From the NCBI GenBank assembly GCA_017480245.1, contig JAFVBA010000010.1:1-64000 (forward strand): a DNA stretch of 64,000 nucleotides, written 5' to 3'. Within the stretch, counting starts at the first letter, position 1. Every line of letters starts with the position of its first letter. Shown piece by piece: positions 1 to 64,000 of this stretch. The stretch is from Bacteroidales bacterium (GTDB taxonomy: Bacteria; Bacteroidota; Bacteroidia; Bacteroidales; P3). Both the position numbers and the translations under genes were made by a program. The notes under the pieces were generated by a model. That model did no database searches. It worked only from the letters and a program-made list of their open reading frames with translations, and was not told the origin of the DNA.

Positions 1-627
1 TACATTATTATTGATGGAGGTAGTACTGATGGGACAATTGATATTGTCAATAAGTACAAAGACAGAATTTCGGTAATTGTCAGTGAAAAGGATAAAGGTA
101 TTTATGACGCAATGAATAAAGGCGTTACCTATGCAACTGGTGAATGGGTCAATTTCATGAATGCTGGAGATACTTTTTATAATAGTAATGTCGTAACAGA
201 ATTATTCAAAGATAATATAGAAGAAAAATATACAGTGGTATTCGGTGATACAAATGTAATAACACAGTATAAAGAAATTTTTGTGAATTATGGATATAAA
301 AAGATGCATAAATACATGCCATCTTGTCATCAATCCATCTTTTGCAGAAGATACATATTAATGAAATATCCATTTGAATGGGAAAAATATAAATACGCAG
401 CAGACTTTAACTTATTCTATAATTTAAAACAACGTAACTACCTATATAAGTATATAAAAGTTATTGTTTCTAATTATGATTGTAAGGATGGTTTTACTCA
501 GAGAAATAAAATTAATCTTGCAAGAGATTATATAAATATTAAAAGATATAATAAATTATATAAAATAATTGCTCTAATCATAATACGTGTAAGAATTTTT
601 ATAAAAAAAATGTTATGTATTATATAG
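1..627 (+). CDS. Glycosyltransferase family 2, 5' end outside window
   Basis: Transfers a sugar from a nucleotide donor during repeat-unit synthesis of a surface polysaccharide, on the cytoplasmic face of the membrane. The frame is open from the first base, so the start lies upstream. Visible GT-A features are DGGSTDGT near the beginning, then EKDKGIYDAMNKG and a degenerate DxD-like stretch NAGDTF. The same landmarks occur in the GT2 gene at 3634-4491 (DGASKDGT, KDKGIYDAMNKG, NSDDFY), so the two belong to one subfamily. The C-terminus is basic and hydrophobic. The last 13 bases overlap the next gene. Base composition is visibly more AT-rich than in the genes after 1725. Donor and acceptor sugars cannot be told. 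Confidence 0.88.
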   Translation, partial: YIIIDGGSTDGTIDIVNKYKDRISVIVSEKDKGIYDAMNKGVTYATGEWVNFMNAGDTFYNSNVVTELFKDNIEEKYTVVFGDTNVITQYKEIFVNYGYKKMHKYMPSCHQSIFCRRYILMKYPFEWEKYKYAADFNLFYNLKQRNYLYKYIKVIVSNYDCKDGFTQRNKINLARDYINIKRYNKLYKIIALIIIRVRIFIKKMLCII

Positions 628-1724
628 TATTTATATTAGTGATTATTGGTGTTATTAAGGAAAGTTTTACAGGAAGAAGAAGTGTTAAGTTATTTAATAT
701 TATATTTTTGATACTTACCTTAATGTCCGTATTTAGATATGGACAGGGTACGGATTATTTTTCTTATGAACATGAATATAAGTATTTAATAATGACCTGG
801 GAGCATATTAAATCTGGGAAAGATTCAGGGTATTTATTATTGGTAATGATTGGGCAATATATTAAGTTACCTTTTGAGTATTTTATAGGAATTATTGCTT
901 CTTTTGTTATGTTCATATGGTATCAATTCCTAAGAAAGGAGTGTAATTTTTCTTTCCTTGCCTTACTCTTGTTTTATGTTTTATTATTCTTTGTTAATAT
1001 TAACAGTGCAATTAGAAATTCTATAGCATTTGCAGTTTATTTATACTGGGCATACCCATGTTTGATTAATAATAAGATTATAAAATATATTTTTATTGTA
1101 ATTCTTGCAAGCTTCTTTCATCTATCACTCCTAATCCTAGTATTTCTCCCTTTATTTCGTAATATTGTAACTAATAATACCAGATTATATATTATTTTAT
1201 TCTCTTTTATATTGATGTTTTTCGGAATAGAATGGATTATACCTATTTTACCTAGCTTTCTTAGAAATAGAATAGATCTCTACATATACTCATATCAAGT
1301 GAATGATAATTTTATATATGCTCGAATTATAAGAATATTCTATATCATACCCATAATATATTTAATTAGAACTCAATCTGAAAATAGCATGACATGGGAA
1401 AAATATAATTTCTTCATTGGGACTTTCTTTTTTTATTCGTTATTTAGTTTTTCTACAGATGTATCTTCAAGAATATTTGCATATTGTATCCCCTTTTTAT
1501 GTATAATATTATCTCGCTCTAATTTGAATTTGACCACAATAAGAAAGTATATTATATTATATTATATGCTGATTTTAAATGTAATATTTTTTAAGAATTT
1601 TGTTGAGTTTTCAAAACAAGGAGCTTATGACCAAAATATATCGTGGTATAATTTCCCTTACACGTCAATATTTAACAAAGAGGAAGTTAGTAAAATAAGA
1701 GAAACAACCTTTTATATAGAATAG
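615..1724 (+). CDS. EpsG-like / Wzy-type polysaccharide polymerase, integral membrane
   Basis: A 369-residue, very hydrophobic protein with about ten predicted membrane segments. It fits the EpsG/Wzy class, which joins lipid-linked repeat units at the periplasmic face. Support comes from overall topology, an early FRYGQGTDYFSYEHEY stretch typical of EpsG-family polymerases, and its place among glycosyltransferases. Wzy proteins share little sequence, so the call rests on topology and context. The ATG at 615 overlaps the preceding glycosyltransferase by 13 bases and the stop abuts the next ATG, so the genes are co-transcribed. It is strongly AT-rich, which is common for serotype-specific polymerases acquired by transfer. 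Confidence 0.75.
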   Translation: MYYIVFILVIIGVIKESFTGRRSVKLFNIIFLILTLMSVFRYGQGTDYFSYEHEYKYLIMTWEHIKSGKDSGYLLLVMIGQYIKLPFEYFIGIIASFVMFIWYQFLRKECNFSFLALLLFYVLLFFVNINSAIRNSIAFAVYLYWAYPCLINNKIIKYIFIVILASFFHLSLLILVFLPLFRNIVTNNTRLYIILFSFILMFFGIEWIIPILPSFLRNRIDLYIYSYQVNDNFIYARIIRIFYIIPIIYLIRTQSENSMTWEKYNFFIGTFFFYSLFSFSTDVSSRIFAYCIPFLCIILSRSNLNLTTIRKYIILYYMLILNVIFFKNFVEFSKQGAYDQNISWYNFPYTSIFNKEEVSKIRETTFYIE

Positions 1725-2963
1725 ATGATATACTCCCAGAAATTACTTCAGATAAATGTTAGTGCGAATAGCGGTAGCACGGGGAAGATTGCTGAGGATA
1801 TCGGCAAGGTTGTGCTGTCGCAAGGTTGGAAGAGTTATATCGCTTACGGCAGGACAGGAAACAAGTCTGCAAGTGAGTTGATAAAGATAGGTGATTCTTA
1901 TGGTTGGAATGTAAAAGAACACGGATTTGAAACGCGTTTGTTTGACAATCACGGTTTGTCTTCACGTCTTGCAACCAAGAAGTTTATTAAACAATTAGAT
2001 GCTATAAATCCTGACATCATTCACTTGCATAACATTCACGGATATTACATCAATTATAAGATTCTGTTTGAATATTTGATAAAGAAAGATATTCCTGTTG
2101 TATGGACGTTACACGATTGCTGGGCATTTACAGGGCATTGTGGACACTTTGATTTTGTAGGCTGTTTTAAGTGGAAAACAGGGTGTTGTGCGTGTCCTTG
2201 TCGCCAGGATTATCCTAAATCGCAATTTTTAGATTGTTCGAGAAAGAACTTTCTGCTAAAGAAACAACTCTTCACTTCGGTTAAGAATATGACGATAGTT
2301 CCTGTTAGTCATTGGTTGGGCGGATTGGTTAAGGAGAGTTTTTTGAAAAATTATCCGATGGAGGTTATTCATAACGGAATAGATCTGAACATCTTCAAAC
2401 CTTATAATGATACACAGGCTGTAAGAGATAAATACAACTTGAACGGCAAATTTGTTTTGCTCGGTGTTGCGAATATTTGGAGTAAGCGGAAAGGTTTGGC
2501 GGATTATCTTGAGTTAAGTAAAATAATAGACAAAGATACGGTAATAGTGTTGGTTGGGTTGAATGACAGACAACTGAAAGATTTACCGCAAAATATTATA
2601 GGAATAAAGAGAACGGAAAATCAACAGCAATTAGTAGAATTGTATTCTTTGGCAGATGTTGTGTTGAATTTGTCATACGAGGAAACGTTCGGATTAACTA
2701 CGGTAGAAGGATTTGCGTGCGGGACATCAAGTATAGTATATGATAAGACCGCAAGTCCCGAATTAATAAAAGATTCTTCGGGACATGTTGTACAAGCAGG
2801 AAATATAAAACAAATAAAAGAAGCAGTAGAAAAGATACGGACGAATAGTAAAGAGGAATATCAAAAGACTTGCAGACAAAGAGCAGAGAATTTTTATAAC
2901 AAAGATGTTGTCTTTAAGAAATATTCGGATATCTATAATAAGGTTTTAAAAGAAAGAAATTAA
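1725..2963 (+). CDS. Glycosyltransferase family 4 (GT-B fold)
   Basis: A 412-residue GT4-type enzyme that adds a sugar to the growing lipid-linked glycan. The N-terminus has QINVSANSGSTGKIAED, a donor-loop form common in Bacteroidota capsule GT4 enzymes. Next come HLHNIHGYYINY and WTLHDCWAFTGHC with a Cys-rich insert (CFKWKTGCCACPC, about residues 147-159). The C-terminal half has NIWSKRKGL and the GT4 donor-site region NLSYEETFGLTTVEGFACG with its EX7E-type glutamates. The ATG directly follows the TAG of the polymerase. Composition changes here to a higher GC content than in the two upstream genes. The Cys-rich insert could bind metal, but that is inference. Confidence 0.88.
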   Translation: MIYSQKLLQINVSANSGSTGKIAEDIGKVVLSQGWKSYIAYGRTGNKSASELIKIGDSYGWNVKEHGFETRLFDNHGLSSRLATKKFIKQLDAINPDIIHLHNIHGYYINYKILFEYLIKKDIPVVWTLHDCWAFTGHCGHFDFVGCFKWKTGCCACPCRQDYPKSQFLDCSRKNFLLKKQLFTSVKNMTIVPVSHWLGGLVKESFLKNYPMEVIHNGIDLNIFKPYNDTQAVRDKYNLNGKFVLLGVANIWSKRKGLADYLELSKIIDKDTVIVLVGLNDRQLKDLPQNIIGIKRTENQQQLVELYSLADVVLNLSYEETFGLTTVEGFACGTSSIVYDKTASPELIKDSSGHVVQAGNIKQIKEAVEKIRTNSKEEYQKTCRQRAENFYNKDVVFKKYSDIYNKVLKERN

Positions 2964-3040
2964 TATAGTTTCTGCAGCAAAAATAATCAATTTATTATGT
3001 AGAAATTATCTTTATAATTTTTATTAATATCAAAGTAATT

Positions 3041-3627
3041 ATGCAGATTGTTCGCTCGTGCGGGTTGTATGCTAAATACATTCTCGCAAAGATGAAGTAC
3101 AGAAAACGAGTGCAATTCCACGGTTTTGCAGTTGTTTATTCATTCTCTAACTCCTTGATTACCTTTGGTGATACAAATTTACAGGGGATAGGGGGGAAAA
3201 GACAATTATCAATTCCTCGCCGCTGAGCAATATGGTTGGGTTGTATCAACGGACGATAATTGTTGCGCGTTATGGCGGAAAGATACATATCGGTTGCGGC
3301 TGCGGAATATCAGGCAGCACGATATATGCAATGGATAATATCTCTATCGGCAACAATGTCTTGATAGGAGGTAATTGTAAGATAATAGACAATGATTTTC
3401 ATCCGTTGCAAGATGATAAAAGACATCCGCAACGGCACGAAGATATAAAGAAGAAACCTATCTTGATAGGTGATGGCTGTTTTATCGGGGCAAATTCAAT
3501 AATACTTAAAGGAACAACGATTGGAAAGAATTGTGTTATCGGAGCAGGCAGCGTAGTACATGGAGCGTTCCCCGATAATGTAATAATTGCTGGCAATCCT
3601 GCTAAAATCATCAAAGAAAATAAATAA
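3041..3627 (+). pseudogene. Acyltransferase with hexapeptide repeats (WbbJ/maltose O-acetyltransferase-like), frameshifted
   Basis: Two overlapping-phase pieces make one left-handed beta-helix acetyltransferase that would O- or N-acetylate a glycan sugar. The first frame runs 3041-3226 and the second is readable from about 3193 to 3627. The second piece holds hexapeptide turns (ISIGNNVLIGG, IGDGCFIGANSIILKG, IGKNCVIGAGSVV) and the usual ending AGNPAKIIKENK. The break is at a run of six G (3191-3196). With seven G, or four, the frames join as LQGIG(G)EKTIINSSPLSNMVG. Without the first piece the protein lacks its N-terminal region. This is either a true mutation, slippage at the G run, or an assembly error. 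A standalone start at 3232 is possible but less likely. Confidence 0.75.
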
Positions 3628-3633
3628 TTTTCA

Positions 3634-4491
3634 ATGCTTATTTCAATAATCACAGCTACGTATAACAGTGCATCTACGTTGAGGGATACATTTGATAGTA
3701 TTTTATCGCAGACAAATCAGAACTATGAATATATAGTTATAGACGGAGCGTCAAAAGACGGAACAATTGATATTATCAAAGAATACGAACCGAGATTTAA
3801 CGGAAAGATGCGATGGATTTCTGGAAAAGATAAAGGAATCTATGACGCTATGAACAAAGGTATCGCTATGGCAACGGGCGATGTTGTCGGAATATTGAAT
3901 AGTGATGATTTCTATACTTCAAATAATGTATTGGAAGTTATTAATAATGTATTTGAAGATAATGATATTGATGCTGTTTATGGAGATGTTCATTATGTTG
4001 ATCCTAATAATTTGAAAAAATGTGTGAGGTATTATTCCTCAAAAAAATTCAGGCGCTGGAAGATGCGATTCGGTTTTATGCCTGCCCACCCGTCTTTTTA
4101 TTGTAAGAGGATAATTTATGATAAGTTGGGGATGTTTAACATTGAATTAAAGATTGCTTCAGATTTTGAATGTTTATTGAGATTCATTTTTGTAAATAAG
4201 ATAAATATTCATTACTTGCCGTTAGATTTTGTTACGATGCGGGAAGGCGGAGCCTCTTCTTCGGGTTTCAACAGCCATAAGCAAATATTAAAAGACCATT
4301 TGGTTGCTTATAAAAATAACAATGTATTTTCCAATACTTTTTTTGAAACAGTTAGGTATATTGATAAACTCTGTTCTTTAGCAAATCAATTCTTTATAAA
4401 AATCATAACATACTTGCTTACTAAAATTATACTATTGTTAAATAGAAATTATCATATTGATATAGCAGAAGGACCTGTTTCTAAGATTTAA
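3634..4491 (+). CDS. Glycosyltransferase family 2 (WcaA-like)
   Basis: A 285-residue GT2 enzyme with a full GT-A domain: start LISIITATYNSASTLRDTF, nucleotide-binding DGASKDGT (about 38-45), GKDKGIYDAMNKG, then the metal-binding NSDDFY (about 90-95). The acceptor half contains MPAHPSFYCKR and ASDFECLLRF. It starts seven bases after the acetyltransferase stop, so it is the last gene of the glycan operon before a terminator hairpin at 4571-4616. It resembles the partial gene at 1-627 over its length and is probably a diverged duplicate. The sugar transferred is unknown. Confidence 0.9.
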   Translation: MLISIITATYNSASTLRDTFDSILSQTNQNYEYIVIDGASKDGTIDIIKEYEPRFNGKMRWISGKDKGIYDAMNKGIAMATGDVVGILNSDDFYTSNNVLEVINNVFEDNDIDAVYGDVHYVDPNNLKKCVRYYSSKKFRRWKMRFGFMPAHPSFYCKRIIYDKLGMFNIELKIASDFECLLRFIFVNKINIHYLPLDFVTMREGGASSSGFNSHKQILKDHLVAYKNNNVFSNTFFETVRYIDKLCSLANQFFIKIITYLLTKIILLLNRNYHIDIAEGPVSKI

Positions 4492-4570
4492 AAGGCATAA
4501 TTTACTTATTTTCGACTTGATGAAATAATATTTTTCATCAAAATATTTATAACATATTTTATTTAAATAC

Positions 4571-4616
4571 AAAAACTTGTGGAATTGAATAGGAATCAGT
4601 TCTGCAAGTTTTTTTA
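4571..4616 (+). terminator. Intrinsic terminator of the glycan operon
   Basis: The arm AAAAACTTG (4571-4579) pairs with CAAGTTTTT (4605-4613). The loop between them can also pair partly through G-U, and a T run follows. It lies 80 bases after the GT2 stop and before the promoter of the next gene. Confidence 0.75.
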
Positions 4617-4647
4617 TATACGTATGCAATATTATAATTATTTATAT

Positions 4648-4655
4648 TACTTTTG
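4648..4655 (+). promoter_or_regulatory. Bacteroidota -7 element of the T9SS protein gene
   Basis: TACTTTTG matches TAnnTTTG. It stands 31 bases before the ATG at 4687, and AAAGGAGAGG lies just before the start codon as a fair Shine-Dalgarno. Confidence 0.55.
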
Positions 4656-4686
4656 TAAATATAATAATAAATAAAGGAGAGGAATA

Positions 4687-6732
4687 ATGAAAAGAAAGAA
4701 ATTTTATATTCTATTGTTACTATTAAGTATTTCTTTAATGTCTTGGGGACAAGATTGGGAAGGTGATGGCAGTAAAGATAATCCATATCAAATAAAATCG
4801 GAAAATGATTTAAAAACACTATCCAATAATGTAAATAATAAATCACATAAATACAATGACACTTGTTTTATTCTAATAAAAGATATAATACTAACGGAAA
4901 ATTTTACACCTATAGGCAGGACTGCGTCAAAATATTTCAGAGGAACCTTTGATGGAAATGGTAAAACTTTATATAATCTTAAGGTAATAGCATCTTCATA
5001 TCATACAGGTTTGTTTGGTCATGTTGTTGGAGGAACTATTAAAGATCTGACAATTAGTGGAGCGAATATAGAATCCACTTATAACAATAGTAGTTATTAT
5101 CACGGAATTATAGTGGGGTATCTGCAAAATGAGGCGGCTGTTATTAATTGTAATGTTTTAGATTCAAAAATAAAAGCAAGTTCCTCGTGTGTAGGCGGAA
5201 TTGTTGGGCGAATGGATAATAATTTTTCTGAATTAAAAGGAATTATTGACTGTTCTGTTCAGAGAACCGATATAGAAGGAAAAAATAATATTGGAGGGAT
5301 ATGTGGATACCTTAATGATGGATTAGAAAATCATGTACAGAATAATACAGTAGATATATCAACTGTATTAATCGGTGGTTCAGATGTTGATAAGATTTGT
5401 GGAAAAGCAAAAGATAAGACTTTAATTTCAGCAAATAATACCGATTTGTCGGCGATTGAAACTCCAGTTATTCCGCTTATAATTGGTAAATGGAATTTTG
5501 TAGGCAATAATTCCGATGTAAAAGAGATTAATGTCGCAAGTTTGAATAATAACGGCGAAACTCTTATGAACTATTCAACGGCTCATGATGTTGCTGCGGC
5601 TAATTATGATTATCAATCTAATAGATGGAATGATACTTATTTAAGTGTAAAAAATAATGATATAATTAAAAGCGGTGAAGGTATATTTGTTTGGGTTTTT
5701 GAGAAAGATAAAAATGAGCAAGATTTAAGTAAAAAATATGGTGATATTGTTTATTGGACTGTCGGCAATAATCAATTTTCAGAATCTGCATTAGAGATAA
5801 ATACTACTAATAACGAAAGTAAAAATACAGAAGGACAAGATGATGAGGTGAGCGGTGCTTTATGGTTTGCTTTGTCTAATCCTTTTGATGAGGCGGTTGA
5901 AGTGGAGACATTGATAGGTAAGTTAAATAATGTGCAAGGAAAAACTCAAGCATACACATGGGATGGCAACAAATGGAATAATAATCCCGACAAGATAGCT
6001 TCCGGTCAAGGTTTTATGGTGGCTGCAACGGACGGAAAGACAAATATTAACGGTTACTTGACAAAAGCAGCGGCAAAATCCGAAAAACAAGAAGATTGGA
6101 TTAAGTTTTCGTGTATCACCAACAATTCTTCTTTTGATATATTTGCAACTGCTAAAAACAATGCCCAAAATAGTTTTGATGAATACGATTCTTATATTTT
6201 GTTTTCCGAAAATAATGATGATTTTGTGCAACCTTATTTTGCCGTTCAGGGTAAAAGTTTAATTAGAAACGTATTTAAAAATATTCCCTATACAGTTGAT
6301 TTAAATTTCAGAGCAAATAAAGATAACCAAATAAAATTTTATGTCAGTAATTTGCCACAAGATTTTTCGGTTATGTTAATTGACAAATTTGAGAATACGA
6401 ATACAATCCTTGATGATACAATTATAGATATTAATTTGTTTGAAGGAGAAAATGAAGATAGGTTTCAGTTATGTTTCATCAACAAAAATGTTAATATTGC
6501 CGAGATTCAAGAAACCAACAATGAAATAAAAATAGTTTCTTTCGGCAATCATATTGATATTTTCGGGAAAGATTTAACTAATGTTGAAGTTTATGATATT
6601 GTTGGTCATAAAAGATTTTCTCAAAAACTCTCTTGCGATAACTATTCTTTTAATTTAAATTCACAGAGTGGGATTTATATATTGAGAATCAGTGATTTAA
6701 GCAGGGGGGGGGGCATAATAGCTATATGTTAA
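4687..6732 (+). CDS. Secreted GLUG-repeat surface protein with T9SS C-terminal domain (end altered by poly-G)
   Basis: A 681-residue exported protein with a Sec signal peptide (LLLLLSISLMSWG, cut near residue 21). Residues about 85-260 carry GLUG-type repeats: FRGTFDGNGKTLYNLKV, TGLFGHVVGGTIKDLTI and CVGGIVGRMDN. A middle region rich in Trp, Asn and Gly is seen in many Bacteroidales surface proteins. The last 70 residues look like a type A sorting domain (NVEVYDIVGHK, then NSQSGIYILRISD), which directs T9SS export and anchoring. The normal ending is missing. A run of ten G at 6704-6713 puts the tail in a frame ending RGGGIIAIC. With 8 or 11 G it ends HNSYMLIK, closer to the usual basic sorting-signal end. 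Function beyond surface display is unknown. Confidence 0.85.
   Translation: MKRKKFYILLLLLSISLMSWGQDWEGDGSKDNPYQIKSENDLKTLSNNVNNKSHKYNDTCFILIKDIILTENFTPIGRTASKYFRGTFDGNGKTLYNLKVIASSYHTGLFGHVVGGTIKDLTISGANIESTYNNSSYYHGIIVGYLQNEAAVINCNVLDSKIKASSSCVGGIVGRMDNNFSELKGIIDCSVQRTDIEGKNNIGGICGYLNDGLENHVQNNTVDISTVLIGGSDVDKICGKAKDKTLISANNTDLSAIETPVIPLIIGKWNFVGNNSDVKEINVASLNNNGETLMNYSTAHDVAAANYDYQSNRWNDTYLSVKNNDIIKSGEGIFVWVFEKDKNEQDLSKKYGDIVYWTVGNNQFSESALEINTTNNESKNTEGQDDEVSGALWFALSNPFDEAVEVETLIGKLNNVQGKTQAYTWDGNKWNNNPDKIASGQGFMVAATDGKTNINGYLTKAAAKSEKQEDWIKFSCITNNSSFDIFATAKNNAQNSFDEYDSYILFSENNDDFVQPYFAVQGKSLIRNVFKNIPYTVDLNFRANKDNQIKFYVSNLPQDFSVMLIDKFENTNTILDDTIIDINLFEGENEDRFQLCFINKNVNIAEIQETNNEIKIVSFGNHIDIFGKDLTNVEVYDIVGHKRFSQKLSCDNYSFNLNSQSGIYILRISDLSRGGGIIAIC
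6704..6713 (+). repeat. Poly-G tract (G10) within the T9SS sorting signal codons
   Basis: Ten consecutive G in an AT-rich gene, ten residues from the present stop. The three possible phases give tails GGGIIAIC (10 G), GGA (9 G) or GG(G)HNSYMLIK (8 or 11 G). Such tracts are classic slipped-strand sites and also typical places for sequencing errors. Confidence 0.9.
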
Positions 6733-6787
6733 TTAAATAAAGTAATATTATTTATTACATTACGCTGTTAATTCCTGAGATTAAATT

Positions 6788-6831
6788 AATAATCACGCAA
6801 CTTAACTTAATAAGAGGCGTGATTATTTTTT
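6788..6831. terminator. Bidirectional intrinsic terminator
   Basis: AATAATCACGC (6788-6798) pairs exactly with GCGTGATTATT (6817-6827). A T run follows on the plus strand and A-rich sequence precedes on the other side. It separates the convergent T9SS gene and nucleotide-sugar dehydrogenase. Confidence 0.8.
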
Positions 6832-6869
6832 ATATATGACAAATATATAAACTGTTATGAAATTATATT

Positions 6870-8141
6870 TTACAATCTGTCGTCAATAATTTCTCTTTTC
6901 AACACCCCTTTGACATCATATACTACTCCGTTATTGTTAAGCAGAGATTTAACATCCAAAGTCAAGAATTCCTTGTGAGCAACAGCCAATATAACCGCAT
7001 CAAATCTTTCTTCGCCGTTTAAAGTGTTGGTTATATCAATACCGTATTCCTTTTTAACATGCTCTTTACTTGCCCAAGGGTCGTAAATAGTGATGTTGTC
7101 GGTATATTCTTTCAATGTATGATAAATATCCACTACTTTAGTGTTGCGTATATCGGGACAATTTTCTTTAAATGTTATGCCCAATATCAAAATCTTTGAA
7201 TCTTTGACCATAACACCTTTTTTGTTCATACATTTTATTGTTTGATTGGCAACGTATGCCCCCATTCCGTCATTAAGTCTGCGAGCATTACTCATAACTC
7301 TTGGTAACACGCCATAAACCTGCGCTTTCTGAATCAAATAATAAGGATCTACACTTATGCAATGTCCTCCTACCAAACCCGGACTTAATTTTATGAAATT
7401 CCATTTTGAAGATGCTGCCTCAATAACGTCATGCGTGTCAATACCCATTGCATTGAATATCTTTGCAAGTTCATTCATAAAAGCAATATTTACATCTCTC
7501 TGACTGTTTTCAATTATTTTTGAGGCCTCTGCTACCTTTATACTCGGAGCTTTATGTGTTCCATTAACAAGTACCGAATTATATACACCATCTACTATAT
7601 CCGCTATCTCAGCAGTTGAACCTGAAGTAACTTTCTTTATCTTTTCTACCGTATGAAGTTTATCTCCTGGGTTAATACGTTCAGGCGAATAACCTGCAAA
7701 GAAATCTACGTTAAATTTCAACCCACTCACACTCTCCACAACAGGTAAGCATTCCTCTTCTGTTACTCCCGGATAAACGGTGCTTTCATATACTACAATA
7801 TCTCCTTTGCTTATTACTTTACCTACCGTCTCAGATGCACCCCAAAGCGGTTTCAAGTCAGGACGGTTATTTTCATCTACAGGCGTCGGCACTGCTACGA
7901 CATAGAAATTGCAATTCTTTATTTCTTCAAGAAAAGAAGTGCATTTGAAACCGTGATTGGTTATTGCCTCTTGCAGTAAAGAATCATCAACTTCCAAAGT
8001 TGAATCGTGTCCTTGCATTAATTCTTTTACTCGGTTGGAATTTAAATCAAATCCTATTGTAGGATATTTTGTAGAAAACAATCTTGCCAACGGCAACCCT
8101 ACATATCCCAACCCTATTACCGCTATTTTTATTTCTTTCAT
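6870..8141 (-). CDS. Nucleotide-sugar 6-dehydrogenase, TviB/WbpO type (UDP-HexNAc)
   Basis: Makes a UDP-N-acetylhexosaminuronic acid by two NAD-linked oxidations at C6 of UDP-GlcNAc or UDP-GalNAc, a precursor for acidic capsule or O-antigen. The 423 residues show the Rossmann motif GLGYVGLP (10-17), VPTPVDENNRPDL, the STVYPG turn, the SPERINPGD loop, and the active-site Cys261 in GGHCISVDPYYL. GHDSTLEVDD near residue 44 and the SPERINPGD form favour the TviB/WbpO branch over UDP-glucose dehydrogenase. Its ATG overlaps the stop of the UpxY-like gene by four bases, so the two form an operon. It is transcribed towards, not with, the glycan cluster at 1-4491. Confidence 0.9.
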   Translation of the reverse strand: MKEIKIAVIGLGYVGLPLARLFSTKYPTIGFDLNSNRVKELMQGHDSTLEVDDSLLQEAITNHGFKCTSFLEEIKNCNFYVVAVPTPVDENNRPDLKPLWGASETVGKVISKGDIVVYESTVYPGVTEEECLPVVESVSGLKFNVDFFAGYSPERINPGDKLHTVEKIKKVTSGSTAEIADIVDGVYNSVLVNGTHKAPSIKVAEASKIIENSQRDVNIAFMNELAKIFNAMGIDTHDVIEAASSKWNFIKLSPGLVGGHCISVDPYYLIQKAQVYGVLPRVMSNARRLNDGMGAYVANQTIKCMNKKGVMVKDSKILILGITFKENCPDIRNTKVVDIYHTLKEYTDNITIYDPWASKEHVKKEYGIDITNTLNGEERFDAVILAVAHKEFLTLDVKSLLNNNGVVYDVKGVLKREIIDDRL

Positions 8142-8704
8142 TGCTCTTCTTTAATTATTTCTATCAATTCGGGTTCTACGTATGAGGCAGCAATGGCAAC
8201 ACCGGGAATTTCAATAACAATTCTTTTGCTTTTCTTGCCTTTAATTTTCAAAAGCACTCCCTCAATACCGTCATAAACACCGCCGATAACCCTTACTTTC
8301 GTTCCTTTTTTCAATTCTATTTCTTCTGGTTTATAGAATGTTATATCGTCATCTAAATGTGAGGCAACCTTTATAAATTCTCTCATTTGTTTTTCAGGAA
8401 CTGTCTCTATTTTGCGTTTTAATCCAACCTTACGGGTTAGAAAATAAGCGTTGTAAGTGAATTTAGTTAAAATTTCTTGTTTAAAATCCTCAACGGTTTT
8501 TTTATCAGCATGAACGAAAATTAAATCATTCACCGCAGGAACTAATACTTTCTCTTTCTTTCCTTTAACTATTCTAATTTTATATTGCATCGGGATGAAA
8601 TTTTCAATATTTCTTTCATCCAGAAGCTCTTTCACTTTCATTTCCCGTGAAAAAATCGTCTTCAAAACAAACCAAAAAAGTTCTTTTTCAGTTTTTTCTT
8701 GCAT
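8138..8704 (-). CDS. UpxY-type transcription antiterminator (NusG family)
   Basis: NusG-like proteins of this kind ride RNA polymerase and stop premature termination in Bacteroidota capsule operons. The N-terminal NGN domain starts FWFVLKTIFSREMKVKELL, and a KOW motif follows at about 140-165 (GTKVRVIGGVYDGIEGVLLK). The ATG at 8704 gives 188 residues. A TTG start at 8737 is unlikely because a promoter element (8735-8742) overlaps it. It is the first gene of a two-gene operon with the dehydrogenase. UpxY normally heads a long capsule operon, so this pair looks like a displaced or shrunken cluster head. Which transcript it acts on is not evident. Confidence 0.88.
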   Translation of the reverse strand: MQEKTEKELFWFVLKTIFSREMKVKELLDERNIENFIPMQYKIRIVKGKKEKVLVPAVNDLIFVHADKKTVEDFKQEILTKFTYNAYFLTRKVGLKRKIETVPEKQMREFIKVASHLDDDITFYKPEEIELKKGTKVRVIGGVYDGIEGVLLKIKGKKSKRIVIEIPGVAIAASYVEPELIEIIKEEQ

Positions 8705-8734
8705 AAATTTATTTTTGCTTAATTTTTCAGCCTG

Positions 8735-8742
8735 CAAAACTA
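8735..8742 (-). promoter_or_regulatory. -7 element of the upxY-like operon
   Basis: On the minus strand TAGTTTTG matches TAnnTTTG. Transcription should start near 8729, giving a leader of about 25 bases, too short for the long regulated leaders seen at many capsule loci. Confidence 0.6.
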
Positions 8743-8840
8743 CAACTTTTATTTAAAATAGAGAAATTCTTATGCAATTATAAATACCGATATTCTGTTT
8801 TCTTTTTCCAATAAGTAAAGAAGTCATTATGAGGAGTAAA

Positions 8841-9087
8841 AAGATTTTTGCAATACCGAATAAAATTTTTGCAACTCTGCAAATAAATTTTGTAATTTCA
8901 AGAAAGAATTTTGTTTGAACCGTTTAAAATTGTATTTCAGACCGTCCAAAATATAGTTTTAGTCGGTTCAAAATATAGTTTTGGACGGTTCAAACAAAAA
9001 TAGATTGCGTGATTGCAAAAATTTTATTTAATAATGCAAAATTATCTTTACCTATCACAAAAATTTTATTTGATAATACAAACTAAC
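8841..9087. repeat. ACCGTC-family nested palindrome, copy A
   Basis: Intergenic palindrome between divergent genes. Core at 8909-9000: GAACCGT and AGACCGTCC units followed by AGTCGGTT and GGACGGTT units, spaced about 22 bases, each joined by A/T-rich AAAAT..TTTT. The outer arms pair through TTTTGTTTGAACCGT and ACGGTTCAAACAAAA. AT-rich flanks with TGCAAAAATTTTAT-like words repeat on both sides. Copies B-D are at 15310, 28838 and 35831. Confidence 0.85.
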
Positions 9088-9141
9088 CTTCCCACTATTT
9101 CAAGTTAAGAAAAGTTTTGTCCTGAATTTGATGAGACTTTT

Positions 9142-9175
9142 TTTGTTTGTATTTGTAAGAAATTATTTATTTTTG
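9142..9175 (+). promoter_or_regulatory. Promoter of the deacetylase-galE genes
   Basis: TTTG at 9146-9149 and TATTTTTG at 9168-9175 are separated by 18 bases, close to the Bacteroidota consensus, and lie 18 bases before the ATG at 9194. Confidence 0.6.
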
Positions 9176-9193
9176 CAAATTGAAAAGTAAAAG

Positions 9194-10015
9194 ATGAATA
9201 TTCTGACGTTTGACATAGAGGAATGGTATTGTATTTTCATTAATATTGCTGAGGAGAAGAAAACTTACAGCATTAAAGATTCATTATTGAAACTTTTAAA
9301 TATAATGGAAGTGCATAATATCAAACCTACTTTTTTTATTTTAGCGTCTTTTGCAAAGAAAAATCCTCAAATAATTTATGACATTGCACAAAAGTATGAT
9401 ATTGGTTCGCATGGATTGAATCATGATTTGGTGGAATCGATGTCATACAAGGATTTTCAAAATGATATAGCAGAATCTATCCGTATTTTAGAGGATATTA
9501 CAGGTAAAAAAGTTACTAAATACCGTGCGCCAGGATTTTCTATTTCCAATAAAGAGTATTTTAAAGCCATTGTGGATAGTGGAATTGAAACGGATTGTTC
9601 TTTAAGTGCAATTAATCATTTTTACGGAAATAAGATGATTGACAAATCGCAAATATGTATCATTGAATATAACGGTATTAAGATAAAAGAGTTTCCTCCT
9701 TCCATTTTTAATTTCTTAGGTAAAGATTTAGGTTTCTTAGGAGGTGGTTATTTCCGTTTATTTCCTTACAGGATGTTAAAATACTGTATGAATAAACATA
9801 GAGATTATAATTTAATATACTTGCATCCGAGCGATTTTGACGTTAATCAACCAATGATAAGCGAATATTCTTTTTTGGAGAAGTTTAAACGTAGAGTTGG
9901 GGTGCAAACAGCAGAAAAAAAATTAATACGAATGCTCTCCGAGTTTGGTTTTACTGATATTGTAACGGCGGAGAAAGTGATAGATTGGAGTAATATTCCT
10001 ATCGTACAATTATAA
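9194..10015 (+). CDS. Polysaccharide deacetylase family protein (NodB fold, PDA-type)
   Basis: A carbohydrate esterase 4 relative of 273 residues, predicted to remove N-acetyl groups from a glycan or its precursor. Metal and base positions are visible: the start LTFDIEEW with Asp7, the metal pair H73 and H77 in SHGLNH, and RAPGFS at 111-116. No signal peptide is present, so it acts in the cytoplasm or at the inner membrane face. That is usual for this PEP-CTERM/XrtA-linked type of deacetylase. The end KFKRRVGVQTAEKKL also fits that group. It is followed by galE 25 bases later, and both feed surface glycan synthesis. Confidence 0.85.
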   Translation: MNILTFDIEEWYCIFINIAEEKKTYSIKDSLLKLLNIMEVHNIKPTFFILASFAKKNPQIIYDIAQKYDIGSHGLNHDLVESMSYKDFQNDIAESIRILEDITGKKVTKYRAPGFSISNKEYFKAIVDSGIETDCSLSAINHFYGNKMIDKSQICIIEYNGIKIKEFPPSIFNFLGKDLGFLGGGYFRLFPYRMLKYCMNKHRDYNLIYLHPSDFDVNQPMISEYSFLEKFKRRVGVQTAEKKLIRMLSEFGFTDIVTAEKVIDWSNIPIVQL

Positions 10016-10040
10016 TGATAATGTAAGAAAAAATAAAGAC

Positions 10041-11054
10041 ATGAAAATTTTGATTACAGGAGGCTGTGGTTTTATTGGCAGCCATACATGCGTGGAGTTA
10101 CAGAATGCAGGATTTGATGTTGTTATTGCAGATAATCTTTCTAATTCAAAAGAAGAGGTTATTGACAGAATAGAAAAAATAACCAATAAACGTCCTGAAT
10201 TTATTAAGGCAAATCTGGCAGATGAAAAAGAATGTGATGAAGTTTTTAATACATTTAGCGATATTAATGGCGTGATTAATTTTGCGGCATATAAAGCTGT
10301 CGGGGAGAGTATGGATGTTCCTGTCAAATACTACAAAAATAACTTAGGAATACTGTTGAATGTATTGGACAATATGCAAAAACATAAAATAAAATATTTT
10401 GTTCAATCGTCATCCTGTACAGTTTATGGAGAGCCGGATTCGTTACCAATCAAAGAAACTTCACCTGTAAAGGATGCTACTTCTCCTTACGGACATACAA
10501 AACAAATAGCGGAGCAAATGTTGTCTTTTATTGTCGGTAAAGATATTGATGCTATAGCGTTGAGGTATTTTAATCCTATTGGTGCGCACAAAACTGCATT
10601 AATCGGAGAGTTGCCAAATGGTGTTCCTAATAATCTATTACCTTTTATTACACAAACTGCTGCAGGAATCCGTAAGGAATTAAAGGTTTTCGGTAATGAT
10701 TATCCTACTTCTGACGGAACTTGCATAAGAGACTATATTCATGTTGTAGATTTAGCAAAGGCACATGTTGTTGCGATGAATCGTTTGATAAATGAAAAAA
10801 ATAAAAAACCATTAGAGTTCTTTAATATCGGTACGGGGCATGGATATTCTGTTTTGGAGATAATTAATTCTTTTGAACGCTCAACAGGAGAGAAATTAAA
10901 TTGGTCATTTGCTCCAAGAAGGGCAGGAGATATTATTCAAATTTGGGCAGATACTCAATTAGCAGAAGAAGAATTAGGTTGGAAAGCTCAAGAAGATATT
11001 GACTCCATGACTTCGTCGGCATGGAATTGGCAATTACAATTGAAAGAAGAGTAA
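10041..11054 (+). CDS. galE: UDP-glucose 4-epimerase
   Basis: Interconverts UDP-glucose and UDP-galactose (or the HexNAc forms) with tightly bound NAD. The 337 residues match the family length. The Rossmann motif GGCGFIGSH is at 7-15, and the catalytic pair Y150 and K154 in SPYGHTK follows the SSS region (SSSCTVYG). Late motifs are RYFNPIGAH, DGTCIRDYIHVVDLA and FNIGTGHGYSVLE. It stands behind the deacetylase and ahead of a hairpin at 11072-11111, with a separate promoter for gmd. It supplies galactose-type donors to the glycan genes of the region. Confidence 0.95.
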   Translation: MKILITGGCGFIGSHTCVELQNAGFDVVIADNLSNSKEEVIDRIEKITNKRPEFIKANLADEKECDEVFNTFSDINGVINFAAYKAVGESMDVPVKYYKNNLGILLNVLDNMQKHKIKYFVQSSSCTVYGEPDSLPIKETSPVKDATSPYGHTKQIAEQMLSFIVGKDIDAIALRYFNPIGAHKTALIGELPNGVPNNLLPFITQTAAGIRKELKVFGNDYPTSDGTCIRDYIHVVDLAKAHVVAMNRLINEKNKKPLEFFNIGTGHGYSVLEIINSFERSTGEKLNWSFAPRRAGDIIQIWADTQLAEEELGWKAQEDIDSMTSSAWNWQLQLKEE

Positions 11055-11071
11055 TTGATTCAATCAGATTT

Positions 11072-11111
11072 TAAGAGAGGATATGTCTATTATAAATATT
11101 ATCCTCTCTTA
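11072..11111 (+). terminator. Hairpin after galE, probable terminator
   Basis: TAAGAGAGGAT (11072-11082) pairs exactly with ATCCTCTCTTA (11101-11111). The following T run is weak, so termination may be partial. Confidence 0.6.
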
Positions 11112-11139
11112 TTATAAGATGGAGAAAAATGTGCAAAAT

Positions 11140-11171
11140 TTTGGTGATTAAATAAAAAAATAGTAGTTTTG
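11140..11171 (+). promoter_or_regulatory. Promoter of the gmd-fcl operon
   Basis: TTTG at 11140-11143 and TAGTTTTG at 11164-11171 are 20 bases apart, matching the Bacteroidota consensus. The ATG of gmd follows 47 bases later. Confidence 0.65.
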
Positions 11172-11218
11172 CAGTTTCTAATTGCAAAAGGATTAAATAA
11201 AACTAAATACAAATTGCG

Positions 11219-12301
11219 ATGAAAAATGTAGCGCTTATCACAGGAATTACCGGTCAGGACGGAAGTTTTTTGGCTGAATTCCTACTTGAAAAAGGTTATG
11301 AAGTTCATGGTATTCTGAGAAGGTCATCTTCGTTCAATACCAACAGAATAGAACATCTTTATTTGGATGAATGGGTAAGGGATATGAAACAACAGCGTCT
11401 TATCAACTTGCATTGGGGCGATATGACGGATTCTTCGTCGCTTATCCGCATAATTAACTCTGTCAAGCCTACCGAAATATATAATTTAGCGGCTCAATCA
11501 CACGTAAAAGTGTCGTTTGACGTACCTGAATACACCGCAGAAGATGACGCAGTGGGCGTTTTGCGATTGTTAGAAGCCGTAAGAATTTGCGGATTGGAGA
11601 AATCGTGCAGAATTTATCAGGCATCAACTTCCGAACTTTACGGTTTGGTTCAGGAAGTTCCGCAAAAAGAAACCACTCCTTTCTATCCGCGTTCTCCTTA
11701 CGGGGTTGCAAAACTTTACGGTTTCTGGATAACTAAAAACTATCGCGAAAGTTACGGAATGTATGCGGTAAATGGAATTCTTTTCAACCACGAAAGCGAA
11801 AGACGAGGTGAAAACTTCGTTACCCGTAAGATTACATTGGCGGCAGCACGCATTGCGCAAGGTTATCAAGACAAGTTGTATTTGGGAAATCTTAATTCTT
11901 TGCGAGATTGGGGCTATGCAAAAGATTATGTTGAGTGTATGTGGTTGATTTTGCAACAAGAGAAACCTGAAGATTTCGTAATTGCAACAGGCGAATACCA
12001 CACTGTAAGGGATTTTTGTACTCTTGCGTTCAAAGAAACGGGGATTGAACTCCGTTGGGAAGGCGAAGGAGTTGATGAAAAAGGTATAGATGCAAAAACA
12101 GGTAAGGTTTTGGTGGAAGTAGATCCGAAATACTTCCGTCCTGCAGAGGTTGATCAACTTTTAGGCGACCCGACAAAAGCAAAAACATTGTTGGGATGGA
12201 ATCCGCGCAAGACTTCGTTTGAAGAACTTGTGAAGATAATGGTTCAACACGATATGAAGTTCGTCAAAAAACTATACTTGAAAGCACAACAGCCTGAATA
12301 A
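11219..12301 (+). CDS. gmd: GDP-mannose 4,6-dehydratase
   Basis: First step from GDP-mannose to GDP-L-fucose, giving GDP-4-keto-6-deoxymannose. The 360 residues carry [15 protein letters not shown] at the NADP site, STSELYG and the catalytic Y161 and K165 in SPYGVAK. Family landmarks [16 protein letters not shown] and [11 protein letters not shown] are present. The stop overlaps the fcl start by one base, so translation is coupled. The GDP-fucose made here can fucosylate capsule or glycoproteins, a known trait of gut Bacteroidales. Confidence 0.97.
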
Positions 12302-13242
12302 TGGAAAAAACAAGTAAAATATACGTTGCAGGACACAGAGGTATGGTCGGCAGCGCAATTGTCAGGGAACTGAACCGACAAGGCTATACAAATATCATTA
12401 CACGCACTCATTCGAAATTGGATTTGACAAGACAGAATGAGGTTGAAGAATTTTTCAAATCCGAAAAGCCTGAATACGTATTCCTTGCTGCTGCAAAAGT
12501 AGGCGGAATCATCGCAAACAGCAAACATCTTGCGGATTTTATGTATGACAACATGATTTTGGAAATGAATGTTATTCACTCCGCATGGCAAAACGGTTGC
12601 AAAAAACTTGAATTCTTGGGTTCGTCATGTATTTATCCGCGTTTGGCACCCCAACCTATGAAAGAGAATTGCCTATTAACTTCGGAATTGGAGAAAACTA
12701 ACGAAGCCTACGCCCTTGCTAAAATTTCGGGATTAAAATATTGTGAATATTTAAACAAACAATACGGCACGGATTATATAAGTGTGATGCCTACCAACCT
12801 ATACGGTCCGAATGATAACTATCATCCTGAACATTCGCACGTACTTCCTGCTCTTATACGCAGATTTCACGAGGCTAAAATCAATAATCTTCCTTCCGTT
12901 ACCTGTTGGGGAGACGGTTCTCCGCTAAGAGAATTTCTTTATGTCGATGATTTGGCAAACCTTTGCGTATTTCTGATGAATAACTATTCGGGCGACGAAA
13001 CTGTCAATGCAGGAACGGGAAAAGAAATCTCAATTAAAGAACTTACGCAGTTGGTTGCAAAGATTATTGACTATAAAGGTGAAATTCTTTGGGATACTTC
13101 GCGTCCTAACGGAACACCACGCAAACTTTTGGACGTAAGTAAAGCCAAAGAATTGGGATGGCAATATTCCACCGAGTTGGAAGAAGGAATCAAATTGGCA
13201 TACCAAGATTTTTTGAACAATCCTTTCAGAGCGGAAAGGTAA
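12301..13242 (+). CDS. fcl: GDP-L-fucose synthase (epimerase/reductase)
   Basis: Converts GDP-4-keto-6-deoxymannose to GDP-L-fucose with NADPH. Motifs are GHRGMVGSA at the cofactor site (11-19), LAAAKVGGI, FLGSSCIYP, and the catalytic Y137 and K141 in EAYALAK. The segment MPTNLYGPNDNY is followed by REFLYVDDLA. At 313 residues it has the family length. It is translationally coupled to gmd and stands 31 bases before the kinase-nucleotidyltransferase fusion. Confidence 0.97.
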   Translation: MEKTSKIYVAGHRGMVGSAIVRELNRQGYTNIITRTHSKLDLTRQNEVEEFFKSEKPEYVFLAAAKVGGIIANSKHLADFMYDNMILEMNVIHSAWQNGCKKLEFLGSSCIYPRLAPQPMKENCLLTSELEKTNEAYALAKISGLKYCEYLNKQYGTDYISVMPTNLYGPNDNYHPEHSHVLPALIRRFHEAKINNLPSVTCWGDGSPLREFLYVDDLANLCVFLMNNYSGDETVNAGTGKEISIKELTQLVAKIIDYKGEILWDTSRPNGTPRKLLDVSKAKELGWQYSTELEEGIKLAYQDFLNNPFRAER

Positions 13243-13273
13243 TGCTAATCTACAGAGAGGTAATGTAATTATT

Positions 13274-14428
13274 ATGAATAAGAGAGTTTTTGTATCGGGA
13301 TGTTATGATATGTTGCATAGCGGTCATGTTGCTTTTTTCAAAGAGGCATCCCAATTCGGAGATTTATATGTCGGCATAGGAAGTGATAATACTATTTGGG
13401 AATTAAAGCACCGCAGGACTATAAATTCCGAACGCGAAAGACTGTATATGGTCAAATCTATCCGTTATGTGCGTGATGCTTGTATCAATACGGGCAGCGG
13501 AATTATGGATTTCATTGAAAGTGTAGATAGATTCAAACCTGATGTTTTTGTAGTTAATGCTGACGGTTCCACTGCCGAAAAAGAACAATTTTGCAAGGAA
13601 AGAGGAATTGAATATATCGTATTGGAGCGTACTCCCGAGGATGGTTTGGAAGCCAGAAGCACAACTTCACTGCGCAATACCGTAAAATCGCAGATTCCTT
13701 ACCGTGTGGATTTGGCTGGAACGTGGATTGACCAACCTTATGTGTCAAAATATCACGGCGGTTGGGCTATTACCGTTTCCATTGAGCCGACTGAAGAATT
13801 TGAAGAGCGAAGCGGTATGAGTACCTCCACAAGAAAAGCCATCAAAAAACTATTCCCATATCAATTACCTGATTACAATCCGGAATTATTGGCAAAATTG
13901 GTATTTTGTTTTGAGAACGAACCGACTTTGCAACAGTACGTATCGGGAGCGCAGGACGCAATAGGAATCTGTGTGCCGGGTTTAGTGCGTCATTATTATG
14001 ACGGAGGTTATTGGCCGAGCAAAATAGAACGGTGTGATGACGAGGAAATCCTTTCTTGGTTGGAAGAACATATTTGTTTAGTGCATACATTCAACCGACC
14101 TGACAACACACACGTTGATGCAGGCATAAATATTTCCGATGAAGGCGTAAAAGCATTGGCAGATGCTGCCGAAGGTGCATGGAATGCGATAATGAAAAAG
14201 GATTTGCAGGAGTTTGCAAAATATTTCAACGCTTCGTTTGATGCGCAAGTGAAAATGTTTCCGAATATGGTTTCACCGCAATTGCAACAGTACATAGAAA
14301 AATACCGCAATCAGTCCTTGGCATTGAAACTGTCGGGTGCAGGCGGCGGAGGTTACTTGGTATTGTTGGTTGATAAGCCTTTGGAAAATTCAATCCGAAT
14401 AAAAATCCGCCGAAAAGACAATTTATAA
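13274..14428 (+). CDS. Fused cytidylyltransferase-like and GHMP-kinase-like sugar enzyme
   Basis: Two domains in 384 residues. Residues 1-135 form a cytidylyltransferase-like fold with GCYDMLHSGH (9-18, the HxGH nucleotide motif) and a late RSTTSLR. Residues about 140-384 resemble a GHMP sugar kinase: PYRVDLAGTWIDQPYV is the substrate-site start and LSGAGGGGYLVLL (353 on) is GHMP motif 3. The central ATP loop (PxxxGLGSS) is not clear. A short motif FVSGAQDAIG may replace it. Together the domains could phosphorylate a sugar and join it to a nucleotide. The place between fcl and a mutarotase suggests deoxysugar (fucose-like) salvage, but the substrate is inference. A heptose route is an alternative. 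Confidence 0.75.
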   Translation: MNKRVFVSGCYDMLHSGHVAFFKEASQFGDLYVGIGSDNTIWELKHRRTINSERERLYMVKSIRYVRDACINTGSGIMDFIESVDRFKPDVFVVNADGSTAEKEQFCKERGIEYIVLERTPEDGLEARSTTSLRNTVKSQIPYRVDLAGTWIDQPYVSKYHGGWAITVSIEPTEEFEERSGMSTSTRKAIKKLFPYQLPDYNPELLAKLVFCFENEPTLQQYVSGAQDAIGICVPGLVRHYYDGGYWPSKIERCDDEEILSWLEEHICLVHTFNRPDNTHVDAGINISDEGVKALADAAEGAWNAIMKKDLQEFAKYFNASFDAQVKMFPNMVSPQLQQYIEKYRNQSLALKLSGAGGGGYLVLLVDKPLENSIRIKIRRKDNL

Positions 14429-14429
14429 T

Positions 14430-14762
14430 ATGAAACGTTATTGTCAGACATTGGAATTGAGAAATGACCCTGAACTTATCAAGAAATATGTTGAGGTGCA
14501 TTCTCACGTTTGGGAAGAAATCAAACAAGGACAAAGAGAAGTAGGTATTTTGGATATGCAGATATATATTCATGACAACAAGTTGTTTATGATTTGCGAT
14601 ACGGTGGATAATTTTGATTGGGAAAGGGATATGCAGCGCCTTGCCACCCTACCGCGTCAGGCAGAATGGGAAGCATACGTAAGTAAGTTTCAAGGTTGCG
14701 ACCCTAATGCCTCTTCTAAAGACAAATGGCAGTTGATGGACAAAATTTATTCTTTAAGCTAA
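14430..14762 (+). CDS. L-rhamnose mutarotase (RhaM) family protein
   Basis: A 110-residue cytoplasmic protein of the RhaM/DUF718 family, which swaps the alpha and beta anomers of 6-deoxyhexoses. Visible family features are the start KRYCQTLELRNDPELIKKYVEVH with the conserved His, the strand GILDMQIYIHDNKLFMI and the late Trp-rich end (KDKWQLMDKIYSL). It begins one base after the stop of the kinase fusion, so the two probably work on the same sugar. Fucose fits the gmd/fcl context better than rhamnose, since no rhamnose genes are in view. Confidence 0.88.
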   Translation: MKRYCQTLELRNDPELIKKYVEVHSHVWEEIKQGQREVGILDMQIYIHDNKLFMICDTVDNFDWERDMQRLATLPRQAEWEAYVSKFQGCDPNASSKDKWQLMDKIYSLS

Positions 14763-14826
14763 GAAATAGAATACTTTTATTTTAAAATTAAAGTCCAAAG
14801 CTTTCTTAACTTAGATTGGATAAATT

Positions 14827-15162
14827 ATGGATAATGACAAATCTACAAGAGATTGTTGTATGGATAGTTTAACTCCTGAATACACTGGAGTATCAAATAT
14901 TTTATTTGTCAGTGGTAAAACTGCAAAGCAAAAGCCAAGGATTAAAGTTGCTTTAGAATCTTCACTATCCCCCAATAGATCGACTGTAAGTATCTCTATA
15001 GAAAACAATCCTAAAGTATTAGCAGGTGATTTGCATAACCTTTCAAGTGAAACGTTGGAGAAAATCAAAGAATGGATTGTTTTAAATCAAGATGTGCTGT
15101 TTGATTATTGGAATTATAAAATATCAACTCATGAATTGATTAATAAGATTAAAAGATTATGA
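14827..15162 (+). CDS. Small hypothetical protein, DUF4160-like
   Basis: A 111-residue soluble protein I do not firmly recognise. The middle (VSISIENNPKVLAGDL) and the end (LEKIKEWIVLNQDVLFDYWN) recall DUF4160-type small proteins, which often stand beside toxin-antitoxin-like genes. No signal peptide, membrane segment or catalytic motif is visible. It lies 64 bases after the mutarotase and ahead of a strong terminator, so it may share that transcript. It is unlikely to take part in sugar metabolism. Confidence 0.6.
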   Translation: MDNDKSTRDCCMDSLTPEYTGVSNILFVSGKTAKQKPRIKVALESSLSPNRSTVSISIENNPKVLAGDLHNLSSETLEKIKEWIVLNQDVLFDYWNYKISTHELINKIKRL

Positions 15163-15218
15163 TGTAGAGAATCTATAGTTATACAAACAAAATAAGATTA
15201 CATCAATATAGATGTGAT

Positions 15219-15259
15219 AAATGATAAAGAGATACCTAATTGGTATTTCTTTATCATTT
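15219..15259 (+). terminator. Intrinsic terminator with 18-bp stem
   Basis: AAATGATAAAGAGATACC (15219-15236) pairs with GGTATTTCTTTATCATTT (15242-15259), with one G-U pair and a five-base loop. It closes the gmd-fcl transcript. Confidence 0.8.
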
Positions 15260-15309
15260 ATTATATAAAAAGAAAATCTGCTATAAAATGTATATAGTTA
15301 TATTAAATT

Positions 15310-15510
15310 CTTGTAGTATCAAAAAAAGATTTCGTAATCTCAAGTAATAATTTTGTTTGAACCGTCTAAAATGATATTTCAGACCGTTCAAAATGTGCTT
15401 TTAGACGGTTTAAAATTTATTTTGGACGGTCTTGATAAAAATAATTTGAGATATTACAAGATTTTTATCGGACATTACAAAATTTATTCTTGCGATTATA
15501 AAAATCTAAT
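15310..15510. repeat. ACCGTC-family nested palindrome, copy B
   Basis: Core at 15351-15440: units starting ACCGTC (15361), ACCGTT (15383), ACGGTT (15405) and ACGGTC (15426), so spacing is 22, 22 and 21 bases. Flanks TTTCGTAATCTCAAG and TTGAGATATTACAAG pair across the element. It fills most of the 620-base gap before purL. The rest of the gap (about 15515-15730) shows nothing recognisable. Confidence 0.85.
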
Positions 15511-15742
15511 GTAATATGGTTTTGACCTTATTCGCACACTTCAAGACAAATAATGTATCTGTCAGAGAAACTTCAACAAAATAAAGAACTTTGTCAGAAT
15601 TATGAGAATATAAATGATATGTTAGTAAATTTTGAAATAGATTGAGAACAGATAATGTAAATATCAATGCCGTATGGAATACATTTCATTACAGCAATTT
15701 TGTTTTTATATTAATTTTACGTTGATTTCAACAAAAAATTCG

Positions 15743-15750
15743 TAAATTTG
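15743..15750 (+). promoter_or_regulatory. -7 element of purL
   Basis: TAAATTTG followed by CACCC, 33 bases before the purL ATG. The TTG at 15722-15724 is at about the right place for the upstream element. Confidence 0.6.
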
Positions 15751-15783
15751 CACCCTAAACGAGAATAAAATATACAAAATACT

Positions 15784-18021
15784 ATGATAAAGGCAGAAGA
15801 AGTTACGGTTGAAACCGCTGGTAAGTTGGGCTTATTGCCTGAGGAATTTGAAAAAATAAAAGAACATTTGGGTGGGAGAACACCTAATTTCACAGAGTTA
15901 AGTATTTATTCGGTTATGTGGAGCGAACACGCTTCCTACAAAAACAGTATCAAGTGGATAAAAAAACTTCCTAAGGAGGGCAAACAAATGCTGGTGGCTC
16001 CGGGAGAAGAAAACGCAGGAATGGTAGATGTCGGCGACGGCAGAGCATGTGTTTTCAAAATTGAGAGTCATAACCACCCGTGCGCAGTAGAGCCTTTCCA
16101 AGGTGCGGCAACAGGCGTGGGAGGTATAAACCGCGACATCTTCACTATGGGAGCAAGACCTATCGCACAGTTAAACGCTTTGCGCTTCGGAAGATTGAGC
16201 AGTAAGCATGCAAAACATCTTTTCAAGGGTACGGTAGAAGGTATCTCACATTACGGAAACTCTTTCGGCGTGCCGGTATTGGGCGGTGAGGTTTTCTTTG
16301 ACGAATGTTTTGAGAATAATCCGCTTGTTAATGCGATGAGTGTCGGCATTATGAAGAAAGAAGACCTTATCTCTGCAGTTGCAAAAGGCGCAGGAAATCC
16401 TGTATTCATTGTCGGCTCATCAACTGGTAAGGATGGTATTCACGGAGCAACCTTTGCAAGTGCAGATGTTACGGAAAACAGTGCTGATGACATTCCTTCC
16501 ATTCAAGTAGGCGACCCGTTCCAAGAAAAACTTCTTATGGAGGCTTCTTTGGAACTTGGCAGAAGCGGTGCAATCGTTGGTATGCAAGATATGGGCGCTG
16601 CAGGAATCATTTGTTCCACTTCCGAGATGAGTGAAAAAGGCGGCAGCGGAATGAAAATCAATTTGGACGAAGTTCCTTTGCGCCAACAGAACATTGAAGC
16701 TTGGGAGATATTGCTTTCCGAAAGCCAGGAGCGAATGCTTGTTGTTGTTAAGAAAGGTCAGGAAGAGGTCGCCAAGAAAATATTTGACAAGTGGGATTTG
16801 AATTGTAAGCAAATCGGAGAAGTAATTGACGAGGATATGCTTTACTTCTATTGGAAGGGTGAATTGGTTGCCCAAGTGCCTGCTTCCACTCTTGTCTTGG
16901 GCGGCGGCGCTCCTCAATACGACAGGGAATATACTGAGCCTGCTTATTATCAAAAACGCAAGGAATTTAAAATTGACAGCATAAAAGAACCGACAATCTC
17001 CGAGGCGAAAGATATTGCTAAGGCGATGGTAAAGAATCCTAACTTGGCATCTAAACGTTGGGTTATTGAGCAATACGACACAATGGTAGGAACGCGTAAT
17101 ATGACAACCAACCGTCCTGCCGACAGTGGCGTTGCTAATATAAAAGGTTGCAGTAACGGTATTGCCATGACTTGTGATTGCAATTCTCGTTACGTTTATT
17201 CCGATCCGTTTATCGGTACTGAGATGGCGGTTGTCGAGGCTGCAAGAAATATTGTCTGCACGGGCGGAGAGCCTTTGGCAGTAACTAATTGCTGTAACTT
17301 CGGTAATCCTTACAAACCTGAGACTTATTGGCAGTTTGTCAATGCAGTGAATGGTATGGGCGAGGCTTGCAAAAAATTCTCCACTCCTGTAACGGGTGGT
17401 AATGTATCTTTCTACAATCAGGCAAGTATCAACGGCGTTGTTGAGGCTGTTATGCCTTCTCCTGTCATCGGTATGATTGGTACGGTTAATAAAGAAAACC
17501 AAATGGGCTTAGACTTCAAACAAGAGAACCAAACTATTTATCTTTTGGGTGAGGTTGTAAATGATATCAACTCTTCCGAATACCTCTACAATTACTGCGG
17601 AGTGAAATTAAGTGATGTTCCTTATTTTGATATGGACAAAGAATTTGATTTGCAGCAGGCCGTAAAAGAATTAATCAAAGCAAAGGTATTGCAATCCGCA
17701 CACGATGTTTCTGACGGCGGTTTGTTTATGAATTTACTTGAAAGTTCAATGGTAAGAAACCTTGGCTTTGACATCGCAACCGACAAGAGCGTACGTTTGG
17801 ATAGTTTCCTATTCGGCGAAAGCCAATCGCGTATTGTTGTAACTATTAATGACGACAAGAAAGCGGACTTTGAAAAGATATTAAGCAAATACAACGTTCC
17901 TTGCCAAGCAATAGGAAAGACAACTGACGGCAACATAAAGATTGACGGCGAAGATTTCGGATGCGTTTGTGAATATAAGAGAGTCTTTGACAACGTCATC
18001 GGCGACGAAATGGAGAAATAA
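15784..18021 (+). CDS. purL: Phosphoribosylformylglycinamidine synthase, PurL subunit
   Basis: Purine synthesis step four, converting FGAR to FGAM with ATP and ammonia from a PurQ partner. At 745 residues it is the small PurL type that needs separate PurQ and PurS, neither of which is in the window. Visible landmarks are WSEHASYKNS (early), KIESHNHPCAVEPFQGAATGVGG (split here as KIESHNHP and GAATGVGG), GGSGMKI and QDMGAAGI. The second half has its own repeats of the fold (GGEPLAVTNCCNFGNP and HDVSDGGLF). It has its own promoter and is followed 13 bases later by a small antitoxin-like gene. Confidence 0.96.
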   Translation: MIKAEEVTVETAGKLGLLPEEFEKIKEHLGGRTPNFTELSIYSVMWSEHASYKNSIKWIKKLPKEGKQMLVAPGEENAGMVDVGDGRACVFKIESHNHPCAVEPFQGAATGVGGINRDIFTMGARPIAQLNALRFGRLSSKHAKHLFKGTVEGISHYGNSFGVPVLGGEVFFDECFENNPLVNAMSVGIMKKEDLISAVAKGAGNPVFIVGSSTGKDGIHGATFASADVTENSADDIPSIQVGDPFQEKLLMEASLELGRSGAIVGMQDMGAAGIICSTSEMSEKGGSGMKINLDEVPLRQQNIEAWEILLSESQERMLVVVKKGQEEVAKKIFDKWDLNCKQIGEVIDEDMLYFYWKGELVAQVPASTLVLGGGAPQYDREYTEPAYYQKRKEFKIDSIKEPTISEAKDIAKAMVKNPNLASKRWVIEQYDTMVGTRNMTTNRPADSGVANIKGCSNGIAMTCDCNSRYVYSDPFIGTEMAVVEAARNIVCTGGEPLAVTNCCNFGNPYKPETYWQFVNAVNGMGEACKKFSTPVTGGNVSFYNQASINGVVEAVMPSPVIGMIGTVNKENQMGLDFKQENQTIYLLGEVVNDINSSEYLYNYCGVKLSDVPYFDMDKEFDLQQAVKELIKAKVLQSAHDVSDGGLFMNLLESSMVRNLGFDIATDKSVRLDSFLFGESQSRIVVTINDDKKADFEKILSKYNVPCQAIGKTTDGNIKIDGEDFGCVCEYKRVFDNVIGDEMEK

Positions 18022-18034
18022 ATAATGTAATATT

Positions 18035-18352
18035 ATGCATACTGCAACGATAGAAAGACAGCAGAATGAGGTTATTAAGTATGTGTTGAATATAAAGGAT
18101 TCTGCATATTTGAAACGTTTGAAAACTTCTATGGAAAAGAAAATCCGGAAAGATAATCTTCTTTCCGGAGATTCTTCCGATTATCCTTACAAAGATATGC
18201 CTATATTCGGTCCGAAGACATTGGACGAAGCAATGGAGCGTTTGGACGAAGCCGAAAAACAATTTGCACAAGGCAAAGGTTTGTCATTGGACGAAGTAAT
18301 GCAGAGTGTTTATCAAACAATTCAAAAGCATGCTGAGTTTAAAAATAGATAA
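18035..18352 (+). CDS. Antitoxin-like small protein
   Basis: A 105-residue hydrophilic protein. The N-terminus (ERQQNEVIKYVLNIKDSAYLKRLKTSMEKK) resembles Bacteroidota proteins found before ParE/RelE-family toxins, and the C-terminal half is helical and acidic (LDEAMERLDEAEKQF), fit to wrap a toxin. It has no clear DNA-binding motif. The stop overlaps the start of the toxin-like gene (ATG 18330), the usual order for a type II pair. Because the toxin is frameshifted, the antitoxin may now be free of its partner. Confidence 0.65.
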   Translation: MHTATIERQQNEVIKYVLNIKDSAYLKRLKTSMEKKIRKDNLLSGDSSDYPYKDMPIFGPKTLDEAMERLDEAEKQFAQGKGLSLDEVMQSVYQTIQKHAEFKNR

Positions 18353-18642
18353 CCGTGCGAAAAATGAATTGAACAAGATTGTTGCATGGGTTGTAGATGT
18401 TCATAATGAGCAAACAGCGACACAATTTGCAGACTTGTTTTACTCATTAACAACTTTGTTACGAAATAATCCGTACTTAGGCATTGAAGAATGTTTATTG
18501 AGGAACAGAAAAATCAAAATACCTAAGCATACGTTTTGATGAATACCACAGAATTATTTATTATGTTGCTGATGATACGCTGAATATTGCTGACATTTGG
18601 GATATGCGAATGAAGACAACACAACTGAAGAAAAGATTATAA
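18330..18642 (+). pseudogene. RelE/ParE-family toxin, frameshifted
   Basis: The frame from ATG 18330 (LSLKIDNRAKNELNKIVAWV) stops at 18539. The missing end continues in the +1 frame as IRFDEYHRIIYYVADD, then NIADIWDMRMKTTQLKKRL, stop at 18642. YHRIIYYV and IWDMR are core strand motifs of RelE/ParE toxins. Removing one A from the AAAA at 18516-18519 joins the frames as KIKYLSIRFDEYHR, so a one-base insertion explains the break. The encoded mRNA interferase or gyrase poison should be inactive. Sequencing error at the A run is the alternative. Confidence 0.8.
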
Positions 18643-18652
18643 GTATAGTAGA

Positions 18653-18682
18653 TTTGCTCTTTAATAATTTTTTGTAAATTTG
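18653..18682 (+). promoter_or_regulatory. Promoter upstream of the HU gene cluster
   Basis: TTTG at 18653-18656 and TAAATTTG at 18675-18682 are 18 bases apart. The transcript would begin near 18690, run through a small ORF and the G9 tract, then meet a terminator-like hairpin before the first HU gene. Confidence 0.65.
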
Positions 18683-18702
18683 TGGGGTAAAAATTAGACA
18701 AG

Positions 18703-18783
18703 ATGATGATAAAAGTAAGTAGAAATATAACAAATAATAACATAATCACCTTATTATCAACTTTTTCGGGGGGGGGTATTTAG
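18703..18783 (+). CDS. Possible 26-residue leader peptide ending at a G9 tract
   Basis: ATG at 18703 starts a short peptide rich in Ile, Asn and Thr that ends SGGGI. Nine G at 18768-18776 form its last Gly codons. With eight G the frame extends to 45 residues and ends beyond 18840. With ten G it runs through the hairpin into the following region. It sits between a good promoter and a terminator-like hairpin, as leader peptides do. Translation is not proven, and no family is recognised. Confidence 0.3.
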   Translation: MMIKVSRNITNNNIITLLSTFSGGGI

Positions 18784-18813
18784 AGATAAGCCACAGAGAG
18801 TTAAGATTACAAT

Positions 18814-18870
18814 ATCGGATATTGGATATAACCGTAAGTAGTGCGGTAAATTCAATATCCGATGTTTTTT
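18814..18870 (+). terminator. Terminator-like hairpin (attenuator candidate) before the HU genes
   Basis: ATCGGATATTG (18814-18824) pairs exactly with CAATATCCGAT (18853-18863). An inner ACCG/CGGT pair extends the fold, and a T6 run follows at 18865-18870. It stands 46 bases before the HU gene start, downstream of the promoter. Confidence 0.7.
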
Positions 18871-18915
18871 ATTGCCCGTTCCCGATTCAGTTTTCAATTT
18901 TTAAATAATCATCTT

Positions 18916-19320
18916 ATGTTAGAATACTACATTACCGAGCGGAATTTTAAACAGATTGGCGACAGTGAAGTCAAGACAAAATATTTTGCAGTCCTTGATG
19001 AGAAAACACTGTTGGACACCGAAGAGTTATGTCAAAGAGTTGCGGACTGTTCAACGTTGGCTAAACCTGAGATGCGTCTGGCGTTGGATATGTTGGTTGA
19101 GATGACGTTTGAAGCGTTGAAAGGCGGACGTAGCGTGCGGCTCGGTGAGTTGGGAATACTGCACCCGACGATGACTTCCGCAGTCCAAGAGAATAAAGAG
19201 GATGTTACGGTGGAAACGATAAAAAAGATTTCGTGTAATTTCCGCCAATCTAAGCGTTTGCGCAAGGCTTTGAACAATGAGCATATCCGTAAAGCAAACA
19301 TTCCGACCAAGAATTTTTGA
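18916..19320 (+). CDS. HU-like DNA-binding protein 1
   Basis: A 134-residue member of the Bacteroidota HU-like family (IHF/HU fold with a longer N-terminus). The first 30 residues (LEYYITERNF, TKYFAVLD) precede an HU core: a helix pair, then SVRLGELGILHPTM, the turn that leads into the DNA-binding arm, and KKISCNFRQSKRLRKAL. ATG 18916 is chosen over the longer frame from 18862 because the latter runs through the hairpin and lacks conservation. It is the first of three such genes in a row. Members probably bend or package DNA. Targets are unknown. Confidence 0.75.
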   Translation: MLEYYITERNFKQIGDSEVKTKYFAVLDEKTLLDTEELCQRVADCSTLAKPEMRLALDMLVEMTFEALKGGRSVRLGELGILHPTMTSAVQENKEDVTVETIKKISCNFRQSKRLRKALNNEHIRKANIPTKNF

Positions 19321-19364
19321 CAAACATACGCCATTAAATGTAAAAAGTGCAGGAGGTTTATATG

Positions 19365-19517
19365 AAAAGTGCAGCAAGATTGCGTAGAAAGTGCAGCAAG
19401 GTTTTGTTAGAAAGTATGTACATTACATACAGTAAAGTATATACTTTATATAGCGAAAAGTATATACATTATATAATGAAAAGTATATACTTTCCAACGC
19501 AATCTTCCTGCACTTTT
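19365..19517. repeat. Nested palindrome with GTATATAC units
   Basis: Outer arms of 21 bases, 19365-19385 and 19497-19517, pair with one mismatch (AAAAGTGCAGC against CCTGCACTTTT). Inside are four units of about 22 bases around GTATGTAC or GTATATAC. AAAGTATATACTTT is itself a perfect palindrome. The rest of the gap to 19681 is A-rich with no gene. Confidence 0.75.
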
Positions 19518-19681
19518 AACGCAAGCAAGAAGACAGAAAATTGAAAAGTAAAGTCATTAATTAAGAAAAGACGGAGATTGAGTGAAAAAGTAAGATTATG
19601 CAATGAAGAAGTAAGGTCATTAAATAAGAAAATAAAGAAAAAATAACGGAAATTAAATAACAATTAAAAAATGTAAAAGTT

Positions 19682-20086
19682 ATGGCATTTAAGCTCTATA
19701 AGAAGAAAATCACAACGGCGTTAAGCGGAGAAAAAGAAAATCGCTACGTCCTTAGAATGAGGTCAATAGGAACAAGAACACCTCAAGAGTTATCGGAAAA
19801 GATGACCAAGTATTTTTCCATTGAAGGACCGGAGGCATTGGTGAATATTAATCAACTGTACGCCACTATTGCCGAACAGGTTATGGCAGGTTTTTCGGTG
19901 AAGATAGACGGTTTGGGAACGTTTTATCCGAAATTGACAACCAAATCGGTTAAGGAAATCGAAGATGTAACGGTGGATTGCATCAAAAGGTTTTCCGTAG
20001 GATTCACAATCGACAGAAATTTCCAAAAAGAAATGGACGAAGTGAAGTTAGAACAAGACAGGTCGTTCAATTTAAAACACATTTAG
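19682..20086 (+). CDS. HU-like DNA-binding protein 2
   Basis: A 134-residue HU-like protein with a basic N-terminus (AFKLYKKKITTALSGEKENRYVLRMRS) and a core ending SVKIDGLGTFYPKL, the typical turn before the HU arm. The start ATG 19682 follows A-rich sequence. It is two bases from the next HU-like gene and so co-transcribed with it. Sequence differs clearly from protein 1, so the three are old paralogues, not recent duplicates. Confidence 0.75.
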   Translation: MAFKLYKKKITTALSGEKENRYVLRMRSIGTRTPQELSEKMTKYFSIEGPEALVNINQLYATIAEQVMAGFSVKIDGLGTFYPKLTTKSVKEIEDVTVDCIKRFSVGFTIDRNFQKEMDEVKLEQDRSFNLKHI

Positions 20087-20088
20087 TC

Positions 20089-20496
20089 ATGGCAGAAGTT
20101 CAATATGTAATAGAGAAAAGGTCTTTGAAAGTCAAAGGCGTTAAGGAGGACAGATATTTACCGAAATTAGTCTCCAGTGGCAGAAATACAACAAAAGATA
20201 TCGCAAAGAAATCCATAATTCAAGGAACGATATCTGATTTGGAGTTTCCGCAGTTTATAGATATGCTTGTCAGAACGATAAAAGAGGACTTGAAAAGCGG
20301 ATTGCGGGTACAGTTAGGCGATTTGGGAACTTTGGTGCCGACGATAACTTGCAAGGCGGTTAAGAGTTTTGACGATTTGGATATGGACGCCGTTAAGAAA
20401 AAGACGGTAAGGTTCCAACAGAGTCTGGATTTGAAGACCGAACTGAAAAAAGTAAGTTTCCGCAAATCAAATATCGGAACAATCAAACACATGTAG
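20089..20496 (+). CDS. HU-like DNA-binding protein 3
   Basis: A 135-residue HU-like protein starting AEVQYVIEKRSLKVKG. The core shows GLRVQLGDLGTLVPTI, then a basic tail (KKKTVRFQQSLDLKTELKK). ATG 20089 is chosen because it begins right after the stop of protein 2 and keeps the family N-terminus. The longer frame from 19978 would overlap protein 2. It is the last of the three-gene HU group, which ends at the hairpin at 20720-20757. Confidence 0.75.
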   Translation: MAEVQYVIEKRSLKVKGVKEDRYLPKLVSSGRNTTKDIAKKSIIQGTISDLEFPQFIDMLVRTIKEDLKSGLRVQLGDLGTLVPTITCKAVKSFDDLDMDAVKKKTVRFQQSLDLKTELKKVSFRKSNIGTIKHM

Positions 20497-20582
20497 TTTA
20501 TTTAACATATAGGATGGAGTATGTAGCATGTAGTGTTGCGTGCTTTTGAAACTTAGTTGATAGCAAATAAATAGAGAGAAAA

Positions 20583-20674
20583 ATGAAAAAAGAAGTTTAA
20601 AAATTTTAGGATTCATTGCAGCAATCCTAATCGGAGGGCGACACCGAAGCTCAATATCAATTAGGACGATGTAA
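20583..20674 (+). pseudogene. Remnant of a small membrane peptide gene
   Basis: ATG 20583 reads MKKEV then stops. With one added T at about 20598 it continues LKILGFIAAILIGG and ends at 20674. Short hydrophobic peptides with this kind of start occur after HU-like genes in Bacteroidota (smalltalk-type). This is a weak call based on one segment. The rest of the gap (20497-20828) holds only the terminator and the promoter of the next gene. Confidence 0.3.
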
Positions 20675-20719
20675 CTAAGAAATTAATTGTTGAATAATCT
20701 GCAAGGTGGAGATAAGTAG

Positions 20720-20757
20720 ATGAGTGTTTGAGAAAAGAGTCTTAAGCACTCATTTTT
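20720..20757 (+). terminator. Intrinsic terminator of the HU gene group
   Basis: ATGAGTGTTT (20720-20729) pairs with AAGCACTCAT (20744-20753) with one G-U pair, followed by TTTTTATT. Confidence 0.7.
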
Positions 20758-20768
20758 ATTATTGCCTT

Positions 20769-20799
20769 TTTGTTAAATATAAAACTTTTCGTAATTTTG
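20769..20799 (+). promoter_or_regulatory. Promoter of the asparaginase gene
   Basis: TTTG at 20769-20772 and TAATTTTG at 20792-20799 are 19 bases apart, matching the consensus. The ATG follows at 20829. Confidence 0.7.
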
Positions 20800-20828
20800 C
20801 AGACGGAAATTCTAATACTGACTTTGCA

Positions 20829-21836
20829 ATGAAAAATATTCTTGTCATATATACGGGCGGAACTATAGGGATGGTGAAAGACAGCGTAACGGGTGCATTA
20901 AAACCGTTTGATATGCACAGAATCTATGAAGTGTTACCTGTTCTAAAGAAAATAGATTGCAATATTGAGACATATCAATGCAATCCTATCATAGACTCTT
21001 CGGATATGAATGCAGACAAATGGCTTTTATTTGCTTCGCTTATACAAGAGAATTATTCCAAATACGATGGTTTTGTTATCTTACACGGAACGGATACAAT
21101 GTCTTACACAGCCTCCGCTTTAAGTTTCCTATTAAAAAATCTTTCCAAGCCTGTTATCATCACAGGAAGCCAACTTCCGCTCGGTATGATACGAACTGAC
21201 GGCAGGGATAACATTATTTCCGCCGTTGAAATAGCAGCAAACAACGAGATTGTTATACCCGAAGTTTGTATTTTCTTTGATAACAAACTTTACCGCGGAA
21301 ACCGCACAACTAAAATCAATGCAGAATATTTTGAAGCCTTTTATTCGGGCAATCTTCCTTCACTTGCAAAAGTCGGCATCAATATTTCGTACAAACAACA
21401 TCTTATCTTACCGCAACCAAGTGAGGATTTTTCTATCTATAATCAACTTTGCAAAGACGTAATTATAATGAAAATCCATCCTGCAATAAGCAAAGAATAT
21501 TTGGATGCGATAAGCAATATTCCAAATCTGAAAGGTATCGTGATGGAAACTTACGGTTCGGGCAACGCTCCTACAAAGGATTTCTTTTTGCAAGGAATAA
21601 AGCAAATAATAGATAAAGGCGTGGTGATAATGAACGTAACGCAGTGCAAAGCAGGCAGTGTTGAGATGGGGCATTATCAAGCCAGTTGCGATTTGAGGGA
21701 TATGGGCGTAATAAGCGGTAAAGACATAACAACCGAAGCTGCACTTGCCAAGATGATGTTTGTTTTGGGTAATTTTAATGATAAAGACAAGCAAAAACAA
21801 CTACTGCAAAGCAACCTAAGAGGCGAAATTTCGTAA
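20829..21836 (+). CDS. ansA: L-asparaginase, type I (cytoplasmic)
   Basis: Hydrolyses asparagine to aspartate and ammonia. ATG 20829 gives 335 residues beginning with the catalytic loop ILVIYTGGTIGM (first Thr nucleophile). The second catalytic motif is DGFVILHGTDTMSYTASAL, and ETYGSGNAP follows later. No signal peptide is present, which fits the cytoplasmic type I enzyme. The upstream frame from 20724 is rejected because it crosses the promoter at 20769-20799. It stands alone, between a terminator and an intergenic palindrome. Confidence 0.93.
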   Translation: MKNILVIYTGGTIGMVKDSVTGALKPFDMHRIYEVLPVLKKIDCNIETYQCNPIIDSSDMNADKWLLFASLIQENYSKYDGFVILHGTDTMSYTASALSFLLKNLSKPVIITGSQLPLGMIRTDGRDNIISAVEIAANNEIVIPEVCIFFDNKLYRGNRTTKINAEYFEAFYSGNLPSLAKVGINISYKQHLILPQPSEDFSIYNQLCKDVIIMKIHPAISKEYLDAISNIPNLKGIVMETYGSGNAPTKDFFLQGIKQIIDKGVVIMNVTQCKAGSVEMGHYQASCDLRDMGVISGKDITTEAALAKMMFVLGNFNDKDKQKQLLQSNLRGEIS

Positions 21837-21839
21837 TAT

Positions 21840-21919
21840 AGTTTAGAGTTTATGGTTTAAAGTTTATAGAATCCGAGTACGGTAACAAACTTTAAACCCT
21901 AAACCCTGAGCTTTAAACT
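21840..21919. repeat. TTTAAA-rich heptad palindrome, copy 1
   Basis: Left arm AGTTTAGAGTTTATGGTTTA and the remaining AAGTTT pair with AAACTTTAAACCCTAAACCC and its continuation to 21919. The loop contains ATCCGAGTACGG. Arms are made of loose seven-base words (TTTAAAG, CCCTAAA). Related copies are at 56627 and 57093. Confidence 0.7.
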
Positions 21920-21929
21920 ATCAAAAGCA

Positions 21930-22922
21930 ATGGATTACAAATCAATATTTGAAGATTTTAATAAGTTAAACGTCCTTATCGTCGGGGATGTGATGATTGA
22001 TTCATACCAATGGGGAAAAGTTGAACGTATATCACCCGAAGCCCCCGTACCTATATGTTCGGTTACAAAGATTGAACACCGTTTGGGCGGGGCAGGCAAT
22101 GTTGCGTTGAATATATCCGCAATGGGAGCAACGCCTGTACTTTGCAGCGTGGTAGGTAAGGATGATAACGAGGAGATATTGCTTAAACTTCTTGCGCAGC
22201 ATAATATGACGGCAGAGGGAATTGTTTTGAGTGAAAAACGTCCTACAACCATCAAAACAAGAATAATCGGCAACAATATGCAAATGCTTCGTATTGACAA
22301 GGAAACGACAAATATTCTTGATAATGACGAAGAAAATCTGCTTTTAAGTAAAATCACGGAAATAATAACCAGTAAGAAGATAGACGCTGTTGTTTTTCAG
22401 GATTACGATAAAGGAGTTATTACCGAGAAGATAATAAAACAGACTGTGAAACTTGCAAAGGAGAAAAACATTCCTACAACCGTTGATCCTAAACACCGTA
22501 ATTTCCCGTTATATAAGGGAGTTACGCTGTTTAAACCTAATTTGAAAGAACTGAAAGAGGGTTTGAAGATAGAATTTGCCAAACCTACACTTGAAAACCT
22601 TACTGATGCGGCATTGTTGCTTCACGCTAAGCAAAATATTGCGCAGGTTTTCATCACTTTAAGCGAATACGGAGTATTTATTGCGGATTATACCGACAAG
22701 AAAGCGCAAGTCAATCTTTTGCCTGCACATTTAAGGAAAATAGCGGACGTTTCGGGTGCGGGCGATACGGTTATAAGCGTTGCAACTCTGTGTCTTGCGT
22801 TGGGAATGAGCGGTAAGGAAATGGCAAAGATAAGTAATCTTGCAGGCGGATTGGTTTGCGAGAGCGTGGGAGTTAATCCTATTGACAAGAATCGTTTATA
22901 TAAGGAAGTTATTGCGCTTTAA
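21930..22922 (+). CDS. hldE: D-glycero-beta-D-manno-heptose-7-phosphate kinase (HldE kinase domain)
   Basis: PfkB-family kinase of 330 residues that phosphorylates heptose 7-phosphate at O1 on the way to ADP-heptose for the lipopolysaccharide core. The start VGDVMIDSYQWGKVERISPEAPVPI and GGAGNVALN are hallmark sequences of RfaE domain I. The C-terminal DVSGAGDTVI carries the catalytic Asp. The nucleotidyltransferase half of HldE is absent, so it is the split form, with RfaE2 expected elsewhere. A hairpin terminator follows at 22956-22998. Confidence 0.93.
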   Translation: MDYKSIFEDFNKLNVLIVGDVMIDSYQWGKVERISPEAPVPICSVTKIEHRLGGAGNVALNISAMGATPVLCSVVGKDDNEEILLKLLAQHNMTAEGIVLSEKRPTTIKTRIIGNNMQMLRIDKETTNILDNDEENLLLSKITEIITSKKIDAVVFQDYDKGVITEKIIKQTVKLAKEKNIPTTVDPKHRNFPLYKGVTLFKPNLKELKEGLKIEFAKPTLENLTDAALLLHAKQNIAQVFITLSEYGVFIADYTDKKAQVNLLPAHLRKIADVSGAGDTVISVATLCLALGMSGKEMAKISNLAGGLVCESVGVNPIDKNRLYKEVIAL

Positions 22923-22955
22923 AATCAAGAAATTACGCAACTTGAAATAATAAAT

Positions 22956-22998
22956 CTGCACGTTGAAATAAAATTTCTTCATTTCAGCGTGCAGTATT
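22956..22998 (+). terminator. Intrinsic terminator of the heptose kinase gene
   Basis: CTGCACGTTGAAAT (22956-22969) pairs with ATTTCAGCGTGCAG (22981-22994) with a single mismatch or bulge. The short T run TATTTT follows. Confidence 0.75.
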
Positions 22999-23045
22999 TT
23001 GATATTTTTAGGTTCTTACTACAAGAAAACAGATTCTTTTTTGAT

Positions 23046-23147
23046 ATTAATTTTGAAAAACCTATGTTTTTTAGACGAAAAACCCAGGTTTTTGAATTAA
23101 AAAACATAGGTTTTTTGCTAAAAATACCATAGTTTTTCAAAATTAAT
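23046..23147. repeat. Nested palindrome with AACCTATG/CATAGGTT units
   Basis: Outer arms of 16 bases (23046-23061 and 23132-23147) are exact complements. The inner arm AAAACCTATGTTTTT (23057-23071) pairs exactly with AAAAACATAGGTTTT (23100-23114), and the centre AAAAACCCAGGTTTTT is itself palindromic. There are four units of 21-24 bases, two forward and two reversed, the same plan as the ACCGTC family. Confidence 0.8.
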
Positions 23148-23203
23148 ATGCGAAAAGAATTTAATAAAATGAGTTATTACAACTCTGTTTTACAGAAAAA
23201 TTG

Positions 23204-23211
23204 TAATTTTG
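23204..23211 (+). promoter_or_regulatory. -7 element of the lipoprotein gene
   Basis: TAATTTTG followed by CAACA, 45 bases before the ATG at 23256. Confidence 0.6.
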
Positions 23212-23255
23212 CAACAAGAGAAAATAAAATATTAACAAATAAATACGGCAAAACG

Positions 23256-23705
23256 ATGAATGTACAAATTAAAAACAATGCAAAGAGGATTAAAACCCTA
23301 TTAGTATTAACGACAATGACACTTGCAGGAATTGTTTTCACTGCCTGCAATGACGAAAAGGACGAAGATTACGGTGATTGCCGTGAATGTAATACTGAAA
23401 TCATAGTTAAAGATACGGTAATCTATAGCAGTGATGTTATTTTGGAAGATGATGAATGGTTTGTGCCGACATACGATGCTGTTTATTGGGTATGTAATCC
23501 TGATAAGTATTTAGGGTATTTTTATGCTATTAAAAGTTGGAAAGAGACTACAAGGGCTTATTGTGTTGAGCCTTGTCTGAAAATTAATTGTACAATAATG
23601 CAGAAGAATCCCAATCATGGAGTCAATATGCCGTCCGATTTGGATTCTCCTGACCAATTTTCGATTCTTATAAAGGATATTGAAGAATTCGGGCAGCCTA
23701 TTTAG
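23256..23705 (+). CDS. Lipoprotein of unknown function, Cys-rich
   Basis: A 149-residue lipoprotein. The signal ends in a lipobox before Cys (TLAGIVFTAC, cut near residue 30), followed by DEKDEDYGD. An acidic stretch after the Cys is the known Bacteroidota signal for export to the cell surface. The mature part has six further Cys (YGDCRECN, WVCN, YCVEPCLKINC). ATG 23256 is chosen because the frame from 23148 overlaps the promoter. I do not recognise the fold. A terminator follows directly. Confidence 0.7.
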   Translation: MNVQIKNNAKRIKTLLVLTTMTLAGIVFTACNDEKDEDYGDCRECNTEIIVKDTVIYSSDVILEDDEWFVPTYDAVYWVCNPDKYLGYFYAIKSWKETTRAYCVEPCLKINCTIMQKNPNHGVNMPSDLDSPDQFSILIKDIEEFGQPI

Positions 23706-23722
23706 ACCGTTAGATTGTATAG

Positions 23723-23757
23723 CAGGAACAATAAAATCAATTATTGCTCCTGTTTTT
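23723..23757 (+). terminator. Intrinsic terminator of the lipoprotein gene
   Basis: CAGGAACAATA (23723-23733) pairs with TATTGCTCCTG (23742-23752) with one mismatch, then TTTTTC. Confidence 0.75.
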
Positions 23758-23835
23758 CTTTATAAAAGTTAGGTATTATTGCGGTTAAATGGCAAAATTT
23801 AAAAGAAAAGTTTATTTTGTTTTATCAAAAATACT

Positions 23836-23843
23836 TAACTTTG
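23836..23843 (+). promoter_or_regulatory. -7 element of the MNT/HEPN pair
   Basis: TAACTTTG 12 bases before ATG 23856, with TTTG at 23816-23819 upstream. It overlaps the longer frame from 23817 and so argues for the later start. Confidence 0.6.
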
Positions 23844-23855
23844 CAAAAATATTGT

Positions 23856-24179
23856 ATGAATATGCTGAATGACCAAGAAATATTGCAGAAAATAAAGATG
23901 AAAATCAAGGAAGTTGTCCCTGAAAACGGGCAGGCTTTTCTTTTTGGCTCACGGGCAAGGCATCAAGCAACAGAAAATTCCGATTGGGACATACTTGTTT
24001 TGTTGGATAAAAAGAAAGTGATGAGTGAGGACTATGACAATATTTCTTATGAGTTGAGAGCGTTGGGATGGAATATGCTTCAGTCTATCAATACCGTAAT
24101 TTATACCAAACAACAGTGGAAGGACAATTCCTATTCATTATTTAACAAAAGCGTTGAGGAGGATGCAATTGTTTTATGA
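23856..24179 (+). CDS. MNT-type nucleotidyltransferase antitoxin
   Basis: A 107-residue minimal nucleotidyltransferase. The family motif GS...DxD is seen as GSRAR (31-35) and DWD (43-45) in a 9-12 residue frame. In MNT/HEPN pairs this enzyme adds nucleotides to the HEPN toxin and blocks it. The start at 23856 keeps the promoter free. The stop overlaps the HEPN start by four bases (ATGA), so the genes are coupled. Activity as a true antitoxin is family knowledge and was not shown here. Confidence 0.85.
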   Translation: MNMLNDQEILQKIKMKIKEVVPENGQAFLFGSRARHQATENSDWDILVLLDKKKVMSEDYDNISYELRALGWNMLQSINTVIYTKQQWKDNSYSLFNKSVEEDAIVL

Positions 24180-24592
24180 GCCTAAATACCGAAGACAGAC
24201 GTAATATTGTTATCTACAGATTAGAAAAATCTTTGACGGCATACGAAGATGCTACACTAAATATAGGTATTAAAAGGTGGAATGTTGTAGCAAACAGATT
24301 GTATTATGCTGCGTATTATGCAGTTTCTTCATTACTTATTGCAAACGGATATTTCACTAAAACGCATGAAGGTGTTATAATGGAATTCGGACTGCATTTC
24401 GCAAAGGAAGGTAAAGTCAGTAAGGAGTTAGCACGTTTGTATAGTAAATTATATGATTTGCGTATTACGGGAGACTATAATGACCATTTTAATATTGAAG
24501 AAAGCGATGTTTTACCTTTTGTTGAACCAGCAAAGGAGTTAATAGATACAGTTTCTTCTATGGCTAAAAATATTCTTGGTATAGATAATTAA
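24176..24592 (+). CDS. HEPN domain protein, toxin partner of MNT
   Basis: A 138-residue helical protein. The segment RWNVVANRLYYAAYYAVSSLL is the HEPN helix that packs in dimers. The late RITGDYNDHFNIEES has a diverged R-x4-6-H like motif (Arg157-type position followed by GDYNDH) that would be the RNase site. Order (MNT first) and four-base overlap match the known two-gene toxin-antitoxin module. It stands intact, unlike the type II pair at 18035-18642. Its physiological target is not known. Confidence 0.8.
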   Translation: MSLNTEDRRNIVIYRLEKSLTAYEDATLNIGIKRWNVVANRLYYAAYYAVSSLLIANGYFTKTHEGVIMEFGLHFAKEGKVSKELARLYSKLYDLRITGDYNDHFNIEESDVLPFVEPAKELIDTVSSMAKNILGIDN

Positions 24593-24613
24593 ATAAATTG
24601 TGAAAAGTATAAT

Positions 24614-26233
24614 ATGAAAAGAAATATAGTTATAATAATATCGGCGGTGATTTTTATTTGTTCTTGTTCAAGTAATAAGAATACTGCAAAAAGCGGGACG
24701 AATAAAGATGAATTTGCCGTTAATTCCGCAATGATTGATGCAATAACAGCATTGAATACCGGTGATTTCTCAAAAGCAGAAAGTCTTTACAAACAAGTCT
24801 TAACCAAAGACAAGAACAATGCTGCTGCGTTGTATTATCTGTCAAGTATTGCGTTTCAAAAACAGGATATAGCCAAGAGTGTTGATTACGGAAAGCAGGC
24901 AATAAAATCCAATGACACGAATATTTGGTACAAATTGCAATTAACGGACGTTTATCTCTCAACTCAAAACTATGACGAGGCTGCTGCAATGATGGAAAAG
25001 GTTGTTAAACAAAAGCCTGAGGTATTGGAGTATTGGCAACAGTTGGTTAATATTTACCATGTCAAAGGAGATTTTAAAGGAGAGATTTCTGCGTTGGACA
25101 GAATAGAGAAACGTTTCGGTGTTAATGAATGGGCGAGTATGATTAAGTACAATCTTTACCGTGAAAAGAAAGATAATGCCAAGGCAGAGCAACAAATACT
25201 CAATCTTACCAAGGCTTATCCTGCTCAGTCAAAATATTGGTCTATTCTTGCCGAGATGCAGATGAAACAAAAGAATTATGACAAGGCATTTGAGTACTAT
25301 AAAAAAGTTGAAGAGACAGACCCTGACAATGATTTGTTGAATTTCACTTTTGCAAACTACTATTTGGTAAAACAAAATGAGGATTCACTGTACTACTATT
25401 TGAAAAAAGCGGCTGCTCAAGAGGAAGTGGATTTCCAAACTAAGATGAACATAATTTTTTCTGTCTATCAAGATAAAGTAGATACGGATACTACGGCATT
25501 CAACCGCTTTTTCTCTTTGCTGGAGACTATGAAAACGACTTCGGATACTGCAAACTGTCAGTTGTGGAGTATGCTTAATTTGGGGTATATGCGTAAAGCG
25601 GATTTTGTCAGCGGTGCTTATTCTGCTCAGAAGTCCATAGATTTGGGTTGTGAGGCTTATGATTTGTATCAAAATTGGCTTTATGCCGCCAGTACGTTTG
25701 AACAGCCCGACAAAATGATTGAAATAGCTGACAAAACCATAGAAACTTATCCCGAACAGCCTCTTCCGTATCTGTTTAAGGGAGTTAATCAAGAGATAGC
25801 GGAGGATTATGAAAACGCAGTGGAGACTTTCAAGATGGGATTGAATAAAGCAGGGCGCGATAAGGCAATCAAAGAGGATTTTTATATGAATTTGGGAGAT
25901 TGTTATCACGCTTTGGACAACAAAGAAGAGTGTTTCAAAAACTATGAGGAAGTTCTGAAACTCAATCCTGACAATTACTCGGTGTTAAACAACTATGCGT
26001 ATTATCTTTCTTTGGATAAAAAAGATTTGGATAAGGCTTTGGAATACTCAAGAAAGGTTGTGGATAAATATCCCGACAATTTAACTTTCGTAGATACGTA
26101 CGCATGGGTTTTATATCAAATGGGAAGATTCCAAGAAGCCAAAACGGCATTGGAAAAAGTGATTTCACAAAGGCAAGATTGGTCGGAAACATTGGAAAAT
26201 CACTATAAAGAAATTCTAAATAAAGTAAAATAG
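24614..26233 (+). CDS. Tetratricopeptide repeat lipoprotein
   Basis: A 539-residue protein with a lipoprotein signal (IISAVIFICSCSS, Cys near residue 18) and TPR helices along nearly its whole length, for example AESLYKQVLTKDKNNAAALYYLS and the late ECFKNYEEVLKLNPDNYSVLNN and KALEYSRKVVDKYPDN stretches. Such proteins tether outer-membrane complexes. The following order (a small exported protein, then DUF4292 lipoprotein) is a conserved Bacteroidota arrangement near peptidoglycan hydrolase genes. Here the metallopeptidase usually found next is missing, and the fucose transporter stands there on the other strand. Confidence 0.85.
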   Translation: MKRNIVIIISAVIFICSCSSNKNTAKSGTNKDEFAVNSAMIDAITALNTGDFSKAESLYKQVLTKDKNNAAALYYLSSIAFQKQDIAKSVDYGKQAIKSNDTNIWYKLQLTDVYLSTQNYDEAAAMMEKVVKQKPEVLEYWQQLVNIYHVKGDFKGEISALDRIEKRFGVNEWASMIKYNLYREKKDNAKAEQQILNLTKAYPAQSKYWSILAEMQMKQKNYDKAFEYYKKVEETDPDNDLLNFTFANYYLVKQNEDSLYYYLKKAAAQEEVDFQTKMNIIFSVYQDKVDTDTTAFNRFFSLLETMKTTSDTANCQLWSMLNLGYMRKADFVSGAYSAQKSIDLGCEAYDLYQNWLYAASTFEQPDKMIEIADKTIETYPEQPLPYLFKGVNQEIAEDYENAVETFKMGLNKAGRDKAIKEDFYMNLGDCYHALDNKEECFKNYEEVLKLNPDNYSVLNNYAYYLSLDKKDLDKALEYSRKVVDKYPDNLTFVDTYAWVLYQMGRFQEAKTALEKVISQRQDWSETLENHYKEILNKVK

Positions 26234-26282
26234 ATGCAATTGCACAGATTGAGGAAAAATAATCAAAATAAGAAGAATTGAA

Positions 26283-26723
26283 ATGAAAAAGCGTTTGTTT
26301 GTAATCTTAATTGCGTTAATCAATACTTACTTTGTCTTCGCTGTTAATACAAGTAAGCAGGACAAATACGACAATATTTTGTCTCAGGCGGCACAGGAAG
26401 TTGATAAAATCTTCGGAACGAAAGAAGATGAATACACTGTGATTATCGGAGCGGATTTTCTGAAAGGTGATTCCGTTAATAAGTTCGTTTATTACTACGT
26501 TGTTTCTTCTGAAATATGGAGTGATTTACTGGAGGCAACAGATGTATTGAAAGAAGAGTTAAGAAAAAACCTTAAAGAGTCTGTTAGCAAAGACGAAGAC
26601 TTTTCTTTGTTTATTGATATGTTGATTGAAAACGGCAGTGAGTTGTGTTATAATTATGAATGCAAGAATGAATATTTTGCCGTGGAGTTTTCATGGGAAG
26701 AATTAAGGCAATTGAAATCTTAA
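26283..26723 (+). CDS. Small exported protein of unknown function
   Basis: A 146-residue protein with a Sec signal (LFVILIALINTYFVFA) and no lipobox. The mature part is acidic and helical (DNILSQAAQEVDKIFG). I do not recognise a family. It stands 49 bases after the TPR gene and 34 before the DUF4292 gene, so it probably shares their transcript and acts in the envelope. Confidence 0.6.
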   Translation: MKKRLFVILIALINTYFVFAVNTSKQDKYDNILSQAAQEVDKIFGTKEDEYTVIIGADFLKGDSVNKFVYYYVVSSEIWSDLLEATDVLKEELRKNLKESVSKDEDFSLFIDMLIENGSELCYNYECKNEYFAVEFSWEELRQLKS

Positions 26724-26757
26724 GTAAGAGAATGATATAATTAAACAGAAAATTAAA

Positions 26758-27420
26758 ATGAAAAAACTAATTTATATATTATTGTTATTAGTGTTGGTGT
26801 CGTCGTGTTCGGTATTTAAAAAGACGTCTAAGAAAAAAAATAAAATAAAAGATAACAAACAGACCGAACAAGTTGTAACTCGGAGAGATGGCAAGGGTAA
26901 TACTACTGTCAGTGTTACACCTGTGAAAAAGCAGGCGCCGTATAAAACCTGCAGTTTCAAATGTAAAACTTCTTTTAAGGGAATGCCTGTCAGTGTTAGC
27001 GCAAGAACGACATACGACAGCATATTTTGGTTGTCCGCCTCTTCGTTAGGATTTGAAGCGATAAGAGTTAAGGCTACAGAAGACAGTGTTTATATGATTG
27101 ACAAGTTAAATAAGGAGAATGTTCAATGGACTTATGACCGTGCCTCCGTATTTGCAGGTTTGCCATTGTCATTTGATTTTATTCAGGACTTATTTACCGA
27201 CACTACATTAGTAAAAAGTTACAATACTGCCAAATTCAGCGGAACTATTGTCAAGAAACTGACCAATGTTGATGGGATAACATTGCCCGAACAGGTGAAT
27301 ATTGACGGTAAAATCAAAGGACAACAGCAGAAAATCACTATTAATATCAGCAATTACAAACTTAACGGCAAAAATGAGTATCCTTTTGATTTTGTTAAAG
27401 GATATAAAACCGTTAAGTAG
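26758..27420 (+). CDS. DUF4292 family lipoprotein
   Basis: A 220-residue lipoprotein with signal LLLVLVSSCSVF. The mature N-terminus is very basic (KKTSKKKNKIKDNK), then a beta-rich domain typical of DUF4292 (SFKGMPVSVSARTTYDSIFWLS, in shorter pieces TTYDSIFWLSASSLGFE and YDRASVFAGLPLSFDFIQ). Proteins of this type are thought to work at the outer membrane with a TPR protein. The lipobox sits at SSCSVF. The gene converges with the fucose transporter and no clear terminator is seen between them. Confidence 0.8.
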   Translation: MKKLIYILLLLVLVSSCSVFKKTSKKKNKIKDNKQTEQVVTRRDGKGNTTVSVTPVKKQAPYKTCSFKCKTSFKGMPVSVSARTTYDSIFWLSASSLGFEAIRVKATEDSVYMIDKLNKENVQWTYDRASVFAGLPLSFDFIQDLFTDTTLVKSYNTAKFSGTIVKKLTNVDGITLPEQVNIDGKIKGQQQKITINISNYKLNGKNEYPFDFVKGYKTVK

Positions 27421-27446
27421 GGGATAAGAGTTAATGTTTTAAGTAT

Positions 27447-28778
27447 TTATTCCGCCAATTTGTAACTTCTCAATCCGTAAATGAATACTACGCAGAAGCA
27501 AATCAAAGGAACGACAAACGAAATATTGACTGCAGGCATTGAGAATACTTCGTGCTTGTCTATTATCATTGCTTGAATTGCAGGCAGAAGACTTCCGCCC
27601 AATATTGCCATAATCAATCCTGCCGAACCAACTTCTGCATCCTGCCCTACGTTACCTAAAGCCAATCCGTAGATAGTTGGGAACATCAATGACATAAACG
27701 CCGAAACGCCTACCAAAGAATAAACGCCTATTCTGCCTCCTACGAATATCGTTATTAAAAGCAATAAGAATCCACCCGCAGCAAAAATACTTAATAGGCG
27801 GGAAGGTTTAATGTATTTCATTAAAAACGTGCATATAAACCGACAACAACAGAATAGAACCATTGCAATTATGTTTAACTTCTGAGAATAAATCTCTGCG
27901 GCTTGTTCTGTCATTCCTTCTTGCATAAATATGTGCGTTCCGTACTGAATAATGAATGTCCAACACGTGATTTGTGCCCCTACATAGAAGAACTGCGTCA
28001 ATACACCCTCACGGTAAATTTTGTTATTCAAAAGCCGTTTAAGTGTTGCGCCCAAATTTCTTGACAAATTGTTATCTTGTATCTGTCTTTGCGGAATTTT
28101 TATCAGCGCCATCACAATAAAAACTGCAATCAACACTATTCCGATTACTACGTACGGTTTTATCAAAACGGAAAGGTCGGCTTGTTTCAATGCCTCGAAT
28201 TCCGAATTATTCAACATCGCTCTTTCATTTGATGACATCGGATTAAGTTTTGCTTGTATGAAATTCATGGCAACGAACATCCCTGCCAAAGAGCCTATCG
28301 GGTTAAATGCCTGAGCAAAATTCAGTCTTCGTGTTGCCGAGGACTGTTCTCCCATAGATAATATGAATGGATTGGCACTTGTTTCCAAGAAAGAAAGTCC
28401 GCAAGTCAGGATAAAGTAAGCCAAAAGGAACGGATAATAATTTCCCGTTGCGGCGGCAGGAATAAACATCAACGCACCGAGAGCATAAAGACCTAAGCCC
28501 AAAAGTATTCCTTTCTTATAAGTAAATCTTCGTATGAACATAGCGGCAGGAAAAGCCATTGCGAAATAACCGCCGTAGAAAGCAACCTGAACCAATGCGC
28601 CGTCCGTTACGCTCATTCGGAAAATTTTGGAAAAAGATTTTACCATCGGGTTGGTAATATCGTTCGCAAATCCCCACAATGCGAAACACAAAGTAACAAC
28701 TATAAACGGCAGCAGATAATTCACGCCGTCCTTTGTCTTGAAGATGCTGTTTTGTTTATTATTTGCCATACTCATCAT
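27447..28778 (-). CDS. fucP: FucP-type sugar:H+ symporter (MFS)
   Basis: A 443-residue membrane carrier with 12 predicted helices, of the FucP family that imports L-fucose or related sugars. Family features are the start VTLCFALWGFANDITNPMV, with FAxWG and the following N-D pair, plus the SFLETSANPFIL segment and the QAFNPIGSLAGM segment of helix 5. The three Met codons at the start (28778, 28775, 28769) make the exact start uncertain. No fucose catabolic gene is next to it. The link to the GDP-fucose genes at 11.2-14.8 kb is inference. Glucose or galactose transport is an alternative in this family. Confidence 0.88.
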   Translation of the reverse strand: MMSMANNKQNSIFKTKDGVNYLLPFIVVTLCFALWGFANDITNPMVKSFSKIFRMSVTDGALVQVAFYGGYFAMAFPAAMFIRRFTYKKGILLGLGLYALGALMFIPAAATGNYYPFLLAYFILTCGLSFLETSANPFILSMGEQSSATRRLNFAQAFNPIGSLAGMFVAMNFIQAKLNPMSSNERAMLNNSEFEALKQADLSVLIKPYVVIGIVLIAVFIVMALIKIPQRQIQDNNLSRNLGATLKRLLNNKIYREGVLTQFFYVGAQITCWTFIIQYGTHIFMQEGMTEQAAEIYSQKLNIIAMVLFCCCRFICTFLMKYIKPSRLLSIFAAGGFLLLLITIFVGGRIGVYSLVGVSAFMSLMFPTIYGLALGNVGQDAEVGSAGLIMAILGGSLLPAIQAMIIDKHEVFSMPAVNISFVVPLICFCVVFIYGLRSYKLAE

Positions 28779-28837
28779 ATTATTTTTTGCAAAATTACTA
28801 ATTTTTCTTAATATTCCGGATATTGTTTGTGATAATA

Positions 28838-29062
28838 ATTTTGCAACCTACGGTAATATTTTTGTGAAATCAAAAGACATTTTTACAATTTCAAGAAACA
28901 TTTTTGTTTGAACCGTCTAAAATTATATTTCAGACCGTCCAAAATAGCATTTTAAACCGTTTAAAATTTATTTTGGACGGTCTTGACAAAAAGCTTTCTT
29001 GAGATTGCAAAAATATTTCTTAACTTGACAAAAATATTACCGCACAATACAAGAATATTTCC
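28838..29062. repeat. ACCGTC-family nested palindrome, copy C
   Basis: Core at 28901-28992 with units ACCGTC, ACCGTC, ACCGTT, GACGGTC. The pairing extends far outside the core: TTTCAAGAAACATTTTTGT and ACAAAAAGCTTTCTTGAGA match, and CGGTAATATTTTTGT and ACAAAAATATTACCG match exactly near the ends. This copy shows that the whole element is a palindrome of about 220 bases. Confidence 0.88.
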
Positions 29063-29121
29063 GAAGAATAATTCAAATAGATGTGATTTTGATTTTATCA
29101 ATCCATATTTCTCTGCCGTGT

Positions 29122-29152
29122 TTTGCCAATTAGAAAACATTTCGTAACTTTG
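29122..29152 (+). promoter_or_regulatory. Orphan promoter without a downstream plus-strand gene
   Basis: TTTG at 29122-29125 and TAACTTTG at 29145-29152 are 19 bases apart, a textbook Bacteroidota promoter. The next 340 bases (29160-29500) hold no gene on the plus strand, only a stub MKKFITNILAV then stop at about 29296. A small RNA or a lost gene is possible. Nothing else is recognised in the gap. Confidence 0.5.
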
Positions 29153-29500
29153 CACTCAATCCGATAATGGTGTCGGAGAAATAACGTAGAATTTTGCGGT
29201 AGATATTAGAGATATTTATATATTAAAATTTGAGAGAAAAAGAAATTATTTTGAAAACAGAAATTTTAAATCACTGTATATTTCTTTCTATCGTTATGAA
29301 GAAGTTTATAACTAATATATTAGCGGTATAATAAAACTAATAAAGACAGTTTTTGTATATTTTAACAGAGTGCCTATTCACAATGTTTTGGAATGTTTGC
29401 AAAAATATTGGCTATAATCAAAAATGGCAAAAATATATTGCAAAATCATAGATTTGAAAAGCGAATAAGAAATTTGGAATTTATGATTAAATCTTTATAA

Positions 29501-30493
29501 TCAATACAATAGAAAAGTATCTTGTGGAATAGTTTTGTCTTGAACGAATTTTATATCCCTGAATTTTGATTTTAGAAATATTAGATTTGAAGAACGGTAA
29601 CCTATTGCGTAATTAATGTCTTTAGGATTCACTTTTATTATTTTGGTATCAAGAGGCAAATTCATAAACCGCTCTTTCCAAATAGCAGTCAGCACAAATT
29701 CAAAGAAAGATACGTGAAACGGTCCGTCAAGGTAGCCTTTCCCATTCATTAAATCCTCAGACGGATGCAGCCCAACGCGAAGTACTTTGACGTTATTGTG
29801 TATAAAAATTTTATACACTTCTTTCGTCCAATCAACTGCCCCATTCATTGTTAAAGGTTTATAATTGCCTTGTCTGTAAAGAGTTGCCAGTGGAGTACGG
29901 TCAATAACCAGTGTCGGATAAATGCGGGTTGATACGGCACCTAATGAAACTATTTTCTCGGCAGTGGCAATGCTTTTGGCAAGAGTGTCTTTCGGCAGAC
30001 CAATCATCATCTGCAGACCTAAATTAAAACCGTATGATTTTATAAGTTCGGATGCCGTTGCTATATCTTCCGCAGAGTGTCCTCGTTCTGAGAATTGCAA
30101 AACTTCATTGTCAAGACTTTGTGCCCCAAGTTCTATATCTGCTACATTATATTGTTTCAATAGGTCAAGGATTTCGTTGTTTATATAATCCGGTCGTGTA
30201 GATAAACGTATGGATTGAATTTTCTCTTCCGTTATGTAAGGTTGTACGGTTTGCAGATAGGCTTTCTGCTCTTCTATATCAAGCCCCGTAAAAGTACCGC
30301 CGAAAAAGGCAACTTGTAATTCTGTACCTTTTTCAGCGGTTGATAGATATTTTTCAATTGTTTGCTTTACTTCGTTTAGAGTAGGGGCTACTTGCTGTCC
30401 GCTTATATACCTTTGGTTGCAGTAAATACACTGATGAGGGCAGGCTTTCTGCGGTATAAAAATCGGAATATTGCAATGCTTTTTATTTAGCAT
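29501..30493 (-). CDS. Radical SAM protein, Elp3-related
   Basis: A 330-residue radical SAM enzyme. The [4Fe-4S] motif CxxxCxxC is C18, C22, C25 in ACPHQCIYCNQR. The first strand region has FFGGTFTGLD and the later GLPKDTLAKSIATA matches the oligomeric Elp3/YhcC-like fold. The C-terminal portion (HPSEDLMNGKGYLDGPFHVSF) is family-typical. The substrate, perhaps tRNA, is not known. The ATG overlaps the end of wzc by 11 bases, so it is the last gene of the HU-miaB-wza-wzc transcript on the minus strand. Confidence 0.88.
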   Translation of the reverse strand: MLNKKHCNIPIFIPQKACPHQCIYCNQRYISGQQVAPTLNEVKQTIEKYLSTAEKGTELQVAFFGGTFTGLDIEEQKAYLQTVQPYITEEKIQSIRLSTRPDYINNEILDLLKQYNVADIELGAQSLDNEVLQFSERGHSAEDIATASELIKSYGFNLGLQMMIGLPKDTLAKSIATAEKIVSLGAVSTRIYPTLVIDRTPLATLYRQGNYKPLTMNGAVDWTKEVYKIFIHNNVKVLRVGLHPSEDLMNGKGYLDGPFHVSFFEFVLTAIWKERFMNLPLDTKIIKVNPKDINYAIGYRSSNLIFLKSKFRDIKFVQDKTIPQDTFLLY

Positions 30494-33104
30494 CCTTTTT
30501 ATTTACTCCGTTTTTATTCTTAGCGTTAGCTTTTGCCGATTGCTTAGTACGTTTCAAGCCTTGGGTTTCGTCTTCAAAGTATCCGAAAGAATATTCTTTC
30601 AAATAATCGCCGTAACCATAGCCATAACCGTAACTACCTTTGCCACCGTAGCCGCCGTATTTGCCATAACCGCCGTAACCGTAGCCATAGCGTCCGTAAC
30701 CACCGTAGCCATAACCGCCGCCTGCTTTTCCGTAACCGTATTTCTGCATAATAGTCTTAATACCGTTAAGAATGAATTTGACTTTAACGCCACTTCTTTG
30801 TTCCATTTCCACAAGTGATGCGGATAAAATACTTGAAGAAGTTATTCCCAAACGGATTAGATACAATGAAATATCGGATTCTTTTGCCAAAGTCTGAGCA
30901 TCGGCAATCAAATTCACAGGAGGGGTATCCAAAATTATGTATTCATAACGTTTTCTTAACTCTTTAATTAAGTCTTTATTCTTTTGAGAATCCACAATTT
31001 CGGAAGGGTTTGGCGGAACAGGACCTACAGCCAAGACATCCAAGTTATCAAATTCCGTATGTTGAACGGAATCTTCAATAGATGTCTGTCCGATAAAATA
31101 AGTACTGATACCTATTGATGTATTTAGGTTAAGCATTTTAGCCAATCTCGGTTTTCTTAAGTCGTATTCTATAAGTAAGGTCTTGTTTCCTGAAATTGAC
31201 AAAACGGATGCAATATTAAATGATGTGATTGACTTACCTTCTCCAGGCATTGAAGAAGTCAGAAGAATAACACTTCCGCCGTCAATTTGCATATCATTTA
31301 ATACATATTTGATATTGGTTCTTATCGTTCTGTATGCCTCAGTTATTTGACTTCGTGGCTTATCAAATACTATCATTCTGTTATATTCTTTCGGGAATTC
31401 CGGAATATATCCGAATATAGGGGCATCGGAGATTTTTGCTAAGTCGTCTTTGGAGTCTATTGTGTCTTTTGTGATGTAGCGAATGAAAACATAAAGTCCT
31501 GGAATAAGTAGTCCTACGATGAAAGCAATAAGATAATTTAATGAACTCTTAGGTGCTACTCTTATTCCCACAAGAGCTTTGTCTATAACCTTATGGTCTG
31601 GCAGTGCAGCGTTTTTTGCAATTTCCGCTTCTGAACGTTTCTGGTATAAAAAGTTATAAATAGCATCATTAAACTTGAATTGACGTTCAATATTTACCAT
31701 ATTCCTTTCGGTAGATGGCAACTTGTCTATTTGAATCTGCAATGCATTCTGCTGACGTTGCAATTCCCGCATATTAATGTCGGAAATATTTCTCAAGTTC
31801 TTTAAACTCTCTCCGATTTGTTTGCGGATAGTTTCAATTCTTACTTGAAGTTCTTTCGTTTTTGGGTTCTTCTCCGTACGTCTTTCAACAGCCGTTTTGT
31901 GTTCTATAATAGCTGCGGACAATTCTCCGATAAGAGTGTTAAGCACTGGGTCATTTACTCCCATAACTGCAGGAGATGCCACGCCTTCATCAATACCGGA
32001 CTTGTTTAAATAGTCTGCTAAATAGATGTAATATTGTTGTTTAGTGTATTCTTCGGCACGTTTAGTTTGCAGTTCATTAGTTTTAGTGTAGAGATATTGG
32101 CCGTCATTGGTAAGATTAAGGGTTTGACTGGCCTGTTGGAAAGCTTCTTTTCGGGATTCTGCCCGAGAAAGAGAGTCTCCTATGGAATTAATTTGCGAAT
32201 TAACGAAATTAATTGTCGCAACATTCAAATAGTTTTTCTCTTCAAAGGTTTGGTCTATGTAAATTTTACAAAGCATATTGACAAAATCAACAGCCTTCTT
32301 TTGATTTGGGTGACGGAATTTGATGGTTACGATAGATGATTCCTTGTTTATTAAATCTATTTTAGTAGAATTGAATCTTGTTGCCAAACGATCCATATCA
32401 TTTATTTTGAATCCGTAATCTATTTTGCCCATATTCTTATTCCAATCTTTGTTCAAAATAACTTTGAATTTCATTCCGTCTTGGTCATACCACTGTCCGT
32501 AATTCAATTTTACCATGTTTCTTTCCGGAATACTGGCTTTCTTTTCCTCTAACATATCATCAGTGTAGTTATATACGGGAACGCCAAGTTTAGCTGCGTA
32601 AGAAATATAGCAAAAATCGGAAGAAGCAAGATTGATTTTGATAAGAACTTCCGTAGGTTGAGTTTCTTGTTCTGGATCTAATATAACTTCGAACGGACAA
32701 TTCTTGTAAATATCTACATTCTTGAAATTAATTTTCTCAAGATAGTCGCAGTACAATCCCATTGCCTTGACAACACGTTTAGTCATAGTAAAGGACTGGA
32801 TATTTCCGATTGAATTTTGAAAATCATTGTCGCTACGGTTACGCATCATAACCGTATTAATATTAAGATTGCCGAGCATGTCGTTATTTGTCTTTATCAA
32901 CATTGAAGCAGTAGCTTCATATTTCGGAGTTGAATATCTATTGACAAACAATGCAACAATTAAAGCTACAATTACGGCTATAACAAAATAATACCAATGG
33001 TCAAGAATTTTAAACCACAATTCAGCAAGGTTAATTTGATTTTCGCCTTGTTCTTGCTTTACATTAGTAGGGTAATTACTATTGTTTATATTTGTATCGT
33101 TCAT
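30483..33104 (-). CDS. wzc: Polysaccharide co-polymerase and tyrosine autokinase (Wzc)
   Basis: An 873-residue inner-membrane protein. Residues about 20-540 form the periplasmic Wzz-type chain-length domain between two membrane segments. Residues about 580-790 form a BY-kinase: Walker A SSMPGEGKS, Walker A' LIEYDLRKP, and Walker B YIILDTPP. It opens the Wza channel and sets chain length while phosphorylating tail tyrosines. The tail is unusual: about 45 residues of Gly and Tyr repeats (GYGYGGYGRYGYGYGGYG-like, 30608-30742), not the scattered tyrosine cluster of Escherichia Wzc. It follows the Wza gene and overlaps the radical SAM gene. Confidence 0.94.
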   Translation of the reverse strand: MNDTNINNSNYPTNVKQEQGENQINLAELWFKILDHWYYFVIAVIVALIVALFVNRYSTPKYEATASMLIKTNNDMLGNLNINTVMMRNRSDNDFQNSIGNIQSFTMTKRVVKAMGLYCDYLEKINFKNVDIYKNCPFEVILDPEQETQPTEVLIKINLASSDFCYISYAAKLGVPVYNYTDDMLEEKKASIPERNMVKLNYGQWYDQDGMKFKVILNKDWNKNMGKIDYGFKINDMDRLATRFNSTKIDLINKESSIVTIKFRHPNQKKAVDFVNMLCKIYIDQTFEEKNYLNVATINFVNSQINSIGDSLSRAESRKEAFQQASQTLNLTNDGQYLYTKTNELQTKRAEEYTKQQYYIYLADYLNKSGIDEGVASPAVMGVNDPVLNTLIGELSAAIIEHKTAVERRTEKNPKTKELQVRIETIRKQIGESLKNLRNISDINMRELQRQQNALQIQIDKLPSTERNMVNIERQFKFNDAIYNFLYQKRSEAEIAKNAALPDHKVIDKALVGIRVAPKSSLNYLIAFIVGLLIPGLYVFIRYITKDTIDSKDDLAKISDAPIFGYIPEFPKEYNRMIVFDKPRSQITEAYRTIRTNIKYVLNDMQIDGGSVILLTSSMPGEGKSITSFNIASVLSISGNKTLLIEYDLRKPRLAKMLNLNTSIGISTYFIGQTSIEDSVQHTEFDNLDVLAVGPVPPNPSEIVDSQKNKDLIKELRKRYEYIILDTPPVNLIADAQTLAKESDISLYLIRLGITSSSILSASLVEMEQRSGVKVKFILNGIKTIMQKYGYGKAGGGYGYGGYGRYGYGYGGYGKYGGYGGKGSYGYGYGYGDYLKEYSFGYFEDETQGLKRTKQSAKANAKNKNGVNKKDAK

Positions 33105-33118
33105 TTTATATTAGATTT

Positions 33119-33940
33119 TTACAATTTTCGTACTGAAAGGATAATAGCTATAACAGAAGCGATAAGAGACAAAGATGAGGTTATTGTAGTAAGCGGTCTG
33201 TTTATGTTGGTAAGAGTTTTTGTATTCTTATTCGGTTCAACATAAACTATATCTCCCGGGCGTAAGTAGTAATGCGGGTCTCTCATAACTGAAGCCTTGC
33301 GGATGTCAAGTGTATATACTACATCTTCATTAGCATTCTTTCTTACCACTCTTATTTTTGATCGGTTGCCGTCATAAGTTAAATCGCCTGCCGTTATCAA
33401 TGCGTCAAATATATTTACACTTGGTTGATAGAAAGTATAGATTCCCGGACGATTTACTTCACCTGTAACCTTTATTTTGAAAGTTACCATTCGGCAAAGC
33501 ACAACAACACCTTTTGAATACTCTTCTGCTTTTATTCTTATCTGTTCTTTGACTTCATCTACCGTAAGTCCCAAAACTTTTAAGTCGCCTATGATTGGCA
33601 AAGTGATATTTCCTTGGTCATTTACCTCATATGCGTTAAGGTATATTCCTGTTTCGGAAGACTGAGAATAGTTGTTATTATTGTTTGTGGCTCCGGAAAA
33701 CAATTTACTTGTCTCTTCGTCCATAGAAGATGAAATTTGGATATACAGCATATCGTGTTCCTGTAGTTTATATTCAGGAGAAACATTGCTTTCGCCCTGT
33801 TGGTAAGTATAAACCTGTTCGTCAGGAATCTTACCATCCAATTCATCATTCTGAAAATAAACTAAATTCTTTTGCGATGTACAAGATGCAAGCATAACTA
33901 TTGCAATCACTATACCGCTTAGTCTCTTTATTCTATTCAT
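33119..33940 (-). CDS. wza: Polysaccharide export lipoprotein (Wza-type)
   Basis: A 273-residue outer-membrane export protein with lipobox IVMLASCTSQ (Cys at about 20). After it lies the polysaccharide export (PES) domain (YKLQEHDMLYIQISSS, GNITLPIIGDLKVLGLTVDE), then an SLBB-type domain (KVTGEVNRPGIYTF) and a C-terminal membrane segment (ITSSLSLIASVIAIILSV). ATG 33940 is chosen because the longer start at 34045 would overlap miaB and put residues before the signal. Together with Wzc it forms the capsule export path. Glycan genes are at 1-4.5 kb. Confidence 0.92.
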   Translation of the reverse strand: MNRIKRLSGIVIAIVMLASCTSQKNLVYFQNDELDGKIPDEQVYTYQQGESNVSPEYKLQEHDMLYIQISSSMDEETSKLFSGATNNNNNYSQSSETGIYLNAYEVNDQGNITLPIIGDLKVLGLTVDEVKEQIRIKAEEYSKGVVVLCRMVTFKIKVTGEVNRPGIYTFYQPSVNIFDALITAGDLTYDGNRSKIRVVRKNANEDVVYTLDIRKASVMRDPHYYLRPGDIVYVEPNKNTKTLTNINRPLTTITSSLSLIASVIAIILSVRKL

Positions 33941-33998
33941 ATCACTTTTTAATTTTGAAATTGCAAATTTATTAAAATTCTTTCTAATAAACGACGAT

Positions 33999-35306
33999 TT
34001 ACTGTATTTTTTTACCGAAAAGTGTTGCGGAAGTGCAATTTTCAATCTTCACCTGAATATAACTTCCTTTCACATTATCCTCTTTATCGAAGATAACAAC
34101 CTTATTTTGAGACGTTCTGCCGAAATACTTTGTCTTATCCCTCTTGCTTTCTCCCTCCACAAGAACTTCAAATGTCTTTCCGATGTCTTTTTGATTGCTT
34201 TCCAAGGACAATTCCCGCTGAAGATCTATTATTTCCTGCAATCTGCGGACTTTTTCCGTCTCCTCAATATCGTCTGTAAATCTTTTGTGAGCCACAGTAC
34301 CCGGACGGTCGGAGTATTTGAACATATAAGCGGAATCATACCGTACCTTGCGGAAAATTTCCAACGTCTTGTTGTGGTCTTCCAACGTTTCGCCGCAAAA
34401 ACCAGCAATAACGTCAGTGCTTATTGCGCAGTCGGGAATTTTTTTTCTTATCAAATCAATTTTTTGTAAGTATTGCTCCGAAGTATATTTCCTGTTCATT
34501 TTTTCTAACATAACATCGCTGCCCGATTGTACAGGAAGATGAATGTATTTGCAGATATTAGGATAAGAAGCGATAGCATCAACCAATTCTTCGCTCAAAT
34601 CCTTTGGGTGTGAAGTGGCAAAGCGGGCTCTTAACAGCGGATTAATCTGTGCAACCCTTGTCAAAAGTTCGGCAAATCGCACTTCTTTTCCTTCTTCATT
34701 ATAAATATAAGAATTAACGTTCTGTCCGAGAAGGGTAATGTCCCTGTAACCTTCGTTAAATAACTTTTCAGCCTGAGCAATTACACTCTGAGGAGAACGG
34801 GAACGCTCCCTGCCGCGTGTGTATGGCACAACACAGTAAGTACAGAAGTTTTCGCAACCGCGCATTATGGAAATAAATGCAGAAATGCCGTCAGTATTCA
34901 ATTCAACGGGGATAATGTCTTCGTAAGTCTCCTCTTTTGAAAGTTCAACATCCATTCCGCCGCTTTGTGCAATCAATTCGTGAATACGTCTGTACGAATC
35001 AGGTCCGCAAACAATCTCAACCTTATCTTCATTAATCAAACTGTCTTTCAATCTCTCTGCCATACAACCGATAATTCCTACCTTAAGCAAAGGATTCTTC
35101 TTTTTAAGACTTTGTAAGTCATGGACACGGTTGTGAATACGCTTTTCGGCATTATCCCTCACCGCACAGGTATTTATAAGTATAACATCGGCATCGTCTT
35201 GCGAAGAAACAAGATTATAACCGTTGGATTGCAAAACTTTACCCACTATTCCGCTGTCCGCTTGGTTCATTTGACAGCCGTAAGTTTCAATATAAACGTT
35301 ATTCAT
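33999..35306 (-). CDS. miaB: tRNA-2-methylthio-N6-dimethylallyladenosine synthase
   Basis: Adds a methylthio group to i6A37 of tRNAs that read UNN codons. The 435 residues have the first cluster Cys residues in YGCQMN, NTCAVRD and IGCMAER, the radical SAM triad in RGCENFCTYCVVP, and a C-terminal TRAM domain (GKTFEVLVEGESKR). Length matches the family. It lies directly behind the HU-like gene (35307-35723) with no gap, and wza follows 58 bases after the stop. Confidence 0.96.
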   Translation of the reverse strand: MNNVYIETYGCQMNQADSGIVGKVLQSNGYNLVSSQDDADVILINTCAVRDNAEKRIHNRVHDLQSLKKKNPLLKVGIIGCMAERLKDSLINEDKVEIVCGPDSYRRIHELIAQSGGMDVELSKEETYEDIIPVELNTDGISAFISIMRGCENFCTYCVVPYTRGRERSRSPQSVIAQAEKLFNEGYRDITLLGQNVNSYIYNEEGKEVRFAELLTRVAQINPLLRARFATSHPKDLSEELVDAIASYPNICKYIHLPVQSGSDVMLEKMNRKYTSEQYLQKIDLIRKKIPDCAISTDVIAGFCGETLEDHNKTLEIFRKVRYDSAYMFKYSDRPGTVAHKRFTDDIEETEKVRRLQEIIDLQRELSLESNQKDIGKTFEVLVEGESKRDKTKYFGRTSQNKVVIFDKEDNVKGSYIQVKIENCTSATLFGKKIQ

Positions 35307-35723
35307 TTACTTTTCAATACCTTTAGAATACCAAATATCGCGGTCAATCAAGTCAAACTTAGTTTCATTCAAGTTATTCTTAAGTTCTTTGGACGGAAGG
35401 AAATTGCAAACTATCTTTTTAATCGTGTTAGGATGCACATCCTTAGGGTCATCTACCGTTTGAGCGTTCAAAGTAGGGTAGAAAATGCCCAAATCACCCA
35501 CTCTTACGGAATGACCTTGCGATAAAAGATTTTCAATCTGCCATGCAAGTTCGGCAACGGCAGCCTCAACATCGCTTTTAGACAAAGTGCAGTGTTTTTC
35601 CATCCTCTTGCACAAGTCTTTGTACTCAATCATTCCGGCATTGTACGCCTTAGCCATATATTTTTCTTCTTTGTTGCCTTGGTTATTGACCTTGCGTTTG
35701 TATTTTATGAAAGGAAATCCCAT
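35307..35723 (-). CDS. HU-like DNA-binding protein 4
   Basis: A 138-residue HU-like protein with a basic N-terminus (FIKYKRKVNN) and core motif SVRVGDLGIFYPTL ahead of the arm. The tail KKIVCNFLPSKELKNNL repeats the family pattern of the genes at 18916 and 20089. It stops one base before miaB begins, so both lie in one transcript. Copy D of the ACCGTC repeat lies just upstream. The long N-terminus sets it apart from the canonical HU at 46195. Confidence 0.78.
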   Translation of the reverse strand: MGFPFIKYKRKVNNQGNKEEKYMAKAYNAGMIEYKDLCKRMEKHCTLSKSDVEAAVAELAWQIENLLSQGHSVRVGDLGIFYPTLNAQTVDDPKDVHPNTIKKIVCNFLPSKELKNNLNETKFDLIDRDIWYSKGIEK

Positions 35724-35830
35724 AATTGTAATTATTTTAATGTTGTTTTACTTATTATTTTTCAAATTCCAGTATTAATTATCCTCTTATTACAAGTCTT
35801 TATTTCAAATATTTAAAAGAATTTTTCAAT

Positions 35831-35985
35831 GTGTGATAAAATTTTTGCAAAGTTACGAATAAATTTTGTAATCACGCAAATAAATTTTGTTTAAACCGTC
35901 CGAAACATAATTTCAGACCGTCCAAAATAGTGTTTTGAACCGTCTGAAATATCATTTTGGACGGTCTTGACAAAAATGTTTCTTG
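35831..35985. repeat. ACCGTC-family nested palindrome, copy D
   Basis: Core at 35884-35975 with units ACCGTC, ACCGTC, ACCGTC, GACGGTC and a looser inner pair. AT-rich flanks with GATAAAATTTTTGCAAA and ATTGCAAAAATAAAATG pair in part. It lies between the HU-like gene and sir2, both on the minus strand. Confidence 0.8.
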
Positions 35986-36003
35986 ATATTGCAAAAATAA
36001 AAT

Positions 36004-36050
36004 GAGTGATTACAAAATTTTTACCGCTTATTGCAAAATTGTAATCACTC
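36004..36050 (-). terminator. Hairpin after sir2, terminator
   Basis: GAGTGATTACAA (36004-36015) pairs exactly with TTGTAATCACTC (36039-36050), directly after the sir2 stop on the minus strand and against the ACCGTC element. Confidence 0.65.
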
Positions 36051-36105
36051 TTGAAACCTATGATTTACCTTATTATAAAGGTAAGAAAGGAATTTAAATT
36101 ATTTT

Positions 36106-36798
36106 TTATTGATTTTGCGCTAATATTTCATCAACTACTTGTTTTACGCCGACACTTGCTTTTTCCTGAATGAATGTTATTCCGCTTAAATCGGCATCGG
36201 GACGTTTTGGATCCACAAGATATTTTTTGCAGTTCTTAGGTGCGTAGTGCATTAAGCCAGCAGCGGGATACACAACCAAGGAAGTACCGATGATAATCAA
36301 GATGTCGGCTTTCTGAACCTCCGCAATAGCGGGTTCAAGCATAGGAACAGCCTCTCCGAACCACACAATAAAAGGACGGAGCATATCTCCGTTTTTATCA
36401 ACGTCCATCGGAGTAATATCATGATAGCCTATATCGTAAATTTCCGTAGTATCGCTGACGCTGCATGCCTTTGTAAGTTCGCCGTGCAAGTGAATTATTT
36501 TTTTACTTCCTGCTTTCTCGTGAAGGTTATCAACATTCTGTGTTATGACAACTACATTGAATTTATCCTCAAGGCGAACCAATTGTTTATGTCCCTCATT
36601 CGGCTCGGTCGTTGTCAGTTGTCGGCGGCGTGCATTGTAGAATTTTGTTACCAATTCCGAATCTTTTTCAAACGAATCGTAATTTGCAACGTCTTCTATG
36701 CGGTAATTTTCCCACAAACCGTCAGAATCTCGGAATGTTTTAATACCGCTTTCGGCTGAAATGCCCGCTCCCGTCAATACTACTACATTCTTTTTCAT
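36106..36798 (-). CDS. cobB: NAD-dependent protein deacylase, Sir2 class
   Basis: Removes acyl groups from lysines with NAD. The 230 residues include GAGISAESGIKTFRD (10-24), the acyl-pocket pair Y54 and R57 (FYNARRR) typical of class III desuccinylases, TQNVDNLHEKAG and the catalytic H105 in IIHLHGE. The usual four zinc Cys are not seen. Only C112 is present, a state known for several Bacteroidota members. It is two bases from the DUF2520 gene, so the two are in one transcript. Confidence 0.93.
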   Translation of the reverse strand: MKKNVVVLTGAGISAESGIKTFRDSDGLWENYRIEDVANYDSFEKDSELVTKFYNARRRQLTTTEPNEGHKQLVRLEDKFNVVVITQNVDNLHEKAGSKKIIHLHGELTKACSVSDTTEIYDIGYHDITPMDVDKNGDMLRPFIVWFGEAVPMLEPAIAEVQKADILIIIGTSLVVYPAAGLMHYAPKNCKKYLVDPKRPDADLSGITFIQEKASVGVKQVVDEILAQNQ

Positions 36799-36799
36799 T

Positions 36800-37537
36800 T
36801 TATTTTGATTGTTTTATTATGCTTTCGCTTATTATATCATAGATTTGCCTTTCCGTTTCGCTAAGGCGTGATTTGTGTTGCTCCATTATGGAAGTTTCCC
36901 TGCGGAATGCAGGTCCTGTCTGAATATCAAAAGGATTATTTTGTTTAACTGCCTGAATTGTTCTATCCATCAAAGGAAACAAAATACTAAATGGCACATT
37001 TTCTTTATCCAATATACTTTTTGCTATTCCGAAAAGATGATTTGGAAAATTGTTTGCAAATACCGCCGCAAGATGAAGCGTTTTGCGTTGGTTATCATCC
37101 AAATTGTAATGAATATCTGACAGTTTCTTTGCAAGGTTTTCCAATCTTACTTCACTTTCTTCATTATTTGCCCAAGTGCAAAGGGGACCTGAGGAAAATT
37201 TTACCGCAATTCCTTTCTTCAAAGTCTGCAAAGGGTAAAACGAACCGTAATTTCCGCTTACTTTTTTCAGACAACTCGTTGCCACAAATCCGCTTGTATG
37301 GACTAAGATTTGATTTTGGATTTTTGACATTGGATATTGGATTTGCAGTTTGTTACAAACTTGCTCTATTGCTTCATCTTTGACGGCTATAATGATTAAA
37401 TCCGATTGCAAATCCTCACTTTGAAACGGCAAACGGGAAGAAATCATCTTCGTTTTCACGCCTTTTTCATTCATTATATTATAATAATGAGTTGCAACGT
37501 TGCCTTGTCCGATTATTGTTACACTTTGGATTTCCAT
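36800..37537 (-). CDS. DUF2520 family Rossmann protein
   Basis: A 245-residue NAD(P)-binding protein. The N-terminus VTIIGQGNVATHYYN is a Rossmann motif and VHTSGFVATSCL and LHLAAVFANNFPNHL are family landmarks of DUF2520 / ProC-like reductases. Its substrate is not known. It precedes sir2 in the same direction and is separated from gltX by a terminator. Confidence 0.85.
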   Translation of the reverse strand: MEIQSVTIIGQGNVATHYYNIMNEKGVKTKMISSRLPFQSEDLQSDLIIIAVKDEAIEQVCNKLQIQYPMSKIQNQILVHTSGFVATSCLKKVSGNYGSFYPLQTLKKGIAVKFSSGPLCTWANNEESEVRLENLAKKLSDIHYNLDDNQRKTLHLAAVFANNFPNHLFGIAKSILDKENVPFSILFPLMDRTIQAVKQNNPFDIQTGPAFRRETSIMEQHKSRLSETERQIYDIISESIIKQSK

Positions 37538-37552
37538 AAACAGATAAAAATA

Positions 37553-37594
37553 AAGAGTATTGACATTGCAGTATAATGTTTTGCCAATACTCTT
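37553..37594 (-). terminator. Terminator of gltX
   Basis: AAGAGTATTG (37553-37562) pairs exactly with CAATACTCTT (37585-37594). On the minus strand a T run follows. It sits nine bases after the gltX stop. Confidence 0.75.
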
Positions 37595-37602
37595 CGTGTT
37601 TA

Positions 37603-39132
37603 TTACAGATTAATCTTTTCTATTGCGGTGTCCAAACGGTAAAGTATCTCTTCTTTACCCAAGACTTTCATTATATCCAACATATTAGGTCCTTTGGTGT
37701 CGCCGACAACGGAAAGACGAAGACAATTCATAATCTGACCCATATTAAGTTCGTTTTTCTGGATGTAATCCATCAAAAAATCTTCTGCTTTCTGAGCCCA
37801 ATCGTTATCTTCTATGTTATGCAAATGCTCAGATATGGTTTTCATAACTGCAGATGTGCCTTCTTTCCAACGTTTCTTCAATGCTTTTTCTGCATATTCG
37901 GTAGGGCGGACAAAGAAATAGTCGCTGTTTTGCCAAAGTTCCTTAGCAAAAGAACATCTTTCCTTAATAAGAGAAACAATTTGCTTAACGATGTCGTAAG
38001 AAGCGGAAATACCTTTTTGTTTCAACTCCTCAAAGTAGTCTTTTGCTAAAACATCGTCATCAACTTGCTGAAGATACTGATGATTGAACCATTTGGCTTT
38101 CTCCATATCGAATTTAGCACCGTGTTTTGAGATTCTCTCAATTGAAAATTTCTTTATGAGTTCATCAAGTGAGAAAATTTCTTGCTCAGTTCCGTCATTC
38201 CAACCCAAAAGTGCCAACATATTGACAACAGCCTGCGGTAAATATCCGCTTTCTCTGTAACCAGAAGAAATTTCTTTTGATTTCGGGTCGTGCCATTCCA
38301 ACGGGAATACTGGGAATCCTAATCTGTCGCCGTCGCGTTTTGATAATTTGCCCTTGCCGTCAGGTTTCAATAACAAAGGTAGGTGAGCGAACTGAGGCAT
38401 ATCACTTTCCCAACCGAAAGCACGGTACAAAGAAACATGCAACGGGCAACTCGGCAACCACTCTTCACCTCTTATCACGTGAGATATTCGCATTAGGTGG
38501 TCATCTACTATATTTGCCAAATGATATGTAGGCATTCCGTCGCTCTTGTAAAGAACTTTGTCGTCCAAAAGTGAAGACTCCATTTTGATATGACCTCTTA
38601 TCAAATCGTCAAACTCAATTGTTTCGCCCTCTTCAAACTTAAAACGTATAACATAAGGAGTACCCGAATCCAATAGTTGTTTTACTTCATCTTCCGGCAA
38701 TGACAATGAATTGCGGAGCGACATTCTTGTCTTGCAATCATATTGGAACGTACTCTTGTTTGATTCTGCTTCGCTGCGTTTTGCATTCAACTCCTCGGCA
38801 GTGTCAAAAGCGTAGTAAGCCTTACCTTTATTAACCAATTCCATAGCATAGTCTTTGTACATTGGCTTACGCTCGGATTGTTTGTAAGGACCGTAATCGC
38901 CTCCTATGCCGACGCCTTCGTCAAATTGCAATCCCAACCATTTGAATGACTCAATAATATATTCTTCCGCACCCTCAACAAAACGCGTTTGGTCGGTGTC
39001 TTCTATTCTTAGCAAGAAATCACCGCCGTTTTGCTTTGCAAATAAATAATTGTATAACGCAGTTCTCACTCCTCCGATATGCAAAGGACCCGTTGGTGAG
39101 GGAGCAAATCTAACTCTTACCTTATTTTCCAT
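37603..39132 (-). CDS. gltX: Glutamyl-tRNA synthetase
   Basis: Charges tRNA-Glu. The 509 residues hold the class I HIGH motif as [11 protein letters not shown] (10-20), the KMSKS motif as GKLSKRDG, and the usual C-terminal helical anticodon-binding region. Length and order are standard. It is a single-gene unit: palindromic repeat and TPR lipoprotein upstream, terminator downstream. Confidence 0.97.
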
Positions 39133-39272
39133 AAATGATATTATATATTCCGTTATTAATAATTCATTATTTCAAACTGCAAAAATACAAAAATAAAATG
39201 ACGTTTCAAAGAATTATTTTTTAAAAAGTACGGTTTGTTTCCATAATTTGTGATACGTTATTGAATAATGAT

Positions 39273-39360
39273 AAAAATAAAGTGGCGTTTCACGAAATCC
39301 TTTTCAGAAAACATTTTACTCTTTTCAGAAAAGAATTTACTGAAACGCCACTTTATTTTT
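39273..39360. repeat. AATAAAGTG hairpin repeat, copy 1 (family 2)
   Basis: Arms of 20 bases (39273-39292 and 39341-39360) are exact complements: AAATAAAGTGGCGTTTCA against TGAAACGCCACTTTATTT plus two flanking pairs. The loop repeats CTTTTCAGAAAA twice and is nearly the same in copies 2 and 3. It stands after the TPR lipoprotein gene on the minus strand and may serve as its terminator. Confidence 0.88.
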
Positions 39361-39384
39361 ACAGATTGCTACTGTATTGTATTA

Positions 39385-41217
39385 TTAGTTGTTTATGATG
39401 TTTTGGAATTCAATTTGAGATTGGTAACGTTTGAATTCAACATCGTTTTTAGCCTGATATTTGTAAGCAGGTTCCATCTCACAAGCCGCTTTCAAGTTTT
39501 TAATCAAACCTGGTACGTCATCCAAACGTGCATAACATACTGCGCGTAAGTAATTAACCTCAGAGGTTTGATCAACACAGCAATCCAAAGTACGTATTGC
39601 GTTACCGGTGTTACCTGTCAATAACTGAATCAAAGCAAGATTGTATGTGCATTTTCTGTCTTGCAATTGCTCTGCTGCAGCTTCGTAATCACCTTGTTTA
39701 ATTGAAACGATAGCCGAATTAGCAGTAGCCTGCTCGCTTCCGTGCTGCTTAGCAAGTTCAATATATCTTGCAGCAGCGTCGTTATCACGCAATGCAAGTT
39801 GCAACAATGCCAAGTTATTTTCTATTTGTCCGTTTTCAGGAGAAAGTTTGTAAGCAGTTTCCAAATACATTTTGGCATCGTCAAATTGATTTAAGTACAA
39901 AGCGGTTGCTCCTGCGTTGTTCCAACCTTCCCATTGAGAAGGAAAACGCTCTGTTACGGCTTGGTATATCTGAAGTTTCACTGCGTAGTTGTGAGATAAG
40001 GAGGCAGCGTACATTAATTCGTCATAAGTCAAATTATCAGGGTTAGTCAAAGCCATTTTTGCCAATTCCTGGTCTGTTTTCTGAACGCCCGTAAAATTAA
40101 ATGCTATTTCACCACGACGAAGTGTAGGAAGGATGTCTTCTTCTATCTGACGGAACACGACAGACATATTTCTAATTTCTTGTTCTCTTCTAACCTTGTC
40201 AGGTTGAGACTTAACAACATTGATAACCGTGTTTTTCTCTTGCAGAGATGAACCCTCAACTAATTTAAGGAAGTTATCCCAGTCTTCTCCTCGTGCATTG
40301 GTAGTAATAACAACGTCTTTTTTGATATCTTCTACATATTTATTAACGTCAGAAGACTTGATATTTTCGGCTTTTGCTCTTTCCTGCAACGCTTCTGTAA
40401 GCATATCATCAACAAGTTTCACCGTAGTTTCCGCTCTCTTTTTGGAAAGTCCGATATTGTAGGATTCCTCACCTTCAGGAGACGCCCAAGCATTTACATA
40501 TATCTGACGCGGAACTTGATTATTGACAATATAAGATTTCATATTGTTAATACTTCGCTTAGCTTCCATCTTCTTGTTCAAAGCATTGTTCCAATTCAAG
40601 TCAGACATATTAACGGTGAAGTAAATGTCGGCTTTCATCAACTCATCTGCCGCAATGGTGTAATTAGCAGTTGCCATGGACATATCTCCTTTGATATCCA
40701 CGCGGTTGGAAGTGGAGTTAATGCCCTGAGCAATCTTAACGTTACCCAATTCAATAGCCTGAGTGTTTTCCAATGCCTCGCTGCGGGTTGCGTTAGCCTC
40801 ATTAACGTTTTTAGATTTGTAAGCAACAGGATTAAGTGTCAATACTGCGCTTTCCATTCCGGGTCTGTAAGCAACGGTATCGCGGTACATAAATCTGCCG
40901 CCTGATTTCTTTTCGATAGTTTTGCCGTTACCATCAACCTTTTGTCCTTTCAAATTCATAGGAGACAAGATAACTTCGCCCGTTTCCCAAGTCAAAACAG
41001 GTTGTAGGTACATTACTGCATCCTTTTTGAAATAATTTTGAGGTATGTTACCGTTAATGGTAACAATTACCTTATCGCCCGTAGTTTCCATCGGATTAGG
41101 GGAGATTTGATAGCGGACGGTGTTATGCTTTTTCTGCATTGATTTAAGCGAAGAGGAACAAGAGGAAAATCCTAAGACTGCCCCTGCCAACAATACGCCT
41201 ACAAGTAATCTTTTCAT
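39385..41217 (-). CDS. TPR lipoprotein with OmpA-like segment
   Basis: A 610-residue lipoprotein with signal GVLLAGAVLGFSSCSSSLK (Cys near residue 20). The middle contains IYVNAWASPEGEESYNIGLS, recalling the OmpA peptidoglycan-binding fold (around residues 245-290). The C-terminal third has TPR helices (YAVKLQIYQAVTERFPS and YLETAYKLSPENGQIENN). It likely links the outer membrane and cell wall. Similar Bacteroidota lipoproteins stand beside OmpA genes, but here it is alone between gltX and wecB. Confidence 0.75.
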   Translation of the reverse strand: MKRLLVGVLLAGAVLGFSSCSSSLKSMQKKHNTVRYQISPNPMETTGDKVIVTINGNIPQNYFKKDAVMYLQPVLTWETGEVILSPMNLKGQKVDGNGKTIEKKSGGRFMYRDTVAYRPGMESAVLTLNPVAYKSKNVNEANATRSEALENTQAIELGNVKIAQGINSTSNRVDIKGDMSMATANYTIAADELMKADIYFTVNMSDLNWNNALNKKMEAKRSINNMKSYIVNNQVPRQIYVNAWASPEGEESYNIGLSKKRAETTVKLVDDMLTEALQERAKAENIKSSDVNKYVEDIKKDVVITTNARGEDWDNFLKLVEGSSLQEKNTVINVVKSQPDKVRREQEIRNMSVVFRQIEEDILPTLRRGEIAFNFTGVQKTDQELAKMALTNPDNLTYDELMYAASLSHNYAVKLQIYQAVTERFPSQWEGWNNAGATALYLNQFDDAKMYLETAYKLSPENGQIENNLALLQLALRDNDAAARYIELAKQHGSEQATANSAIVSIKQGDYEAAAEQLQDRKCTYNLALIQLLTGNTGNAIRTLDCCVDQTSEVNYLRAVCYARLDDVPGLIKNLKAACEMEPAYKYQAKNDVEFKRYQSQIEFQNIINN

Positions 41218-41417
41218 TTCAATTATATTTTTTATTATTCTACTTAATTACATTCTTTTGTCAAATAATCGGCAAAATTACAATAAAAATTTAAATAAAG
41301 TGCAGTTTGAAAAAATTATTACATTGTTTTGAAAAAATTTTATTAGGATTTTTGAAAATAAGATACCATGATAAATCCTCCGAATTAGATTTTGAAAAAC
41401 GAAGAAAACGACTTGTC

Positions 41418-41545
41418 AAAATAAAGTGGTGCGAGCCGCACAGGCAATAAAAATTAATCAAAATAAAGTGCCGAATCACTAAATTCTTTTCAGAAAACAT
41501 TTCACTCTTTTCAAAAAAGAATTTACTGATTCGGCACTTTATTTC
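41418..41545. repeat. AATAAAGTG hairpin repeat, copy 2, with one GTGGTGCGAGCC unit
   Basis: 41460-41545 is the stem-loop: left arm AAATAAAGTGCCGAATCA, right arm TGATTCGGCACTTTATTT, again fully paired though the stem differs from copy 1. One extra unit at 41418-41459 starts AAAATAAAGTGGTGCGAGCC and ends ATTAATC. It contains a GTGCG/CGCAC mini-hairpin. The rest of the gap 41218-41417 also has a faint GTGCAGTTTGA relative at 41298. Confidence 0.85.
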
Positions 41546-41575
41546 AGTGTTTGTATATATTGGAATATCAGATTG

Positions 41576-42727
41576 TTAAGATAATGTATCTAAAATTGTT
41601 TTGCAGATAAATTCTGCTGCTTTGCCGTCTCCGAAAAGCGAGTTTTTCTTACTGTTTTCCTTAATAGTTTGCCGCATTTGCGTTTCAGACAACGTCTTAT
41701 ATGCATTGATTATTTTTTCTTTGTCGGTGTCCGCAATTATTGCCGCTTTTGTTTCAACTATTTCCACCCATTCGGTTTGAGGACGCAGAATTATGCAAGG
41801 TTTTCCCAAAAAATACGCTTCTTTCTGTACTCCTCCCGAATCCGTTATGACTAACGACGATTCGGATTCCAAATATATCATCTCCAGATAGCCCACAGGG
41901 TCAATTATTTCAATGTTTTTGTTTGATCCTACCGCACTTAACAAATCCGAAGAGAGCATTTGAGGTATCATTTTCTTAGTTCTCGGATGTAACGGCAGGA
42001 TTATTCTTTGATTTTCCGCAATTTCAAGTAGCGAAATGAATATATCGGAAAGTTTTTCTTTGTTATCGGTATTTGTATTGCGGTGAATGGTGCATAAAAT
42101 AAAGTTGTTGCCGAAGCGTTTGTGGTATTCATTATTATTAATTGCGATATCACGGAAATAAACAGTGTTATCCAACATAATATCTCCGCAATGATAGATA
42201 TTAGGTGTGTTAAAATTCGGGTGAGACTGGATTTCAGCAGAAAAACCTTCCTTTAAAAGATTGTTATAACCTGCTTTTGTCGGAGTGAAAAGCAATGTTG
42301 AAACGTTATCTGCAAGTATTCTGTTGATTTCTTCGGGCATTGTCTTGTCAAAAGAACGTAATCCTGCTTCAATATGAATAATGGGAACTTGGATTTTGGA
42401 TGCCGCAACGGCAGCAGCAAGAGTTGAATTGGTATCTCCGTAAGTAACTACTCCGTCAGGGCTTTCCTTTAAAATAATTTGTTCCAAACCTTCAATCATT
42501 TTCGCAGTCTGCGTCCCGTGAGAGCCACTGCCTATATTAAGATTGTATTTAGGTTCGGGAATTTGCAATTGCGAAAAAAAGACTTCGCTCATCATCTCGT
42601 CGTAATGTTGGCCTGTATGAACGATAACCTCTTCTATTTTATCATTGTAATGATTCTTTATTGCGCGGGACAGAGCCGACGCCTTAATTATCTGCGGCCT
42701 TGCTCCGATGACGGTCAGTATTTTCAT
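41576..42727 (-). CDS. wecB: UDP-N-acetylglucosamine 2-epimerase (non-hydrolysing)
   Basis: Interconverts UDP-GlcNAc and UDP-ManNAc, supplying N-acetylmannosamine for surface glycans. The 383 residues have the family start LTVIGARPQIIKASAL, QHYDEMMSE, THIEAGLRSF-like HIEAGLRSF, and the late ITDSGGVQKEA with E and substrate contacts typical of WecB/MnaA. Its start overlaps the stop of the GT4 gene by four bases. It is the last gene of the mreC-mreD-GT4-wecB operon. The dehydrogenase at 6870 could act next to give ManNAcA, but it resembles TviB more than WecC. Confidence 0.95.
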   Translation of the reverse strand: MKILTVIGARPQIIKASALSRAIKNHYNDKIEEVIVHTGQHYDEMMSEVFFSQLQIPEPKYNLNIGSGSHGTQTAKMIEGLEQIILKESPDGVVTYGDTNSTLAAAVAASKIQVPIIHIEAGLRSFDKTMPEEINRILADNVSTLLFTPTKAGYNNLLKEGFSAEIQSHPNFNTPNIYHCGDIMLDNTVYFRDIAINNNEYHKRFGNNFILCTIHRNTNTDNKEKLSDIFISLLEIAENQRIILPLHPRTKKMIPQMLSSDLLSAVGSNKNIEIIDPVGYLEMIYLESESSLVITDSGGVQKEAYFLGKPCIILRPQTEWVEIVETKAAIIADTDKEKIINAYKTLSETQMRQTIKENSKKNSLFGDGKAAEFICKTILDTLS

Positions 42728-43947
42728 AATTTCTTCAATTCATTGTAAAATTCTTCGGCAATAATATCACGGTTAAAGTTCTTGGCGGCATAATTCAACC
42801 CGTTTTCGCCCATTTGTGCGGCTTCATCAGGATGGGAATAGATATACATAATTTTATCTGCCAAATCCTTTTCGTTTTCTGGCTCAAAACTTAATCCGCA
42901 TTTGCCTTCGTCAATAAATAATTCCTTTGCTTCGCCTTCCAATCCCAAGATAATAGGTTTTTTTAAGGCAAGGTTTTCAAATATTTTGGAAGGAATGGCT
43001 CCTTTGAACAAATCCAAACGCTTTAAAGGAACAATAGTAGCGTTTGTTTCGGTAATTATTGCCTGCATTTGTGATTTCGGTACGGCGTCATAGAAAAATA
43101 CATTGTTTAATTGCAATTCCTCTTTCATTTTAAGCAATCTCTCTTTCTCAGGACCGTTACCCAACAAAACGAATTTGATATTCTCTTTTTCTTGAAGGAT
43201 ATTTGCTGCCTTGAGAATAACATCCAACCCTTGCGCATAACCTATTATTCCGCCGTAAAACAAAATAAAATCTTCCGAAGCAAAGCCTTTGTCTTGTCTA
43301 AAGTGTTTTTCGGTTTGTTTATTGACGTCATAAAATTTTATATCCACTCCGTTTTTCAACCAATAGACATTTTTATTCGGAAATCTGCCTTTAATGTTTT
43401 TGCAAATGCCTTGTGTCTGTCCTGAAATCAAAGATGCTTTTTTGTAACAGAACTCTTCTAATTTTGTGGCGAGATTTAAAATTGTTTTATTGTGAATTAT
43501 ATCTAATTTCTCCGCACTTTCAGGCCACAAATCCGAAACATTGAATACCATCTTTGCCTTTTTGGCTTTGCTTAACAGATATGCAGTAATTCCTAAGAAC
43601 AGCGGCGGCGATTCTACGAGCAGAACGTCTTTTTTCTCAAGTTTTCTAAGTCCGAAAAACAAAGAAGAAAACACAAAAGAGAAGTAATTTAACAATCTTT
43701 TGATTATTGATTTATCTTTTGAGACGTATATCCACGTTCGTTTTACTTTTAAACCGTTCAAATTCTCCTCGCAATATTTTTTCCCTTTATATTGAGGGTG
43801 TATTTCCATTTGAGGATAATTTGGCATCGCAGTTAAGATTTCCGTATCAATGCCTTTGTCTTTCAATCTCAATGCTAATTCGTACAAACGGTTTTGCGGA
43901 GCGCCTACCTCGGGAGGAAAATATTGTGTAAGTATAAGTAATTTCAT
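42724..43947 (-). CDS. Glycosyltransferase family 4
   Basis: A 407-residue GT-B enzyme. The start LILTQYFPPEVGAPQNRLYELA is typical of WbuB/WcaI-like GT4 proteins. The C-terminal half shows NGVDIKFY, LFYGGIIGYAQGLDVIL and the donor site region KIFENLALKKPIILG with its Glu. It is coupled to wecB by a four-base overlap, so it probably uses a HexNAc donor. It lies 10 bases behind mreD. Confidence 0.9.
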   Translation of the reverse strand: MKLLILTQYFPPEVGAPQNRLYELALRLKDKGIDTEILTAMPNYPQMEIHPQYKGKKYCEENLNGLKVKRTWIYVSKDKSIIKRLLNYFSFVFSSLFFGLRKLEKKDVLLVESPPLFLGITAYLLSKAKKAKMVFNVSDLWPESAEKLDIIHNKTILNLATKLEEFCYKKASLISGQTQGICKNIKGRFPNKNVYWLKNGVDIKFYDVNKQTEKHFRQDKGFASEDFILFYGGIIGYAQGLDVILKAANILQEKENIKFVLLGNGPEKERLLKMKEELQLNNVFFYDAVPKSQMQAIITETNATIVPLKRLDLFKGAIPSKIFENLALKKPIILGLEGEAKELFIDEGKCGLSFEPENEKDLADKIMYIYSHPDEAAQMGENGLNYAAKNFNRDIIAEEFYNELKKL

Positions 43948-43957
43948 TATCTTCTAT

Positions 43958-44470
43958 TTATTCGCTTCTCTTAAAGAATATCATATCCAACAAAAGAATA
44001 AGTATTATCGTTACAACGGAACTTAGCAGCGTACGGGCAAGTATCTGCATAATTTCTGCAAAAGAAAATATGTCAATTGCGAAATACAAAAGATGATGAA
44101 TAAATACCGTTGAGGCAGTAAAGAAAAAGAAATTTTTGAATCCTAAAGACGATAAAGAAGGACGCAGATATGATGTGTTGTCTATATTTCCCGAAAAAGC
44201 ATTAAGCAATGCAGGGCGCAAGAATCCTACAAATACGCAAACAAATGCGTTGATTCCCGTATCGGCAGAGAATATGTCTATACTGACTCCTAAAAGAAAT
44301 GAAGATAAAAGCACTAACCATTTTGGTGTAACGAAGGGTAAAAGAATTATAAACCAAATATAAATCATTGGATTGATGAATCCGAGAAAGTATATGTTGT
44401 TCAGTAAAAATATTTGGCAGAAATCCAATATCAAAAATTGAATTATGCTTATTATAATGTCTTTTATCAT
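43958..44470 (-). CDS. mreD: MreD-like rod shape protein
   Basis: A 170-residue membrane protein with five predicted helices and the short MreD look: FLILDFCQIFLLNNIYFLGF, then VSIDIFSADTGINAF, a typical MreD turn. It acts with MreC and MreB/RodA in cell-wall elongation. Its ATG overlaps the mreC stop by four bases. Downstream genes are for glycan synthesis, so the operon joins wall shape and surface sugar. Confidence 0.85.
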   Translation of the reverse strand: MIKDIIISIIQFLILDFCQIFLLNNIYFLGFINPMIYIWFIILLPFVTPKWLVLLSSFLLGVSIDIFSADTGINAFVCVFVGFLRPALLNAFSGNIDNTSYLRPSLSSLGFKNFFFFTASTVFIHHLLYFAIDIFSFAEIMQILARTLLSSVVTIILILLLDMIFFKRSE

Positions 44471-45309
44471 TTCTTTTCCTGTTGGTTTTGAATGTTACTT
44501 AACAATTCGTCTTGTTCTATTTTGAAGAAATTTTTTATAATATAGACAAACTCAAGTTTATTGTAGTCTGCAGAAAACTGAACATTAACTTTATAAAATC
44601 CCGTTCCGCTTTCTTTTGTATAATCTTTAACTGTTCCTATCATAATTCCTTCAGGGAAATCGCGAGAAAAACCACTTGTTACAACAGTATCACCTTTCTT
44701 GATTGGAATACTTGAAGGCATATCAATAACTTGACCGACTGCGTAAGAGTTTCCGTTCCAAATAAGAGTACCGGTGGTCTTTGTTCTGATATTTCTTACA
44801 TTAAGTTTGCTGTCTTGGTGCAAAACTGACATAACTAAAGAAAAGTTTTGGGTAGTTTTAACAACCACTCCGACCACTCCTTCAGGTGAAATAACGCCCA
44901 TATCTGTTTCCACACCGGAAAGCGAACCTTTGTCCAGCATAAAGAAATTATTTCTTTTATTTACTGTTTTTGATATAACCTTTGCATCAATGAAAGAAAA
45001 ACGTTGCTTATATATTGTATCGTTTTCTTCATGTACATTATTGGTTACCTTAACAAATGAAGTTTCCAGTTGTTTGCGTAGTGCAATATTCTCTTTTATC
45101 AACGCCTCATTCTTACTTTTCAGATAGAAATAAGAAGAGATGTTTTCGGAAATATTATAGAATGTGCCGGATATATTATTTGCAATACTGACTATAGAAC
45201 TTGATTGTTTGCTTTCATTAAGTGTTATGAAATAAATACTGATTCCTTCCAAGAATAAGAAAAGGAATACATGATAATACCGCTTTAAGAATCTAAAAAG
45301 ATTTTCCAT
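44467..45309 (-). CDS. mreC: Rod shape-determining protein MreC
   Basis: A 280-residue protein with one N-terminal membrane helix (YHVFLFLFLEGISIYFI), a coiled coil with LIKENIALRKQLE, then two beta domains with SGVETDMGVISPEGVVGVV and GDTVVTSGFSRDFPEGI, the normal MreC landmarks. ATG 45309 is chosen because the longer start at 45330 overlaps the promoter element at 45328-45335. mreB, the usual upstream partner, is not in the window and its place is taken by the plus-strand lipoprotein gene. Confidence 0.93.
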   Translation of the reverse strand: MENLFRFLKRYYHVFLFLFLEGISIYFITLNESKQSSSIVSIANNISGTFYNISENISSYFYLKSKNEALIKENIALRKQLETSFVKVTNNVHEENDTIYKQRFSFIDAKVISKTVNKRNNFFMLDKGSLSGVETDMGVISPEGVVGVVVKTTQNFSLVMSVLHQDSKLNVRNIRTKTTGTLIWNGNSYAVGQVIDMPSSIPIKKGDTVVTSGFSRDFPEGIMIGTVKDYTKESGTGFYKVNVQFSADYNKLEFVYIIKNFFKIEQDELLSNIQNQQEKK

Positions 45310-45327
45310 AATTATTAAAACAGGGTG

Positions 45328-45335
45328 CAAAATTA
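45328..45335 (-). promoter_or_regulatory. -7 element of the mreCD-GT4-wecB operon
   Basis: On the minus strand TAATTTTG is followed by CACCC. The ATG at 45309 lies 18 bases further on, which supports the later start of MreC. Confidence 0.7.
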
Positions 45336-45354
45336 TAAAAAAAGAATAAATTAT

Positions 45355-45385
45355 TTTGCAGTTAGCGAAAAATAAATTACTTTTG
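45355..45385 (+). promoter_or_regulatory. Promoter of the plus-strand lipoprotein gene
   Basis: TTTG at 45355-45358 and TACTTTTG at 45378-45385 are 19 bases apart. It is divergent from the mreC promoter, and the ATG follows at 45440. Confidence 0.7.
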
Positions 45386-45439
45386 CAACCTAAAATTCAG
45401 AGAACAATAGTTATTAACAAGTTAAAACACAAAACGAAA

Positions 45440-46057
45440 ATGAAAAAATTAATTTTAGCATTGGCTTTATTTATTGCAGTGCCATTGACCTTTACGAGTT
45501 GCGGCGATGACGATACTTCGGACATTTGGTCAGAGTTGGCAGGAATGACAGTAGGTTCAATGAAAGTTTCTTTAGGAGGACAATCTCAGAGTTACACAGG
45601 CGTAGGATATTATCAAGACAATGGTACTACGTATATTGCAACTGCTAATACAAGTGGCGTTGTCGGTATCAAACTTGACGGTGTTTCAGTTTCCAAAACT
45701 TCTTATACTTTGGGAATTATGAGTGATAACGTCATCACTTCTTTACTTTCCGGTGGTTTTGAGATAGGTAAATTTAACAACATTATGGCTTTCAAACCTT
45801 ATAACGGAGAAATCTATGTTGTTGTTTCTGGAACATTAACTCTTTCTGCTTCTGCAGGAAATCTTACTGGAACTTTTACCGGTAAGGCTGTACCTCAATC
45901 TTATGTAGAGAACCTTGCCAAAGGAAATGAGAGTGCAACTTCCATTCTTTCTATCATAACAGGAAGTAATGCCGAAACTATAGCAGTCAGCGGACAGTTT
46001 TCTGCAAAAGAAACTAATTCATTGGGTAGCACTTTCTCGGGATTATTCAGCAAATAA
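45440..46057 (+). CDS. Lipoprotein of unknown function, DUF4840/calycin-like
   Basis: A 205-residue lipoprotein: signal ALALFIAVPLTFTSC, then GDDDTSD, the acidic surface-export signal of Bacteroidota lipoproteins. The mature part is beta-rich and polar with many Gly, Ser and Thr (YTGVGYYQDNGTTYIATANT and SLGGQSQSYTG). The repeated strand pattern GTLTLSASAGNLTGTFTG suggests a calycin-like barrel domain as seen in Bacteroides proteins, but I am not sure of the family. ATG 45440 avoids the promoter at 45355-45385. Confidence 0.68.
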   Translation: MKKLILALALFIAVPLTFTSCGDDDTSDIWSELAGMTVGSMKVSLGGQSQSYTGVGYYQDNGTTYIATANTSGVVGIKLDGVSVSKTSYTLGIMSDNVITSLLSGGFEIGKFNNIMAFKPYNGEIYVVVSGTLTLSASAGNLTGTFTGKAVPQSYVENLAKGNESATSILSIITGSNAETIAVSGQFSAKETNSLGSTFSGLFSK

Positions 46058-46065
46058 CACGAAAT

Positions 46066-46100
46066 AAGACAGAAAAGAAAAAAAAATCTGTCTTTTATTT
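46066..46100 (+). terminator. Intrinsic terminator of the lipoprotein gene
   Basis: AAGACAG (46066-46072) pairs with CTGTCTT (46088-46094) and a T-rich tail follows. It lies eight bases after the stop. Confidence 0.7.
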
Positions 46101-46121
46101 TCGTAGTATTTAAATTTTTTA

Positions 46122-46129
46122 TAATTTTG
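46122..46129 (+). promoter_or_regulatory. -7 element of hup
   Basis: TAATTTTG followed by CAAAC, 65 bases before the HU ATG. Confidence 0.6.
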
Positions 46130-46194
46130 CAAACTCAATTCCAAAAGATTGGATAAAAGTTTAATAAATAAGTAACTAAAAAATATTTAAAACA

Positions 46195-46479
46195 ATGACA
46201 AAAGCTGAGATAGTTGCAGAGATTGCACAGAAAACAGGAATAGAAAAAGTAAATGTACAAGAAGTTGTTGAGTCTTTTATGGAGGTATTAAAAGATTCTA
46301 TGAAAAAAGGTAATAATGTCTACCTAAGAGGCTTTGGTAGTTTTATAATCAAACGCAGAGCAGAAAAAACCGGACGTAACATTTCTAAGAATACGACAAT
46401 CATTATTCCTGCTCATAATATCCCTTCGTTCAAACCTTCAAAGGTTTTTGTTGAAGAAATAAAAAATAACGTTAGATAG
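46195..46479 (+). CDS. hup: DNA-binding protein HU
   Basis: A canonical 94-residue HU: start TKAEIVAEIAQKTGIEKVNVQEVVE, the turn VYLRGFGSFIIKRRAEKTGRN and the arm-end PSFKPSKVF. Unlike the four longer HU-like proteins in this window it has the standard length and is the likely main nucleoid HU. It has its own promoter and is followed by a tiny basic gene and a strong hairpin. Confidence 0.95.
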   Translation: MTKAEIVAEIAQKTGIEKVNVQEVVESFMEVLKDSMKKGNNVYLRGFGSFIIKRRAEKTGRNISKNTTIIIPAHNIPSFKPSKVFVEEIKNNVR

Positions 46480-46502
46480 TTTAATTTTAAATACACACGA
46501 CA

Positions 46503-46592
46503 ATGCCAAGCGGAAAAAAGAGAAAAGGCCACAAGATGGCGACTCATAAACGTAAAAAACGTTTGAGAAAGAATAGACATAAGAATAAATAA
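46503..46592 (+). CDS. AURKAIP1/COX24-domain small basic protein (29 residues)
   Basis: MPSGKKRKGHKMATHKRKKR and nine more residues to the stop. The composition is nearly all Lys, Arg and His. It matches the small COX24-like ribosome-associated peptides (bacterial THX-like) that Bacteroidota encode beside HU genes. It starts 23 bases after the HU stop, in the same transcript, and ends before the hairpin at 46622. It was too short for a standard ORF scan. The call rests on length, composition and place. Confidence 0.8.
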   Translation: MPSGKKRKGHKMATHKRKKRLRKNRHKNK

Positions 46593-46621
46593 TTTCTTAA
46601 TAGTCTGAAAAAAAACCTTTT

Positions 46622-46669
46622 ATTGCGAAACTCTCAAAGCTGAAAATGCTGAAAGTTTCGCAATATTTT
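46622..46669 (+). terminator. Intrinsic terminator of the HU-COX24 unit
   Basis: ATTGCGAAACT (46622-46632) pairs exactly with AGTTTCGCAAT (46654-46664), followed by a T run. The T run overlaps the -7 element of the next gene. Confidence 0.8.
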
Positions 46670-46671
46670 TG
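46664..46671 (+). promoter_or_regulatory. -7 element of the RNase G gene, overlapping the terminator tail
   Basis: TATTTTTG at 46664-46671, just at the end of the hairpin arm. The ATG at 46705 follows 33 bases later. Confidence 0.55.
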
Positions 46672-46704
46672 TTTAATAAAAATAACAACAAATTTAAAAC
46701 TCCA

Positions 46705-48255
46705 ATGAATAAGGATTTAATAATTGATGTAAAAGAATCGGGAGTTGAAATTGCGTTATTGGAAGATAAGAAGTTAGTTGAACTTCACAAAGACAATCCC
46801 GGACAGGACTATGTTGCGGGAAATATCTATTTAGGTCAAGTAAAAAAAATGATGGTAGGGTTAAATTCTGCCTTTGTTGATGTTGGAGCCGGTAAGGACG
46901 GATTTCTGCATTATTTGGATTTAGGTCATAATTTTCTGAAGATGCAAGATTTTGTATCTAAATGTATCTCGGGGAATGCAGATGGCTATTTGAATCAAAA
47001 GAAACAGCAACCTGAGTTGGTAAAAAACGGAATAATTACCGACGTTCTTAAACAAGGACAATTGGTTTTGGTACAGATTACCAAAGAACCTATATCTACC
47101 AAAGGACCTCGTCTAAGCGGAGATATTTCTTTCGCAGGAAGATATGTGGTATTAGTTCCTTTCGGAAAGAAGATAACAGTCTCTCAAAAGATTAAAAGTA
47201 TTGAAGAAAGAAAACGTCTTCGCAGACTATTGGCAAGTATTCAACCTGAGAACACAGGGTTAATCATAAGGACGGCTGCAGAAGGTAAGAGCGTAGCAGA
47301 ACTGGATGCGGATATAAAAGACCTTTATTCCAAATGGGAAACGATAGTCAATAAACTCAAACATGCAACTCCACCGATGAAACTTGTTTCAGAGGCAAAT
47401 ACTTCAATAGTTATGTTGAGGGAAATGTTGAATGAAGAGTTTAATAACATTTATGTTAATAACGAACATGTTTATAATGACCTGCATGACTATCTTTCTA
47501 AAATATATCCTGAAAAGGAGAGTATCTTGCACCATTATAAACTGCAAACTCCGATATTTGAACAGTTCAATGTTGATGCTCAAATAAAAGGTTCTTTCGG
47601 TAAGGTAGTAACAATTCGCTCCGGAATATATTTGGTAATAGAGCAGACAGAGGCTATGGCGGTTATAGATGTCAATTCGGGGCCGAGAACCAAGGCATCG
47701 CAAGACCAAGAAGAGAATGCCTTGATGGTTAATACCGAAGCGGCTTTGGAAATTGCAAGACAGTTGCGTTTGAGGGATATGGGGGGAATTATTGTTATAG
47801 ATTTTATTGATATGGCATCAAAAGCCAATTGCAAGAAACTATATGATACCATGCGGGAAGAGTTATCCAGAGATAAAGCCCGACATACTATTCTGCCGTT
47901 AAGCAAATTCTGTTTGATGCAGATAACCCGCCAAAGAATACGTCCTGTTGTGGAGATGGAAGTTTCGGAGCTATGTCCTACTTGTGGAGGAAGCGGAAAA
48001 GTTAAATCTTCTATAAATGTTATAAATGATATGCGGCACGATGTTAAGTTTCTTTCGCAAGAGCAAAACGAGAAACGATTAACTATTGTAACCCATCCGT
48101 TTGTTGCTGCATATTTGACCAAAGGTATATTTAAGAAACCTTATCATAAATGGGAGAAGGATTATAATATCAAACTGAAGATAACTTCTGCCAATGATTT
48201 GTCAATAACGCAATACATCTTCTTGAATTCTAACGGAGATAAGATAGAACTATAG
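46705..48255 (+). CDS. rng: Ribonuclease G / RNase E family
   Basis: Endoribonuclease for rRNA processing and mRNA decay. From ATG 46705 it has 516 residues: an S1-like RNA-binding region near the start (GQDYVAGNIYLGQVKKM), the catalytic Asp pair in AVIDVNSGP and GGIIVIDFIDM, and the zinc-link CPTCGGSGK. The longer start at 46669 is rejected because it lies in the promoter and terminator. It converges with the T9SS operon. Confidence 0.95.
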   Translation: MNKDLIIDVKESGVEIALLEDKKLVELHKDNPGQDYVAGNIYLGQVKKMMVGLNSAFVDVGAGKDGFLHYLDLGHNFLKMQDFVSKCISGNADGYLNQKKQQPELVKNGIITDVLKQGQLVLVQITKEPISTKGPRLSGDISFAGRYVVLVPFGKKITVSQKIKSIEERKRLRRLLASIQPENTGLIIRTAAEGKSVAELDADIKDLYSKWETIVNKLKHATPPMKLVSEANTSIVMLREMLNEEFNNIYVNNEHVYNDLHDYLSKIYPEKESILHHYKLQTPIFEQFNVDAQIKGSFGKVVTIRSGIYLVIEQTEAMAVIDVNSGPRTKASQDQEENALMVNTEAALEIARQLRLRDMGGIIVIDFIDMASKANCKKLYDTMREELSRDKARHTILPLSKFCLMQITRQRIRPVVEMEVSELCPTCGGSGKVKSSINVINDMRHDVKFLSQEQNEKRLTIVTHPFVAAYLTKGIFKKPYHKWEKDYNIKLKITSANDLSITQYIFLNSNGDKIEL

Positions 48256-48259
48256 AAAA

Positions 48260-48306
48260 AGTTGTCAGTAGAATTATTGTAGGAGTTACAAAATTTACTG
48301 ACAACT
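48260..48306. terminator. Hairpin between convergent genes
   Basis: AGTTGTCAGTA (48260-48270) pairs exactly with TACTGACAACT (48296-48306). It serves RNase G on the plus strand and perhaps the T9SS operon on the minus strand. Confidence 0.65.
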
Positions 48307-48336
48307 ACTTTCATCAAATTTACATATTTAATTGTT

Positions 48337-49758
48337 TTATTGTTTAATTATCTTTCTGGAGACGGTACCTCTTGGAGTGTAAAGTTTTACAATGTAAGCG
48401 CCTTTGTCAAAAGAAGAGATATTGATTTGTTGTTGGTTGCTTCTGGTGTTATCTTCAAAAACTTTAACTCCAGAAGTGTTATATATCTCAATCTTATTAA
48501 GAATAAAGCCGCTTGTAATCTTAACTAAATCACTTGCAGGGTTAGGGGACACCCAAACATTTGCTTCCAACACACTATCAGGTTGCTTCAAAGCACTCTC
48601 GCTTTTAGGAACTAAGATAATCGGCAAGAACTTTAATATCATCTTTTGATGTAAGTAATATAAACTGTCGTCAGCGAAACTAATCCATTCACCGTTTCTT
48701 TTAATTAAAGGACTATAAGGAGAGTCGCATAATTGAACGGAATCAGTTATAGGATGATCAGCATAAGGATCAATACCGGCAATACCAGTATTTGCGGTTC
48801 CTACACAATAAGGCAGTAGGTACATATTTTTTCTTGAAGCATTTGCATTAGTTATTATTGTGTAGCCTTTTGTAATTTGGTCGGCTTGGGATTGAATTGC
48901 ACATTCTAAACCATCTCTGTCTTTAGGAATTATTCCTAAGTATATTTTATTATTATATGGATACCCTGCTTGTTTATAAAAGTTTTGTTTGGCAGTGTCC
49001 GGTTCATAGATACTGAAAGCATGTCCGTAGAATTCAGACAATTTTGCCCCTGCCGAAATATAAAAGTCTTTTAGTTTTATATCGTGCCTATGGAAATAGA
49101 AATGATGAAACTCCGTACCGTTAGGATATTTAACCGTTCCGTCAGGATACATTATTCCGCCTCCGTCAAGAGAAACTTCTTGAGATGAATCCAATACATT
49201 CATTTCATTATCTAACAAGTAGAAATATTCCCAATCGTTATCGAAGGCTATATCTTTTCTCCTCATATCTACATATACTCCGCAAATTACAGCAAATGAA
49301 TCTAAATGCCACGGTTGAGCAAATTCTTCTTGGTAAGCAATAAGATTATTGTTATTCATGACCTTAGTAATGGTGTCTTTGTCTTTTAGGTAGAACCATT
49401 TGCGAGTTGGAAATACTCTATTATAATGAACTGTATGTCTGATTACGACAGTATCAGGTTCATATATCCTGTATTCATAAGGACCCACACCATTTGGATA
49501 TCCACCTATATCGTATCCAGATGATGAATCTGGATAAGTCGACCAAAACTCCTCAATCGTAGAATCCGTCCAAGAAAAAGCTACTTCATCATCGGATGTA
49601 ATGTAATTTGCAATTGGATTGAATACGACTAATGTATCGTACAACGTTGAATCTGGTTTTAATGCGTTAGGGTCATTGAACTTATCGTTTTTATAGTTTT
49701 GTGCATTCAACCCTATTGTTACTAATATAGAAGTAACGACTATTATGATTTTTTTCAT
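48337..49758 (-). CDS. T9SS-sorted surface protein, type A of paired family (A)
   Basis: A 473-residue exported protein with a Sec signal (IIVVTSILVTIGLNA). The last 70 residues are a T9SS type A domain: VSPNPASDLVKITSGF, IYNTSGVKVFEDNTRSNQQQ and the end YTPRGTVSRKIIKQ. The body has VVFNPIANY and AQPWHLDSFAVICGVY, shared with the gene at 51475. The sorting domains of the two are almost the same, at the DNA level too, while the bodies differ, so gene conversion or shared selection is likely. No enzyme motif is visible. The gene has a fair Shine-Dalgarno. Confidence 0.85.
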   Translation of the reverse strand: MKKIIIVVTSILVTIGLNAQNYKNDKFNDPNALKPDSTLYDTLVVFNPIANYITSDDEVAFSWTDSTIEEFWSTYPDSSSGYDIGGYPNGVGPYEYRIYEPDTVVIRHTVHYNRVFPTRKWFYLKDKDTITKVMNNNNLIAYQEEFAQPWHLDSFAVICGVYVDMRRKDIAFDNDWEYFYLLDNEMNVLDSSQEVSLDGGGIMYPDGTVKYPNGTEFHHFYFHRHDIKLKDFYISAGAKLSEFYGHAFSIYEPDTAKQNFYKQAGYPYNNKIYLGIIPKDRDGLECAIQSQADQITKGYTIITNANASRKNMYLLPYCVGTANTGIAGIDPYADHPITDSVQLCDSPYSPLIKRNGEWISFADDSLYYLHQKMILKFLPIILVPKSESALKQPDSVLEANVWVSPNPASDLVKITSGFILNKIEIYNTSGVKVFEDNTRSNQQQINISSFDKGAYIVKLYTPRGTVSRKIIKQ

Positions 49759-49776
49759 TTCTTTATTCCTTTCTTT

Positions 49777-51450
49777 TTATCTTGTTACCATTGAACCACC
49801 TTTAGAACTTATAAATGTTTTTGTTTCCGTTCTCGTGTATTTGAAAAAAGTATAATGATTGCCAAAAGTTGTAAGGCTCGGAAAACTACAAGTGTTAAGA
49901 TTATCTCGGTTTATCCAATCTTTACTTTCATCTGTATGACGCAGAATATTTGTACCTATAGGAGCAAAGTATTTAGATATAATCTGCATAGCATCTAAAT
50001 CTTTATCAATAATACCTAAATAATAATTTTGATTAACTCCACTGATAACCATAAAACCTTTATCGTCATATAGCAAATCGTTGTATATGGATTTGTCTCT
50101 ATTAGTATAGTTTAGATTGTACTCTAAACTCCATGAGTAAGCAGTATAGGAATTTGTTTGTTGGTTATCAAATCTTCTTAAGAGAACAGCAACATCATTA
50201 TCATTACTCATTGAATGTTTTAATATCCAAAGATTTTCTCTATCGGGGTCATATTCCATATCTCTTAACAGAGGAAGGCAGCCGTAATAATTTTTCTCCG
50301 TCTGCGAGTCTGTTATTTGAAACCTTTCTCCGTCAAATTCTATAAAATCTACTACATAACGGCTATTGATGGCTCCTTTAATATCTATATAACCATGCAA
50401 ATATCCGATAGCTATATTATCAAATCCTAAGGAACGGATAAATGCTCTGCCGTCATTATTTCCATCATCTTCTATATTTTGCATGTATATATTTTCTGAC
50501 GGAGAAGATACATTTATGTATTTGGATAGAACAGGTTGCAGAGAATTTTTGTCCAAAGCCCGTAAAATGAGATTATCCCTTTTTGAACCTGGCGTTCCCC
50601 ATGCGTTTCCTATAGTGTCTCGGGAAGAAGAAAGTAAATAGACATAAGAATTTGTTACAGCAATGTCGTTAAAGTGTTCGTTGTTATCAAAGAAATAAGA
50701 AGTATCATTATTAATAAACGGAGCATAGTAGTATTTAACTTTATTTACTGTCCCGCTTCCGCTACCCATAATGATTTCTTCTGATTGCAATGCTTGAGAA
50801 GCTGTCATAGTTTGCTCGGTTAGTTCGTATTGTATTAAAACATTATGATAATTTTCAGGGAAAGAGTGAAAAACAAGACCGCTTCCCACTCCATCATACA
50901 TCCAATAACCAGGATAACTATAGCCCATCTTACCAAGACAAAGTATAACTCTCTCGCCATTATCATTCTTATAAGCTTCTATTCTCCATATATCTCCCGT
51001 GTGATTGGTAGCGCTTTCATCTATAACTGTTGTATAAGTTATATTGATATTATCGGAACTTGCATTTGCGTTGATTAAGTCCGTAATCTTAAAGTAAGCC
51101 AAATAGCAAGTGTTTTGATAAGAGCCGACAAAGAAAACAGTATCTTCTAAGATAGTAAAATCTCTTACAACATAATCATTAGTTATCCTTAGGTGCCTTA
51201 TGGTAGAGGTAGAATTAGTTTGCAACAGGGCAAAATAATGTGCTATGGAGTTGCCGCTCGCTGCTGAACTTAATGTTAGTTTGTAAGTGTCATTGTAGGA
51301 CAATGTCTTTGTTAGGAATTTATCATAGAAGGCGGAGTTTGCTTTATTCCAAGTATATGCGCCTTCAGTGTTTGACTTTATCGCCTGAGAATAGCCCGTA
51401 AGGAAACAACCGACGGCTATGGCGAATAGAATAATTTTTGTTTTTTTCAT
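49777..51450 (-). CDS. Exported paired-family protein (B), beta-propeller-like, no T9SS domain
   Basis: A 557-residue protein with signal IILFAIAVGCFLTGYSQ, cut after Gln. The first 29 residues are the same as in the gene at 52927. The body repeats short beta segments with a DTVFFVGSY turn, VTNSYVYLLSS and similar pieces, recalling a beta-propeller. No C-terminal sorting domain is seen. It stands 18 bases behind the T9SS gene A and likely forms a pair with it. Function is unknown. Confidence 0.75.
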   Translation of the reverse strand: MKKTKIILFAIAVGCFLTGYSQAIKSNTEGAYTWNKANSAFYDKFLTKTLSYNDTYKLTLSSAASGNSIAHYFALLQTNSTSTIRHLRITNDYVVRDFTILEDTVFFVGSYQNTCYLAYFKITDLINANASSDNINITYTTVIDESATNHTGDIWRIEAYKNDNGERVILCLGKMGYSYPGYWMYDGVGSGLVFHSFPENYHNVLIQYELTEQTMTASQALQSEEIIMGSGSGTVNKVKYYYAPFINNDTSYFFDNNEHFNDIAVTNSYVYLLSSSRDTIGNAWGTPGSKRDNLILRALDKNSLQPVLSKYINVSSPSENIYMQNIEDDGNNDGRAFIRSLGFDNIAIGYLHGYIDIKGAINSRYVVDFIEFDGERFQITDSQTEKNYYGCLPLLRDMEYDPDRENLWILKHSMSNDNDVAVLLRRFDNQQTNSYTAYSWSLEYNLNYTNRDKSIYNDLLYDDKGFMVISGVNQNYYLGIIDKDLDAMQIISKYFAPIGTNILRHTDESKDWINRDNLNTCSFPSLTTFGNHYTFFKYTRTETKTFISSKGGSMVTR

Positions 51451-51474
51451 ATAGCTCCTTGTTATTTAATTGTT

Positions 51475-52914
51475 TTATTGTTTAATTATCTTTCTGGAGA
51501 CGATACCTCTTGGAGTGTAAAGTTTTACAATGTAAGCGCCTTTGTCAAAAGAAGAGATATTGATTTGTTGTTGGTTGCTTCTGGTGTTATCTTCAAAAAC
51601 TTTAACTCCGGCAGTGTTGTATATTTCAATTTTGTTAAGGAAAAATCCGCTGGTAACCTTAATAAAATCACTCGCAGGGTTAGGGAATACCCAAACGTTT
51701 GATTCCAAAAGACTGTCAGGTTGATTCAAAGAACTCTCGCTTTTCGGAACTAAGATAATCGGCAAGAACTTCAATCCCATAGTTTGAAACAGATAGTAGA
51801 TTGTGTCATCTGCGAACTTTGTCCATTGACCGTCGCGGTAGAATAAAGGACTTTCGGTTGCTTTGTACAAAGGAATAGTATCTGTAAAAGGATGGTCTAA
51901 TAAATCTATTGAGTCTTTAGGATGATAAGACCACGCCGCAAATTCGTGGTGGTTTGGATTACTTATTATTGCAATAGAATCACGGATTAAAATATCCTCC
52001 TGAGCCCATGTTAAATTAGTATAAGGTTGTTCTAGTGCATCTTTATCTATAGGATTAGGTAATTTACCGATAAATATAGTATCGTAAGGATAGCCCGCTT
52101 TCTTTATATTGGCTAAACGTTCGGGGTCAGGTTCATAAATGCTGCAAGTATGTCCTTTGAATAGAGATTCTCCGGCTTCAGCTGTAATATAGAAATCTTT
52201 TGCTGTTACGTCAGTGTGTTTTACATAGTGACCATAGTCATAAGGTATTTCTTTGTAAAAATAGAAATGATGAAATACTTTCTGTTCATATCCCCACTTA
52301 CCGCATACTTGCATAGTTTCGGCTAAGATATTGAAGTTAGTATCACGCAGATATATTTTCGGACCGGCAGGTCTGCCACCTTTTATTATTAAATCTGCAT
52401 AAACTCCGCAGATTATGGCAGAAGAATCCAAATGCCACGGTTGAGCCAATTCAGATATTCCGAACAGTGAAGGATTCATTACAGGAGAGGTATATGAAGG
52501 GAACCAATCGTAATTGAAAGCTGTTAGTGTGTCATAATTACCGTCGCCTAAATATTTATATTTTAGGGTTTGATACGCAAGAGTATAATTTATGTCGTGC
52601 CAAACGCCGATATCTTCCCCATAAGAGTAGTCTTGGACAGTATATAGAATAGTTGTATCTCCATTTTCCTCCAACTCAATATTGCCATCATCGTCATACG
52701 CATAAATATCTACCCAATGATAATCGATATGTACGGTATTTATCCAAGAAAATACAACACTGTCTTGCCAACAAGGGTATTGAGCGAATGGATTGAATAC
52801 TACCAAAGTGTCGTATGTACTACTGTCGGGTTCTACTTGATAAGGTAGTACAGCCTGTGCTTTTGAACTTATAAAAGCTGTTATTAACACGATTAAGATA
52901 ACTATTTTTTTCAT
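51475..52914 (-). CDS. T9SS-sorted surface protein, type A of paired family (A')
   Basis: A 479-residue relative of the gene at 48337, with signal IVILIVLITAFISSKA. Shared blocks are STYDTLVVFNPFAQY, AQPWHLDSSAIICGVY, KVFHHFYFYKE-like and the tail domain FPNPASDFIKVTSGF through SRKIIKQ. AGGAGG precedes the ATG at good distance, which is unusual for this phylum. The order B'-A'-B-A along the transcript shows that a pair was duplicated as a unit. Confidence 0.85.
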   Translation of the reverse strand: MKKIVILIVLITAFISSKAQAVLPYQVEPDSSTYDTLVVFNPFAQYPCWQDSVVFSWINTVHIDYHWVDIYAYDDDGNIELEENGDTTILYTVQDYSYGEDIGVWHDINYTLAYQTLKYKYLGDGNYDTLTAFNYDWFPSYTSPVMNPSLFGISELAQPWHLDSSAIICGVYADLIIKGGRPAGPKIYLRDTNFNILAETMQVCGKWGYEQKVFHHFYFYKEIPYDYGHYVKHTDVTAKDFYITAEAGESLFKGHTCSIYEPDPERLANIKKAGYPYDTIFIGKLPNPIDKDALEQPYTNLTWAQEDILIRDSIAIISNPNHHEFAAWSYHPKDSIDLLDHPFTDTIPLYKATESPLFYRDGQWTKFADDTIYYLFQTMGLKFLPIILVPKSESSLNQPDSLLESNVWVFPNPASDFIKVTSGFFLNKIEIYNTAGVKVFEDNTRSNQQQINISSFDKGAYIVKLYTPRGIVSRKIIKQ

Positions 52915-52926
52915 TTCTTTTTCCTC

Positions 52927-54570
52927 CTATTTTATTTCCGTTAATGTTATATTTTTTATACAAGAGATTGACAAAGATGAAGACTTGCCATATCTGAAAG
53001 GTGTGTAAGATGTTTTAGGATCCACTTCATTTTGAGCAAAAGAACAATAAGTAAGATATTGTCTGTCTTCCCAAATAGCATCAACATCGTACATCATGAT
53101 ACCAAAATTAGATTCCTCAAAATAGTCATTTGTAACGAAACTATATGTTCTTTTTTTGTTAATAATACTCAACTTAGAAGTGTTGGATACTCCCGTGATG
53201 GTCATATACTCATTGTTAAAGTACAAATCTCTGAAGTCCGATTTATTTGCATTGCACCATTGCTCAATAAAACATCCGTTAGCAATATAATCGGTATATG
53301 CATTACCGTTTAGCAGAAATACGTAGTTGTTAGTATTATCACGTATTAGAGTCCAAAGATAAGAGTTATTATCGTATTCCATATCATAGAGAATAGGATA
53401 TCCAGAAGAGAAATTTATTCCGCTTATTTGAGAAGAAGAGATAATGAAGTCATCCTCTTGCAAATCTATAAAACTAACAAGAAAACGCAGATTAGCAGCA
53501 GTACTGTTGCTTTTAATAATATATCCGACAGCAACTTCATCTTCTGTAGTGTGCCTTATTAATGCCTTGAACTGAGCATTAGCATTGGAATACATAAAAT
53601 AGTCATCATCCTCGGTTACCATATACTTGGATATAACGGGTTCAAGGGTATTTCTGTCGAAAGTACGTAGGATAAGACGGTTTCTTTTTCCATCGGAAGG
53701 AGTTTTCCATTGACCTTTTGCGTAATAAGAAGAAGATAACAGACAAACATAACTATCGGTTAAAGCTATATCATGAAACTCCTCATTATTATCAACAGGA
53801 TGTTCATCATCTGCCCATTGTGAATACCTGTAACGAAGTATATGTGCAATGCCGGATATACCCCCTAAAACATAATTGCCTGGAAATCCACCCGCAGGGG
53901 AAATGGCTGTTTCTTCCAAGGCGAATTTCAGCAAATAGTTATGGTATCTTTTCTCCGGAGTTATTAGTTGGTATTCAAAAGATTGTCCAGGTTCTGTTAT
54001 CGTAGTAGCTATAAAGTACGGAGGTTTGCCATAGTACATTTGACCTAAACAAAGTACGATACGTTCGCCGTTATTGTTTTTGTATGCGATAACTTTGCGG
54101 ACATTATTGTCGGTGTATTCTTCCGTAACAGGAGTATATTTGGCATTTATGTATGATGTTGCCTCAGTGGAATTAATCAATTCCTCTATCGGAAAATATG
54201 CTACGTAACCGACATTGTTATAACTGCCGACGAAGATTACCGTATCTCCTAAGATGGTAAAATCATTTACTAAATAGCCTTGAGGAATTGAAGCCTGGGC
54301 TTTTTTAACTGTTGAAGCCTCGTCTCTTTTGAATAAAAAGAATTTGAACGGTGCTGCAGCAGTACTGTTTTGAGATAATGTTACTGTGTAATTAGCATTA
54401 TTTTTAGAATAAGGTTCAGATTTCTGAATAAACTTATTTATGTGTGCAGTATTGGTTGTATTAACCGTATATGCACCTTCAGTGTTTGACTTTATCGCCT
54501 GAGAATAGCCCGTAAGGAAACAACCGACGGCTATGGCGAATAGAATAATTTTTGTTTTTTTCATAATCAC
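52927..54570 (-). CDS. Exported paired-family protein (B'), beta-propeller-like, no T9SS domain
   Basis: A 547-residue relative of the gene at 49777. The signal IILFAIAVGCFLTGYSQ and the next SNTEGAYT residues are the same, then VGSYNNVGYVAYFPIEELI parallels VGSYQNTCYLAYFKITDLI. The start is 54570 or 54564 (second Met). AGGAGG lies 6-12 bases before it. The bodies of B and B' share pattern and some words but have drifted well apart. No sorting domain is present. Confidence 0.75.
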   Translation of the reverse strand: MIMKKTKIILFAIAVGCFLTGYSQAIKSNTEGAYTVNTTNTAHINKFIQKSEPYSKNNANYTVTLSQNSTAAAPFKFFLFKRDEASTVKKAQASIPQGYLVNDFTILGDTVIFVGSYNNVGYVAYFPIEELINSTEATSYINAKYTPVTEEYTDNNVRKVIAYKNNNGERIVLCLGQMYYGKPPYFIATTITEPGQSFEYQLITPEKRYHNYLLKFALEETAISPAGGFPGNYVLGGISGIAHILRYRYSQWADDEHPVDNNEEFHDIALTDSYVCLLSSSYYAKGQWKTPSDGKRNRLILRTFDRNTLEPVISKYMVTEDDDYFMYSNANAQFKALIRHTTEDEVAVGYIIKSNSTAANLRFLVSFIDLQEDDFIISSSQISGINFSSGYPILYDMEYDNNSYLWTLIRDNTNNYVFLLNGNAYTDYIANGCFIEQWCNANKSDFRDLYFNNEYMTITGVSNTSKLSIINKKRTYSFVTNDYFEESNFGIMMYDVDAIWEDRQYLTYCSFAQNEVDPKTSYTPFRYGKSSSLSISCIKNITLTEIK

Positions 54571-54577
54571 CTCCTTA

Positions 54578-55330
54578 TTAATTATTTTCTTCTGTTGTAG
54601 TTTCGGTTTCTTCTATTTCTTCGTCAATGCAACAAACCTCACCTTTAACTTGCATAGTAAAAGGTAAAGTATCTACATCGTCATGTCGGTATTCGTAAGA
54701 GAATAACTGCGAATGCTCCAATTGAGCTCTGGAATTATTGAGTACTATATCCACACTGGCGTTGCAGGAAAGGATTTCACCGTCTTCTTTCAACCAACGC
54801 AGAATAGTTCTTCCGAGTAATTCTCCGGTGTTTTCGGAATTGACTACCGCAATATCATTCGGTAATATGCGGATTACATCAGAGGATAAGTCTTTTGGAT
54901 AACAATGCCACGACTCAACGGTTGCATTGTAAAACATTGTACCGTTTTTTTCACTGTCAAAAAAGGTACGGACTATTTTCTCGGCATAACCTTCTGCAAA
55001 GTCGTATCTCCATCTTGCCGTATAGCCTTCAGGCGATAACTCCAAAAGATTAAAAATTTCCGATTCTCTTTGTTGTCGAGATGTAATAATCTTGTTTGAT
55101 TTCGGAACGTCATCTTTGCCGAATAAGATGCAAAGCAAGCCTGACATATTAGCCAAAGATACCAGTCCTCTTGGAGTTATTGTAGATTGGGTTAGACCTG
55201 TACTTGCATCAAAGACAGAATGTACCTTAAACTGTTGGTCTCTGTGTTCCGTTTCGGGAACATCAGAATGTCGTAGGTGTGCTGTCCATTGCACATCTAC
55301 AATTGTCGATTTTCTTATCAACTCTTCCAT
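54578..55330 (-). CDS. Unknown protein of the ECF sigma operon
   Basis: A 250-residue soluble protein without signal peptide or membrane segment. The middle has LELSPEGYTARWRYDFAEGYAE and TVESWHCYPKDLSSDVIRIL, and the end is very acidic (EEIEETETTTEENN). I do not recognise it. It starts 13 bases inside the membrane-protein gene and ends seven bases before B', so it is part of the operon, perhaps a cytoplasmic regulator or chaperone. Confidence 0.65.
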   Translation of the reverse strand: MEELIRKSTIVDVQWTAHLRHSDVPETEHRDQQFKVHSVFDASTGLTQSTITPRGLVSLANMSGLLCILFGKDDVPKSNKIITSRQQRESEIFNLLELSPEGYTARWRYDFAEGYAEKIVRTFFDSEKNGTMFYNATVESWHCYPKDLSSDVIRILPNDIAVVNSENTGELLGRTILRWLKEDGEILSCNASVDIVLNNSRAQLEHSQLFSYEYRHDDVDTLPFTMQVKGEVCCIDEEIEETETTTEENN

Positions 55331-55965
55331 AAATTAAATATATTTAAAATTTTTATTTTATAAATTTCAGGTTTCATATTTTTTATAGTCTGTATATTAA
55401 TAGACCAAACTATAACACCGATAATAGCAACAATTATGATTCTTGGTAATAGATTGGTTAATTCTAAGCCAAGGTTGTTATAAAAGCTATATTTGTACTT
55501 TACATAGTATATAAGAGGAGTCCATGTTAGGATAAAAACAGGGTAAAGAGTAAAGGCGCCTATCCATTCTATCCGTTCCATAGTTAAAAGTATTTTCTTT
55601 TTGTCGTTAAAATCCGATACAGTATCATAATATTTATTCGTTGTTAAAATTCTTCCGATGTATTTCATATACCACCAAAGATTAATTATAATTATGGCAC
55701 AAACTATTATATACGGAATAAAATAAAGCGTAAGAAAACATTCTTTCCATAAAGGAAATACATTTATCGCAAAATATACATATCCACTGAAAAGTAATAT
55801 TTTCCATACCAATAATATGTATCTAAAAGGAAATCTTATTCTGTTAATAAATTTGGGATTCATATCAAATTTAACAGGTATATCTTCTCCAAGATTATCC
55901 CAATACTTTTGGATTACGTCAAAATTTCTTTCTATTTCAAAATTCTTCATCTCCATACAGTTCAA
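55318..55965 (-). CDS. Multi-span membrane protein of the ECF sigma operon, possible anti-sigma factor
   Basis: A 215-residue protein (start 55965, or 55950 at MKNFEIERN) with a soluble head of about 45 residues and four predicted membrane helices (WKILLFSGYVYFAI, YFIPYIIVCAIIIINLWW, FTLYPVFILTWTPLIYYV and IIIVAIIGVIVWSI). It overlaps the sigma gene by up to 29 bases. Membrane proteins coded right after ECF sigma factors often hold the sigma factor inactive. That role is inference from place, as no ASD motif is seen. Confidence 0.75.
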   Translation of the reverse strand: MNCMEMKNFEIERNFDVIQKYWDNLGEDIPVKFDMNPKFINRIRFPFRYILLVWKILLFSGYVYFAINVFPLWKECFLTLYFIPYIIVCAIIIINLWWYMKYIGRILTTNKYYDTVSDFNDKKKILLTMERIEWIGAFTLYPVFILTWTPLIYYVKYKYSFYNNLGLELTNLLPRIIIVAIIGVIVWSINIQTIKNMKPEIYKIKILNIFNLWKS

Positions 55966-56449
55966 CCTTTAGCTTTCTTAATTTTTCTTTTATCCGTTGT
56001 ATTCTTGTACCTACGTTTGTTACTGTTATATTTGTTTTCTCTGCAATTTTTTCGTAAGAATATTTTTCCAAATACAACCCTATTAATACTTTGTCTTGTG
56101 AAGACAACCTTGATATCAGTTCATACAATACATTCTTTCGTGTAGAATCTTCTTGTTGGTCTGCTATCTCATGGGTAATATTTAATTTTTCAAATACTTT
56201 ATCAATTAATTTCTTTTTTCTACCGTAATCAATAACAGTATTTAATGTTATTCGATACACCCAATTTGAATCTTGCCTATCTTTATTCTTTTTGAAGAAT
56301 TTCCAAAGGTTATAACAAACTTGTTGATATAAATCTTCAAAATTTTCTTTCGTATTATTAGAAAACATCCAGCAAAATTTATATATCATTTTATTATAAC
56401 TTTCTAATATCTCCAAAAATATTTTCTTATCGTCTTTGTCTCTTAGCAT
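55937..56449 (-). CDS. ECF-type RNA polymerase sigma factor
   Basis: A 170-residue sigma-70 family protein. Region 2 (MIYKFCWMFSNNTKENFEDLYQQVCYN, with the DLYQQ -10 contact) and region 4 (LIGLYLEKYSYEKIAEKTNI, then NVGTRIQRIKEKLRKL, a helix-turn-helix) are clear, and no region 1 or 3 is present. It is the first gene of a minus-strand operon with a membrane protein, an unknown protein and four surface genes, so it probably sets expression of those surface genes. GGAGA precedes the ATG. Confidence 0.93.
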   Translation of the reverse strand: MLRDKDDKKIFLEILESYNKMIYKFCWMFSNNTKENFEDLYQQVCYNLWKFFKKNKDRQDSNWVYRITLNTVIDYGRKKKLIDKVFEKLNITHEIADQQEDSTRKNVLYELISRLSSQDKVLIGLYLEKYSYEKIAEKTNITVTNVGTRIQRIKEKLRKLKVELYGDEEF

Positions 56450-56626
56450 CGTTTTTTAGTCTCCTATTAAGTAATTGTGCAATCTCCTCATATATAAGAA
56501 CGTTTGAAATGTCAAAAAATCACAAATAATCTTTACTTTTTTCAAAAAAACTTCCATCGTTATAATTAATTATTTGAATATCAATAATAAGTCTTTATTA
56601 ATTAAAATTTAAACATTTTAATTTGA

Positions 56627-56702
56627 AAGTTTAAAATTTAAGTTTTAGAGTTTTAAGTCTCCGAGTGCGATTCTAAACTTTAAACTCTAAATTTTAAACC
56701 CT
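56627..56702. repeat. TTTAAA-rich heptad palindrome, copy 2
   Basis: AGTTTAAAATTTAAGTTTTA at left pairs with AAACTTTAAACTCTAAATTT and on to 56702. The loop TCTCCGAGTGCGAT recalls ATCCGAGTACGG of copy 1. It lies upstream of the ECF sigma gene, which is the only other feature of the 56450-56885 gap. Confidence 0.65.
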
Positions 56703-56885
56703 CCCTATATATACTAAATACTTTTTTTGCCCCAAAAGTTGCAAAAACTATGAAAAAAATTTAATTTTTTTTATTCTTTCAAATGTTAATCATTGTATAA
56801 ATAGATGGTTTATAAGATTTTATAAAAAGAAACCGCAATTAAAAAATTTTACTTCATAAAACAATTTTTTTACAAGACACCTCCC

Positions 56886-57054
56886 CAAAATAAAGTGGTG
56901 CGAGCCACACAGACAATAAAAAATTATCAAAATAAAGTGGTGCGAGCCGCACCGGCAATAAAAATTAATCAAAATAAAGTGCCGAATCACGAAATTCTTT
57001 TCTGAAAACATTTTACTCTTTTCTGAAAAGAATTTACTGAAACGGGATTTTATT
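56886..57054. repeat. AATAAAGTG hairpin repeat, copy 3, with two tandem units and a mismatched stem
   Basis: Two tandem units of about 42 bases (56886-56928, 56929-56970) with GTGGTGCGAGCC, then the hairpin at 56971-57054. The left arm AAATAAAGTGCCGAATCA is of the copy 2 type, while the right arm TGAAACGGGATTTTATTT is nearer the copy 1 type, so the stem no longer pairs well. The loop CTTTTCTGAAAA repeats as in the others. Confidence 0.82.
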
Positions 57055-57092
57055 TCGGGGAAGTATTTAGTAGGTAAAAAATATTATATATT

Positions 57093-57170
57093 AAGAGTTT
57101 AAAGTTTTGGGTTTAATTTTTTGTTGTTTTACATTCGTTAAACCTTAAACTTTAAACTCTGAACTTTTTA
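57093..57170. repeat. TTTAAA-rich heptad palindrome, copy 3
   Basis: AAGAGTTTAAAGTTTTGGGT at left faces CTTAAACTTTAAACTCT at right, with a T-rich loop that lacks the CCGAGT word. It lies just downstream of the BCCP gene on the minus strand. Confidence 0.6.
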
Positions 57171-57183
57171 CCCCCAACTTTTT

Positions 57184-57456
57184 TTAAATGTTATCGGGAA
57201 TAATATTAATCAAGACATCATTTTTGGAAACTGCCTGTCCTTTTTTGACATTTATATTTTCAATTTTGCCGTCTATGTTTGCACAGATATTATTATCCAT
57301 CTTCATAGCGTGTAATGACAAAAGAGCGTCTCCTTTCTTAACTTTCTGTCCTTTTTTTACAAATATATCCATTATATTGCCCGGAATAAAAGCATAGACT
57401 TCACCCGGAGCAACCTGAACATATAATTGTCTGTAATGTTTTCTTTCTTCTGACAT
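57184..57456 (-). CDS. Biotin carboxyl carrier protein
   Basis: A 90-residue biotinyl domain. The biotin site is AMKM with Lys52 in HAMKMDNN, and the fold halves KKGQKVKKGDALL and VKKGQAVSKNDVL are clear. AAGGAGGAAAATT precedes the ATG. It follows the carboxyltransferase with a 19-base gap, so the two form one complex that moves CO2 on or off an acyl-CoA, probably methylmalonyl-CoA decarboxylase or propionyl-CoA carboxylase. Confidence 0.93.
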   Translation of the reverse strand: MSEERKHYRQLYVQVAPGEVYAFIPGNIMDIFVKKGQKVKKGDALLSLHAMKMDNNICANIDGKIENINVKKGQAVSKNDVLINIIPDNI

Positions 57457-57475
57457 AATTTTCCTCCTTAAAATT

Positions 57476-59023
57476 TTAGAATGGCGGAAGGCCGTGTTTC
57501 TTAAACGGCGTTTCTTGTTGTTTATTTTGAGTCATCTTCAATGCATGCTCAATATATTTACGTGTTTCGTTTGGTTGGATAACCGAATCAACATAACCGT
57601 AAGATGCAGCCACGTATGGATTTGCAAATTTCTCACGGTATTCGTTTATCTTCTCCTGACGCATCTTATTAGGGTCATCTGCGTCTTTTATCTCCTTACG
57701 GAAGATAATATTTGCCGCACCTTCAGGTCCCATAACCGCAATTTCTGCCGTCGGCCACGCAAATACAAAGTCTGCTTTCAAGTGTGAAGAACACATTGCT
57801 ATATATCCGCCGCCGTAAGCCTTACGCAAGATAACGGTAATCTTAGGAACAGTCGCCTCAGAGTAAGCATAAAGGATTTTAGCACCGTGGCGGATAACTC
57901 CTGCGTGCTCTTGGTCTATGCCAGGTAAGTAACCAGGCAAATCAACTAAGGTAACAAGAGGAATATTGAACGCATCGCAAAAACGGATAAACCTTGCAGC
58001 CTTGTCCGAAGAGTTGCAGTCCAACACACCTGCCATAGCACCAGGATTGTTTGCCACAAAACCGACAGTTTCTCCGTCAATACGTCCGAAACCTATCACG
58101 ATATTAGGCGCAAACAACTCTTGGATTTCCAAAAACTCGCTCGCATCGGTCAATGCTTTGATGATATTTCTTACATCATAAGGTTGAGCAGGGTCGGTAG
58201 GGAAGACGCTGTTGATTTTGTATTCTTTGGTATCGGGTTTCTTGGATTCGAATTTATCTGCTTTCTTGGTATTGTTCCAAGGTATGTAAGTAAATAAATC
58301 CTGTATCTGTTTGAAACATTCCTGTTCGCTTTCGGCAAAGAAATGAGCGTTGCCGCTGACTTCTGCATGCACTCTTGCACCGCCTAAATCCTCTTTGCTT
58401 ATCTCTTCTCCCAAAACGGTTTTGATAACGTCTGGACCGGTGATAAACATATTGGATATTTTATCCACAACAAAGACAAAATCTGTCAAAGCAGGTGAAT
58501 AAACCGCACCGCCTGCGCAAGGACCGAGGATAACACTGATTTGAGGGATAACACCTGAGGCCATAGTGTTGCGGTAGAATATCTCACCGTAACCTGCCAA
58601 GGCATTAACACCTTCTTGTATTCTCGCACCGCCCGAATCATTGATACCGATGATAGGAGTACGCATCGCCATAGCGTGGTCCATAATCTTGCAGATTTTC
58701 TTCGCGTGCATATAACCCAAAGAACCGCCGCTTACCGTAAAATCTTGTGCATATATACAAACAGGATGTCCTTTTATCGTTCCCGTACCTGTTACAACAC
58801 CGTCGGCAGGCAAGATTTTTTTATCCATATCAAAATCTCTTCCCGAGTGTTGTATAAACAAGTCATATTCATGGAAAGAATCTTTATCCAAAAGGGCTAA
58901 TATTCTCTCTCTTGCTGTGAGTTTTCCCGATGCTTTCTGCTTTTCAACGGCTTTTTCTCCGCCTCCTTGCAAAGCAATCTGCATTCTTTCTTTCAACTCT
59001 TTTGTTTTACTGTTTATTGACAT
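57476..59023 (-). CDS. Acyl-CoA carboxyltransferase (methylmalonyl-CoA decarboxylase alpha / PccB-type)
   Basis: A 515-residue carboxyltransferase. Landmarks are SGGARIQEGV, GPCAGGAVYSPALTDF, and in the second half NNPGAMAGVLDCNSSDKA, TLVDLPGYLPGIDQEHAGVI and RKAYGGGYIAM. These are shared by PccB and MmdA. With the BCCP it would exchange CO2 between biotin and propionyl/methylmalonyl-CoA in the succinate-propionate route. The membrane beta subunit (OadB/MmdB) and the biotin carboxylase are missing here, so decarboxylase or carboxylase cannot be settled. Confidence 0.93.
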   Translation of the reverse strand: MSINSKTKELKERMQIALQGGGEKAVEKQKASGKLTARERILALLDKDSFHEYDLFIQHSGRDFDMDKKILPADGVVTGTGTIKGHPVCIYAQDFTVSGGSLGYMHAKKICKIMDHAMAMRTPIIGINDSGGARIQEGVNALAGYGEIFYRNTMASGVIPQISVILGPCAGGAVYSPALTDFVFVVDKISNMFITGPDVIKTVLGEEISKEDLGGARVHAEVSGNAHFFAESEQECFKQIQDLFTYIPWNNTKKADKFESKKPDTKEYKINSVFPTDPAQPYDVRNIIKALTDASEFLEIQELFAPNIVIGFGRIDGETVGFVANNPGAMAGVLDCNSSDKAARFIRFCDAFNIPLVTLVDLPGYLPGIDQEHAGVIRHGAKILYAYSEATVPKITVILRKAYGGGYIAMCSSHLKADFVFAWPTAEIAVMGPEGAANIIFRKEIKDADDPNKMRQEKINEYREKFANPYVAASYGYVDSVIQPNETRKYIEHALKMTQNKQQETPFKKHGLPPF

Positions 59024-59184
59024 AATTCTATAAATTTAAATCAACAAATTTTTAATTTAGGCTTGCGAAATTACGACATTTTCCCAATTTACCGTCTTTT
59101 TTCGCCGAAAAACAGCAATTGATGTCCGCAAAACCTGTATTAAATTCCCGTTTTAATTGCAATAAACAGATAGATAACCCCCTT

Positions 59185-59769
59185 TTATTCTTCGTCGTCC
59201 AGACGTCGTATAACCGTCAGTCCGCCTTTGTTGCCTACAACGAAATTACACGGAAGTTCATTCTTTTGTATCAAATTTTCTAAATAACAAGGTTGGTGCA
59301 AATAGAAAGAATGGCAATAAAAAGTGTCTTTTTCTTTTACCTTTGATTTGACAGAACGGATAACTTCAAATTGATTATTGCCCAAATATTTTAGATGTAA
59401 CATTCTACCGGGGTTCCATTGTATTTCTATCTTTTCTCCGACAGACAAATCCGAACAAGTCAAAGGTTCATTATACATTCTTTGGGATGAATGGACGGCT
59501 TCTTTGTCGCAATAGTCGCTGACAAAGGTCTCGTAGTCGGGATAGCCTATGAACTTAGCAAGAATATTCAACGTGGTTTCCCTTATGTTTGAATAACCGT
59601 CTATATAACCCCATATTCTTTTGAGTGTAGTAACCGAGATGCATTCTTTCACCCGTCCTTGGATAACTCCTGCCAAGTAAATAAAATCATTGGAGGTTGA
59701 AACTCGGTGGTCTATTGATTCTTCAACCAAAATTCTCAATAACAATATATTTTGTCTCGTGTCTTTCAA
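59185..59769 (-). CDS. Bacteroidota HTH-like regulator family, unknown
   Basis: A 194-residue soluble protein. TTG at 59769 is the only likely start, as no ATG comes near. The first half (VKECISVTTLKRIWGYIDGY, then TTLNILAKFIGYPDYETFVSDY) resembles a helical domain at the N-terminus of many Bacteroidota regulators and may bind DNA. The second half is beta-rich with GEKIEIQWNPGRMLHLKYLG. Function is unknown. It stands between the carboxyltransferase and the kinase-LRR gene. Confidence 0.65.
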   Translation of the reverse strand: MKDTRQNILLLRILVEESIDHRVSTSNDFIYLAGVIQGRVKECISVTTLKRIWGYIDGYSNIRETTLNILAKFIGYPDYETFVSDYCDKEAVHSSQRMYNEPLTCSDLSVGEKIEIQWNPGRMLHLKYLGNNQFEVIRSVKSKVKEKDTFYCHSFYLHQPCYLENLIQKNELPCNFVVGNKGGLTVIRRLDDEE

Positions 59770-59853
59770 GCCTTTTAATTTGAAAGTGCAATTTTACGAC
59801 TTTTTTTTCAAATGAGAATAATTTACGTTGGTCCTTTTAAGGTCCTTTTTTAA

Positions 59854-60393
59854 TTATTGTTCCATTGGTTGAGGGTTTAATGTCCGATAAACAGAGTCTT
59901 TACGGTACAGTTCCAAAGATTTTTTGGGTACTAAAAACGTTATCTTCCGTTCGTTTGTGTATTGGAATGCATTAGTTCCTGTTAATGGAGGAGTGGTGGC
60001 ACGGATTACAAGTGTATCAAGTTTATCCATCGTGCCGAAAGCCGCAGCTCCTATGATTTTTACATTTTTGCCTATCTCCATATAATGACAATCATATACA
60101 CATCTAAAAGCATAATCTGCAATTACAGTAAGACTTTCAGGCAATACAATTCTTTTCATTCCAGTTCCGAAAAAAGCTCCCTGGCCTATAGTATTTATTT
60201 GTTTCGGGAAACGAACATTGCGCAGAGAATAGGTTTCTGCCAAAAAAGAAGAAGCAATTTCGTCCAACGTATCGGGGAAATAAACGTTTTCCAACCCTTC
60301 ATAAGAATATTCAAACAGACGTTCGCAAAGATTTTTCACACTCGGAGCAATTATCACGGTTTTTAGTTTTGGGGTATTGTGAAAATAATTCAT
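59854..60393 (-). CDS. BspA-like leucine-rich repeat fragment, C-terminal part of the split kinase gene
   Basis: From ATG 60393 come 179 residues of BspA-type repeats (LRNVRFPKQINTIGQGAFFGTG, in short NTIGQGAFFG, VIADYAFRC, KIIGAAAFG). This frame is the same as that of the kinase gene at 60427-61617. Only a TAA at 60427-60429 and 33 further bases (KDLHSLGRQDS) separate them. It may be expressed from its own ATG but has no signal peptide or promoter of its own, so it is more likely the cut-off tail of one protein. Confidence 0.7.
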   Translation of the reverse strand: MNYFHNTPKLKTVIIAPSVKNLCERLFEYSYEGLENVYFPDTLDEIASSFLAETYSLRNVRFPKQINTIGQGAFFGTGMKRIVLPESLTVIADYAFRCVYDCHYMEIGKNVKIIGAAAFGTMDKLDTLVIRATTPPLTGTNAFQYTNERKITFLVPKKSLELYRKDSVYRTLNPQPMEQ

Positions 60394-60426
60394 AGAGTCC
60401 TGACGTCCCAGAGAGTGAAGGTCTTT

Positions 60427-61617
60427 TTATTCAATTACCACGCAAGAAATATCCGTGGAAGCAAAAGCCGAGTACCCTATTTGCTCAAGATTGACAGGCA
60501 AAATAAGAGTGTCGGTTAATTTATAGCAAGAAGCAAAAGCATTATTGCCTATAATATTCAGATTATCGGAGAATGTAACATGTTTGAGTTCAGTATTGGC
60601 GTAAAAAGCCCGTGAGGCTATCTCACTTACAGGAAACTTGCGCAGACGGTATTTGACATTAGATGGAATAATCAAATTACCGCTTACTTTTTGATTGGAG
60701 AGAATAACGGCATTGCTATTTACAATCTGCATTTTAAGTATTTGCCCGGATGGAGTTGTGTAGTTAAAAATTTTGGAGTTGTAATCAATATAATTATATA
60801 TTAAAAAGGAAAGAAGAACCGCTATAGTAATTATTGCAATTGCTGGAACTATGAAACGCTTTGCTGAGAAAAGAGCATTATAAACTTCTTCGGCATTGGA
60901 ATAACGCTGTTCCCGTTTTGTTTTTGTGCATTTTTGAACCACTTTCTTGTATTTGTAAGGAAAAATCTGTTGAAGGATTCTTCCGAAAGAGTAAATATCG
61001 CTGCGACAGTCCAATTTGCCGCCTTCCAGTTGCTCGGGTGAGGCATAATAACGGGTAAAGGCAGGTTCTTTAAACACTGCATAATCATCAGTGTCCGACA
61101 GACCGAAATCTATTATCTTTACATTCTTGCCATTGTTTGTTATAAGGATATTAGTCGGTTTTAAATCTCTATGAACGCACTGCATGTCATGAAAATAACT
61201 CATGGCTTTGAGTAGTTGTTTGATGATTCGCCTTTTATTTGAAGAAGAAGGCTCGGACAACAAATATTCACTGAGAATATTTCCGTCTATATAGTCCATA
61301 ACTATACACATTCCCAAATCTTCCACCTCTTCGACACTGTAAGCCCTGACGATGTTGGGGTGATTCATAGAAATAAGGATATCAAATTCCTTGAAAAGTA
61401 ATTCAATATAGGTTTTATCATTACGGTATTTCTCTTTAAGGCCTTTAAGCATAAAGAACTTACCGTAACGCATGGCTTTAACCAAACGGTTGTACCCGTT
61501 AGAAGATATTTCTTCCAACAACGAAAATTGATTTTGTATTGTAAAAGCAGAATTTGAAGAACAAATCCGCCCAGAACTGTCTGTTATCTCCTCGTCAATT
61601 ATATTGCAAAAATACAA
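60427..61617 (-). CDS. Ser/Thr protein kinase with membrane segment and BspA-LRR, cut by an in-frame stop
   Basis: A eukaryotic-like kinase. The VAIK Lys region is FMLKGLKEKY, the catalytic loop is VHRDLKPTN and the metal loop is IDFGLSD. A membrane helix follows (FIVPAIAIITIAVLLSFLIY) and then BspA repeats, so the kinase is inside and the repeats are outside. The repeats are cut by TAA at 60427. The start is also unclear: the listed start is TTG at 61617, which overlaps a -7 element, and no ATG follows before residue 49. A lost start and an inner stop both suggest decay. Confidence 0.75.
   Translation of the reverse strand: MYFCNIIDEEITDSSGRICSSNSAFTIQNQFSLLEEISSNGYNRLVKAMRYGKFFMLKGLKEKYRNDKTYIELLFKEFDILISMNHPNIVRAYSVEEVEDLGMCIVMDYIDGNILSEYLLSEPSSSNKRRIIKQLLKAMSYFHDMQCVHRDLKPTNILITNNGKNVKIIDFGLSDTDDYAVFKEPAFTRYYASPEQLEGGKLDCRSDIYSFGRILQQIFPYKYKKVVQKCTKTKREQRYSNAEEVYNALFSAKRFIVPAIAIITIAVLLSFLIYNYIDYNSKIFNYTTPSGQILKMQIVNSNAVILSNQKVSGNLIIPSNVKYRLRKFPVSEIASRAFYANTELKHVTFSDNLNIIGNNAFASCYKLTDTLILPVNLEQIGYSAFASTDISCVVIE
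61607..61614 (-). promoter_or_regulatory. -7 element upstream of the kinase gene
   Basis: On the minus strand TATTTTTG is followed by CAATA. It overlaps the first codons of the open frame, so translation must begin further in, perhaps at ATT 61599 or ATA 61587, or the start has been lost. Confidence 0.5.
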
Positions 61618-61674
61618 AAACTTTTATTTCCCGTTATTACGCCGAAAAGAAAAATGTATATTACAGGTAATATT

Positions 61675-61705
61675 TTTGTTGTTATAAAATAAATTTGTAT
61701 CTTTG
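61675..61705 (+). promoter_or_regulatory. Promoter of the dipeptidase gene
   Basis: TTTG at 61675-61678 and TATCTTTG at 61698-61705 are 19 bases apart, a full match to the consensus. The ATG follows at 61755. Confidence 0.75.
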
Positions 61706-61754
61706 CACTTCGTTAATCAAAACTGACAATACAATAATTAATAAACAATAAAAG

Positions 61755-63485
61755 ATGAAAAAAAGAAGTTTTTTAGCCGGCATGTTATTTACAGCCGCAA
61801 TGACATTGAGCGTAGTGTCTTTTGCATGCACCAATTTCCTTTTTACTAAGGGTGCAACCAAAGACGGATCTACAATGATTACTTACGCTGCCGATTCCCA
61901 CACACTTTACGGGGAACTTTATTACAACCGCGCCGCTATGTATCCCGCAGGCACGATGATTCAGGTTATTGAGTGGGATACAGGCAAACCTTTAATCAAA
62001 ATTCCGCAGGCTGCACAGACTTATACAACTGTCGGCAATATGAATGAATGGGGTCTTACCATAGGTGAAACAACTTACGGCGGAAGAGAAGAATGTTGGC
62101 ATCAGGAAAGCGGTATTGATTACGGTAGTTTGATTTATCTTACCTTGCAAAGATGCAAAACGGCAAGAGAAGCCATCAAACAAATCGCCGATTTTATGGC
62201 TGAATACGGATATGTTTCCGAGGGCGAGAGTTTTTCCATCGCTGACGGCGACGAAGTATGGATTATGGAACTTATCGGTAAGGGTAAAGGCGAGAAAGGT
62301 GCTGTTTGGGTGGCAAGAATGATTCCTGACGGCTATCTTTCGGGACACGCTAACCAAGCACGTATAACTCAATTCCCGTTGGAACAGAAGAAAAACACTA
62401 CTTCCGTTTCTTACAAGAATGTCAAGAAAATTTTTGATAAGAATATAACCACTGTTTATTCCGATGATGTGATAACATTTGCAAGAAAAAAGGGTTGGTT
62501 TAACGGAAAAGACACTGAATTTTCCTTCTCCGACACTTATGCGCCATTAACTTTTTCGGGCGTGAGAGGTTGCGAAGCCAGAGTGTATGCTATGTTCAAT
62601 CGCGTTAATTCTTCTATGAAAAAATATGAAGATTACGCTATGGGCAAGACTTTGGGCAGCGCTAATATCGAAAGAATGCCTTTGTGGATTCAACCTGACC
62701 ATAAAGTAAGCGTTAAAGAAGTTATGGATTTGATGAGAGATTACTATCAAGGCACTGCTATGGATATGAGCAAGGATTTGGGAGCAGGTCCTTTCAAATG
62801 TCCTTACCGTTGGAGACCTATGACATGGAGTGTTGATGGCGAAAACTACATTCACGAGCGTGCTACTTCCACTCAACAGACAGGATTTTCTTTCGTTGCC
62901 CAGACAAGAAGTTGGATGCCTGCTAAAGCAAAGGGTATTTTGTGGTTCGGCGTAGATGATACCTATACTACGGTTTATACTCCTATGTACGGTTCAATTG
63001 CAAAGGTTCCTCATTGCTTTGAAGTGGGTAACGGAAGTATGACAGAGTATTCACCGACTTCTGCTTTTTGGAAATTCAATCAGGTTTCCAACTGGGTATA
63101 TACGCGTTGGATTAATATGATTAAGGATTTGCAAAAAGTTCAAAACGATTTGGAGAATACCTACATTAATGAGGTTGCTAAATTGGACGCAAAGGTAAAG
63201 AATATGGACGATGTGACTGCTATGTGCGACAGTTTGACAGAATTTTCTCTTGCAAAAGGACAGCAAACGTTTGATGCGTGGAGCGATTTGTACAATTACT
63301 TACTTGTGAAATACATTGACGGTAATATCAAGAAGGAAAAAGACGGTAAATTCCAAGAAACTGGATACAGAAAAGGCGATTGTGTATTTCCAGACCAGCC
63401 TGCTTACCCTGACGAATGGTACCGTATGATAATAAAAGACCACGGTAACGTTATAAAGGATTTAACTCCGAAGGACAACAAATAA
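61755..63485 (+). CDS. C69 family dipeptidase
   Basis: A 576-residue exported Ntn-type hydrolase. The signal ends VVSFAC and the mature enzyme would begin at Cys25 (CTNFLFTKGATKDGS), the nucleophile of the C69/U34 family. Later motifs are GLTIGETTYGGRE, EGESFSIADGDEVWIMELIG and HANQARITQF. These enzymes cut dipeptides in the periplasm of peptide-fermenting Bacteroidota. It is a single-gene unit with a good promoter and a strong terminator. Confidence 0.93.
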   Translation: MKKRSFLAGMLFTAAMTLSVVSFACTNFLFTKGATKDGSTMITYAADSHTLYGELYYNRAAMYPAGTMIQVIEWDTGKPLIKIPQAAQTYTTVGNMNEWGLTIGETTYGGREECWHQESGIDYGSLIYLTLQRCKTAREAIKQIADFMAEYGYVSEGESFSIADGDEVWIMELIGKGKGEKGAVWVARMIPDGYLSGHANQARITQFPLEQKKNTTSVSYKNVKKIFDKNITTVYSDDVITFARKKGWFNGKDTEFSFSDTYAPLTFSGVRGCEARVYAMFNRVNSSMKKYEDYAMGKTLGSANIERMPLWIQPDHKVSVKEVMDLMRDYYQGTAMDMSKDLGAGPFKCPYRWRPMTWSVDGENYIHERATSTQQTGFSFVAQTRSWMPAKAKGILWFGVDDTYTTVYTPMYGSIAKVPHCFEVGNGSMTEYSPTSAFWKFNQVSNWVYTRWINMIKDLQKVQNDLENTYINEVAKLDAKVKNMDDVTAMCDSLTEFSLAKGQQTFDAWSDLYNYLLVKYIDGNIKKEKDGKFQETGYRKGDCVFPDQPAYPDEWYRMIIKDHGNVIKDLTPKDNK

Positions 63486-63499
63486 ATAGTGAATTTGTA

Positions 63500-63540
63500 A
63501 AAGTGGATTCTTAAAGATTATTTAGGAATCCACTTTTTTT
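63500..63540 (+). terminator. Intrinsic terminator of the dipeptidase gene
   Basis: AAAGTGGATTC (63500-63510) pairs exactly with GAATCCACTTT (63526-63536), followed by a T run. Confidence 0.85.
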
Positions 63541-63614
63541 ATTTTTAATACGTCTTATATTATTTTTGTCGTGTTGAAAAAATTGTTATATTTTCTCAGA
63601 TAAAAAAACTTTTG

Positions 63615-63622
63615 TAATTTTG
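63615..63622 (+). promoter_or_regulatory. -7 element very close to the queD start
   Basis: TAATTTTG ends only five bases before the ATG at 63628, so the transcript would have almost no leader. Confidence 0.55.
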
Positions 63623-63627
63623 CAGGC

Positions 63628-64000
63628 ATGAAAATACGGATAACAAAAGAGTTTCACTTTGAGATGAGCCACTGTCTGAACAATTACGACGGCTTATGTG
63701 CGAATATACACGGACACAGTTACAAATTATTCGTCTGTTTGCGGGGCGAGGTGTGCCAAGATAAGAATTCTTCTTCCTACGGTATGGTTATGGATTTCTC
63801 TCACTTAAAGAAAATCGTTCAAAGTGAGATTTTGGATAAGTTTGATCACGCCTTGATAATAGAACAGAACTCCCCGTTTATTGAACAAGTGAAATTGATG
63901 GACACTAAGAAGGAAATAGTGGATTTTCAACCGACCTGCGAGAATTTAGTACTGCACATAAAGGAGAAAATAGAACCGTTGTTGCCCTGTGGAGTGGAGT
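63628..64000 (+). CDS. queD: 6-carboxy-tetrahydropterin synthase / 6-pyruvoyl-tetrahydropterin synthase family, 3' end outside window
   Basis: Converts dihydroneopterin triphosphate to carboxy-tetrahydropterin for queuosine synthesis (or acts in the related pterin route). Zinc ligands are His in EMSHCLNN and in IHGHSYKL, Cys is in GLCANIHGH, and the late YGMVMDFSHLKKIV and FDHALI are family landmarks. The start ATG 63628 is needed to keep the first strand (KIRITKEFHFEMSH). The gene runs off the window after 124 residues. The QueD and PTPS branches cannot be fully told apart here. Confidence 0.9.
   Translation, partial: MKIRITKEFHFEMSHCLNNYDGLCANIHGHSYKLFVCLRGEVCQDKNSSSYGMVMDFSHLKKIVQSEILDKFDHALIIEQNSPFIEQVKLMDTKKEIVDFQPTCENLVLHIKEKIEPLLPCGVE

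Follow-up and report, generated by a model that had tools for sequence, protein, structure and literature searches.

Dispersed tetrads of palindromic sites as putative DNA arrays for an HU-type protein in Bacteroidales

An intergenic repeat family, F1, occupies at least 22 places in a Bacteroidales genome (G000; 1.75 Mb, 70% complete), and its elements probably act in cis, as DNA arrays recognised by an HU-type protein with sequence specificity; this recognition we infer from the sequences. The family was analysed starting from the window, a stretch of 64,000 nucleotides of this genome. A preliminary description had reported four copies in the window and predicted many more in the genome. All four were recovered at their positions, and a BLAST search with copy 1 confirmed the prediction; since scoring covered 40 of 105 candidates, 22 is a lower bound. 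Three explanations had been offered, namely a mobile hairpin, an array for an HU-like or partition protein, and an RNA structure. The HU-like array is favoured by the linkage to genes of the HU-HIG type, whereas the data speak against an RNA structure and do not support mobility for F1.

Each F1 copy contains four palindromic sites, TTTYRRACSGTYYRAAA, which are generally 22 bp and sometimes 21 bp apart, a distance of about two turns of the helix, and are enclosed by inverted arms with a period of 21 bp. Triplets of RACSGTY at a spacing of 21-23 bp occur six times in the window and were absent from 100 dinucleotide shuffles. The flanks, described earlier as long, paired and AT-rich, are indeed inverted between the two sides, but consist of 21-bp-period units of the type TTTTTGYAAT.... 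Similarly, the order of two forward and two reversed units holds for copies 1 and 2, but not for the others. The apparent direction of a unit is the central base of the odd palindrome RAC-S-GTY, which varies freely; CCGG, CCCG, CGGC, GCCG, GGGG and other combinations were observed in 20 copies.

Element 1 (8841-9087) has its core tetrad at 8918-8990 with a degenerate third site and 21-bp-period arms on both sides, and is located in a divergent gap between genes for an UpxY-type antiterminator and a polysaccharide deacetylase. Element 2 (15306-15507, core 15360-15431) is upstream of purL (15784-18021, plus strand), and element 3 (28838-29060, core 28911-28982) is upstream of a gene for a fucP-like permease (27447-28778, minus strand); the open reading frames are those of a simple caller. 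Element 4 (35817 to approximately 36038, core 35894-35966) is located immediately 5' of an HU-HIG gene on the minus strand (35307-35723), and orthologous copies exist in the related genomes G004 and G013. The dispersed copies are mainly found in 5' intergenic regions, and none of the 22 lies between convergent genes, in agreement with the earlier statement that the repeat is not a plain terminator.

With a complementarity of roughly 70-74% along their length, the inverted arms could point to an RNA structure, a terminator or a cruciform hairpin. The claim that the copies differ in sequence and nevertheless keep pairing did not hold, however, and these readings are highly improbable. In permutation tests with 20 of the 22 copies (two with longer rows were dropped), the left and right arms of one copy matched no better than the arms of different copies (0.627 versus 0.622, p = 0.27), and for the core halves, pairing inside one copy was poorer than pairing across copies (p = 0.996). 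Centres complementary as in a hairpin were seen in 12 of 20 and 5 of 20 copies, and a search of Rfam with the F1 repeat matched no family. The repeat had also been judged not to be a CRISPR, and this stands: the sites are short, degenerate palindromes without spacer logic, and no cas family was detected among the 30 of 32 genes facing elements in G000 that were scanned.

The gene at 35307-35723 codes for a protein of 138 amino acids, which is the proposed cognate binding protein of F1. It matches the HU-HIG family PF18291 with 95.8 bits (E = 2.5e-27; cut-off 26.2) and the ordinary HU family PF00216 with 30.9 bits. All ten further array-linked HU proteins likewise had PF18291 as best match; the PF18291 cut-off by itself is unspecific, as at E <= 1e-5 the model also has matches in E. 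coli and eight more of 14 control genomes. The protein is of the HU/IHF fold according to its AlphaFold2 model (pLDDT 91.5), for which Foldseek gave 4fmr and HU/IHF chains as best PDB matches. An orthologue (70-88% identity) is present in G000, G004 and G013, and the best match in the 11 other members of the genus is 43% identical. Matches to the F1 core were found in exactly the same three genomes, and none occurred among the best 12 candidates from each of the 11 genomes lacking the orthologue. At the SIR2 locus, seven relatives have both neighbours on one contig and leave no room for an HU gene or an array.

Four of the 22 F1 copies have a sister-species counterpart with both flanks orthologous, and five more have one with a single orthologous flank. 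Six element pairs from four orthologous loci gave 24 unit pairs; three of these element pairs stem from the SIR2 locus, compared three ways. Positions A-2, C-1, G+1, T+2, T-7 and A+7 were identical in 24 of 24 unit pairs, a conservation that is partly ascertained, since the sites were located by their RACSGTY positions; T-7 and A+7 played no part in this. In contrast, the central base was identical in 9 of 24 pairs and the outer spacer positions in 29-62%. Since key positions of the motif persist where the central C/G and the spacer sequences change, the F1 sites look as if they were under selection as DNA. The pyrimidine-purine steps of the F1 site are 9 bp apart, which is also the kink spacing reported for DNABII proteins. 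A strict 9-bp rule was rejected as a general feature: it fits F1, but units from G007 and from contig C13 of G013 show 11 bp by eye.

Arrays upstream of HU-HIG genes are not confined to F1. A motif-blind scan detected arrays with a period of 21-24 bp upstream of 41 of 92 HU-HIG genes, compared with 3 among 162 control genes (Fisher p = 3.7e-18; the HU genes are homologous, so the 92 are not fully independent). The threshold of 22 was chosen after inspection of the scores, and values from 18 to 28 all separate HU genes from controls. The 92 genes had been found partly by their likeness to the HU protein of the window and partly by an order-wide Pfam search; the controls were loci fetched for other reasons. 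They replaced the neighbours used in a first comparison (23 of 50 HU genes versus 12 of 152 neighbours above a score of 24), in which arrays belonging to HU genes had also been counted for the genes next to them. At other lags, the same 92 genes gave 3 and 1 hits, and for 51 of them no upstream array exceeded the threshold. In a further set from six genomes, picked since they held RACSGTY arrays, 17 of 23 HU-HIG genes had an upstream array; this set is only partly independent, because RGIG6215 had already been included earlier as G014, with identical coordinates, and at least locus L421 repeats L257. Among plasmid and phage records (eight and four matches, respectively), two of six examined had arrays upstream of the HU gene.

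The units of these arrays mostly differ from one HU-HIG gene to another, and a clear palindrome is lacking in 9 of 44 HU arrays. Protein similarity and motif similarity are correlated (Mantel rho 0.19, p = 0.005). Some HU proteins of 61-69% identity have unrelated motifs, and one pair of 98% identity reaches a motif score of merely 0.75. Up to 39 PF18291 matches, some of them possibly ordinary HU, occur in one genome.

The window itself contains further examples. A cluster on the plus strand comprises HU-HIG genes at 18862-19320 and 19682-20086 and a third open reading frame at 19978-20496, which has its family match at 20095-20466. Upstream of the second gene, at 19411-19493, is an array with a third type of unit (AAAGTATATACTTT at 23 bp). 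For this array, as for two other HU arrays of G000 (L272 and L340), the arrays listed over 290 kb of the genome included no second copy. The element at 23033-23153, with AAAAACMTAKGTTTTT at 22 bp, represents a second dispersed family, F2, whose unit is also found upstream of another HU-HIG gene (C13:22477); the family occupies 21 places in the genome, that of the C13 array included. The dispersal of F2 in G000 was tested after a hint from an earlier listing of arrays. F1 and F2 are partially separated by contig, a weak effect (p = 0.013) among unordered contigs. Genes facing elements in G000 include gyrA, rho, guaA, purL, serC, ruvC, folC, thiL and mscL, as well as an mraZ-like gene that falls below the cut-off of its model. 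A common regulon was considered and rejected, as the 30 of 32 facing genes that were scanned share no pathway.

Dispersal was also seen in relatives. All three HU-adjacent arrays that were tested (from G007, from contig C13 of G000 and from Bacteroides congonensis) recur elsewhere in their own genome. The array of G007 was found at 36 places including its own (E < 1e-6), and arrays of different units stand side by side in this genome. The array of B. congonensis was found at five further places. As B. congonensis is a named isolate with the same arrangement, the proposal is open to study at the bench. Genome G001 contains a dense family of AAACGSCGTTT (77 matches) with no copy adjoining either of its two HU genes; HU genes of G007 (L275) and G016 (L322) do have arrays of this type. 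Between 12 and 40 BLAST candidates were scored per genome, so that the counts are lower bounds and absences refer to the best candidates.

A mechanism consistent with these observations can be proposed. The symmetry of the F1 sites suits a homodimer, and HU-HIG homodimers would occupy the four sites next to one another along a single helix face, bending or wrapping approximately 90 bp. The HU gene would be autoregulated through the array copy upstream of it, which would serve as its operator. The dispersed copies would form a network close to promoters; through it, each HU-HIG paralogue may organise the chromosome or tune genes that are scattered and for the most part housekeeping. A second factor probably has its sites in the outer 21-bp arms.

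Two other explanations have to be weighed against a cognate HU array. The arrays might be non-autonomous, MITE-like palindromic elements, with the HU-HIG paralogues as host factors that silence each family. An arms race of this kind would explain the fast change of motifs. The arms are species-specific, sister species are occupied by different units, and the dispersed copies of B. congonensis, which may be mobile, share, by eye, common flanks and end-like sequences outside the tetrad. Burroughs et al. (2017) reportedly predicted that the HU-HIG expansion in Bacteroidetes deals with invading elements, which would agree with this reading. Nevertheless, we consider it unlikely: nine of the 22 F1 copies have a counterpart at the same place in a sister species, with largely drifted spacers there, the flanks of the F1 copies in G000 show by eye no common outer terminal repeat, and HU is the sole neighbour family that recurs at array-bearing loci beyond orthologous ones. 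Still less probable is that unrelated regulators use the arrays as operators and that HU-HIG genes are merely frequent targets. The dense family of G001, which adjoins no HU gene, would fit such regulators, and the assignment of the arrays to HU proteins is deduced from genomic linkage. Against this stand the different units at different HU genes, the lack of any other recurrent gene family at the loci, the presence and absence of F1 in step with the HU orthologue, and the site symmetry expected for a homodimer.

Since many HU-HIG relatives in gut Bacteroidales have an array with its own spelling, the reading as HU arrays suggests that each array-bearing protein reads its own dispersed code. 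Tentatively, and with less confidence than for F1 itself, this can be extended to a diversified chromatin code of Bacteroidales. Each HU-HIG paralogue would read its own tetrad, present as an autoregulatory copy and as dispersed copies near promoters. From one sister species to the next the code words would be replaced, even where the position of an array is conserved, and several codes would coexist in one genome (at least two dispersed families in G000) and be combined side by side in G007. If each HU-HIG protein owns a private dispersed array, each Bacteroidales genome would encode many architectural proteins that are specific and whose target lists can be read. This would provide a testable function for the large HU-HIG expansion, which lacks an explanation; intergenic repeat families of gut genomes would be explained, and a natural system for the co-evolution of DNA-binding specificity and genomic sites would be available.

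For a Bacteroidales HU protein of approximately 10 kDa, the available passages of its description report a higher affinity for an intergenic inverted repeat than for control DNA. Unlike in HU-HIG arrays, this is one 77-bp repeat, with little discrimination between DNA forms, and dispersed tetrads are not described in these passages. The PF18291 family and the structural relative 4fmr (BVU_2165) share the HU/IHF fold predicted for the array-adjoining protein; the open-licence papers searched contained no description of DNA arrays for PF18291 proteins. HU is usually regarded as an almost sequence-blind packaging protein. IHF, Hbb and TF1 are sequence-preferring members of the DNABII proteins, that is, HU-fold dimers with preferred sites, as proposed here for HU-HIG; to our knowledge, they have neither fixed arrays in which four palindromes follow one another at two-turn intervals nor private motifs across a family. 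In MatP-matS, Noc-NBS and SlmA-SBS, one protein is paired with one palindromic motif dispersed along the chromosome; these proteins have other folds than HU, and their sites are single with conserved motifs. F1 is likewise a dispersed palindromic motif that appears to be under selection (22 copies, with the motif kept at orthologous sites), but differs by its tetrads, its fast-changing motifs and the HU fold of the putative partner. REP/BIME and MITEs are dispersed intergenic palindromic repeats as well; F1 is distinguished from them by places common to several species, a conservation resembling that of protein sites, and the linkage to an HU gene. With respect to turnover, the proposed HU-HIG code words would resemble eukaryotic zinc-finger repressors and their repeats.

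The four ACCGTC/GACGGT elements at about 8841, 15310, 28838 and 35831 (copies 1-4 of the family F1) were found where the preliminary description had placed them. Its expectation of further copies in the genome was borne out: with copy 1 as BLAST query, at least 22 distinct places, those of the window (C9:1-64000) included, were located in the source genome (G000; 1.75 Mb, 29 contigs, 69.6% complete). This is our own count of BLAST places and a lower bound, as the best 40 of 105 candidates were scored. The core of the 22 copies is a row of RACSGTY sites spaced by 22 bp, sometimes 21. Twenty copies possess four sites (a tetrad); C9:8841 and C12:170586 each have one degenerate site, and the row is longer in C9:73177 and C9:261405. 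The window contains six RACSGTY triplets, compared to none in 100 dinucleotide shuffles. The core is flanked by arms, which consist of 21-bp-period units starting with TTTTTGYAAT and facing inward from both sides.

Twenty G000 copies, with 80 units, yield a symmetric logo, TTTYRRACSGTYYRAAA. The distinction between forward and reversed units was not retained: direction depends only on whether the odd palindrome has C or G at its centre, and many kinds of combinations occur among the 20 four-site copies. It had further been claimed that the copies differ in sequence yet keep pairing. Selection for pairing would be expected to leave the two arms of a given copy better matched than arms drawn from different copies. 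For 20 of the 22 copies, the arms matched at 0.627 within and 0.622 between copies (p = 0.27), and the core halves paired worse within than between copies (p = 0.996). The hairpin interpretation of F1 was therefore rejected; the inverted appearance reflects symmetry or inversion of the units themselves.

In 24 orthologous unit pairs (six element pairs at four loci of G000 and its relatives G004 and G013, three of the element pairs being the SIR2 locus compared three ways), A-2, C-1, G+1, T+2, T-7 and A+7 were always identical. Identity fell to nine pairs at the central base and to 29-62% at the outer spacer positions. Conservation inside RACSGTY is partly by construction, because this motif was used to locate the sites; T-7 and A+7 lie outside the search motif and are thus free of this ascertainment. 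Judged from sequence conservation, the F1 elements appear to be selected as DNA sites, and their symmetry would suit a homodimeric protein. Flexible pyrimidine-purine steps lie 9 bp apart in the F1 site, a distance that PMC3969353 gives for the kinks made by HU/IHF-type proteins. By eye, the steps are 11 bp apart in two other array families, and the 9-bp spacing is therefore given no weight.

The location of copies in tandem and divergent gaps was confirmed: 12 of the 22 G000 copies are in tandem, 10 in divergent and none in convergent gaps. The 33 arrays of G004 are distributed over 13 tandem, 13 divergent and one convergent gap and six contig edges; for 22 arrays of G013, two families pooled, the numbers are 11, seven, one and three. 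Array-free gaps of at least 250 bp in the examined G000 sequence, a small background, comprise 19 tandem, three divergent and two convergent ones. The 5' ends of 32 genes face G000 copies; the 30 scanned include gyrA, rho, guaA, purL, serC, ruvC, folC, thiL and mscL. For four G000 copies, G004 has a copy with both flanks orthologous, and one adjacent flank is common to five more (9/22 in total). One conserved site (L037, L132) carries F1 in G000 and a different family in G013; at the guaA site, other palindromic rows are seen by eye in G001 and G013.

Copy 4 lies directly upstream of gene 35307-35723 (-), whose product belongs to HU-HIG, the HU-type DNA-binding family PF18291 (E = 2.5e-27; 95.8 bits, compared to 30.9 for ordinary HU). 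Orthologues exist in G004 (88%) and G013 (70%); the other 11 genus members reach at most 43% (best match, G007). Among the best 12 candidates per genome, F1 core matches were found in the same three genomes as the HU orthologue and in none of these 11; seven of them show short matches outside the core only, and four show none. Nucleotide identity at two loci places G001 nearer to G000 than G004 is, G011 about level with G004, and G013 farther away; joint presence is therefore not simply that of one clade. In the seven relatives with both SIR2-locus neighbours on one contig (G001, G002, G005, G006, G008, G011, G012), 44-166 bp separate the matched neighbours, and thus there is too little room for gene and array. 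In G001 this gap contains an AAACGSCGTTT-type row of its own. A near-identical SIR2-HU locus occurs on G013 contigs C4 and C7, in line with the contamination value of 9%; identical repeats of this kind entered the counts only once.

A motif-blind scan, based on self-match at fixed lag, identified 21-23-bp arrays of various units beside other HU-HIG genes. Arrays (lag 19-25, score >22, at most 400 bp upstream) were called at 41 of 92 distinct first-of-operon HU-HIG genes, compared to three of 162 control genes on loci retrieved for other purposes (Fisher p = 3.7e-18); the three resemble dispersed arrays of G001 and G002. Lags of 12-18 and 26-32 gave 3/92 and 1/92 for the HU upstreams, and 1/162 and 3/162 for the controls. 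The lags of the 41 arrays are 22 (29), 23 (six), 21 (five) and 24 (one), and 35 of 44 HU arrays with a score above 20 are palindromic at z > 1.5. Six further genomes, reached through array hits and including one (RGIG6215) of the first set, have an array at 17 of 23 HU-HIG genes (other lags: one and zero): Bacteroides congonensis at 4/6, Hoylesella pleuritidis at 3/3, H. enoeca at 1/4 and two MAGs at 5/5 and 4/5, with none counted in the sixth. Among neighbours of the 41 genes, within 1.5 kb only, HU alone recurs beyond orthologous loci, in 13 loci. The units vary from one HU-HIG gene to the next, except for some close relatives. The correlation between protein and motif similarity over the 41 HU-array pairs is weak but exceeds chance (Mantel rho 0.19, p = 0.005): a common motif (similarity 0.89-0.96) is present in several HU pairs at 55-88% identity, pairs at 61-69% have none, and similarity is merely 0.63-0.67 at 79-84% identity and 0.75 for one 98% pair. 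Another HU-like ORF, at window 46195-46479, has no upstream array; at L344:1998-2260 (G000:C29), a 22-bp-period array of AAAAGTGCAGCACTTT-type units lies just downstream of an HU-HIG gene.

If an HU-adjacent array represents the motif of the protein, further copies may exist in the same genome. All three such arrays tested recur: TTGCAARTCSGAYTTGCAA of G007 at 36 places including its own (our count at E<1e-6, which may include some duplicated contig ends), AAAAACMTAKGTTTTT of G000 contig C13 at 21 places including its own and window 23033-23153 (two were already visible before the test), and TTCGTCTGACAGYTGTT of B. congonensis at five further places. The C13 type forms a second dispersed family in G000. 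The array adjoining the C13 HU gene of G013 is made of the unit of a second dispersed family. Two results count against the prediction. The very dense AAACGSCGTTT family of G001 (21-bp period, 77 BLAST matches, e.g. L281:742 and 9868, L286, L288:903 and 3535) has no copy beside either of the two HU-HIG genes found there, and for three other G000 HU arrays (window 19411, L272, L340) no second copy is among the arrays listed, from 290 kb. AAACGSCGTTT-type arrays do adjoin HU genes in G007 (L275) and G016 (L322).

Some further repeats were observed. In L397 (G007:C109) and L398 (G007:C131), TTGCAARTCSGAYTTGCAA and AAACGSCGTTT or related arrays adjoin each other within a single intergenic element, and match coordinates suggest several more such places. 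By eye, several dispersed tetrads of B. congonensis (L453, L454, L456-L458) share flanks with end-like TATGAACTAATT / AATTAGTTCATA and resemble a MITE of about 300 bp. The 22-bp-period rows with AACGGTC or GACCGTC in the actinobacterium Nocardioides insulae (L109, L123, L128, L129, L139, L140) are apparently plain GC-rich tandem repeats. Window 30615-30700 is a 21-bp-period coding repeat within gene 30483-33104 (-), which distantly matches tyrosine autokinases, and window 56886 displays a strong 42-bp-period self-match (score 54).

The AlphaFold2 model of the window HU-HIG protein (52-sequence alignment) has a pLDDT of 91.5. Its best PDB matches are 4fmr, a putative DNA-binding protein of Bacteroides vulgatus, and then HU and IHF chains; sequence profiles agree. 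Two N-terminal strands precede the first helix, outside the part aligned to HU chains. HU-HIG is an already known protein family, reportedly described by Burroughs et al. in 2017 as expanded in Bacteroidetes and predicted to act against invading elements.

On the favoured interpretation, HU-HIG dimers would occupy the four sites, which lie two turns apart and therefore on the same side of the helix, and would bend or wrap the tetrad. The main alternative is that mobile palindromic elements carry the tetrads and are silenced by HU-HIG; the B. congonensis copies with common flanks beyond the tetrad fit this better than F1 does. If HU-HIG dimers act at F1 as sites, the array copy upstream of the HU gene would permit autoregulation, and the dispersed copies would make numerous promoter regions depend on the amount of a single HU paralogue. 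A second factor probably binds to the arms; by eye, those of the two G000 families have words in common, and G007 has a neighbouring array, of a different family, that matches the arms. No description of such arrays was found in the open-licence literature, which leaves out most subscription papers. The nearest described case is the P. gingivalis HU protein PG0121 with a 77-bp inverted repeat (PMC3969353).
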